From positions 94,359,805-94,423,804 of the forward strand of contig NC_088295.1 of the NCBI RefSeq assembly GCF_032854445.1: a stretch of DNA of 64,000 bases. The letters run 5' to 3'. The stretch comes from Liolophura sinensis. Taxonomy: Eukaryota; Mollusca; Polyplacophora; Chitonida; Chitonidae. Under the pieces are notes generated by a model, which worked only from the letters and a program-made list of their open reading frames with translations, was not told where the DNA came from and ran no database searches. Positions 1 through 64,000 of the stretch are shown here, piece by piece (positions within the stretch are counted from its first letter, which is position 1; each line of letters opens with the position of its first letter). Position numbers and translations under genes: made by a program.

Positions 1-384
1 GGAAACAATGTGTACAGTCAGTGTTCCTTGACAGACTGCTGGCAATAGTAGAACTCAAAAGAGGATACTTTTTGCACTAATCTAACCATTCCCAGCACAA
101 GTTAGAAATGTCCTCAACACGAGTAGGAAGTATTCTCAATGCGAGTAACAAACATCCTCAACATGAGTGTACAAACGAGAGAGGTTGTTTCTAGGCACAA
201 GTCACACAGCTAATATTTAGTTAAGTAATATTTAAATCCTTCATGAATTTCAAGATATACAATGTCAGCAATATACAACTGTTCAAACGTCCAGGTAAAT
301 ACTAATAGATCTAATCTTGATAATATATATCAACCAACATAGCTTGCGTGACAAACACTGATTGTATAATGTGACCCGCTTTAT
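1..384. other. Intron, partly unique
   Basis: No exon seen. About three poor 25-30-bp repeats with the core TCCTCAACA lie near 110-175. The rest is AT-rich and unassigned. Confidence 0.5.
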
Positions 385-456
385 CTGAGGTCTGCTTTGA
401 ACCCTCACCTGAGGTCTGTTTTGAACCTTCACCTGAGGTCTGCTTTGAATCCTCAC
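385..456 (-). repeat. 24-bp donor-copying array (3 units)
   Basis: Each unit repeats the end of module 41 and a GTGAGG/GTGAAG donor. In the exon frame it reads on as repeated G-E-G-S-K-Q-T-S octapeptides without a stop. Confidence 0.85.
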
Positions 457-561
457 CTGAGCAATCCGGAATCTTGAAACCTGCACTGCACTGACACACT
501 CCTGGACGTAAACATGACCCTCCGTTAGGGCACTGCCCATGGGGCAGGTCAAAACAGGAGG
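457..561 (-). CDS. EGF module 41 (type B), last exon visible
   Basis: 105-bp exon, acceptor TATTGTAG, donor GTGAGG. SCFDLPHGQCPNGGSC, then C-Q-C, ending IPDCSG. Followed by three 24-bp in-frame donor repeats. The gene continues beyond the left edge. Confidence 0.92.
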
Positions 562-3500
562 CTACAATAAAAGACTTTGGCGATTAAACGCAATATGAAA
601 GCATTTTTCATTAACTTAGCTTTTTCCCCACATTATCCCACCACAGCGGTTAAATGTATAAAAATATAAATACGCTACTAAATATTCCCCAGACACAATT
701 TCACCCATGTACATGGACACCTATAACACTGGAATTCCCCACATACAATTTCACCCATGTACACGGACACCTATAACACTGGATTTCCCCACATACAATT
801 TCACCCATGTACACGGACACCTATAACACTGGATTTCCCCACATACAATTTCACCCATGTACACGGACACCTATAACACCGGATTTCCCCACATACAATT
901 TTACCCATGTACACGGACATCTATAACACTGGATTTCCCCACATACAATTTCACCCATGTACACGGACACCTATAACACCGGATTTCCCCACATACAATT
1001 TCACCCATGTACACGGACACCTATAACACTGGATTTCCCCACATACAATTTCACCCATGTACACGGACACCTATAACCTATTATCAGATTCGTACTTACT
1101 TATATGATGCATCTTTAAAGAAGAATGAGAAAATCTTCATATTTTGGTCTAACTATAGGGCAAGTAAGTTAACAATAGTTAGCCAAATACAACACAAGTT
1201 ATGTGATAACATTTTGGTCTAACTACAAGAAGACCATAGTTTGGTCTAATTACAAGACAAGTCATGTGACCAAGTTTTGCTCTAACTATAAGACAAGGTA
1301 TGTGACCACATGTTGGTCCAACTACGAGACGAGTTGTGTGACCATAGTTTGGTCTAACTACAAGACAAGCCAGGTGACCAAGCTTTGCTCTAACTATAAG
1401 ACAAGGTATGTGACCACGTTTTGCTCTGATTACGAGACAAATATCTGACCATATTTTGGCAGAGACAGCTGATGACAAACTTACGTTTACACTGGAAATC
1501 CATGGCATCCCACATGTAACCTTGCCGGCAGTCACAGAAGTAAGAGCCATCCGTGTTGTGGCATCCCAGTTCACAGATATCGGGTTTTGTGCACTCGTTA
1601 TAATCTGAATGGAAAAAATCGAAACAGATTTGATACCGGCATACCAAAAGATTGTGGCATCAAGTGCTTCCAGTCCTTTTTTTTTCGCATAACTTAGCAT
1701 CTTTCAATTCATGCAGGTTTTCATCAACATAAAAATTTTGCAAGAGCGGTCAGACTTACCATCACATATGGGTGGAACATAACCATGTTTGCATTGGCAA
1801 GACTCAGGTGAAATACAAGTCCCATCATTCGGGCAGTTCCCAGGGGGCAACATGAAACAAAGGGCTGAAAATGTGATAGGCAGGTGCGCTATAAAACACA
1901 TCAATCATCATACAATGTCCTGTCAATGTCTTTTCAACATGAAGAGATATATGTTTAAAAAAGTTCAGCTTATAAAATCCATCAAATGTAGTTTTCAGAA
2001 AGAGGACAGATCCCATGAGCTGTTTAACTTCTGAACCTAAGTTGAAACATTGTGTTGAACGTACGTAGTTCATCATCTTTGCCTGGCAACGTGCCGTGTC
2101 CAGAGGCTGTTTTACAGTAGTACGCTCCGGCAATGTTCACACATTCCACTTTACAGTTCCCATTGTCCACCTCACATTCATCGATGTCTGCAAAACAGCA
2201 ACAACAGCTCCTGTAACAACACAACAACAGCAGCTGCCGTAACAACACAACACCAGCATCTGTAACAACGCAGCAACAACAGCCCATGCAACAACACAAA
2301 AACAACAGCTCCTGTAACAATGCAACAACAACAGCTCCTGCACGAACATCACAACAACAGCTTCGGTAACAACGCAAGTATAACAGATCCTTGCAACAAC
2401 ACAACCACAACAGCTCCTGTAACAACACAACAACAGCAGTTCCTGTAACAGCAAAACAAGAACAGCTTCTGCACAAACGTCACAAAAATAACAGTTCCTG
2501 TACCAACAAAAGAACAGCAGCTCCTTAACAACACTGCAGTTCCCATTGTTCCCACTGTCTGAAGCACACACTAGGTCAGGTACTCTTCCTTCCATTATGA
2601 CATCACACATGACGCACTCACCTGTACACTAAGGTGTGGCGTAACCTTGCTGACAGGGGCACACATCAAGTGAGGTACATTTCCTTCCATTATGACATCA
2701 CACATGACACACTCACCTGTACACTCAGGTGAGGCGTAACCTTGCTGACAGGAGCACACATCAGGCGAGGTACATTTTCCTCCATTATGACATCACACAT
2801 GACACACTCACCTGTACACTCAGGTGTGGCGTAACCTTGCTGACAGGGGCACACATCAGCTGAGGTACACTTCCTTCCATTATGACATCACACATGACAC
2901 ACTCACCTGTACACTAAGGTGTGGCGTAACCTTGCTGACAGGGGCACACTTCAGCTGAGGTACATTTCCTTCCATTATGACATCACACATGACACACTCA
3001 CCTGTACACTCAGGTGTGGCGTAACCTTGCTGACAGGAGCACACATCAGGCGAGGTACATTTTCCTCCATTATGACATGACACACTCACCTGTACACTCA
3101 GATGTGGCGTAACCTTGCTGACAGGGGCACACATTAGCTGAGGTACACTTCCTTCCATTATGACATCACACATGACACACTCACCTGTACACTAAGGTGT
3201 GGCGTAACCTTGCTGACAGGGGCACACATCAGCTGAGGTACATTTTCTTCCATTATGACATCACATATGACACACTCACCTGTACCCTCAGGTGTGGCGT
3301 AACCGTGATGACAGGAGCATACATTAGCTGAGGTACATTTCCTTCCATTATGACATCACACATGACACACTCACCTGTACACTCAGGTGTGGCGTAACCC
3401 TGCTGACAGGAGCACACATCAGGCGAGGTACACTTCCCTCCATTATGACAGCACACATGACACACTCACCTGTACACTCAGGTGTAGCGTAACCTTGCTG

Positions 3501-6500
3501 ACAGGAGCACACATTAGCTGAGGTACATTTCCTTCCATTATGACATCACACATGACACACTCACCTGTATACTCAGGTGTAGCGTAACCTTGCTGACAGG
3601 AGCACACATTAGCTGAGGTACACTTCCTTCCATTATGACATCACACATGACACACTCACCTGTACACTCAGGTGTGGCGTAACCCTGCTGACAGGGGCAC
3701 ACATCAGCTGAGGTACACTTCCTTCCATTATGACATCACACATGACACACTCACCTGTACACTCAGGTGTAGCGTAACCTTGCTGACAGGAGCACACATT
3801 AGCTGAAGTACACTTCCTTCCATTATGACATCACACATGACACACTCACCTGTACACTCAGGTGTGGCGTAACCCTGCTGACAGGGGCACACATCAGCTG
3901 AGGTACACTTCCTTCCATTATGACATCACACATGACACACTCACCTGTACACTCGGGTGTGGCGTAACCTTGCTGACAGGAGCACACATCAGCTGAGGTA
4001 CACTTCCTTCCATTATGACATCACACATGACACACTCACCTGTACACTCAGGTGTGGCGTAACCTTGCTGACAGGAGCACACATCAGCTGAGGTACACTT
4101 CCTTCCATTATGACATCACACATGACACACTCACCTGTACACTCAGGTGTGGCGTAACCTTGCTGACAGGAGCACACATCAAGTGAGGTACATTTCCTCC
4201 CATTATGACATCACACATGACACACTCACCCGTACACTCAGGTGTGGCGTAACCTTGCTGACAGGAGCACACATTAGCTGAGGTACACTTCCCTCCTTTA
4301 TGACATCACACATGAAACACTCACCTGTACACTCAGGTGTGGCGTAACCTTGCTGACAGGGGCACACATCAGCTGAGGTACATTTCCTTCCATTATGACA
4401 TCACACATGACACACTCACCTGTACACTCAGGTGTGGCGTAACCTTGCTGACAGGAGCACACATCAGCTGAGGTACACTTCCTTCCATTATGACATCACA
4501 CATGACACACTCACCTGTACACTCAGGTGTGGCGTAACCCTGCTGACAGGAGCACACATTAGGTGATGTACACTTCCCTCCATTATGACATTGTCCAGGA
4601 GGCAGACCAAAGCATAAAGCTGAGGAAGGAAAAAAACATGCGTGAGAAGATCTAATATTAATACTATAAATGTGTTTGAGAAGAATTTTAAGCGAGTTTT
4701 ACTAAAAATATTTAGGATAACCTACATTGGCCAGCCAATCAGTGACTTACGTTTGCATTCCTTGTCATCTGCATGCCAGCGATGCCCAGGTTGACAGTCA
4801 CAGTGGTACGACCCCAGCTCATTATAACATGTCTGATCACCACAGCCCCCGTTATCTACAGCACACTCGTCAATATCTGCAATACAAACCCTCATTATCT
4901 GTAGCACACTCATTCAATTTTATACACAAACCACCATTCTCTACAGCACATTCATTAATATCTGCAACACAAACCACCACTGTCTACAGCACACTCATCA
5001 ATATCTGGAACACATACCACCGCTGTCTACAGCACACTCGTCAACAACCGCAACACAAACCACCACTGTGTACAGCACATTCATCAATATCTGGAACACA
5101 TCCCACCACTGTGTACAGCACACTCGTCAATATCCGCAACACACACCACCACTGTCAACAGCACACTTATCAATATCTGCAACACAATCCACCACTGTCT
5201 ACAGCACACTCGTAAATATCCGCAACACACACCACCACCGTCTACAGCACACTCATCAATATCTGCAACACAATCCACCACTGTGTATAGCACATTCATC
5301 AATATCTGGAACACATACAACCATTGTCTACAGCACACTCATCAATATCTGGAACACATACCACCACTGTGTACAGCACACTCGTCAATATCTGCAACAC
5401 ACACCACCACTGTCTACAGCACACTCATCAATATCCGCAACACACACTACCACTGTCTACAGCACACTCATCAATATCTGGAACACATACCACCACTGTC
5501 TACAGCACACTCATCAATATCTGGAACACATACCACCGCTGTCTACAGCACACTCGTCAACAACCGCAACACAAACCACCACTGTGTACAGCACATTCAT
5601 CAATATCTGGAACACATCCCACCACTGTGTACAGCACACTCGTCAATATCCGCAACACACACCACCACTGTCAACAGCACACTTATCAATATCTGCAACA
5701 CAATCCACCACTGTGTACAGCACACTCGTCAATATCCGCAACACACACCACCACTGTCAACAGCACACTTATCAATATCTGCAACACAATCCACCACTGT
5801 CTACAGCACACTCGTAAATATCCGCAACACACACCACCACCGTCTACAGCACACTCATCAATATCTGCAACACAATCCACCACTGTGTATAGCACATTCA
5901 TCAATATCTGGAACACATACAACCATTGTCTACAGCACACTCATCAATATCTGGAACACATACCACCACTGTGTACAGCACACTCGTCAATATCTGCAAC
6001 ACACACCACCACTGTCTACAGCACACTCATCAATATCCGCAACACACACTACCACTGTCTACAGCACACTCATCAATATCTGGAACACATACCACCACTG
6101 TCTACAGCACACTCGTCAATATCTGGAACACAATCCACCACTGTCTACAGCACACTCATCAATATCTGCAACACATTCCATCACTGTCTACAGCACACTC
6201 ATCAATATCTGCAACACACACCACCACTGTCTACAGCTCACTCCTGAAAGTCTGCAACACACACCACCACTGTGTACAGCACATTCATCAATATCTGCAA
6301 CACAATCCACCACTGTCTACAGCACACTCATCAATATCTGGAACACATACCACCACTGTCTACAGCACACTCGTCAATATCCGCAACACACACCACCATT
6401 GTCTACAGCACACTCGTCAATGTCTGCAACACACACCACCACTGTCTACAGCACACTCATCAATATCTGGAACACATACCACCACTGTCTACAGCACACT

Positions 6501-9500
6501 CGTCAATATCCGCAACACACACCACCACTGTCTACAGCACACTCGTCAATATCCGCAACACACACCACCACTGTCTACAGCACACTCGTCAATATCCGCA
6601 ACACACACCACCACTGTCTACAGCACACTCGTCAATATCCGCAACACACACCACCACTGTCTACAGCACACTCGTCAATATCCGCAACACACACCACCAC
6701 TGTCTACAGCACACTCATCAATATCTGCAACACAAATCACCATTGTCTACAGCACACTCATCAATATCTGAAGCGCAAACCATCATTGTCTACAGCACAC
6801 TCGTCAATATCTGAAACACCCCCCGCCCATTGTTTACAGCACACTAATCAATATCTGAAACACAAACCACCATTGTCTACAACATACATCTATTGTTCCA
6901 AACACACTTGACAATATTTGCAACAAAAACCCCAATGTCTACAGCACACTCGTCAATATCTCAGCCGCCATAGCCTACAGCTTTTCACGCACCTTATCTT
7001 AGGGATTGCCTCACAGAGATTGACCGCCGGCATCCTACACACAGCACTACTGACACACTGGCTTAACCGAGAATGGGTGGGGGGGGAGCTGAAATCCAGG
7101 CTTACCTGAGCAGGGGGGCAGCTGAAATCCAGGCTTACCTGAGCAGGGGGGCAGCTGAAATCCGGGCTTACCTGAGCAGGGAGGCAGCTGAAATCCGGGC
7201 TTACCTGAGCAGGCGGGCAGCTAAAATCCGGGTTTACCTGAGCAGGGGGGCAGCTGAAATCCGGGCTTACCTGAGCAGGAGAGCCGCTGACACACTGGCT
7301 TACCTGAGCAGGAGAGCCGCTGACACACTGGCTTACCTGAGCAGGAGGGCAGCTGAAATCCGGGCTTACATTTACAGATCCATGGCCTCATACAAGTCCC
7401 GTTGTTGGCACACTTCCCAGGATCTTCACCGTAACACACAGCTACAATTATTAAGGGACAGCGATCAGTCTTGCCTTATTCAGACAGATTTGACCGTGGT
7501 CATATGCTAATCCTCTACTGTACACCTCTCATTACACCTATCAATACCTCCTTGATATAGTAACACTTGAATGGAAAAAATATGATGTCGAAGAGCTTGG
7601 CTTTGGCAATTCATTTTTTATTACATGAAGTATTTCTTTACACTAAATTGTACTGTTTTTATCTTATTATTCTGATAAATTCCATGTAGGAATAACTGGT
7701 TGAATGATACAACTAGGAGAGCTTTAGCTACTACCAGTACACATGAGGAGGATTCTCAGGGAAGACAGGCAAAGGCAACCTATCCTCCATGCTGTATCGT
7801 ACAACTAGGAGAGCTTTAGCTACTACCAGTACACATGAGGAGGGTTCGCAGGGAAGACAGGCAAAGGCAACCTATCCTCCATGCTGTATCGTACAACTAG
7901 GAGAGCTTTAGCTACTACCAGTACACAAGAGGAGGATTCTCAGGAAAGACAGGCAAAGGCAACCTATCCTCCATGCTGTATCGTACAACTAGGAGAGCTT
8001 TAGCTACTACCAGTACACAAGAGGAGGATTCTCAGGGAAGACAGGCAAAGGCAACTTATCCTCCATGCTGTATCGTACAACTAGGAGAGCTTTAGCTACT
8101 ACCAGTTCACAAGAGGAGGATTCTCCGGGAAGACAGGCAAAGGCAACCTATCCTCCATGCTGTATCGTACAACTAGGAAAGCTTTAGCTACTACCAGTAC
8201 ACATGAGGCTCACCCACACAGGCATGGTGGACATCATCCCAGACGTAATCCGCACCACATTCACAGGCGTATGAGCCCATGGTGTTCGTACAGGTCAGCT
8301 GACATCCGCCATTAGCCTCCGTGCACTCGTCCACGTCTGCTTCAGTCAACAATGTTTGTAGGATGTTCTTTACATGTGTAGTATAACGTGTATACATAAA
8401 GGGTATTTACGTATTGAAACACTCCAGGGGGCCGCCATGGCCGATCTGTAAACCTGTTAGTGCAGCACGATGAGTTCAAGTCTAAATGTAGCTTACGCTG
8501 GTTTTTCCCCGACCGTATGTGAAAAAGATTGCTAGCAACTTGCGGATGACCATAGGTGTCTCCTGGCTCGCATCCACCATAATGCAGGCACCATCACTTA
8601 GGTGAAATATTCTTGAGCACGGTGTAAATCTCCAATCAAAACAAACATTCAAACGTTAAACAAGTTTTTTTGACCGCTCATTCTAATACATAGATGTACA
8701 CCTAACATGGAGCTTAGAGCTCATCTCACAATCCACACAGTTTGTATACAGCTTCTAGTGATCACTGTTTCCTTTCACTGTTTACAAATATAGATCTTAA
8801 TGGTTGCAGCTTTCCTATCTCACCTGAACAGTCAGTGGTGTCATATCCTACCAGACAGGAACAGTTGCCGGGGGCAACACAGCTACCTCCATTCTGACAA
8901 ACACCTGGCAGTTGGCCGTAACATAAAGCTGGAGCACAGAAAACAAGTCACAGGAACGTTAAAATCAACAACCGAACGTGATCTGGCTGGAACAAAGAAT
9001 AGAAGTCACAGCAGGAATGTTAAAACCAACAACGGGACATGATCTGGCTGTAACACAGAGCTGGAACACAGAAAACAAATTACAATAGGAATGTTAAAAC
9101 CAATAACCAAACACCACTTGGTTGGAACACAGAGGTGGAACATAGAAAACAAGTCACAACAGGAATGTTAGGCCCAACAACCGAACACCAGTTGGCTGGA
9201 ACAAAGAAAACAAATCACAACAGGAATGTTAAAAACAAACAACCGAACCCCAGTTGGCTGGAACACAGAGCTGGAACATAGAAAACAAGTTACAATAGGA
9301 ATGTTGAAACCAATAACCGAACACCAGTTGGCTGGAACACAGAAAACAAATCACAACAGGAATGTTAAAACCAAACAACCGAACCCCAGTTGGTTGGAAC
9401 ACAGAGCTGGAACACAGAAAACAAATCACAATAGGAATGTTATAACCAACAACCGAACACCAGTTGGCTGGAACACAGAAAACAAGTCACAATAGTAACG

Positions 9501-12500
9501 TTGAAACCAACAACCGAACATGATCTGGCTGGAACATAGAGCTGGAACAGGGGAAATAAGTCATAACAACAATGTTAAAACCAACAACCGAGCACCAGTT
9601 GGCTGGAGCACAGAAAACAAGTCATAACAGGAATGCTAAAACCAAAAACAGAGCACCAGGTGGCTGAAACACAGAGCTTGAACACAGAAAACAAATGATA
9701 ACATGAATGCTAAAGTCAACAATCGAACACCAGTTGGCTGAAACACAGAGCTCGAACACAGAAAACAAATGATAACATCAATGCTAAAATCAACAATCGA
9801 ACACCAGTTGGCTGGAACACAGAGCTCGAACACAGAAAACAAATGATAACATCAATGCTAAAATCAACAATGGAACACCAGTTGGCTGGAACACAGAGCA
9901 AAAACACCGAGCTATAAGGAGATTCAGCTAGAAAAGTTAAATACTGGTAACATATAAACACACAGCCTTGTACAGCACATTCATGTAGAGATCCTGTGGT
10001 GGGAAAGTGGCGTAAGAATTAACGTTGGGTACCGGTATTTCAGGTAGAAGCTGTTGTGATGTTGTGATATGTTTGACTTACGTTTGTCCTCGCTATCCCC
10101 AGCATTGCGTCCGTACCCTAGCCTGGGACTGGAGCAGTAGTATGACCCTACTGTGTTCACACATCTGCTACCTGCACAGTCCACCTGCATCTCTGTACAC
10201 TCGTCAATTTCTGTGTGAGCAGGCAAAGAATAGGGAGCAACCGTCACAGGAGCATGATGAATGAATATTTGAACATTTTATACAAACATTCTGGGTACCA
10301 TAAACTCACATACATGGCCACTTTATATCATAACAAGCTGCACTTATAAGTTACCAGTCAAAATCATGTGAAGCCACAGTCCACAAAACAAATATCTTAT
10401 AATAGCCGCCTAGGGCTTCCACACAGAAAAAGATTAAAATAATTCTCACCTGAACAATCTGGTTCTTTGTAGCCATCAGGACAGGAACAGATGTCTGATT
10501 CTGTACAAGTGCCCTTGTTATTACAGGTACCGGGGGGGAGGCTATAACAGACCGCTGTAACAGCAAAACTACAGGTAAAGGGAGACGCAAGAGATCAGGA
10601 ACAGGCATCTGTGTCTATACAGGTGCCCTTGTTGTTATAGGTGCCAGAGGAAAGATAATATAGCTCACAGCTGTAACTGCAAAACTGCTGGTAAGGGGAG
10701 ACACAAGAGATCAGGAACAGGTGTCTGTGTCTGTATAGGTGCCCTTGTTTTTACACATGCTAGAGGAAAGGTCATACAGCTCTCAGCTCTAACACAAAAC
10801 TACAGGTAAGAGGAGACACAAGAGAGCAGGAACAGATGTCTGTGTCTGTATAGGTGCCCTTGTTAATACAGGTAAGAGGAGTCACAGGAGAGCAGGAACA
10901 GATGCACGTGTCTGTATAGGTTCCCTTGTTGTTACAGATGCCAGAGAGAAGATCTTACAGGTAAAAAGAGACACAAGAGAGCAGGAAGAGACGTCTGTGT
11001 CTGTATAGATGCCCTTGTTTGTTACCGATGCCAGAGAGAAGATCTTACAGCTCAGAGATCTTACAGGTAAAGAGAGACACAAGAGAGCAGGAAGAGACGT
11101 CTGTGTCTGTACAGATGCCCTTGTTGTTACAGGTGCCACAGGGAAGGTCACATAGCTCACAGCCGTAACAGCAAAACCACTGTTAAGGGGACATAGGTAA
11201 AGACGTACAGCACAGAGAGTAAAACTAGAGAGGCGATGACAGTGTAAAAGTTGGCAAATGGTCACACGTAACCGGAAAAACATGGCCTCTTGTGAGTTTA
11301 CTTCAGTCATGGTTTTATTTTACGCCTCCTAGCACCATGGCTTAAGCAGAATTGGGTAAAAAAATGCAGTGATGTTAACTGCAATGTATTAGACGTCACT
11401 TGTCTATTAATACTCGACAACAGTGTGATGGCTGGGAAATATGGAGACACAAGAGAGCAGGAACAGACGCCTGTGTCTGTACTGAAGCCAGAGAGTTCAT
11501 ACAGCTCACAGCTGTAACAGCAAAACCACATGTAAGCGGAGGCTCAAGAGAGCAGGAACAAACGACTGTGTCTGTACATGTGCCATTGTTGTTACAGGTT
11601 TTGCATTTTATTAGACTTTTTACTAAGCACCTACCTTGTAGGTAAAGATTAAACCATTCACGCAACGTAGTCATTAAGCAAGATGAAAACATATTACGCA
11701 CAGGCTAACCTTGTTCTGTATTAGACTAACCACACTCTTGGGTAACTCCAGCCCATGCTGAAATGACCAGCACTTTTCTCTTCCAATGTATGGGTATGCC
11801 TTACCAGTCATCCACAAAACGTCATTGCCAGGGCATGAATAAGGTGTCCACAGCTTACATGTAGATCTGAGTGACACAAATGAGGCGTCCACAGCTTAGG
11901 TGTGAGTGACATAAAGGAGGCGTCCACGGCTTAGGTCTGAGTGACATGAATGAGGTATCCACAGCTTAGGTCTGAGTTACACAAATGAGGCGTCGACAGC
12001 TTAGATCTCATTAACATGAATGAGGCGTCCACAGCTTAGGTCGGAGTGACACAAATGAGGCGTCCACAGCTTTGGTCTGAGTGACATGAATGAGACGTCG
12101 ACAGCTTAAGTGTGAGTGACATGAATGAGGCGTCCACAACTTAGGTGTGAGTGACATAAAGGAGGCGTCCACAGCTTAGGTCTGAGTGACATAAATGAGG
12201 TATCCACAGCTTAGGTTTGAGTTACAAAAATGAGGTATCCACAGCTTAGGTCTGATTAACATGAATGAGGCGTCCACAGCTTAGGTCTAAGTGACATAAA
12301 TGAGGTATCCACAGCTTAGGTCTGAGTTACAAGAATGAGGCGTCCACAGCTTAGGTCTGAGTGACATGAATGAGGTGTCCACAGCTTAGGTCTGATGGAC
12401 ATAAATGAGGTATCCACAGCTTAGGTTTGAGTTACACAAATGAGGCGTCCACAGCTTAGGTCTGAGTGACATGAATGAGGCGTCCACAGCTTAGATCTAA

Positions 12501-15500
12501 GTGACATGAATGAGGCGTCCACAGCTTGGGTCTGATTGACACGAATGAGGTGTGTACAACTTAGGTGTGAGTTATACAAATGAGGTGTCTACAGCTTAGG
12601 TCTGAGTTACACAAATGAGGTGTCTACAGCTTAGATCTGATTGACACAAATGAGGCGTCTACAGCTTAGGTCTGAGTTACACAATTGAGGTGTTTACAGC
12701 TTAGATCTGAGTAACACAAATGAGGCGTCCACAGCTTTGGTCTGAGTTACACAATTGAGGTGTTTACAGCTTAGATCTGAGTGACACAAATGAGGCGTCC
12801 ACAGATTAGGTCTGAGTTACACAAATGAGGCGTCCACAGCTTAGGTCTGAATGACATAAAGCAGGTGTCTACAGCTTAGGTTAGAGTTACACAAATGAGG
12901 TTTTTACAGCTTAGGTCTGAGTTACACAAATGAGGTGTCTACAGCTTAGGTCTGAGATACACAAATGAGGCGTCCACAGCTTAGGTCTGAGTTACACAAA
13001 TGAAACGTCCACAGCTTAGGTCTGATTGACACAAATGAGGCGTCCCAACTTAGGTCTGAGTTACACAATTGAGGTCTTTACAGCTTAGTCCTGAGTGACA
13101 CAGATAAGGCGTCCACAGCTTAGGTCTGAGTTACACAATTGAGGCGTCTACAGCTTAGGCCTGATTGACATGAAAAAGGTGTCTACAGTTTAGGTCTGAA
13201 TTACACAAATGAGGTGTCTATAGCTTTGGTCTGAGATACACAAATGAGGCGTCTACAGCTTAGGTCTGAGTTACACAAACGAGGCGTCGACAGCTTAGAT
13301 CTCATTAGCATGAATGAGGCGTCCACAGCTTAGGTCGGAGTGACACAAATGAGGCGTCCACAGCTTTGGTCTGAGTGACATGAATGAGGCGTCGACAGCT
13401 TAAGTGTGAGTGACATGAATGAGGCGTCCACAACTTAGGTGTGAGTGACATAAAAGAGGCGTCCACAGCTTAGGTCTGAGTGACATAAACAAGGTATCCA
13501 CAGCTTAGGTTTGAGTTACAAAAATGAGGCGTCCACAGATTAGGTCTGATTAACATGAATGAGGCGTCGACAGCTTTGGTCTGAGTGACATAAAAGAGGC
13601 GTCCACAGCTTAGGTCTGAGTTACACAAATGAAGTGTCCACAGCTTAGGTCTGAGTGACATAAATGAGGTATCCATAGCTTAGGTTTGAGTTACACAAAT
13701 GAGGCGTCCACAGCTTAGGTCTGAGTGACATGAATGAGGCGTCTACAGCTTTGGTCTGAATGACAGAAATGAGGTGTCCACTGCTTAGGACTGAGTGACA
13801 CGAATGAGGCGTCTACAGTTAGGTTTGAGTGACATGAATGAGGCGTCTACAGTTAGGTTTGAGTGACACAAATGTGGCGTCCACAGCTTTAGTCAGACTG
13901 ACACAAATGAGGCGTCTACAGCTTAGGTCTGAGTTACACAAATGAAGTGTCTACAGCTTTGGTCTGAGTGACATAAATGAGGCGTCCACAGCTTAGGTCT
14001 GATGGACATGAAGGAGGTGTCTACAGCTTAGGACTGAGTGACACGAATGAGGCGTCTACAGTTAGGCTTGAGTGACATGAATGAGGCATCTACAGTTAGG
14101 TTTGAGTGACACAAATGTGGCGTCCACAGCTTTAGTCAGACTGACACAAATGAGGCGTCTACAGCTTAGGTCTGAGTTACACAATTGAAGTGTCTACAGC
14201 TTTGGTCTGAGTGACATAAATGAGGCGTCCACAGCTTAGGTCTGATGGACATGAAGGAGGTGTCTACAGCTTAGGACTGAGTGACATGAATAAGGTGTCC
14301 ACTGCTTTGGTTTAAGTGACATGAATGAGGTGTCTACAGATTAGATCTGAGTTACTCAAATGAGGTTTCCACAGTTTAGGTCTGATTGACACAAATGAGG
14401 CGTCCACAGCTTAGGTCGGAGTGACATAAATGAGGCGTCTACAGCTTAGGACTGAGTGACATGAATGAGGTGTCCACAGCTTTGGTCAGAGTGACACAAA
14501 TGAGGCGTCTACAGCTTAGATCTGAGTTACACAAATGAAGTGTCTACAGCTTTGGTCTGAGTGACATAAATGAGGCGTCCTCAGCTTAGGTCTGATGGAC
14601 ATAAAGGAGGCGTCTACAGCTTAGGACTGAGTGACATGAATGAGGTGTCCACAGCTTTAGTCAGAGTGACACAAATGAGGCGTCTACAGCTTAGGTCTGA
14701 GTTACACAAATGAAGTGTCTACAGCTTTGGTCTGAGTGACATAAATGAGGCGTCCACAGCTTAGGTCTGATGGACATGAAGGAGGTGTCTACAGCTTAGG
14801 ACTGAGTGACATGAATAAGGTGTCCACTGCTTTGGTTTAAGTGACATGAATGAGGTGTCTACAGATTAGATCTGAGTTACTCAAAGGAGGTTTCCACAGT
14901 TTAGGTCTGATTGACACAAATGAGGCGTTCACAGCTTAGGTCGGAGTAACATAAAGGAGGCGTCTACAGCTTAGGACTGAGTGACATGAATGAGGTGTCC
15001 ACAGCTTTGGTCAGAGTGACACAAATGAGGCGTCTACAGCTTAGGTCTGAGTTACACAAATGAAGTGTCTACAGCTTTGGTCTGAGTGACATAAATGAGG
15101 TGTCCACAGCTTAGGTCTGATGGACATGAATGAGGTGCCACAGCTTAGGTCCGAGTGACATGAATGAGGTGTCTACAGCTTAGGTCTGAGTTACACAAAT
15201 GGGGTGTCTACATCTTTCGTCTGAGTGACATAAATGAGGTGTCCACAGCTTAGGTCTGATGGACATGAATGAGGTGCCACAGCTTAGGTCCGAGTGACAT
15301 GAATGAGGTGTCTACAGCTTAGGTCTGAGTTACACAAATGGGGTGTCTACATCTTTCGTCTGAGTGACACAAATGAGACGTCAGCAGCTTTGGTCTGAGT
15401 GACACGAATGAGGTGTCCACAGCTTAGGACTGAGTGACACGAATGAGGCGTCCAGTGCTTAGGACTGAGTGACATGAATAAGGGGTCCACAGTTTAGGTT

Positions 15501-18500
15501 TGAGTGACTTATGGCTGGAAAGGTCGCTCACCCACTAGATCAAAACTTATCCACGATATCACAAATTACAAGAACACCTGAACAAACACGTGAGGAATTG
15601 ATACATATCTTATCACCGTGTTATTTTGATGATGACTTGCTCTACGGCTGGCATTAATGCTTACGTAAGCAGAGTTGTTTGGCTGCGTCCCATCCGTAGC
15701 CCTCGGCACAGACACACACGTAGCTGCCCGGAGTGTTCTGGCACATGTCCTCCCCACAGCCACCATTGTTCGGCCCCTCACACTCGTTGATGTCTGCAGT
15801 GCAACACGCAAAATCCTGGTTACCCACTTTTGGTTATATGCTGATATCTTTACAAACTAATCTGAACAGGTACTCAAAATTTTAATAAGCTGGCTCTCAC
15901 CATATATGCCTATATACACTATTAATAAGAAAAGAGTGGGGGTTCCGAGTCATGTTGATATTTCTAGGAAATAGGATTGTATAAATGTGACTTAATAAGA
16001 ATAATGATTGTTCACAATGTGTAATTATGAGTGTCAAAACACACCACTGCAATGTAAGTGATACTGTGTTACCATGACACCAGTACAATGAAGCTGCTAC
16101 TGTGTTACCGTGACACCTGTACGGTGCAGGTGTTACCGTGTTACCATGGCACCATGGCCTCTTTCACAAAATCACTTTGGCCAAAAATCCCAACAAATGT
16201 GTCTGAAGCTTGATGGTCAAATGTTGGCTGAAACACTACCGCCGGACCAGTGGTCAAAATGTTATCGATTTGATGCATTTGTTCCAGAGTTTAATTTGGA
16301 TTATAATTTTAGAGTCAGCCAAAGGCTGAAATCACTTACGGAACAGGCCCAGCATTCCCACAATTTCACAGAAACATTCTGACATACATGTTGGCCTTAT
16401 ACAAGTACTTTCAGATCGTGCATAAGATTAAGTGCTGCACTTCATACACAGGTGTGGCTGTTTGCCTCACCGTGGCAAGGGAGATCACTCACCTGTACAG
16501 AGTGGCAGTCGGAAACCTGGAGGACACACACAGGTCCCTGGGTGAATACAGCTTCCTCCGTTATCACACGCACCAGGCATGTTGTCCCCACAAAGGGCTG
16601 TGGTCAGAAAAAACAGATGCAGCTGGACATGTGAAAATGCGGTTTTTATTCAACTGGAACAACATTCACACATCAATATTAATAACAGCCTTTTTACTAG
16701 GTCCTGCTTATAAAAGTAGACTGTGTGAGTATCTTACTAAGGCACTATATTATTACATTCATATGTTTGATGGGCTTGTTAATTTAGTGTTTACAGACGC
16801 CCATTTCTAGCGTTTGCAGACGCCTATTTCTAGTGTTTACAGGTGCCTATTTCTAGTGTTTACAGATGTCTATTCTAGTGTTTACAGACGTCTATTTCTA
16901 GTGTTTACAGACCCCTATTTCTAGTGTTTACAGACGCCTATTTCTGGTGTTTACAGACGCCCATTTCTAGCGTTTGCAGACGCCTATTTCTAGTGTTTAC
17001 AGGTGCCTATTTCTAGTGTTTACAGATGTCTATTCTAGTGTTTACAGACGTCTATTTCTAGTGTTTACAGATGCCTATTTCTCATGTTTACAGACGCCTA
17101 TTTCTAGTGTTTACAGACGCCTATTTATAGTGTTTAAATATGCCTGTTTCTTATGTTTACAGACTCCTATTTCTGGTGTTTACAGATGCCTATTTCTAGT
17201 GTTTACAGACGCCTATTTCTAGTGTTTAAATATGCCTATTTCTAGTGTTTACAGACGCCTATTTCTAGGTATTAACTCACTAGTAGCCTTAGAAATATTG
17301 TAATCCACTCACATGACGCATTCATCACCTATTAATCTTCAACCATTTCAACCACTAGAGCACAATGGAATTTATGCACATAATTCTTATGAAAATGATG
17401 TCAAAAAGGAGTTATTTGTTTCAAATACAAGCATCATACAACTGTGTAAATTATTTCTCTACACCCCATAGATCTCTTAGCATGTTTCAAAATATTGGTT
17501 GCAGAGGCAGTTGAAAAGGTCATAGGAGTAGGGTGTATCCAGGTATGTGGAAGCTGTGATCCTAACATTTTACTTCACAGGGCCCACACTTACTGCAGTG
17601 ACAAATTTGAAATTTGATCAACAATTCATGACAATTTACACTTTCAAATTCGTTGTGGAAAACAACATCACATTTCTTTCTGCATAAATGGTGAATTAAT
17701 CTCACCCATGCTCATTTCTTCAGTTATAAAAGAACAGAGAGTTTAAGAATGCACGTACGTTTGGAGATCTCATCGTTGGGTCCCTTGCCATACCCCGGCA
17801 TTCCTTGACAGTAATAACTACCGGGCTTGTTCACACACGACCCATCACAACGCACCGATTCACACTCATCTACATCTGCAGTAAGAACAGTTCAGAGGAG
17901 CAGCTATAACAAGGGGGATTTTGAGAAGAATCTTAACGTAATCAGCTTTGTCCATATACATGTAGGTATCCAGTAATACAGGTAAAAGACTGATTCTGTG
18001 CTAACCTTCGTGTCATTCACTCCAGAATCAAGATGTTAACATTAAAGATAAATGTAGCTGGACCTACATTTGGCTAAATGGCTAAATCCACAGATAATCT
18101 ACATCCTAATTTGCAAAAAGTTCCCTTAAATCTAATCTACATACAGGCGCATGTACAACACGCGCATGTAAAATAGCTGCATGTACAACAGGTGCATGTA
18201 CAACAGGTGCATGTACAACAGGAGCATGTACAACAGGTGCATGTACAACAGGTAAATGTACAACAGGCACTTGTACAACAGCTGCATGTACAACAGGTGC
18301 ATGTACAAAAGGCGCATGTACAACAGGAGCATGTACAACAGGTGCATGTACAACAGGTAAATGTACAACAGGCACTTGTACAACAGGCGCATGCGCAACA
18401 GGTACGTTTACAACAGGTGCATGTACAACAGATGCATGTACAACAGATGCATGTACAACAGCTGCATGTATAGCAGGCGCATGTACAACAGGGGCATGCA

Positions 18501-21500
18501 CAACAGCTGCATGTGCAACAGGTGCATGTACAACAGGCGCATGCACAACAGGTACATGTACAACAGCTAAATGTACAACAGGTACATGTACAACAAGCCC
18601 ATGTAGAAAAGGTGCATGCACAACAGGCGCATGTAGAAAGGTGCATGTACCAAAGGTAAATGTACAACTGATAAATACATAACATGTGCAAGAGGTACAT
18701 GTACAACAAACACATGCATAACACACCCGTGCACAACAGGCCCATATACAAGAGGTAAAGGAACAACAGGTGCAGGTACAACAGGCACATGTACAACAAC
18801 AACAGGTGCAGGTACAACAGGCACATGTACAACAGGTGCATGTAGACCAGGCCCAGGTGCAACAGGCGCATGTACCACAGGGGCATTGAAAAAAAGGGGC
18901 ATGCACAACAGGTGCATGTACAACAGATGCATGTACAACAGGTAAATGCACAACAGATGCAAGCACAACAGATGCAAGTACAACAGGCGCATGTACATCA
19001 GGTACATGTACAACAGCCGCTGTACAACAAGCGCACAGGCGCAAGTACAACAGGTGCTTGTACAACAGGCACAAATTTTACACAGGCTTATAGTAAGCCT
19101 ACCCAGTTGTTCCCTTACCCACGCAGTTGTTCCCTTACCCACGCAGTCTCCTCCTTGATACCCGTCGGGACATGAACACACCCCCGGCTCAGAACATGTC
19201 CCTCCATTACCACACTTCCCAAGAGGATGCCCAAAACACACAGCTGCAAATACAAACAGATCAAAACATTCAGCGCAGAGAATTTAAAGATTTGGGACTC
19301 TGGAGAAATTTTTTACTTTTAGGATGAATGACGTGCGGGCAAAAAATGCCGATGACAACCGATGTGAAGAAGAAAGGGAAGTTTCTCAAAACTGATCAGG
19401 AACACCAGGTGGATTTAATTAATGAACCGCCCTTAACACAGATCAAGAGGATCATGATAACCCACCTGATTTCACATAATCATTGCCTTCCCATGTATAT
19501 CCGACTCATACACCCTACCTGCACAACTGATACTGCAACCTGCTTTATAAAGTTTAGGAACTTTATTGCTAATTGTGAACGTTAACGCATCCACAGATGA
19601 TATTATTTTTGAAAGGCAATTCTTTGGGCTATTCTAATATTAATATAGGTCTAATATCAATAATTTGACTGCATTTGTGTTGATCGTTTTTTTCCTAAAA
19701 ATCTCCGGGAAAAACTTTAAGTAAACCACATCATTGTTAATAACTGTATTATTATTATTGCAAATTTTCTCCAAAAACACGCGTGATACAAGGTGTCACA
19801 GCACAGGTATTAGCATATCTCTGAGACAACTCACGAATGCTGATGTTACTTCCGGGTAATTTCCCATATCCTTCCTGCTCACTCCAGCAGTAGTAACCAG
19901 ACATCTGGTTTACACAGCCTAAATCACAGCCACTGTCTACCTGACTGCACTCGTCCACATCTGAAGGAAGAAAAACACAAGTCATGAAGAAACTGGCAGT
20001 CATGGAGAAACTAGAAAATACAAGTCATGGAGAAACTGAATAACACAAGCCATGGAGAAACTGGATAACACAAGTCATGGGAAAAATGAAAAAACACTAG
20101 TCATGGAGAAACTGGAAAACACAAGTTATGGAGATAATAAAAAAGCAAGTCAAGTAGCTATAGTAAACAGGGGAAAAGTGAAAATGAAAGAAATGGTTCA
20201 CCTCCATGCCCCACCCCTATATCAACGTTTCTGACGAATTTGATACGTGAATAAGAGCTGCGAACAAATTTACAAAACTTTTCTCACCTGCGCAGTTGTC
20301 TGTCGGGAACTCAGGTGGGCAGGAACATATGTCTGGAGCAGTACACACACCGTCATTGAGGCATTTACCCGGGGCAAGGCCGTAACATACAGCTGTAACA
20401 GAAGTTATATACACGCACAACTTCCACACTAGTGAATAGGTACTGGCACCAATAACATTCATCTACATCTTCTGACAGACATTATACACAACAAGTAATA
20501 AATGATCTAATGAAATGCTTACACTGATAAGCTTTAGTTAACAGAAATCTCACACTTGCCTAAATCAAAGGTTACGTACGTCTGCATGTGTTCTGGTCTT
20601 TGTCCCAACCAAACCCAGGCCGGCACTCACAGGAGTATGAGCCCGCCTCATTAATACACCGGAGTTCACAGCCTCCGTTCTTCTCCACACACTCGTTAAT
20701 GTCTGATAAGGACAGATAAAGTTCATAATTATGACATGATGACAAATGTAAACTATGCCATGAACCATAATAATATTCATGTTTACCATCATTTAAATTC
20801 TACTGACAATGGATTTTTGTGTGTATACATGTACTTGTGTATATACATGTACCTGTGTGTATACATGTACTTGTGTGTATACATGTACCTGTGTGTATAC
20901 ATGTACCTGTGTGTATACATGTACCTGTGCGTATACATGTACTTGTGTGTATACATGTACCTGTATGTATACATGTATGTGTGTATACATGTACCTGTGT
21001 GTATACATGTACCTGTGGGTATACATGTACATGTGTGTATACATGTACCTGTGGGTATACATGTACTTGTGTGTATATATATACCTGTGTGTATACATGT
21101 ACTTGTGTGTATACATGTACCTGTGTGTATACATGTACCTGTTTGTATACATGTACCTGTTTGTATACATGTACCTGTGTGCAAACATGTACTTGGGTGT
21201 ATACATGTATGTATGTATGTATACATGTATGTATACATATACCTGTGTGTATACATGTACCTGTGGGTATACATGTACTTGTGTGTATACATATACCTGT
21301 GTGTATACATGTACTTGTGTGTATACATGCACCTGTGTGTATACATGTACATGTGTGTATACATGTACATGTGTGTATACATGTACCTGTGTGTATACAT
21401 GTACCTGTGTGTATACATGTACTTGTGGGTATACATGTACTTGTGTGTATACATGTACATGTGTGTATACATGCACCTGTATGTATACATGTATTTGTGT

Positions 21501-24500
21501 GTATACATGTACCTGTGTGTATACATGTGCATGTGTGTATACATGTACATGTGTGTATACATGTGCATGTCTGCAAACATGTACCTGTGTGCATACATGT
21601 ACATCTGTGTATACATGCACCTGTGTGTATACATGCACCTGTGTGTATACATGTACCTGTGTGTATACATATACATGTGTGTATACATGCACCTGTGTGT
21701 ATACATGTACCTGTGTGTATACATGTGCATGTGTGTATACATGTACCTGTGTGTATACATATACCTGTGTGTATACATGTACATCTGTGTATACATGCAC
21801 CTGTGTGTATACATGTACCTGTGTGTATACATGTACATGTGTGTATACATGCACCTGTGTATACATGTACCTGTGTGTATACATGTACCTGTGTGTATAC
21901 ATGTACATGGGTGTATACATGCACCTGTATGTATACATGTATTTGTGTGTATACATGTACCTGTGTGTATACATGTACATGTGTGTATACATGTACATGT
22001 GTGTATACATCACCTGAGTGTATACATGTACCTGTGTGTATACATGTACATGTGTGTATACATGTACATGTGTGTATAGATGCACCTGTGGGCAAACATG
22101 TACTTGTATACATGTAATTAGTGAGAAGTATGCCATGCACCCTTCATACATGCACCATTCTCCAGCTACGTACTCAGTTGAACATGGATTGGTGCATAAA
22201 ATCCCAGAAACACCACTTCTTTTTTTCTTCTTTTTACCTCTTCTTCTTTTTACACACAAATTTGTCGAAATTCATGCTGGTAGGAAAGTTTGCAGGAAAA
22301 AATGGTTAAATGTGGAAAATTAGTTGCAAAGGGTAGGGCTACCTACTGAATCACCCAAATTCCGTGGAGAAAGTAATTACTTCTGCCCTTGCGCCCTGGA
22401 CGGTAAAAGATATTACGGGAGCTGAGGGTGAGGCATCAGATTCAACCAAAACACGAGACATTATTTGTCAGAATGCTGATTAGTAACTTCACCGGAGTGG
22501 CGAGTTAGACATTATCACCATATAATACAATGCCATACTATTTTCTATGTATGTACAAGTAGTCACATTGAAATCAAAACAACGTGCGTAAATCCTCACG
22601 ATAAAGGTGTCATCCAGTAAGGTAAGTTCAAACTGAGAGATGCGCACCTGTGCAGTGGGGTGGGCTATAGCCTGGGGAGCAGTGACACACTGACGGGGAG
22701 GTACAGGTGCCTCCGTTAGGGCAGGTACCAGGCAGGGAGTCACGGCACACCGCTACAACAGAGAAGTAGAAGCTTCGGGAGACAGAGTAGAGAGCCAGTT
22801 TACAGTGCACAGTTAACATCAACTATAAACTAACTGGCTCATCATTATAGACTCTATACATTAAACATCGGATGAGGATAAAACAAAATATGGTTATGTT
22901 GATCAGTTTGCACTGACACAAAGGGTCAGTCATCAAATCTATAATTACAACTAAAAACAGGAGGATCCTCTATTTTGCGAGTCTGAAAATATAAAGAAAT
23001 AGAGTAAGGTAATACATACGTTTACAGTCGGTATCCCCTTGTCTTTTACCATAGCCTTTCCAGCAGTGGCAGAAGTAGGAACCTGGTATGTTCATACATT
23101 GTGTGTCACAACCCCCTTCTTCCTGGAGACACTCATTCTTATCTGAAAACAACACAATATAGCACTCACAGGATCACATTATCTACAGTGTCTGGTAACG
23201 CTTCGACAGGTACAGATTCCTGGACTAGCACCCTCCACTAGGACGCTCCCCACATAGCCACCCTGTGTTATCTACAGTTTGTCTCACCTGTACACTGAGG
23301 TGTCTGGTAACCCTCTGTACAGGTAGGCCTACAGATACCTGGACAGGCACACACCCCCTCATTGAGGACACTCTCCAGGTAACCACCCTGTGTTATCTAC
23401 AGTTTATCTCACCTGTACACTGAGGTGTCTGGAAACCCTCTGTACAGTTACAGATACCTGGACTGTCACGCACCCCTCAATGACGGCACTCCCCAGGTAA
23501 CCACCCTGTGTTATCTACAGTTTGTCTGACCTGTACACTGAGGTGTCTGGTAATCCTCTCTACAGGTACAGATACCTGGACTGGCACACACCCCTCATTG
23601 AGGACACTCTCCATGTAACCACCCTGTGTTATCTACAGTTTGTCTCACCTGTACACTGAGGTGTCTGGTAACCCTCTGTACAGGTACAGATACCTGGACT
23701 GGTACACACCCCTCATTGAGGACACTTTCCATGTAACCACCCTGTGTTATCTACAGTTTATCTCACCTGTACACTGAGGTGTCTGCTAACCCTCTGTACA
23801 GGTACAGATACCTGGACTGTCACGCACCCCTCAATGACGGCACTCCCCAGGTAACCACCCTGTGTTATCTACAGTTTGTCTCACCTGTACACTGAGGTGT
23901 CTGGTAACCCTCTCTACAGGTACAGATACCTGGACTGGCACACACACCCTCATTGAGGACACTCCCCAGGTAACCACCCTGTGTTATCTACAGTTTGTCT
24001 CACCTGTACACTGAGGTACAGTCCGGTAAGACTCTGTTCAGGTACAGACACCTGGACTGGCACACACCCCTCCATGAGGACACTCCCCAGGTAACCACCC
24101 TGTGTTATTTATAGTTTATCTCACCTGTACACGGAGGTGTCTGGTAACCCTCTCTGCAGGTACAGATACCTGGACTGGCACACACCCCTCATTGAGGACA
24201 CTCTCCAGGTAACCACCCTGTGTTATCTACAGTTTATCTCACCTGTACACTGAGGTGTCTGGTAACCCTCTCTACAGGTACAGATACCTGGACTGGCACA
24301 CACCCCTCATTGAGGACACTCCCCAGGTAACCACCCTGTGTTATCTACAGTTTGTCTCACCTGTACACTGAGGTGTCTGGTAACCCTCTGTACAGGTACA
24401 GATACCTGGACTGGCACACACCCCTCCACTAGAACACTCCCCAGGTAAAAATCCAAAGCATACAGCTACAAGAATAGGTGAAAGTATATCAGTAATTTTA

Positions 24501-27500
24501 AAACAGTATTAAGAGAAAATAAATATCTGGTACGTTAATTAACTAAATACCACAACTGATGATAAAATTCGTTTATCCAAATCACAGAGCTGTTAGATGA
24601 GTTTCTCAGCACTAATCTAACAAGGCATTCAGAGAACACCGGTAGATCACCTGCCTGAGCAGTAAGTAAAACTGCAATATGTTCAAGATGCACTGAAATA
24701 CTCATCTCTAAACCAAAATCAAGTAGAATGACATCGTCATACACAAATCGGATATAATTCACAGATTCACAGATTTTATCCATGTGACATCTAAAAGCTT
24801 GAGTACAACGTCACAATAATGAAATGTGTCTTCACCTTATCCATTAAGCTGTATGCGTGAAAAGAATTATTACGTATTGTACCTCAGTGGGGGCAACTAT
24901 GAAAATAAAAGTAATAATCACGCTGTCATTATTATTAAGCATGTAAATGTTTAGATGATATGAAAGACACATATAGGCTATACATGAAAGTTTCTGGGAT
25001 ATGGGTGCAATACTTCAGCGGAAGCGGCATGGACAAAATCTGTGTACTGTGCTGTAAGTATGAGAACTGGAGTAATTATGAAAATTATTACCTGACTGTA
25101 ATAAAACTTAACCAAGCATGATAGATGATAGGGAAGATGTATGGTAAGTTTCATCCAAAATCAGCGCAGCATTTTGGGAGGAGATGCATGGACAAAACCT
25201 GTGTCTATGGACAGGCAGGCAGACAGACAGGTTGATTCCAGCATATCCCACTGAAACCACTCTAACGTCTTTATTGAATCGGGTGTAAATATTTAAAAAT
25301 ATACATAACTTCTGTTGCTGTAAAAGAAACCTTCAATCAATGTATGAGTGCACTTTATACATGCGCAAAAAGAGCTTAACCTTCCATTTGAGCGTGTATA
25401 TGCACAAACCATACATGTACCTTACACGGAGCTAAAAAAGCTTAACCTTCAATCCGTGTATGATATACAGGAGCTAAATATACAGGAGCTAAAAAAGCTT
25501 AACCTTCAATCCGTGAATGATATACAGGAGCTAAATATACAGGAGCTAAAAAAGCTTAACCTTCAATCCGTGTATGATATACAGGAGCTAAATATACAGG
25601 AGCTAAAAAAGCTTAACCTTCAATCCGTGAATGATATACAGGAGCTAAATATACAGGAGCTAAAAAAGCTTAACCCTCAATCCGTGTGTGTATGATATAC
25701 AGGAGCTAACTATACAGGAGCTAAAAAAGTTTAACCTTCCACTTGAGTACATTTACACACCATGCCTTAGATTAAGGGGCCGAATATACAGGAGCTAAAA
25801 AAGCTTAACCCTCCATTTGAGTACAATTACATGCCCTAGATTAGAGGCCGAATATACAGGAGCCAAAAAAGCTTAACCTTCCATTTGAGTACATTTACAC
25901 ACCATGCCTTAGATTAGGGGGCCGAATATACAGGAGCCAAAAAAGCTTAACCCTCCATTTGAGTACAATTACATGCCTTAGATTAGAGGGCCGAATATAC
26001 AGGAGCCAAAAAACCTTAACCTTCCATTTGAGTACATTTACACACCATGCCTTAGATTAGGGGGCTAATAAAAGCTTAGCCTTCAATCCAAGTGCAAAAG
26101 AAAAATACTTAACCGGACTCCAACACCGCTATTTTCCCACCCTTCCAGAATACCTCCCCTTACTTTGTATAGACGAGCTAATAAAAGAATAACAATGCTT
26201 AAACTAAACTACATCATACATTTGGCAACAAAATTTGCTAAAGCCTTTCGTTAATCATAATGTCTAATATGTGAAAGAAAAAAACATATTTGTGAGCCTT
26301 ACGTTGGTCTACAGCTTCTCCTGGGATACGTCCATAACCACCCACAGAACTGCAGTAATACGCGCCAGGTACATTGACACAGTCACCTGGGCAAACGCCA
26401 CCTCCTGATTCACACTCATCCACGTCTGAAAACACAAGAATAGTGCACGATATGACTTCTTCTGTGTTGCTGTTACAGCCCCCAATTATAACATTTACTT
26501 ACATTGTTACCTAAACAGTGTGGAGGAGATTACCCAGAGGACAGTTACACAGGTCAGCCTGTACACACACTCCTCCATCAGGACAAGACCACAAACTTAC
26601 CTGAACAGTGTGGAGGTGAGTACCCAGAGGGACAGTTACACAGGTCAAGCTGTACACACACTCCTCCATCAGGACAAGACCACAAACTTACCTGAACAGT
26701 GTGGAGGTGAGTACCCAGAGGGACAGTTACACAGGTCAGACTGTACACAAACTCTTCCATCAGGACAGGACCACACACTTACCTGAACAGTGTGGAAAAG
26801 AGTACCCAGAGGGATAGTTACGCAGGTCAGGCTGTACACACACTCCTCCATCAGGACAGGACCACACACTTACCTGAACAGTGTGGAGAAGAGTACCCAG
26901 AGGGACAGTTACACAGGTCAGGCTGTACACACACTCCTCCATTTGGACAGGACCACACACTTACCTGAACAGTGTGGAGGAGAGTACCCAGAGGGACAGT
27001 TACACAGGTCAGGCTGTACACACACTCCTCCATCAGGACAAGACCACAAACTTACCTGAACAGTGTGGAGAAGAGTACCCAGAGGGACAGTTACGCAGGT
27101 CAGGCTGTACACACACTCCTCCATCAGGACAGGACCACACACTTACCTGAACAGTGTGGAGGAGAGTACCCAGAGGGACAGTTACGCAGGTCAGGCTGTA
27201 CACACACTCCTCAATCAGGGCAGGACCACACACTTACCTGAACAGTGTGGAGGAGAGTACCCAGAGGGACAGTTACACAGGTCAGGCTGTACACACACTC
27301 CTCCATCAGGACAAGACCACACATTTACCTGAACAGTGTGGAGGGGAGTACCCAGAGGGACAGTTACACAGGTCAGGCTGTACACACACTCCTCAATCAG
27401 GGCAGGACCACACACTTACCTGAACAGTGTGGAGGAGAGTACCCAGAGGGACAGTTACACAGGTCAGGCTGTACACACACTCCTCAATCAGGGCAGGACC

Positions 27501-30500
27501 ACACACTTACCTGAACAGTGTGGAGGAGAGTACCCAGAGGGACAGTTACACAGGTCAGGCTGTACACACACTCCTCCATCAGGACAAGACCACACATTTA
27601 CCTGAACAGTGTGGAGGGGAGTACCCAGAGGGACAGTTACACAGGTCAGGCTGTACACACACTCCTCCATCAGGACAGGACCACAAACTTACCTGAACAG
27701 CGTGGAGGAGAGTACCCAGAGGGACAGTTACGCAGGTCAGGCTGTACACACACTCCTCCATCAGGACAGGACCACAAACTTACCTGAACAGTGTGGAGGA
27801 GAGTACCTAGAGGGACAGTTACACAGGTCAGGCTGTACACACACTCCTCAATTAGGACAAGACCACACATTTACCTGAACAGTGTGGAGGGGAGTACCCA
27901 GAGGGACAGTTACACAGGTCAGGCTGTACACACACTCCTCCATCAGGACAGGACCACACACTTACCTGAACAGTGTGGAGGAGAGTACCCAGAGGGACAG
28001 TTACACAGGTCAGCCTGTACACACATTCCTCCATCAGGACAGGACCACAAACTTACCTGAACAGTGTGGAGGAGAGTACCCAGAGGGACAGTTACGCAGG
28101 TCAGGCTGTACACACACTCCTCAATCAGGGCAGGACCACACACTTACCTGAACAGTGTGGAGGAGAGTACCCAGAGGGACAGTTACACAGGTCAGGCTGT
28201 ACACACACTCCTCAATCAGGGCAGGACCACACACTTACCTGAACAGTGTGGAGGTGAGTACCCAGAGGGACAGTTACACAGGTCAGGCTGTACACACACT
28301 CCTCCATCAGGACAGGACCACAAACTTACCTGAACAGTGTGGATGAGAGTACCCAGAGGGACAGTTACGCAGGTCAGGCTGTACACACACTCCTCAATCA
28401 GGGCAGGACCACACACTTACCTGAACAGTGTGGAGGAGAGTACCCAGAGGGACAGTTACACAGGTCAGGCTGTACACACACTCCTCAATCAGGGCAGGAC
28501 CACACACTTACCTGAACAGTGTGGAGGAGAGTACCCAGAGGGACAGTTACACAGGTCAGGCTGTACACACACTCCTCCATCAGGACAAGACCACACATTT
28601 ACCTGAACAGTGTGGAGGGGAGTACCCAGAGGGACAGTTACACAGGTCAGGCTGTACACACACTCCTCCATCAGGACAGGACCACAAACTTACCTGAACA
28701 GTGTGGAGGAGAGTACCCAGAGGGACAGTTACACAGGTCAGGCTGTACACACACTCCTCCATCAGGACAGGACCACAAACTTACCTGAACAGTGTGGATG
28801 AGAGTACCCAGAGGGACAGTTACGCAGGTCAGGCTGTACACACACTCCTCAATCAGGGCAGGACCACACACTTACCTGAACAGTGTGGAGGAGAGTACCC
28901 AGAGGGACAGTTACACAGGTCAGGCTGTACATACACTCCTCAATCAGGGCAGGACCACACACTTACCTGAACAGTGTGGAGGAGAGTACCCAGAGGGACA
29001 GTTACACAGGTCAGGCTGTACACACACTCCTCCATCAGGACAAGACCACACATTTACCTGAACAGTGTGGAGGGGAGTACCCAGAGGGACAGTTACACAG
29101 GTCAGGCTGTACACACACTCCTCCATCAGGACAGGACCACAAACTTACCTGAACAGTGTGGAGGAGAGTACCCAGAGGGACAGTTACACAGGTCAGGCTG
29201 TACACACATTCCTCCATCAGGACAGGACCACAAACTTACCTGAACAGTGTGGAGGAGAGTACCCAGAGGGACAGTTACACAGGTCAGGCTGTACACACGC
29301 TCCTCCATTTGGACAGGTTCCAGGAGAATTTTCAAAGCAGACAGCTTAAACAAAAAAATTAACACTCAAGTATTTTCAATATAGTGAAATGTAGAGCAAA
29401 GATATATGTACATATGTACTATGCCTTACAGGTTATAACTGAAAGTGCTCACTGTCACAAAGATTTTATTATAATTTTTGCATTTCTTCTCTTGCAAATC
29501 ATCTCAAAATGAAATATGGTAATACATCCCAGAGTAGTTACGTTTCTCAGTGGTTTGGCCTGGCGGAATACCATAGCCCTGCTGGTCCCCCTGGCAGTAG
29601 TAGGACCCATTCAAATTCACACAGCCATTGAGACAGCCATGACTTCCCGTACACTCATCAACATCTAGGAAAAGAGAAAGGAAGACAACTGTCAGTAATT
29701 TCGGTTTGGTCGCATCCAGAAAATCATATATAGATTTAACTGAAGTCTGTAACATTCCGAAGATGGACCCAGATATTTCCGACACAGCAGCTCACATACA
29801 TATAGGGTATTTTCATTATTTTGCTTACTGTCAAAGCCGCTATATGTCATATTTAGTTCGTGTGCTTACATTTAATACAAAATAAATACTCTGACAGATT
29901 TACAAACTGTTCATGCAACAAACCCTGTATAAACCCAAAGGCATATCGATATCATTGTAGGCCACTACCTAAAAAGCAAGGCATTGAAAATTACAACTAC
30001 AAGGTACTTGTCCATGGCACTTGAAAGAAATATAGGAATATAAGAACTTTGAATCCATCTGCCAATATGTTTACTGCATTTTTGTGCCAGTGAATAAACA
30101 ATTCAGTGTAGTTTAGAGCCCTCCCCTATACAGTTTGGCTATGGTCCTGTAGTTTAGAGCCCTCACCTGTACAATCTGGCTCTGGTCCTGTAGTTAAGAG
30201 CCCTCACCTGTACAATCTGGGTCTGGTCCTGTGGTTTAGAGCCTTCACCTGTACAATTTGGCTAAGGTCCTGTAGTTTAGAGCCCTCACCTGTACAATCT
30301 GGCTCTGGTGCTGTAGTTTAGAGCCCTCACCTGTACAATCTGGCTATGGTCCTGTAGTTTAGAGCCCTCACCTGTACAATCTGGTTCTGGTTCTGCAGTT
30401 TAGAGCCCTCACCTGTACAGTTTGGCTATGGTCCTGTAGTTTAGAACCCTCACCTGTACAATCTGGCTCTGGCCCTGCAGTTTAGAGCCCTCACCTGTAC

Positions 30501-33500
30501 AATCTGGCTCTGGTCCTGCAGTTTAGAGCCCTCACCTGTAAATTTGGTTATGCTCCTGTAGTTTAGAGCCCTCATCTGTACAGCCTGGCTCTGGCCCTGT
30601 AGTTTAGAGCCCTAATCTCTATAGTCTGGCTCTGATCCTGTGGTTTAGAGCCCTCACCTGTACAGTCTGGCTCTGATGCTATGGCTTAGAACTCTCAACT
30701 GTCCAGCCTGGCTCTGGTCCTGTACAGTCTGACTCTGGCCTTGTAATTTAGAGCCCTCACCTGTACAATCTTGCTCTAGCCCTGTAGTTTAGAGCCCTCA
30801 CCTGTACAACCTGGTTCTGGTCCTGCAGTTTACAACCCTCACCTGTACAGTCTGGCTCTGGCCCTATAGTTCAGAGCCCTCATCTGTACAGCCTGACTCT
30901 AGCCCTATAGTTTAGATCCCTCATCTCTACAGCCTGACTCTGGCCCTATAGTTTAGAGCCCTCATCTCCACAGTCTGGCTCTGATCCTGTGGTTTAAAGC
31001 CCTGACCTATACATTGTGGCTCTAGCCCTATAGTTTAAAACCCTCATCTCCACAGTCTGGCTCTGATCCTGTGGTTTAGAGCCCTCAACTGTACAGTCTA
31101 GTTCTGGTCCTGTAGTTTACAGCCCCTCACCTGTACAGCCTGGCTCTGGCCGTATAGTTCAGAGCCCTCATCTGTACAGCCTGACTCTAGCCCTATAGTT
31201 TAGAGCCCTCATCTCCACAGTCTGGCTCTGATCCTGTGGTTTAGAGCCCTCATCTGTACAGCCTGACTCTGGCCCTATAGTTTAGAGCCCTCATCTGTAC
31301 AGCCTGACTCTGGCCCTATAGTTTAGAGCCCTCAACTGTACAGTCTAACTTTGGCTCTATAGTTTAGAGCCCTTAACTGTACAGTCTGGCTCTGATCCTG
31401 TGGTTTAGAGCCCTCACCTGTACAGCCTGGCTCTGGCCCTGTAGTTTACAGCCCTCACCTGTACAGCCTGGCTCTGGCCCTGTAGTTTAGAGCCCTCACC
31501 TGTACAGCCTGGCTCTGGCCCTATAGTTTAGAGCCCTCACCTGTACAGCCTGGCTCTGGCCCTATAGTTTAGAGCCCTCACCTGTACAGCCTGGCTCTGG
31601 CCCTATACTTTAGAGCCCTCATTTCAACAGTCTGCCTCTGGCCCTATACTTTAGAGCCCTCATTTCAACAGTCTGGCTCTGAGCCTGTGGTTTAGAGCCC
31701 TCACCTGTACAGTCTGGTTCTGGTCCTGTAGTTTAGAGCCCTCATCTGTACAGCCTGACTCTGGCCCTATAGTTTAGAGCCCTCATCTGTACAGCCTGAC
31801 TCTGGCCCTATAGTTTAGAGCCCTCATCTGTACAGCCTGACTCTAGCCCTATAGTTTAGAGCCCTCATCTGTACAGCCTGACTCTGGCTCTATAGTTTAG
31901 AGCCCTCATCTGTACAGCCTGACTCTAGCCCTATAGTTTACAGCCCTCACCTGTACAATCTGGCTCTGGCCCTATAGTTTAGAGCCCTCACCTGTACAAT
32001 CTGGCTCTGGCCCTATAGTTTAGAGCCCTCACCTGTACAGCCTGGCTCTGGCCCTGTAGTTTAGAGCCCTCACCTGTACAGTCTGTCTCTGGTGCTATAG
32101 CTTAGAGCCCTCAACTGTCCAGTCTGGCTCTGGTCCTATAGTTTAGTGCCCTCACCAGTGCAGTCTGGCTCTGGTCCTGTAGTTTACAGCCCTCACCTGT
32201 ACAATCTGGCTCTGATCCTGTAGTTTACAGCCCTCACCTGTACAATCTGGCTCTGGTCCTATAGTTTAGTGCCTTCACCAGTACAGTCTGGCTCTGGCCC
32301 TGCAGTTTACAGCCCTCACCTGTACAGTCTGGCTCTGGCTTTGTAATTTAGAGCCCTCACCAGTACAGTCTAGCTCGGGCCTTGTAATTTAGAGCCCTCA
32401 CCAGTACAGTCTAGCTCGGGCCTTGTAATTTAGAGCCCTGACCTATACATTCTGGCTCTGGCCCTGTAGTTTAGAGCTCTCACTTGTATACTCTGGCTCT
32501 GGCCCTGTAGTTTAGAGCCCTCACCTGTACAGTCTGGCTTTGGCCCTAGAGTTTAGAGCCCAACTTTAGAGCCCTCACATGGACATTCTGGCTCTGACTT
32601 TGTTCGCTGGTGATTGGACGCTAAATGTATGATTAGGTAAAGTAATCAGGCTAGCTGTAGGCCTACGTTCGTTTTAACATAAAGATCTTAACGAGAACTG
32701 TCTATGTGAGAGCTCGGTAATCATCCAGGTCGGGAAAGAATGGACATACGCTTTGTGTACAAGAATAGTTTTCTTACGGTTCAGTGTCCCCGTGTCAGAC
32801 TTCTGTCTGGCGGTCCCTCTCGCCTTCATACATGCATTACGTAATACCTACGTCATAGCACCAAGTGATACGTTTACCTGTCTGTTCAGTCTAAGGCGAT
32901 TATGGAGCCTCCTACTGAATTTGATCGTTTTGTTAGAACTGTGTCAGCTTAAAGCAACGATGCGGCTTCGTTGAGAATTCAATTGTGCAGTTATTACGGG
33001 ATAATATATATCAGCATACAAGAAGGCAAAAACCACAGATGTTGACATTTTTCTTTGTCTTTTCAGATATGCGCTAGTTGTATATTATCGGCCTAAATTA
33101 ACGCACGAGAATGGAGTTTTGCTCGACTGAATTCGTTGACACAACACGAAAGGTAAACACAGCAGACAGCCACTGAAGGATGTATATTGTATCGACAGTG
33201 ACCAGGCCGACCGGCAGACCTCCACACGTAGGTAAATTGTACGACCAGAGCAAATGAGGAGTCCCTCAAGAGAACGCCCAGAGGAGAGACAGAGTACGCC
33301 CTGAGTACGAGAAATCATCCAGTCAATTTGCTTTTGGGCGAGAACAATTCCCTATGTGTACAGTCTGGCTCTGGCTCTGGCTCTGCAGTTCAGAGCTCTT
33401 ACCTGTACAGTTTGGCTCTGGCTCTGTCTTTGGCTCTGCATTTCAGAGCTCTTATTTGTACAGTCTGGCTCAGACTGCAGTTTAGAGGTTTTACCTGTAC

Positions 33501-36500
33501 AGTCTGGCTCCTACTGCAGGTTAGAGCTCTTACCTGTACAGTCTGATTCCGACTGCAGTTTAGAGCCTTCGCCTGTACAGTAGACTCTGACCTGTACAGT
33601 CTGGCTCCAACTGCAATTTAGAGCTCTTATATATACAGTCTGACTCTGACTGCAGTTCAGAACTCTTACCTGTGCAGTCTGGCTCTGCGTAGCCCGGAGC
33701 ACACACACACTCCCCTGGGGATTTACAGGTGCCTCCGTTTGAGCAGCCTCCTGAATCTGGTCCCCCGCAGTCAGCTGGCGAGAGAAGAACAGGTAGATTA
33801 CAATACATGTACTTATTCACGTCATGCTTATAATCACTGTACATATATTGTGTCGGCTTATTAAAAACACTGTACATATATTGTGTCTGCTTATTATAAA
33901 CACCGGTAAGTGGGAAGGTCTGGCAGCAGCCTGCGGATTGGCTCTGCCTGGCTTCCTCCCACCCTTATGCTGGCCGCCGTCGTATAAGCGAAATATTCTT
34001 GGGTACGACCTAAAACACCAATCAAATAAATAAATAAATAAATATTATAAACACATTACGTGGGACGGTTTTTCAGCAACACGTGGATGATTGTGGGTTT
34101 CCCCCGGTCTCTGCTTCGTTTCCTCCCACCATAATTCTGGTCGCCATCGTATAAGTGAAATATTCTTGACTACGGCGTAAGACACCAATCAAATAAATAA
34201 ATAAATAAATATTGTAAACACTGTACATATGTTGTGTCTGCTTATTATAAACACTGAACATATGTTCTGTCTGCTTATTATAAATACTGTACATATGTTG
34301 TGTCTGCTTATTATAAACACTGTACATATGTTGTGTCTGCTTATTATAAACACTGTACATATGTTGTGTCTGCTTATTATAAACACTGTACATATGTTGT
34401 GTCTGCTTATTATAAACACTGTACATATGTTGTGTCTGCTTATTATTAACTCTGAACATATGTTGTGTCTGCTTATTATAAACACTGTACATATGTTGTG
34501 TCTGCTTATTATAAACACTGAACATATGTTGTGTCTGCTTATTATAAACACTGAACATATGTTGTGTCTGCTTATTATAAACACTGAACATATGTTGTGT
34601 CTGCTTATTATAAATACTGTACATATGTTGTGTCTGCTTATTATTAACTCTGAACATATGTTGTGTCTGCTTATTATAAACACTGTACATATGTTGTGTC
34701 TGCTTATTATAAATACTGCTTGTGTATGGAGTTCTAGTCTAAATTAAACAGGAGGTCTTCATGGGTTCCAGTCCTACCTAAGCAGATACATGACTGGGGT
34801 CTCAGTGATACTTAAGCAGGGGGCGTGTATGGGGTTCAAGTCTTACCAAAGGAAGGGCATAAATGGGGTCCCGGCCCTACCTAAGTAGTAGACATGTTTC
34901 GGGTTCCAGTCTTACCTAAGCAGGAGACCTGTATGGGGTCCCAGTCTTTCCTAAGCAGGGGGCGCGTATGGCGTCCCAGTCTTACCTAAGCAGGGCGCAT
35001 GTATGGGGTCCCAGTCTTACCTAAGCAGGAGGCATGTATGGGGTCCCTGTCTTTCCTAAGCAGGGGGCGCGTATGGCGTCCCAGTCTTTCATAAGCAGGG
35101 GACGCGTATGGGGTCCCAGTCTTACCTAAGCAGGAGGCATGTATGGGGTTCCAGTCTTCCCAAAGGAAGAGGCGTGTATGCAACTCAAGATTTACCGAAG
35201 GAGGAGGCGTGTATGTGGTCCCAGTCCTACATGAGCAAGAGGGCGTGTAAGGGGTTTCAGTCCTACTAAGCAGGAGGCGTATATGGCGTACCAGTCTTAC
35301 CTCAGTAGGAGGCGTGTATGTGGTTCCAGTCTTCTCAAAGCAAGAGGCGTGTATGGAGTTCAAGTCTTACCGAAGCAGGAAGCGTGTATGAGGTTCAAGT
35401 CTTCCCAAAGCAGGAAGCGTGTATGAGGTAGGACTGGTCCTAGCTAAGCAGGAGGTGTGTATGAGGTCCAGTCTTACTTCAGCAGGAGGCGTGTATGTGG
35501 TTCATATCTTCCCAAAGCAGGAAGGGTGTATGAAGTTCAACCCTTACCTAAGCAGGAGGCGTATATGGGGTACCAGTCTTACCTAAGCTGAAGGCGTATA
35601 TGGGGTCCCAGTCTTTCCTAAGCAGGAGGCGTGTATGGGGTCCCAGTCTTACCTAAGCAGGGCGCATGTATGGGGTCCCAGTCTTACCTAAGCAGGAGGC
35701 ATGTATGGGGTTCCAGTCTTCCCAAAACAAGAGGCGTCTATAGAGTTCAAATCTTACCGAAGCAGGAGGCGTGTATGAGGTTTCAGTCATACCTAAACAG
35801 GAGGCGTGTATGGGGTTCCAGTCTTTCATAAGCATGAGGCGTGAATGGGGTCTCATTCTTACCTAGGCAGGATGCGTGTATGGGGTCGCAGTCTTACCTA
35901 AGAAGGAGGCGTGTATGGGGTTCCAGTCTTCCAAAGCAGGAGGTGTGTATCAGGTAGGACTGGTCCTAACCAAGCAAGAGGTGTTTATGAGGCCCAGACT
36001 TACCTAAGCAGGAGGGGTGTATGGGGTCCCAGTGGTACCTGAGCAGGAGGCGTGTATATGGTTCAAGTCTTCCAAAGCAGGAGGCGTATATTGGGTCCTA
36101 GTCCTACCTAAGCAGGAAGGGTGCTTGGGGTTCAAGTCGTAACTAAGCAGGAGGGGTGTATGAGGTCCCAGTCGTACCTAAGAGGGGGTGTGTAATAAGG
36201 CCCCAGTCTTAACTACATGTAAGCATGAGGCATGTATGAGATTCAGTCCTACCCATGCAAGAGGCATGAATGGATCTCAGTCTTACTTTACAAAGGGCGT
36301 GTTATGGGGTCCCACTCTCACCTTAGTAGGAGCCGTGAATGGGGTTGCAGGCTTACCTAAGCAAGAGGCGTGTTTGGGGTTCCAGAGGAATCCATCATCA
36401 CACCTGCACAGGTAGGAACCGCGGGTGTTTTCACAGGTCTCGGAGGAGCAGCCAGCAATGCCTCGCTCACACTCGTCAATATCTGTGGGAAAAGAGAAAC

Positions 36501-39500
36501 AAGTCATGCTTGAGAGACTTAAGGATGAAGTACAAAAACTATCACATGTATTCATCACTTTGCAATATCTGCCAATTTTTCTCGTTTTCTTTTTTGCCTG
36601 ATCTCTACAGTTCTATTGACCTTGGACAGGTGTTTTGAGATTGTACGGGAGGTAGGTTGACATCCCCCTGAAAAAATAATGTTTCAGCACCAAACATGGT
36701 ATTTTATGACATTCATAGGCTTCTATAAATGCACTTTTTTCGAAATTTTCATTCCTTTCTGGTGGATTATTAAGAAAACTTTAGGTCACATGGTAACACT
36801 TGGCAAATAGGACCGCAAAATACTAGAAACCTTTAATAAGAAGACGCTTAACATTTCAAGGTCATATTACATGTACATTGTTTCTAACCTTTGCAGACTG
36901 AAGAAACTACAATCCGGACAATCAAAAGCCAATCCCAGCCCCCCCCCCCCACACACCTTCAAACCCCAAACATTTCAAAAATGAATAAAACTATATGCAT
37001 AGTGAGAAACAGAACATTGAGTACAACATCATGATAATGAAATATGTCTCCAGCTTGCCCCTTTAGCTGTATGCATGAAAAGCATTATTACGCTGTGTAC
37101 CTGAATGGGGGTAACCGTGGGGAGTCCTAATAATAATCAGGTTATTAGTACGCATGTAGATATGCTTAGATGATAGAAAGATATACACCAAGTGTCTGGG
37201 ACATCAGTGCAATACTTAAGCAGGCGGTGCATGGACAAAATCTGTGTGCAATATAGTACTGCACTACGTACTTGAACCGCAATAGTTGTGAAAATAATTA
37301 CCTGATTGTAATTAAACTAAAACATGCAGAAATTTAAATGATAGGGAAGATGTATTCTACGATTCATGGATTAGGTTCTGTACTTTAGGAAGAGTTGCTT
37401 GGACAAAATCCAAATTCACGGAAAGGCACTATTACACGAAGTCCTAAAATGGGGCTGATTCTGAATTCGATGGGACCATTGCCATTAAACTTAAGCATGT
37501 ACAAGGTCAGATGATAGGCAAGATGTATGTTGCAGTAGTTTGGGAGGAGATGCATGGATAAAAATTGTGTCTACAGGCAGACGGACAGACAGACAGGATG
37601 ATCCCAGTATAGTCACCCACCCCCCGCCATCCACACCTTAATATGTTTTTTTTTTTGGGGGGGGGGGGGCGATAAATTATCATATATTACCATATCTTAT
37701 GTGATGAATGGGAATAAAGTAACCACATCTTATCATCAAAGACTTACCTGTGCTGTCAATACGGATCTCTCTATTAATTATCATCAAAGACTTACCTGTG
37801 CTGTCAATACGGATCTCTCTATTAATTATCATCAAAGATTTACCTGCGCAGTCATTTCCCTCGTATCCATCGGCGCAGCTACATACCCCTGGTGTCTCAC
37901 AGACCCCACCATTCGGACACACACCTGGCTCTTCCTGTCCACAAACGGCTACAACAATACCATTATCATATAAAAAATTCATTTACATGTAAAGGTTGAT
38001 GTAATAACGGGGGCTTCCGTGGCCGAGGGGGTTAGCACGCCAGCACGGCGCAATGACCAGGAGGCTCCATAAATGTGGTCGCTGTAAGTTCAAATCGAGC
38101 TCATGCTTGCTTCCTCTCCGGCCGTAAGTGGGAAGGTCTTCCAGCAACCTGCGGATGGTCGTGGGTTTCTCTACGGCTATGTCCGGTTTCCTCCCACAAT
38201 AATGCTGGTCCCCGTCATATAAGTTAAACACCAATCAGAGAAATAAATGAAATCATGTAACAACAGGAGGGTGAGAACGGTGTGGTTCTGTCAGATTTAG
38301 TGCATGTCCAGTTTGTAATAAACCCCTCTGACTTTGACGCAAGGATTTAGTCGGCCAGGTTCAGTCACATACAAGAGGTTAGTTAATGCTTCGTCCGTGT
38401 GTGTTAGTAGTCTTACCGCTGTCTAAACACCATTTCCTTTCCTAAGTCTGAGATCTGTCTTACCGCCATCTAAACACACCATTTCCTTTCCTAAGTCTGA
38501 GGTCTGTCTTACGCTATCTAAACACCATTTCCTTTCCTAGTCTGAGGTCGGTCTTACCGCTATCTAAACACCATTTCCTTTCCCTAAGTCTGAGGTCTAT
38601 CTTACTGCCATCTAAACACCATTCCTGTCGAGAGTCTGAGGTCTGTTTTACTGTCATCTAAACACCATTTCCTGTCGTTATTCTGAGGTCTCCCATGTAC
38701 AGACAGCTCGTAAAATCTGATGTCATCATATAGGCCTACATGTACAAAACAGCTCGTGAATCCTGAAGGGATCATATAGGTGTACATGTACAGAAAGCTC
38801 GTGAGTCCTGATGGGATCATATAGGCCTACATGTACAGACAGCTCGTGAATCCTGATATCATCATATAGGCGTACATGTACAGACAGCTCGTGAGTCCTC
38901 GTGAAAGGTGAGCATGATCGTAATAATAGCTAGTACAGATTGTTGTTGTTGTTGTAAAGGTTTTCACCATGAAAATCCTGAATACTTTTTAGCCACGCTC
39001 TAAATATGAAATAGCTGTGCATACTGATGAAGACACACCTCCACCAATGACCACTAGATCCTACAGACAGCTCATAAACACTGATTACGCGACCCGTCTG
39101 TTTCTATCAGAGCATCCAATACTTCTGATAGAGCTACAAGTACCAGTGATCTAACTGGATGGTCTTTTGTCAATGACTGCCCTTTAAATGCCCAGCTAAA
39201 AAGTTTTAACTTCTGTCACAGCAGTCAGGTTTATCTTACCTTTAAATGCCTTAAGGGCGGACCATCCAGGAGTAACCCAGTCACTTACATGTACTTTGTA
39301 CCTTTACAGACCTTAAAAACGACAACAACAGGAGTAACCCTGCTCACAGTCACACCTGTAAGAGCCTGGCAGGTTGTGACAGCCCAGGTACTTACCTTTA
39401 CAGGCCTTAAGGACAGCCACCCAAGAGTAGCCTGCTCAAAGTCACACCTGTAGGTGTTGGGAAGGTTGTGACAGCCCAGGTACTTACATTGTATACAGGC

Positions 39501-42500
39501 CTTAAGGACGACCACCCAGGAATAACCTTGCTCACAGTCGCACCTCTAGGTGCCTGGCAGGTTGTGACAGCCCAGGTACTTACCTTCACAGGACAAGGAC
39601 GACCACCCAGGAATAACCCTGCTCACAGTCACACCTGAATGAGCCTGGCAGGTTGTGACAGTCCTGGTATTTACCTTTACAGGCCTTAAGGACGACCACC
39701 CAGGAATAACCCTGCTCATAGTCACACGTAGGTGCCTGGCAGGTTGTGACAGCCCAGGTACTTACCTTTACAGGCCTTAAGGACAGCCACCCAAGAGTAA
39801 CCTGCTCACAGTCACACCTGTAGGTGTTGGAAAGGTTTGTGATAGCCCCCGTACTTACAATGTACCGTTACAGGCCTTAAAGACGATCACCCAGGAATAA
39901 CCTTGCTCACAGTCGCACCTCTAGGTGCCTGGCAGGTTGTGACAGAGCAGGTACTTACCTTCACAGGACTTAAGGACGACCACCCAGGAATAACCCTGCT
40001 CACAGTCACACCTGAATGAGCCTGGCAGGTTGTGACAGTCCTGGTATTTACCTTCACAGGCCTTAAGGACAGCCACCCAAGAGTAACCTGCTCACAGTCA
40101 CACCTGTAGGTGTTGGAAAGGTTGTGATAGCCCCCGTACTTACAATGTACCTTTAAAGGCCTTAAGGACGACCACCCAGGAATAACCCTGCTCACAGTCA
40201 CACCTGTAAGCGCTGGGCAGGTTGTGACAGCCCAGGTTCTTACCTTTACAGGCCTTAAGGACAGCCACCCAGGAGTAACCTTGCTCACAGTCACACCTGT
40301 AGGTGCCTGGTAGGTTGTCACAGCCCAGTTCACACACAGACGCTGTCCCTGCACATTCATCCACGTCTGCAATGGAACAAGAGTGTCTCATGAATTTATC
40401 ATACACTATAGTAGCCTTTGTAAAAAGCAATCATGACACAAATCCTCACAACACAACAATCATCACGCAAATCCACGCAACACAACAATCATCACACAAA
40501 TCACGCAACACAAAAATCATCACACAAATCTACGCAACACAACAATCATCACGCAAATCCACGCAACACAACAATCATCACGCAAATCCACGCAACACAA
40601 CAATCATCACACAAATCCACGCAACACAACAATCATCACGCAAGTCCACGCAACACAACAATCATCACGCAAATCCTTGCAACACAACAAACACAAACAA
40701 ATCTCCACACCATGAAACACACACCGTTATCCCCACAACACCATAAATAAAGAGATATCCGCACAACACGTGAAACACACAGATAGCCCCACAACACGAT
40801 AAACACACACATATCCCTAGAACACAGTAGACAGGTATGCCCACAACACTATAACAACTCAGATATCACCACGACACGATAAACACACAGATATTCCTTA
40901 CGTTGCTTATTAGTTCCTGTATATTTCATTACAGAAATACAGTCTTAGGTTAATGTACATAGGTTATCAGTCGTTTTCTGCTCGATGACAAGCCAAAAAT
41001 TTCAAATAACTAAATAGATGGAAATCACAAATATGGCCGACTTACCACAGAGACTCACACTGACGCCAGATAGGGAGAAGTTCCCACACAAATATGACCG
41101 ACTTACCACAGGGAGTCACACTGACGCCACATTACGAGAAGTTCCCACACAAATATGGCCGACTTACCACAGAGAGTCACACTGACGCCACACAGGGAGA
41201 AGTTCCCACACTCGTTAATGTCTGAAATAGATCCGTGATACACAGCTAGTTGAGATAGGGGATACACTAAGCAGTATAACACAGACCTAACCTAATGTCT
41301 GAAATAGATCCGTGAAACACGGCCAGTTGAGACAGGCGATACACTGAGCCGTAACAACACAGACCTAACGTAATGTCTGAAATAGATCAGTGATACACAG
41401 CCAGTTTAGATAGGGGATACACTGAGCAGTACTAACACAGACCTAACCTAATGTCTGAAATAGATCCGTGAAACACAGCCATTTGAGATAGGAGATACAC
41501 TGAGCAGTGCGAACGCAGAGTCACACACATGTACACAACCTAATCTAATGTCTGAAATAGATCAGTGGTACACAGCCAGTTGAGACAGGCGATACACTGA
41601 GCAGTACTAACACAGACCTAACCTAATGTCTAAAATAGATCAGTGGTACACAGCCAGTTGAGATAGGGAATATAACATATATGTAGTCAAATCCATGTAC
41701 ACAACCTAACCTAGTCACACACATGTACATAACCTAACCTAATGTTAAAAAAGAGGATATACCATATATGTAGTCGAACACATGTTAAAATAGAGGATAT
41801 AGCACATACATAGACAAACACATGTACACAACCTCACCAAGGACCTGACAAGTTCAAGAAGAAACATGTACAACTCAAATAAATGGGATTCGGTACAATA
41901 CAAAAATACAAGCACAGAAGTTCCCACAAACCAGAAGACATTCAACCCACCTCCTTATTCAGTTCAATTTGTAAAGCAGTTTATTTTACAACCGATTTGC
42001 TAGTTCAGTGAAATCCAACCGTTCATTAAAACCTCGAGTTCACAAAGTTTAGGTCAGGATACTGGCCATGCTTTGGGAGCCAGTGAAGCACTAGCTACTA
42101 AGGGGAAATAACCAACTTCATGTTTCATTAGTGAGACAGTGCATCTGCTTGGAGTTACAAACTGTAGTTTTATAACTGGCTTTTCACACACTATCTCACA
42201 ATATCAGTCATCTTCCGCCATACACAGTGAGGAAGTATTTCTTAGTCCCATGGCTGAGAGAAACCAGCAGATAACTGTAACATTTAATAGTATGAGTGGG
42301 TGAGTGGTCAAGTAAGCCTCCCCGCCCGAGCTATTATACTGTCATGGGTTAACCAGTCGTTGCACTAACCCCTTAATGCTAAACGCCAAGATACACCTTC
42401 CTCTTTTAAGGTCTAAAGTGTGAGCGTGGATCCACCGCCTTCGAATCGGGTGCATTCAATAAAGTGAGAGTGCATGTGAGTGTGTATCTGCGTAAGGTTG

Positions 42501-45500
42501 TGTGAATGAGTGTGCTTGTGAGTCAATATCTGCGTATGGTTGTGTGAATGAGTGTGCATGTGAGTGTGTATCTGCGTTTGGTTGTGTGAATGAGTGTGCG
42601 TGTGAGTGTGTATCTGCGTTTGGTTGTGTGAATGAGTGTGCGTGTGAGTGTGTATCTGTGTTTGGTTGTGTTAATGAGTGTGCATGTGAGTGTGTATCTG
42701 CGTATGGTTGTGTGAATCAGTGTGCATGTGAGTGTGTATCTGCGCATGGTTGTGTGAATGTGTTTGTGTGTGTGTGTTTGTGCGTGTGTGGGGCATACCT
42801 TCACACTGGGGTAGTGAGTATCCCTCCAGACAGGAGCACTCCCCAGGGGCCAAACACATCCCTCCATTCAGGCAGTCCCCGGGGGTGGCTCCAAAACACA
42901 CAGCTGAAACAACAAATATACATTGTATGGAGAAAAATCTATAGTATACGACTCTTGTGACTATATGGTTACAGCTCTTGTGACTATATAGTTACAGCTC
43001 TTGTGACTATATGGTTACAGCTCATGTGACTCCATGATTACAGCTCATGTGACTATGCAGTTACAGCTCATGTGACTATATGGTTACAGATCAAGTGTGT
43101 GGCTACAGATCATGGGAATATATGGTCACTGCTCATGTGACGGTGGTTACAGCTCAAGTGAATAAATAGTTACAGCTCATACGACTTATATGGTTGCAGA
43201 TCAAGTGATTGTTGTTACAGATCATATGACCATACGGTTACAACGCATAATGTCATTTACTTGGAACTTGTGAAGAATAGATGTACATGTTTACATCACA
43301 GTTTACATCTGTATTGCCATTGGATTACACCATTGGAGGGCATTCTACGTTTACGGCTCATGTTATCATTTGAGTACATCTGATGTTATCTTACTTTTAC
43401 AGCTCATATGATCATAACTGCGGTTTTCTTTCCTTTGTATGATTACAAATGAAGGTTATCTTATTTTTACAGCTCATATGTTTATAGCTGAGGCTACATG
43501 TATCTTACGTTTACAGCTCATATGGTTACAGTACCGTGAGTTCAAGTCCAGCTAATGCTGGCTTCCTCTCCTGCCAGCAACCTATGGATGGTTGTGGGTT
43601 CCCCCGGGATCTGGCAGGTTTCCTCCAACCATAATGCTGGCCGCCGTCGTGTAAGTGAAATATTCTTGAAAATGGCATAAAACGCAAATAAAATAAATAC
43701 ATAGACATATGGTTACAGCTGAGATTATCTTACGTTTACAGCTCATGGTGCGCTTGTCCCAGCCGAAGCCATCCTCACAGGAACACGCATAGCTCCCATA
43801 CAGGTTCATACACTCCAGTTCACATAGGCTGCTGTTCAATTCACACTCGTTCAGGTCTGCTCCAACATAGCCATACAAACAATTAAATTTAGACCACAGT
43901 CCGATAATAACAGATGTCAAAAGTGGCACTGATGAAAGCAGAAAAGAAAACACAAGCCCTAGAAGAGCAGTGTGTTTCTGCCAGGTTGGAACTTCTCCAC
44001 TCTAGGCTTCATGGTTTTCCGGTGATCCAGTCACAACACTTAAGTCATAAAGTACATGTGATCCAGTAGAGCAATCTGAACACTGAAGTCATAAAGTAAT
44101 CTGATCCAGTAGAGCAATCATAACACTAAAGTCATAAAGCACATGTGATCCAGTAGAGCAATCACAACACTAAAGTCATAAAGTACATGTGATCCAGAAG
44201 AGCAATCACAACACTAAAGTCATAAAGTACATGTGATCCAGAAGAGCAATCTCAACACTAAAGTCATAAAGCACATGTGATCCAGTCGAGCAATGACAAC
44301 ACAAAAGTCATAAAGCACATGTGATCCAGTCGAGCAATCACAACACAAAAGTCATAAAGCACATGTGATCCAGTCGAGCAATCACAACACAAAAGTCATA
44401 AAGTACATGTGATCCAGAAGAGCAATCACAACACAAAAGTCATAAAGTACATGTGATCCAGTCGAGCAATCACAACACTAAAGTCATAAACCAAATGTGA
44501 TCTAGAAGAGCAATCTCAACACTAAAGTCATAAAGTACATGTGATTCAGTCGAGCAATCACAACACTAAAGTCATAAAGTACATGTGATCCAGTCGAACA
44601 ATCACAACACTAAAGTCATAAAGTACATGTGATCCAGTCGAGCAATCACAACACTAAAGTCATAAAGTACATGTGATCCAGTAGAGCAATCACAACACAA
44701 AAGTCATAAAGTACATGTGATCCAGTAGAGCAATCACAACACTAAAGTCATAAAGTACATGTGATCCAGAAGAGCAATCTCAACACTAAAGTCATAAAGC
44801 ACATGTGATCCAGTCGAGCAATCACAACACTAAAGTCATAAAGTACATGTGAGCAATCTGAACACCGAAGTCATAAAGTACATGTGATCCAGTCGAGCAA
44901 TCACAACACTAAAGTCATAAAGCACATGTGATCCAGTCGAGCAATGACAACACTAAAGTCATAAAGTACATGTGAGCAATCTGAACACCGAAGTCATAAA
45001 GTGCATGTGATCCAGTAGAGCAATCACAACACAAAAGTCATAAAGCACATGTGATCCAGTCGAGCAATGACAACACTAAAGTCATAAAGCACATGTGATC
45101 CAGAAGAGCAATCACAACACTAAAGTCATAAAACACATGTGATCCAGTCGAGCAATCACAACACTAAAGTCATAAAGTACATGTGATCCAGAAGAGCAAT
45201 GACAACACTAAAGTCATAAAGCATATGTGATCCAGTCGAGCAATGAAAACAATAAAGCCATAAAGTACATGTGAGCAATCTGAACACCGAAGTCATAAAG
45301 TACATGTGATCCAGTAGAGCAATCACAACACTAAAGTCATAAAGTACATGTGATCCAGAAGAGCAATCACAACACTAAAGTCATAAAGCATATGTGAGCC
45401 AGTCGAGCAATGACAACACTAAAGTCATAAAGTACATGTGATCCAGAAGAGCAATAACAACACTAAAGTCATAAAGCACATGTGATCCAGTAGAGCAATC

Positions 45501-48500
45501 ACAACACTAAACTCATAAAGTAAATGTAATGATGAAAATATATGTATGTATAATGACCACAACTAATGCCATGAAATCAATTCTCAATAAATTCTTTACA
45601 CATGTGGCTTTACTTTATAATACCAAGGGAAATACCTCCCTGGCTCCACTTTTAATTTGTCAGCAGGATACGTGTTATGCCATACAGTACATGTAACATT
45701 AAGGGTTACATTTAGCTAGAACAATCCATGTAGCTAGAACAGTCCATGTAACTGGAACAGTCCATGTAACTAGAACAGTCCATGTAACTGGAACAGTCCA
45801 TGTAACTGGAACAGTCCATGTAACTGGAACAGTCCATGTAACTGGAACAGTCCATGTAACTAGAACAGTCCATGTAACTGGAACAGTTCATGTAACTGGA
45901 ACAGTCCATGTAACTAGAACAGTCCATGTAACTAGAACAGTCCATGTAACTAGAACAGTCCATGTAGCTAGAACAGTCCATGTAACTAGAACAGTCCATG
46001 TAACTAGAACAGTCCATGTAACTAGAACAGTCCATGTAACTGGAACAGTCCATGTAACTGGAACAGTCCATGTAACTGGAACAGTCCATGTAACTAGAAC
46101 AGTCCATGTAACTAGAACAGTCCATGTAACTAGAACAGTCCATGTAACTGGAACAGTCCATGTAACTGGAACAGTCCATGTAACTGGAACAGTCCATGTA
46201 ACTAGAACAGTCCATGTAACTAGAACAGTCCATTTAACTGGAACAGTCCATGTAACTAGAACAGTCCATGTAACTAGAAGCGTCCATGTAGCTAGAACAG
46301 TCCATGTAACTGGAACAGTCTATGTAACTAGAACAGTCCATGTAACTAGAACAGTCCATGTAACTGGAACAGTCCATGTAACTAGAACAGTCCATGTAAC
46401 TAGAACAGTCCATGTAACTGGAACAGTCCATGTAACTAGAACAGTCCATGTAACTGGAACAGTCCATGTAACTAGAACAGTCCATGTAACTGGAACAGTC
46501 CATGTAACTAGAACAATCCATGTAGCTAGAACAGTCCATGTAACTGGAACAGTCCATGTAACTAGAACAGTCCATGTAGCTAGAGCAGTCAATGTAGCTA
46601 GAACAGTCCATGTAGCTAGAACAGTCCATGTAGCTAAAGCAGTCCATGCAGCCAGAATAGCCCATGTAGCTACTGCAGTCCTTGTAGCTAGAGCATTCCA
46701 TGTAGCCAGAAAAGTCCATGTAACCAGAACAGTCCATGTAGCTAGAACCGTCCATGTCATGAACAGAGCAGTCCAGGGGCCTCCTTGGCTCAGTCGGTGA
46801 GCGCGCTAGCGCAGCGTAATGACCAAGGAGTCTCTCACCAATGCGGTCGTTGTGCGGCTCTACCCGGTTTCCTCCCATCATAATGCAGGCCGCCGTCGTA
46901 TAAGTGAAATATCCTTGAGTACGGCGTAAAGCACTAATCAAATAAATAAATAAATAAATACAGCAGTCCATGTAGCTAGAGCAGTCCATGCAGCTAGAAC
47001 AGTCCATGTATCTAGAACCGCTCATGTCATGAACAGTCCATGTAGCTAGAACAGTCCATGTGGCTAGAACAGTCCATGTAGCTGGAACAGTCCATATAGC
47101 TAGAGCAGTCCATGTAGCTGGAACAGTCCATGTAGCTTGAACCGTCCATGTCATGAACAGTCCATGTATCTGGAACAGTCCATGTAGCTAGAACCGTCCA
47201 TGTCATGAACAATAACAATCAAACAAGCTTACAATTACCATCACTACACCAAGGCTGCATCTAATTCTTTTTCCTCTTTAAACTGCCCATTTTTCATATG
47301 TTCTAATTTCCGTAACAATTCTTCAGGACTACAAGTGCACCATCAGGGCAGGTGTTGATGAAAGGCTTCGCAATACCCTAACCTTCACAGGTGTTGTCCT
47401 CCACAATGAGGGTAAAGCCATCAAAACAGTCACAGAAAAATGATCCCACTTCATTGACACAGCTGAATTCGCAGCCCCCGTTATTGCTGGCACATTCGTC
47501 TGTGTCTATAGATCATAAAATAGAAAAAACATAAAACAGATGTAAGTAATCACTGTGTCAAGACAGCTGGACTATCAACAAGGTCCTTACCCTTCATTAA
47601 TATCAAGGTTGTGAAGGTGTATGTAATCACTGTGTAAAGACAGCTGGACTATCACCAAGGTCCTTACCCTTCATTAATATCAAGGTTGTGAAGGTGTATG
47701 TAATCACTGTCAACACAACTGAATTATCACCAAGGTCCTTACCCTTCATTAATATCAAGGTTGTAAAAGTCTAAGTAATCACTGTGTCAAGACAGCTGGA
47801 CTATCAACAAGGTCCTTACCCTTCATTAATATCATGGTTGTAAAAGTCTAAGTAATCACTGTGTCAAGACAGCTGGACTATCAACAAGGTCCTTACCCTT
47901 CATTAATATCAAGGTTGTAAAAGTCTAAGTAATCACTGTGTCAACACAGCTGGGCGATCAACAAGGTCCTTACCCTTCATTAATATCAAGGTTGTAAAAG
48001 TCTAAGTAATCACTGTGTCAACACAGCTGGGCGATCAACAAGGTTCGTAACTTTCATTAATATCAAGGGAATGAAGTTATTCAGAACCTGTACAGGTAAT
48101 AATAGCATGTCCACTGCTAAGGTTGTCCCTCTCCTCACCATACGTGTGAGATGTACGTGTACAGGTAATAATAACATGTACACTGCTAAGGTTGTCCGTC
48201 TCCTCACCATACGTGTGACATGTACCTGTGCAGGTAATAATAACATGTACACTGCTAAGGTTGTCCCTCTCCTCACCATACATGTACGATGTACGTGTAC
48301 AGGTAATAATAGCATGTCCACTGCTAAGGTTGTCCCTCTCCTCACCATACGCTAACAGACACTCACCTGAACAATTGTGCCCACTATATCCTGGCTGACA
48401 CTCACAGACACCTGGACTGACACAGGTGCCTTGATTAGGACAGAACCCAGGCTCTTCAGCAAAACACACAGCTGAAATGTTCCAGATATACAGAGTAAGT

Positions 48501-51500
48501 ATGTCATACATGTAAGTAACAACCCCCATTCAGTTCAATCAGGCCACACGTAACATTTTACACGAAGTTTCTCTGCTACACAGTACTCTTTAAACTCACA
48601 TGAGTAATTTTATACATTAGGTGTTTATACGCTGATTTGCAAATGGAGAATTTTTTACTAAAATATTGCTGTATGAAATATCATGTTGTTGTATGAGTAT
48701 TAAGGTAAAAGTAAGCAACAACATGTCGGTCTAATAATCAGGAAGGTGGAAGTTACAGTTGTAGAGGGCATACAAGTACATGACCGAATTCATCGGAGTT
48801 ACAGTTGGGGAGGGCATACATGTACATGACCGAATTCATGGGAGTTACAGTTGTATAGGGCATACAAGTACATGACCGAATGTATGGGAGTTACAGTTGT
48901 AGAGGGCATACATGTACATGACCGAATTCATGGGAGTTAAAGTTGTAGAGGGCATACGTGTACACGGCCGAATTCATGGGAGTTACAGTTGGAGAGGGCA
49001 TACATGTACATGACCGAATTCATGGGAGTTACAGTTGGAGAGGGCATACGTGTACATGTCCGAATTCATCGGAATTACAGTTGTAGAGGGCATACATGTA
49101 CATGACCGAATTCATCGGGGTTACAGTTGTAGAGGGCATACATGTACATGGCCGAATTCATCGGGGTTACAGTTGTAAAGGGCATACATGTACATGACCG
49201 AATTCATCGAGGTTACAGTTGTAGAGGGCATACATGTACATGGCCGAATTCATCGGGGTTACAGTTGTAGAGGGCATACATGTACATGACCGAATTCATG
49301 GGAGTTACAGTTGGGGAGGGCATACATGTACATGACCTAATTCATGGGAGTTACAGTTGTAGAGGGCATACATGTACATGACCGAATTCATGGGAGTTAA
49401 AGTTGTAGAGGGCATACGTGTACACGGCCGAATTCATGGGAGTTACAGTTGGAGAGGGCATACATGTACATGACCGAATTCATGGGAGTTACAGTTGGAG
49501 AGGGCATACGTGTACATGTCCGAATTCATCGGGATTACAGTTGTAGAGGGTATACATGTACATGACCGAATTCATCGGGGTTACAGTTGTAGAGGGCATA
49601 CATGTACATGGCCGAATTCATCGGGGTTACAGTTGTAGAGGGCATACATGTACATGACCGAATTCATCGGGGTTACAGTTGTAGAGGGCATACATGTACA
49701 TGACCGAATTCATGGGAGTTACAGTTGTAGAGGGCATACAAGTACATGGCCGAATTCATCGGGGTTACAGTTGTAGAGGGCATACATGTACATGACCGAA
49801 TTCATGAGAGTTACAGTTAGAGAGGGCATACATGTACATGGCCGAATTCATCGGGGTCACAGTTGTAGAGGGCATACATGCACATGACCGAATTCATGGG
49901 AGTTACAGTTGGAGAGGGCATACGTGTACATGGCCGAATTCATCGGGGTTACAGCTGTAGAGGGCATACATGTACATGACTGAATTCATGGGAGTTATAG
50001 TTGCAGAAGGCATACATGTACATGGCCGAATTCATCAGGGTTACAGTTGTAGAGGACATACATGTACATGATCGAATTCATCGGGGTTACAGTTGTAGAG
50101 GGCATACATGTACATGGCCGAATTCATCGGGGTTACAGTTGTAGAGGGCATACAAGTACATGACCGAATTCATGGGGGTTACAGTTGTAGAGGGCATACA
50201 CGTACATGACCGAATTAATGCAATAGCTTCTGAAAACGTTATACAAACGCTGTTAAACGTACGTTTACACATTTGTTCTGATTGGCTCCACCCCAATCCA
50301 TCTGCACAGGTACATTTGAATGATCCTGGAATATTCTCGCATTGAAACTCGCAATCGTGCTGATTAGTGTTGCATTCGTCGATATCTGTCAACATGATAA
50401 AAAAACCTGTCACAATCATGTTGTTAAGTATTGCTCTCAGAGATTTTGTCAATTTACATAATTCAGCATACAATTACCACTATGTCAGAGGTGTCAGTGA
50501 CGTCAATTGTGGCAAATGGTGCATTGGTCATCAAAAGGACCAGTGAAAAGTCAAATCTTAAAATTTAAGGCAAAAGTTCAATAAAAAGTGTTTACAAACT
50601 CTCACCCTCGCAGCTGATCTGATCAGCCATCAGTTGGTAGCCATCGTTACACAGGCAGTTGAAGGTTCCTGGGACATTTTCACATATCTCTGTACAGTTT
50701 CCATTTGCTGGCTCACCCACACATTCATCCACATCTGTGGGTACAGATAACAAGGCAGGTGATACGTGTATATGTGGCATCAATACGTAATCTATATTGT
50801 TATGACACACATGTGCACGGTCATGCTCTATGTTGTCAAGACAGGCATGTACAGCGTCATGGTCTATATTTTCATGACAGACATATGCATCGTCGTGATC
50901 TATATTGTCACGACAGACATGTGCATCGTCGTGATCTATATTGTCACGAAAAACATGTGCATGGTCACGATCTATATTGTCATGACACAGATGTGCATGG
51001 TCGTGATCAGTATTGTCACGACAGACATGTACATGATCATGATATATATTGTCATGAGACACATGTGTACGGTCATGGTCTATGCTGTCATGACAGGCAT
51101 GTACATGATCATTATTGTCATGACAGACATGTGCATGATCATGATCCACAATGTCATGACAGACATGTGCATGATCACGATCCACAATGTCATGACAGAC
51201 ATGTTCATGATCATGATCCACACTGTTGTGACGGACATGTGCATGGTCATTTTCCATATTGTCATGACAGACATGTGCATGGTCATGATCTATATTGTCG
51301 TTGCAAGCTATCATAAGTACTTATCATCACACAAATTATCGTAGAATACACTGCCATAACATTATGACAAATTATCATCCCATACACGGTTGTGGCATAC
51401 TGTCATGGTAATCTGTGATATCATGAAATAAATTACCATATAAACATCTCATCACCTAACATCGTGGCACTTAACATACATACAGTGAGCGGTAACGATT

Positions 51501-54500
51501 GTGAAGTCCCCTCATCGTCACACGAGACCTCGTCTGCAGCCATCGTCATGGAGGATAACATACATGCAATGATCGGTAACGACTATGAAGGCTCCTCACC
51601 ATCACACAAGACCTCGTCTGCGGCCAGCATCATGACGGTTAACATACATGCAGTGAGCGGTAACGACTATGAAGGCTCCTCACCGTCACACGAAACCTCA
51701 TCTGCAGCCAGCATCATGACGGTTAACATACATGCAGTGAGCGGTAACGACTGTGAAGGCTATTCACCGTCGCACGGGACCTCGTCTGCAGCCAGCATCA
51801 TGACGGTTAACATACATGCAGTGAGCGGTAACGACTGTGAAGGCTATTCACCGTCGCACGAGACCTCGTCTGCAGCCAGCATCATGACGGTTAACATACA
51901 TCCAGTGATCGGTAACGGTTGTAAATGGTACTCACCGTCACAAGAGACCTCGTCTGCAGCCAGCATCATGACGGTTAACATACATGCAGTGACCAGTAAC
52001 GACTATGAAGGCTCCTCACCGTCACTCGAAACCTCGTCTGCAGCCATCGTCATGACAGTTAACATACATGCAGTGATCGGTAACGGTTGTAAATGGTACT
52101 CACCGTCACACGAGACCTCGTCTGCAGCCAGCACATAGCCTATTTTACAGTCACACCTGTATGATCCCAGCTCATTAATACACAGCTGACGACAGGCGTG
52201 AGATTTTGTGTCCAGGCATTCGTCCTTGTCTAGAAAAATCGAAAGGAAAAAATATACTTTTCAGATATTGTCTGCTGTTTAGTTGTTTGTATGTCGGTGT
52301 TAATATCATGTACCGGTAGACTTTACACACCACGTGTGAGCATTTCTCAGACACTAAACAAGGGCAGTTGAACATTAGGCACAAATGCTCATCTGTCCAC
52401 TCATTTATCATCATCTCCTCAGATCCAAACTAAATGCAACTTAACAACCATCTTCAGGTAGAGGCGTAGCTTTCACTTGAATATTTGTCAAATTGCCTTT
52501 ATCTTTCAGTGCATAAAATCTGAGGTGCTTTCGACGAAATAATAACTCTTGTCTACACTGATTAAAAAACTCACCTGTTGTGATTATACATGTCAACAAC
52601 AATGTACCGGTATCTTTAACACCTTAATCCGTCTTGCCTTTCGATGACTGGTTTACTTACCTTCACACATGGGCAGCTCATACCCCTCAGAGCAGCTGCA
52701 CTCGTCAGGTGCAGAGCATTTATGAGAATTGAGACAGGTTCCAGGAGTCATATGAAAGCACACAGCTGTAACATTCCAGACAGAAAGTGTAACGTACAGC
52801 TGCAAGATACCATGCAGATTGTGTTACACATAGCTATAACATATCACACAGAGCGTGTTACACACAGCCGTAACATATCACACAGAGTGTGTTACACACA
52901 GCCGTAACATATCACACAGAGTGTGTTACACACAGCCGTAACATACCACAGATATGTTATAATATACAAGACAGACAGTATTACACATGGCTGATCTATA
53001 CCCGGCAGATAATATAACACATGGGTGCTATATAAAAGACAGAATGTGTAACACATGGCTGTTATATACAAGACAGATAGTACTGCTCAAGGCTGTTATA
53101 TACTAGACACATAGTATTACACATGGCTGTTACATAGCAGACAGATGGTATTACACAAAACTGTAATATACCAGATATATACTATTACACATGGCTGTTA
53201 TATAACAGACAGATAATACTACCCATGGCTGTTATATAACAGACCGATAATACTACACATGGCTGTTATACAGCAGACAGATAGTATTACACAAGGCTGA
53301 CAAGGCTGTGGTATATCAGATATATACTATTACACATGGCTGTTATATTACAGACAGATAATACTACACATGTCTCTTATATAACAGACCGATAATACTA
53401 CACATGGCTGTTATACAGCAGACAGATAGTATTACACAAGGCTGACAAGGCTGTGGTATATCAGATATATACTATTACACATGGCTGTTATATAACAGAC
53501 AGATAATACTACACATAGCTGTTATATAACAGACAGATAATACTACACATGGCCGTTATATAGCAGACAGATAGTATTACACAAGGCTGTGGTATACAAG
53601 ATATATACTATTACACATGGCTGTTATATAACAGACAGATAATACTACCCATGGCTGTTATATAACAGACCGATAATACTACACATGGCTGTTATATAGC
53701 AGACAGATAGTATTACACCAGGCTGACAAGGCTGTGGTATACCAGATATATACTATTACACATGGCTGTTATATTACAGACAGATAATACTACACATGTC
53801 TCTTATATAACAGACCGATAATACTACACATGGCTGTTATACAGCAGACAGATAGTATTACACAAGGCTGACAAGGCTGTGGTATATCAGATATATACTA
53901 TTACACATGGCTGTTATATAACAGACAGATAATACTACACATAGCTGTTATATAACAGACAGATAATACTACACATGGCCGTTATATAGCAGACAGATAG
54001 TATTACACAAGGCTGTGGTATACAAGATATATACTATTACACATGGCTGTTATATAACAGACAGATAATACTACCCATGGCTGTTATATAACAGACCGAT
54101 AATACTACACATGGCTGTTATATAGCAGACAGATAGTATTACACCAGGCTGACAAGGCTGTGGTATACCAGATATATACCATTACACATGGCTGTTATAT
54201 TACACACAGATAATACTACACATGTCCCTTATATAACAGACAGATAATACTACACATGGCTGTTATACAGCAGACAGATAGTATTACACAAGGCTGACAA
54301 GGCTGTGGTATATCAGATATATACTATTACACATGGCTGTTATATAACAGACAGATAATACTACACATGTCTCTTATATAACAGACCGATAATACTACAC
54401 ATGGCTGTTATACAGCAGACAGATAGTATTACACAAGGCTGACAAGGCTGTGGTATATCAGATATATACTATTACACATGGCTGTTATATAACAGACAGA

Positions 54501-57500
54501 TAATACTACACATAGCTGTTATATAACAGACCGATAATACTACACATGGCCGTTATATAGCAGACAGATAGTATTACACCAGGCTGACAAGGCTGTGGTA
54601 TACCAGATATATACTATTACACATGGCTGTTATATAACAGACAGATAATACTACACATGTCTCTTATATAACAGACAGATAATACTACACATGGCTGTTA
54701 TACAGCAGACAGATAGTATTACACAAGGCTGACAAGGCTGTGGTATATCAGATATATACTATTACACATGGCTGTTATATAACAGACAGATAATACTACA
54801 CATAGCTGTTATATAACAGACCGATAATACTACACATGGCCGTTATATAGCAGACAGATAGTATTACACCAGGCTGACAAGGCTGTGGTATACCAGATAT
54901 ATACCATTACACATGGCTGTTATATAACAGACAGATAATACTACACATAGCTGTTATATAACAGACCGATAATACTACACATGGCTGTTATACAGCAGAC
55001 AGATAGTATTACACAAGGCTGACAAGGCTGTGGTATATCAGATATATACTATTACACATGGCTGTTATATAACAGACAGATAATACTACCCATGGCTGTT
55101 ATATAACAGACAGATAATACTACACATGGGTGTTATATAGCAGGCGGATAGTATTACACAAGGCTGACAAGGCTGTGGTACACCAGATATATATATATAT
55201 ATATATATATATGGTTTCCCCTCATTTATAAAGGTTTGTACCATACATTCAATCAAATGTAAGTCATTTCATTTTCAGTATAAATGTTGTTTCGAAATTG
55301 CCCCGGACTGAAACACCACAATGTTTAAATCTGCTGTAGAAACAGCAGTACTCACGTGCACAAGAGTGCAAGTCCTCCAGGACCTCGTAGCCCTTGAGAC
55401 AGGTGCAGTGGAATGATGCAGGCACATTAACACAGGTGTGTTCACAGATGTTCTCAGCAGAATGACACTCGTCAATATCTGTCAAGCAATCACCAGTGCT
55501 GATTGATACAATGGATTCTATTCAGTCTTACCTGTATCTTTAAATAGTTTTGAAGAAATAAACATGGATATTTAACAGCATGCCAGCACACGTGAACTTC
55601 TTCATTGTACAGAGATGTTAACATATTTCAAATATGGCCCATATACACGCCAACAATTATATATTTAACAAAACAAACCAAAAATTACTGCTTACTTTAT
55701 TATTCAAGGGGCAACAGATTGAAAGGCTAGGGATAGACCTCCAAGTATACACCTCTGCTTCCCCCAGTTTATAACAGTGAACAACATGTGTTATCAAATA
55801 TAAACATAAAGTAACAGTAAGTTTGTTTATGAAGGAATGTCTTCATCTTAAACAATTCCATTGATTTATCTTGCTTGTGTTCACCTTCACAACGCGGGCT
55901 GGTTGTTCCATCTGGACAGTCACATACGTCATTGTCCACACACACTCCACCATTAGCACAGGTGCCTGTCGGCTCATCAAAGCAACGAACTGTAGTGGAA
56001 CGACATCAGCACAATCAGCCATTTCACAGTTCCTCTACCAAATGTGTCATAATTAATTCAGGCTCTGGTCGAACTTATTTCATTTTCACAAATTCAATAA
56101 GCAGATTTATTGAAGACATATTCATAATTTACTGTGGGTATAGAGAATTTCCCACTGAACCATATTTCTACCCGTTTTCTTTCTTCAGTCAAACTAACTT
56201 CGTATGTGAAAAGTTTACCAGGCCAGACATATATAAACTGTTATCTTGAGGTTACCGCCACATTACTTTTGCACCGGATTAAAAGTGAAAGCGAAAGTCG
56301 GATGACCGTAACACGTGTACAAGGAGCAGCGGAATTAATTCTAGAGCCCAAGTACAAAACCAGCGTATGATACACCTTGCTTCTCCGCCATTGGTTTATA
56401 CACCTCACTGTCCAGATCTAAGGATATTTTGTAGTAAATGATCAACTTTCCAATACATAACACTGATCATAAATAAAGTAATTCCAGTGATAAATATAAT
56501 TGTTTAAGCTTGAAGTAAAATGTAATTAATTTTTGATTATTTACAAGAGATTGGAAATAATTATTATAAGTTTTGAAGAAGTTAAACATTTGCCCATATA
56601 AAGAGGCGACAAATTGAATTTTTCGATATGGAAAACAGGTATGAAAAAACAAAAACCTTCCAAGTTTTCTACATCGTTGTATTCCAACTGCAATTTCAAA
56701 CTTTCGTTCTCACATCATTGTATTCCAACTGCAATTTCAAACTTTCATTCTCACATCGTTGTATTCCAACTGCAATTTCAAACTTTCGTTCTCACATCGT
56801 TGTATTCCAACTGCAATTTTAAACTTTCGTTCTCACATCATTGTATTCCAACTGCAATTTCAAACTTTCATTCTCACATCGTTGTATTCCAACTGCAATT
56901 TCAAACTTTCGTTCTCACATCGTTGTATTCCAACTGCAATTTTAAACTTTCGTTCTCACATCATTGTATTCCAACTGCAATTTCAAACTTTCATTCTCAC
57001 ATCGTTGTATTCCAACTGCAATTTCAAACTTTCGTTCTCACATCATTGTATTCCAACTGCAATTTCAAACTTTCGTTCTCACATCGTTGTATTCCAACTG
57101 CAATTTCAAACTTTCGTTCTCATCAAGAATATGAAGAACATTTTTTTTGTTTTTTCTTTTCCGTGTACACCAGTATAAATCTATATAGCCTATTCAAACT
57201 CGTATAACATAAGTGGCATATATGCATGGTACACATGTAAATGATCCATAAGCTAGACGCTCTCCAATGTATCCGCCCACTCACATGCACAAGATTTCAG
57301 ATCCGCCAGCAGATCCTTAGGGGCGTCACATTCGCAGTGATAGGTCCCCACCGAGTTCACACACCTATCAGTACAGCCGCCATTAGTGGTATTGCATTCG
57401 TCAATGTCTGTACACAGAAAAAAAGCCCGTTAGTAATTTATTATGGTAAAAGGCATGCACATGCCCCCGTACATGTAAAGAAGTGTATATGCTGGCCTAT

Positions 57501-59895: not shown

Positions 59896-62800
59896 CTACA
59901 AAGAAAAACCACGACTGTTAGCAGGAAGACAGCCAGGACCCAACTGCCGGTCAACATCGTGAACAGCCACTACAGGCAGAAATCACAAGTTTGTTAGCAG
60001 GAAAACAACTAGGGCCCACTTGTCGGTAATCATCATGAACGGTCACTACAGGCAGAAACCACGACTTTGTTAGCTGTAGAACAACCATGGCCCAAAATAA
60101 GGTAATCATCGTGAACAGCCACTACAGGCAGAAACCACAACTTTGTTAGCAGTAAGACAACCAGGACCCAACTGCCGGTCATCATCGTGAACAGCCTCTA
60201 CAGGCAGAAACAACAACTTTGTCAGCAGGAAGACAACCAGGTCCCAACAGCCGGTAATCATCGTGAACGGCCACTACAGGCAGAAACCACGACTTTGTTA
60301 GCTGTAGAACAACCATGGCCCAACATCCGGTAATCATCGTGAACAGCCACTACCGGCAAAAATCACAAGTTTGTTAACAGTAAGACAACCAGGACCCAAC
60401 TGCCGGTCATCATCGTGAACAGCCTCTACAGGCAGAAAGCACAACTTTGTCAGCAGTAAGACAACCAGGACCCAACAGCCGGTAATCATTGTAAACGGCC
60501 ACTAAAGGCAGAAACCACGACTTTGTTAGCTGTAGAACAACCATGGCCCAACATCCGGTAATCATCGTGAACAGCCACTACCGGCAAAAATCACAAGTTT
60601 GTTAACAGGAAGACAACCAGGACCCAATTGCCGGTCATCATCGTGAACGTTCACTACAGGCAGAAACCACGACTTTGTTAGCAGTAAGACAACCAGGACC
60701 CAATTGCCGGTCATCATCGTGAACAGTCACTACAGGCAGAAACCAAGAGTTTGTTGGCAGAAAGACAGCCAGGACCCAATTGCCGGTAATCATTGTGAAC
60801 GGCCAATACAGACAGAAACCAAGAGTTTGTTAGCAGAAAGACAGCCAGGACCCAATTGCCGGTAATCATTGTGAACGGCCACTACACACAGAAACCAAGA
60901 GTTTGTTGGCAGAAAGACAGCCAGGACCCAATTGCCGGTAATCATTGTGAACGGCCAATACAGACAGAAACCAAGAGTTTGTTGGCAGAAAGACAGCCAG
61001 GACCCAATTGCCGGTCATCACTGTGATCGGCCACTACAGACAGAAACCAAGAGTTTGTTAGCAGAAAGACAGATAGGACCCAATTGCCGGTAATCATCGT
61101 GAACGGTCACTACAGGCGGAAACCAAGAGTTTGTTAACAGTAAGACAACCAGGACCCAACTGCCGGTCATCATCGTGAACAGCCACTACAGGCAGAAACC
61201 ACAACTTTGTCAGCAGGAAGACAACCAGGACCCAACAGCCGGTAATCATTGTAAACGGCCACTAAAGGCAGAAACCACGACTTTGTTAGCTGTAGAACGA
61301 CCATGGCCCAACATCCGGTAATCATCGTGAACAGCCACTACCGGCAAAAATCACAAGTTTGTTAACAGGAAGACAACCAGGACCCAATTGCCGGTCATCA
61401 TCGTGAACGTTCACTACAGGCAGAAACCACGACTTTGTTAGCAGTAAGACAACCAGGACCCAATTGCCGGTCATCATCGTGAACAGTCACTACAGGCAGA
61501 AACCAAGAGTTTGTTGGCAGAAAGACAGCCAGGACCCAATTGCCGGTAATCATTGTAAACGGCCAATACAGACAGAAACCAAGAGTTTGTTAGCAGAAAG
61601 ACAGCCAGGACCCAATTGCCGGTCATCATTGTGAACGGCCACTACAGACAGAAACCAAGAGTTTGTTGGCAGAAAGACAGCCAGGACCCAATTGCCGGTA
61701 ATCATTGTGAACGGCCACTACACACAGAAACCAAGAGTTTCTTAGCAGAAAGACAGCCAGGACCCAATTGCCGGTCATCATTGTGAACGGCCACTACAGA
61801 CAGAAACCAAGAGTTTGTTGGCAGAAAGACAGCCAGGACCCAATTGCCAGTCATCATTGTGAACGGCCAATACAGGCAGAAACCAAGAGTTTGTTAGCAG
61901 AAAGACAGCCAGGACCCAATTGCCGGTAATCATCGTGAACGGTCACTACAGGCAGAAACCAAGAGTTTGTTGGCAGAAAGACAGCCAGGACCCAATTGCC
62001 GGTAACCATTGTGAACGGCCACTACAGGCAGAAACCAAGAGTTTCTTGGCAGGAAGACAGCCAGGACCCAATTGCCGGTCATCATTGTGAACGGCCAATA
62101 CAGACAGAAATCAAGAGTTTGTTGGCAGGAAGACAACCAGGACCCAATTGCCGGTAATCATTGTGAACGGCCACTACACACAGAAACCAAGAGTTTGTTA
62201 GCAGAAAGACAGCCAGGACCCAATTGCCGGTCATCATTGTGAACGGCCACTACAGACAGAAACCAAGAGTTTGTTGGCAGGAAGACAGCTAGGACCCAAT
62301 TGCCGGTCATCATTGTGAACGGCCAATACAGACAGAAACCAAGAGTTTGTTGGCAGAAAGACAGCCAGGACCCAATTGCCGGTAATCATTGTGAACGGCC
62401 ACTACAGACAGAAACCAAGAGTTTGTTAGCAGAAAGAAAGCCAGGACCCAATTGCCGGTAATCATTGTGAACGGCCACTACACACAGAAACCAAGAGTTT
62501 GTTGGCAGGAAGACAGCCAGGACCCAATTGCCGGTAATCATTGTGAACGGCCACTACACACAGAAACCAAGAGTTTGTTGGCAGAAAGACAGCCAGGACC
62601 CAATTGCCGGTAATCATTGTGAACGGCCACTACACACAGAAACCAAGAGTTTGTTAGCAGAAAGACAGCCAGGACCCAATTGCTGGTAATCATTGTGAAC
62701 GGCCAATACAGACAGATACCAAGAGTTTGTTGGCAGAAAAACAGCCAGGACCCAATTGCCGGTAATCATTGTGAACGGCCACTACAGACAGAAACCAAGA

Positions 62801-64000
62801 GTTTGTTGGCAGAAAGACAGCCAGGACCCAATTGCCGGTAATCATTGTGAACGGCCACTAAAGACAGAAACCAAGAGTTTGTTGGTAGGAGGACAGCCAG
62901 GAACCAATTGCCGGTAATCATTGTGAACGATCAATACACACAGAAACCAAGAGTTTGTCAGCAGAAAGACAGCCAGGACCCAATTGCCGGTAATCATTGT
63001 GAACGGCCAATACACACAGAAACCAAGAGTTTGTTGGCAGAAAGACAGCCAGGACCCAATTGCCGGTCATCATTGTGAACGGCCAATACAGACAGAAACC
63101 AAGAGTTTGTTGGCAGAAAGACAGCCAGGACCCAATTGCCGGTAATCATTGTGAACGGCCACTACAGACAGAAACCAAGAGTTTGTTAGCAGAAAGAAAG
63201 CCAGGACCCAATTGCCGGTAATCATTGTGAACGGCCACTACAGACAGAAACCAAGAGTTTGTTGGCAGAAAGACAGCCAGGACCCAATTGCCGGTCATCA
63301 TTGTGAACGGCCACTACACACAGAAACCAAGAGTTTGTTGGCAGAAAGACAGCCAGGACCCAATTGCCGGTAATCATTGTGAACGGCCACTACACACAGA
63401 AACCAAGACTTTGTTAGCAGAAAGACAGCCAGGACCCAATTGCTGGTAATCATTGTGAACGGCCAATACAGACAGATACCAAGAGTTTGTTGGCAGAAAA
63501 ACAGCCAGGACCCAATTGCCGGTAATCATTGTGAACGGCCACTACAGACAGAAACCAAGAGTTTGTTGGCAGAAAGACAGCCAGGACCCAATTGCCGGTA
63601 ATCATTGTGAACGGCCACTAAAGACAGAAACCAAGAGTTTGTTGGTAGGAGGACAGCCAGGAACCAATTGCCGGTAATCATTGTGAACGATCAATACACA
63701 CAGAAACCAAGAGTTTGTCAGCAGAAAGACATCCAGGACCCAATTGCCGGTAATCATTGTGAACGGCCAATACACACAGAAACCAAGAGTTTGTTGGCAG
63801 AAAGACAGCCAGGACCCAATTGCCGGTCATCATTGTGAACGGCCAATACAGACAGAAACCAAGAGTTTGTTGGCAGAAAGACAGCCAGGACCCAATTGCC
63901 GGTAATCATTGTGAACGGCCACTACAGACAGAAACCAAGAGTTTGTTAGCAGAAAGACAGCCAGGACCCAATTGCCGGTCATCACTGTGAACGGCCACTA
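59880..64000 (-). repeat. 76-bp array copying the acceptor, start codon and signal-peptide start, about 54 units
   Basis: Minus-strand units read TTTCTGCCTGTAG, about 12 nt, then ATGATTACCGG or ATGATGACCGG and a signal-peptide-like M-x-T-G-N-W-V-L-A-V-F-L. The unit next to 59880 is the exon 1 candidate itself. A 10-unit block recurs at an offset of 760 bp (62711 and 63471). Runs off the right edge. Confidence 0.92.

Follow-up and report, generated by a model that had tools for sequence, protein, structure and literature searches.

Thirteen minisatellites in one EGF-module gene of the chiton Liolophura sinensis each run across the 5' splice site of an exon, and in the same gene four arrays run across a 3' splice site. 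These arrays probably arose from tandem duplications that crossed exon-intron borders, grew into ordinary minisatellites and were tolerated as the first donor wins, with a possible mutation bias at the borders. Arrays of the same kind are present in other genes of the genome, and donors are crossed more often than uniform placement of arrays would predict.

The locus and its EGF-module gene

The window, meaning the whole stretch of 64,000 nucleotides that was analysed, is C1:94,359,805-94,423,804 of L. sinensis (NC_088295.1), with the scaffold end ~2 Mb away. Scaffold C1 has 96,433,062 bases and belongs to an assembly of 632 contigs and 609 Mb. In the available text of its publication, the assembly is presented as Liolophura japonica (PMC11068029), a name that has since been corrected to L. 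sinensis (PMC12441733). Coordinates given below without a scaffold name are positions in the window. The module exons of the gene are as follows.

457-57964, minus strand: 41 module exons, mostly alternating 105-bp EGF-like and ~123-bp calcium-binding EGF, all phase 1-1
2065-2187, 10082-10210, 17759-17875, 19835-19960, 26303-26425 and 29542-29664: variant calcium-binding EGF exons

Forty of the module exons are full and of two kinds, with GT donors and AG acceptors throughout on the minus strand, and the module 13 exon (41168-41221) is a 54-bp truncated EGF-like exon that keeps the frame. When the 41 exons are joined at the exon-adjacent donors, they yield a frame of 4,653 nt, or 1,551 codons, with zero stops. 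This open frame fits the predicted use of the exon-adjacent donor. Pfam analysis of the first 559 aa of the joined product returned EGF_CA and other EGF families. Upstream of the modules is an exon labelled EMI-like by eye, with its donor at 59003/59002; the 29-aa end of this exon had no match in Pfam, and an EMI search of the genome gave one match, located outside the window. The gene seems to run on below the window, because the adjoining 10 kb (L004) contains six more module exons, also on the minus strand.

The six variant calcium-binding EGF exons differ in their 3' half, where YYC is followed by a GYG- or GHG-type stretch and the usual last cysteine is absent. More loci that match these EGF modules, among the matches listed, are found at C10:10.87-11.11 Mb, C10:0.09-0.13 Mb, C1:31.59-31.86 Mb and C2:16.30-16.31 Mb. 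The EGF-module loci probably form a large gene family in the L. sinensis genome.

Arrays across donors

An earlier note on this DNA had described arrays at the donors of 13 exons. A TRF array was found at all 13 places, and in 13 of 13 the array covers the GT donor of the adjacent exon; the claim that each array contains the end and the donor of its own exon was borne out. The unit lengths agree overall with those in the earlier note, but the unit at module 27 is 20 bp rather than 22 bp, and the unit at module 17, given there as about 41 bp, is 39 bp beside the donor and 41 bp farther into the intron. The TRF arrays are listed here, together with the intronic array that follows module 17 and a weak fourteenth case from the junction scan described below.

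385-461, minus strand: 24-bp array, donor of the module 41 exon (457-561); 2 donor copies
2563-4591, minus strand: 95-bp array, donor of the module 37 exon (4515-4619); 77 exon bp inside; 20 donor copies, 20/20 with GTRAG
7080-7369, minus strand: 33-bp array, donor of the module 35 exon (7337-7441); 8 donor copies, 7 with GT
19104-19154, minus strand: 20-bp array of 2.2 copies, donor of the module 27 exon (19139-19243); 1 junction copy; the smallest case
23188-24448, minus strand: 118-bp array, donor of the module 21 exon (24361-24465); 88 exon bp inside; 9 donor copies
26507-29317, minus strand: 91-bp array, donor of the module 19 exon (29240-29344); 78 exon bp inside; 30 donor copies, 30/30 with GT
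33364-33687, minus strand: 39-bp array, donor of the module 17 exon (33670-33774); 6 junction copies
30107-32561, minus strand: 41-bp array in the intron after module 17; more donor-junction copies of exon 33670-33774
34763-36385, minus strand: 35-bp array, donor of the module 16 exon (36357-36482); 36 copies, 24 with GT
37730-37854, minus strand: 48-bp array, donor of the module 15 exon (37844-37948); 2 copies
39297-40328, minus strand: 93-bp array, donor of the module 14 exon (40244-40366); 85 exon bp inside; 8 copies
41026-41211, minus strand: 61-bp array, donor of the module 13 exon (41168-41221); 2 copies
51471-52133, minus strand: 84-bp array, donor of the module 6 exon (52104-52229); 30 exon bp inside; 7 copies, 6 with GT
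58715-59031, minus strand: 37-bp array, donor (59003/59002) of the EMI-like exon; 7 copies, 6 with GTRAG
43235-43710, minus strand: weak fourteenth case, 6 irregular donor-junction copies of exon 43734-43856 from the scan, 4 with GT, in no regular array

Junction copies were counted with a TRF-free scan, in which a query of 12 exon and 12 intron bases was searched in the next intron and at least 16 of 24 matches were required. Donor-junction copies were found for 14 of the 42 exons, 199 in total, and 159 of these have GT and 130 have GTRAG; shuffled queries gave 0 to 0.2 copies per intron for the exons listed. These counts fall a little short of the well over 200 decoy donors that the earlier note had given. 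The junction of exon 33670-33774 has 61 copies, 54 of which lie at 30125-32524. The edge of the array inside the exon is scattered from 5 to 88 bp before the donor, with no fixed register.

Arrays across acceptors and the repeat load of the window

Acceptors are copied as well, a feature missed by the earlier note, and four TRF arrays in the window cross a 3' splice site. By the TRF-free scan, six of the 42 exons have acceptor-junction copies, 69 in total, with a single copy at one of the six. The four arrays, and a fifth that lies beside an acceptor, are listed here as found by TRF.

4855-6881, minus strand: 43-bp array, acceptor of exon 4751-4876; 22 exon bp inside; 47 acceptor-junction copies
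8986-9899, minus strand: 74-bp array beside the acceptor of exon 8824-8928; acceptor-like copies, 9 at 9060-9824
10482-11146, minus strand: 116-bp array, acceptor of exon 10450-10554; 73 exon bp inside
41216-41508, minus strand: 78-bp array, acceptor of the module 13 exon; 5 acceptor copies at 41298-41629
52759-52950, minus strand: 34-bp array, acceptor of exon 52661-52765; 4 acceptor copies at 52867-53160

For exon 10450-10554, three acceptor copies lie in the intron, one of them (10670) within the array at 10482-11146. The intron at 4877-7336 has the 33-bp donor array at one end and the 43-bp acceptor array at the other.

The tandem repeat share of the window, also missed previously, is 63.7%. 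A 76-bp array of 54 copies (59875-64000) reaches the end of the window, and the adjoining 10 kb (L005) is 81% array. A SINE-like element of ~206 bp with an (AAAT)n tail (46758-46963) splits the 18-bp tandem array in which it sits, and pieces related to it are present in many other loci of the genome. This element resembles known mollusc SINEs.

Placement of the arrays relative to chance

With tandem repeats making up 64% of the window, a plain count of overlaps between arrays and donors is uninformative, and it was dropped as a test. Arrays fill most introns, and the relevant question is therefore at which positions a new duplication could begin. In the null model, the seeds of 48 arrays were placed uniformly over the array-free intron length. 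Under this null, 13 of the 48 arrays cross a donor as against 5.1 expected (P=0.0006). Acceptors are crossed by 4 of the 48 arrays, as against 5.1 expected under the same uniform seeding. The null depends on the intron length that is assumed, such that 7.7 donor arrays are expected with 250 bp (P=0.03) and 3.6 with 600 bp (P=0.00005).

That arrays and borders overlap by chance alone, given a repeat share of 64%, is an unlikely explanation for these figures. Without constraint, about two thirds of the borders would be expected to lie in arrays, which is above the number seen. Arrays otherwise seldom enter exons, however, given that 572 of 4,599 module-exon bases are inside arrays; donors exceed expectation even when seeding is limited to introns, and the excess recurs outside the window.

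Arrays in other genes of the genome

The earlier note had taken one gene to be special, but elsewhere in this genome such arrays are also found in genes unrelated to it, for myosins and kinesins. The myosin sample consists of 64 of 81 profile matches, those inside the fetched pieces, and its 64 exons have five donor-crossing and two acceptor-crossing arrays. The kinesin sample consists of 80 of 132 matches, mostly single-exon, which were hand-picked from the top of the table before arrays were inspected and include some overlapping pieces; its 80 exons have four donor, two near-donor, one acceptor and one near-acceptor arrays. The border-crossing arrays of both samples were verified on stacked copies. 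Combined, they give nine donor and three acceptor arrays in 144 exons, the borders of which derive from profile hits. Most units in these genes close with what by eye is coding sequence of a motor domain and then a donor, for example GTAAG or GTGAG.

The L053 array, near-donor in the automatic tally, was classed with the donor arrays after its copies were read. Three candidates were rejected: in L022 the array begins in the intron, in L048 the match runs across a stop and there is no exon end, and in L074 the array is wholly intronic. A paralogue with the same architecture (C1:69.29-69.32 Mb), 27 Mb from the end, has 42 exons and is 3% array. It contains four arrays with a period of at least 20, and one of the four crosses a border, which is a donor (80 bp by 5.9 copies).

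Inflation or misplacement of the repeats by the assembly would be conceivable in a repeat-dense region, and on one contig of the same assembly several copies of the mitochondrial genome follow one another. The assembly was, however, built from HiFi reads with a mean of 8.3 kb, as stated in the available text of PMC11068029, and this mean exceeds the longest donor array, which is 2.8 kb long (3.6 kb with 30107-33687 counted as a single array). The copies differ among themselves, and border arrays were verified in 11 other loci on eight scaffolds. An assembly artefact is thus extremely improbable. On the mitochondrial contig (C99, 108,685 bases), the genome copies are ~15.5 kb apart, as either a concatemer assembly or a nuclear array, and the mitochondrial sequence includes a long repeat that translates as (MY)n. 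The order of the mitochondrial genes, judged by eye from translations, is consistent with a mollusc.

Gradient towards scaffold ends

Across 98 myosin and kinesin pieces, array density goes from 43.5% within 1 Mb of a scaffold end to 3.0% beyond 20 Mb, with intermediate values of 21.6% (1-3 Mb), 15.7% (3-6 Mb), 19.4% (6-10 Mb) and 7.5% (10-20 Mb). Density and distance to the scaffold end are correlated with a rho of -0.80 for the 18 myosin pieces and -0.50 for the 80 kinesin pieces, where pieces of one gene, like exons, are not independent samples. The pile-up of arrays in the EGF-module gene is largely regional, because array density falls so steeply away from scaffold ends. At 2 Mb, the window is 64% array, L004 is 59% and L005 is 81%, as compared to 15-29% for myosin pieces at 1 to 3 Mb, and therefore distance is not the sole factor.

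Donor bias in the pooled sample

The pooled sample of 234 exons is made up of 42 in the window, 6 in L004, 42 in the paralogue, 64 myosin and 80 kinesin exons. Donor-crossing and acceptor-crossing arrays stand at 23:8 (P=0.011), with donor arrays roughly threefold above uniform placement and acceptor arrays at expectation. Outside the window, there are 10 donor arrays as against 3.4 expected from uniform placement, summed over three distance classes (P=0.003), and 4 acceptor arrays as against 3.4, and if exon interiors are closed to arrays the donor excess has P=0.009 to 0.03. When the exons outside the window are divided by distance to the scaffold end, there are 3 donor arrays vs 1.5 expected at 0-3 Mb (P=0.2), 3 vs 1.0 at 3-10 Mb (P=0.085), and 4, among 16 arrays, vs 0.9 beyond 10 Mb (P=0.012); the last is the one class of three that is significant alone. 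The donor-acceptor contrast outside the window alone, 10:4, is not significant (P=0.18).

Arrays with an edge inside the intron, within one period of the border, served as a local control. Ten such arrays are at donors and 12 at acceptors (Fisher P=0.046 vs the crossing counts). These near-border counts are rough: of the five near-acceptor arrays in the window, two are donor arrays seen at their far end, an array in L004 was tallied in both near-border classes, and two L023 rows that overlap were counted separately. At donors, 23 arrays start inside the exon and 10 start within one period inside the intron (P=0.035); outside the window alone, the same comparison is 10:6 and not significant (P=0.45).

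Tolerance by itself would yield the neutral rate at best. Donors are crossed at ~threefold the neutral rate and acceptors at that rate, and therefore purifying selection on acceptors is insufficient to account for the contrast. A mutational mechanism specific to 5' splice sites, such as DNA breakage by nascent-RNA hybrids or by U1-linked transcription pausing, is possible but doubtful. It would be in keeping with the donor excess both in the window (13 vs 5.1) and outside it (10 vs 3.4), including the excess beyond 10 Mb in the array-poor interiors of chromosomes. The start points in exons, however, are scattered over the 5 to 88 bp before the donor rather than held in a fixed register. The GC content of donor arrays is 0.51 as compared to 0.41 in other arrays, such that the donor excess could stem from the base composition of exon ends. 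The numbers are also small, and two of the three distance classes are non-significant. A broader proposal, that a 5'-splice-site process seeds duplications genome-wide in chitons at ~3x background, and not at acceptors, with the amphioxus mirages discussed below as an independent case, is rather unlikely as well.

Coding behaviour and donor strength of the copies

In eight of the 13 arrays, the columns that vary among copies number 57/151, 52/146 and 67/149 at codon positions 1, 2 and 3 (positions 1 and 2 vs 3, P=0.10). The exonic part of the copies in these arrays is not more conserved than the intronic part (176/446 vs 40/124 variable, P=0.17). Coding use of the copies was set aside when the codon-position test in these eight of 13 arrays gave no support for it, and the copies appear to act as non-coding, as expected if they are removed with the intron. 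Of the 120 copies in TRF arrays that keep GT, 83 score at least as high as the true donor with a matrix derived from the window's donors. Strength thus does not set the true donor apart from most inner donors, and therefore the first donor would have to win by position.

It is very improbable that the arrays are put to use, with inner donors lengthening the linkers between EGF modules and repeat number tuning the protein. The unit length is a multiple of three in 6 of 13 arrays, several in-frame copies lack stops, and many inner donors are strong. The units of the other 7 of 13 would nevertheless break the frame if an inner donor were used, and the codon-position bias over the eight arrays is not significant overall, though the 95-bp array alone has 8/26, 2/25 and 14/26 variable columns at codon positions 1, 2 and 3. 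The pattern in that array could stem from changes that the real exon acquired after it was duplicated.

Proposed origin of the arrays

The reading that is preferred here, border-crossing duplication tolerated by splicing, would begin with a tandem duplication across an exon-intron junction, after which slippage or unequal exchange would expand the copies and homogenise them. The genome makes intronic minisatellites freely, chiefly towards scaffold ends, and the EGF-module gene, with more than 40 introns, is placed within such a zone. If a duplication crosses a donor, the original exon and its donor would stay in place, upstream, and be transcribed first. Exon definition would then join the acceptor with the first donor, and all copies would leave in the intron. 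If a duplication crosses an acceptor, the copies would lie upstream of the true acceptor, would be reachable first and would more often be harmful.

In its simplest form, this account lets tandem duplications arise at any place within or beside introns, with splicing polarity as the filter. The asymmetry between donors and acceptors would be explained because extra donors lie behind the true donor and extra acceptors lie before the true acceptor, but the excess of donors over the neutral expectation would not. The donor bias would therefore stem from the polarity of splicing, possibly with the addition of a raised duplication rate at exon ends. GC-rich exon ends or a splice-linked mutation bias could supply the remaining donor excess, and a border-specific mechanism and selection may both contribute.

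Relation to known repeats

The earlier note knew of no described locus like this one, but the mirages of amphioxus have the same structure. In the available text of two papers (PMC3087553, PMC3902484), mirages are tandem repeats of minisatellite type that copy exon-intron boundaries, 5' as well as 3', and include splice signals. Length instability, somatic or between haplotypes, is a further trait of mirages. They are described there in Adh3, troponin C, the globins BflGb6 and BflGb9, and PGBD5, with units of 10-72 and about 150-160 bp, and Adh3 data together with RT-PCR of the globins suggested that splicing is undisturbed. The chiton arrays likewise span the exon-intron boundary (13 arrays at donors and 4 at acceptors among 42 exons), keep splice signals in their copies (GT in 159 of 199 donor-junction copies), and occur at both 5' and 3' boundaries and in several genes, namely that of the window, myosin and kinesin. 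Mirages belong to cephalochordates and the host here is a chiton, a member of the Mollusca, so that this difference is taxonomic and not structural. Unlike the mirages, the chiton arrays affect 13 to 14 of the 42 exons of one gene, with up to 61 copies of one junction, and they come with a measured donor bias and a gradient towards scaffold ends, as known from the sequence of one assembly. The chiton arrays are the same kind of structure as mirages, distinguished by their density, their presence in several gene families and the measured donor bias.

In the human interferon-induced gene 6-16, known as IFI6 or G1P3, a minisatellite reportedly supplies multiple splice donor sites, several of them used in transcripts (Turri et al. 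1995). It is a single case.

Two further phenomena are related in part. Human VNTRs are enriched in subtelomeres (PMC7608644), and the chiton tandem repeats are similarly concentrated towards scaffold ends; the human work, in the text available, is not about splice sites. Introns can be gained by tandem duplication of AG/GT (Rogers; Gao and Lynch 2009, both as cited in the available text of PMC3087553), which also involves tandem duplication with splice signals inside genes, whereas the chiton copies lie in existing introns. Among the matches listed from open-licence PMC papers, and in the portions of these that were available, no border-spanning arrays outside amphioxus were recognised, molluscs and chitons included. 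The papers on earthworm metallothionein, C. elegans minisatellites and abalone TSSK1 report intronic repeats, and the available portions do not describe border-spanning ones.

Significance

These arrays take border-spanning minisatellites beyond a few genes of amphioxus, adding a second phylum and, within one genome, several gene families. Quantities can now be given for the donor bias, the acceptor rate and the gradient to scaffold ends. They provide a natural test of how the spliceosome chooses one donor among dozens of near-equal ones, and they are a warning for gene prediction in genomes that have such arrays. The idea that exon ends are mutation hot spots is now testable with public assemblies. 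If duplications are in fact seeded at 5' splice sites, exon ends would be mutational hot spots for the birth of minisatellites.
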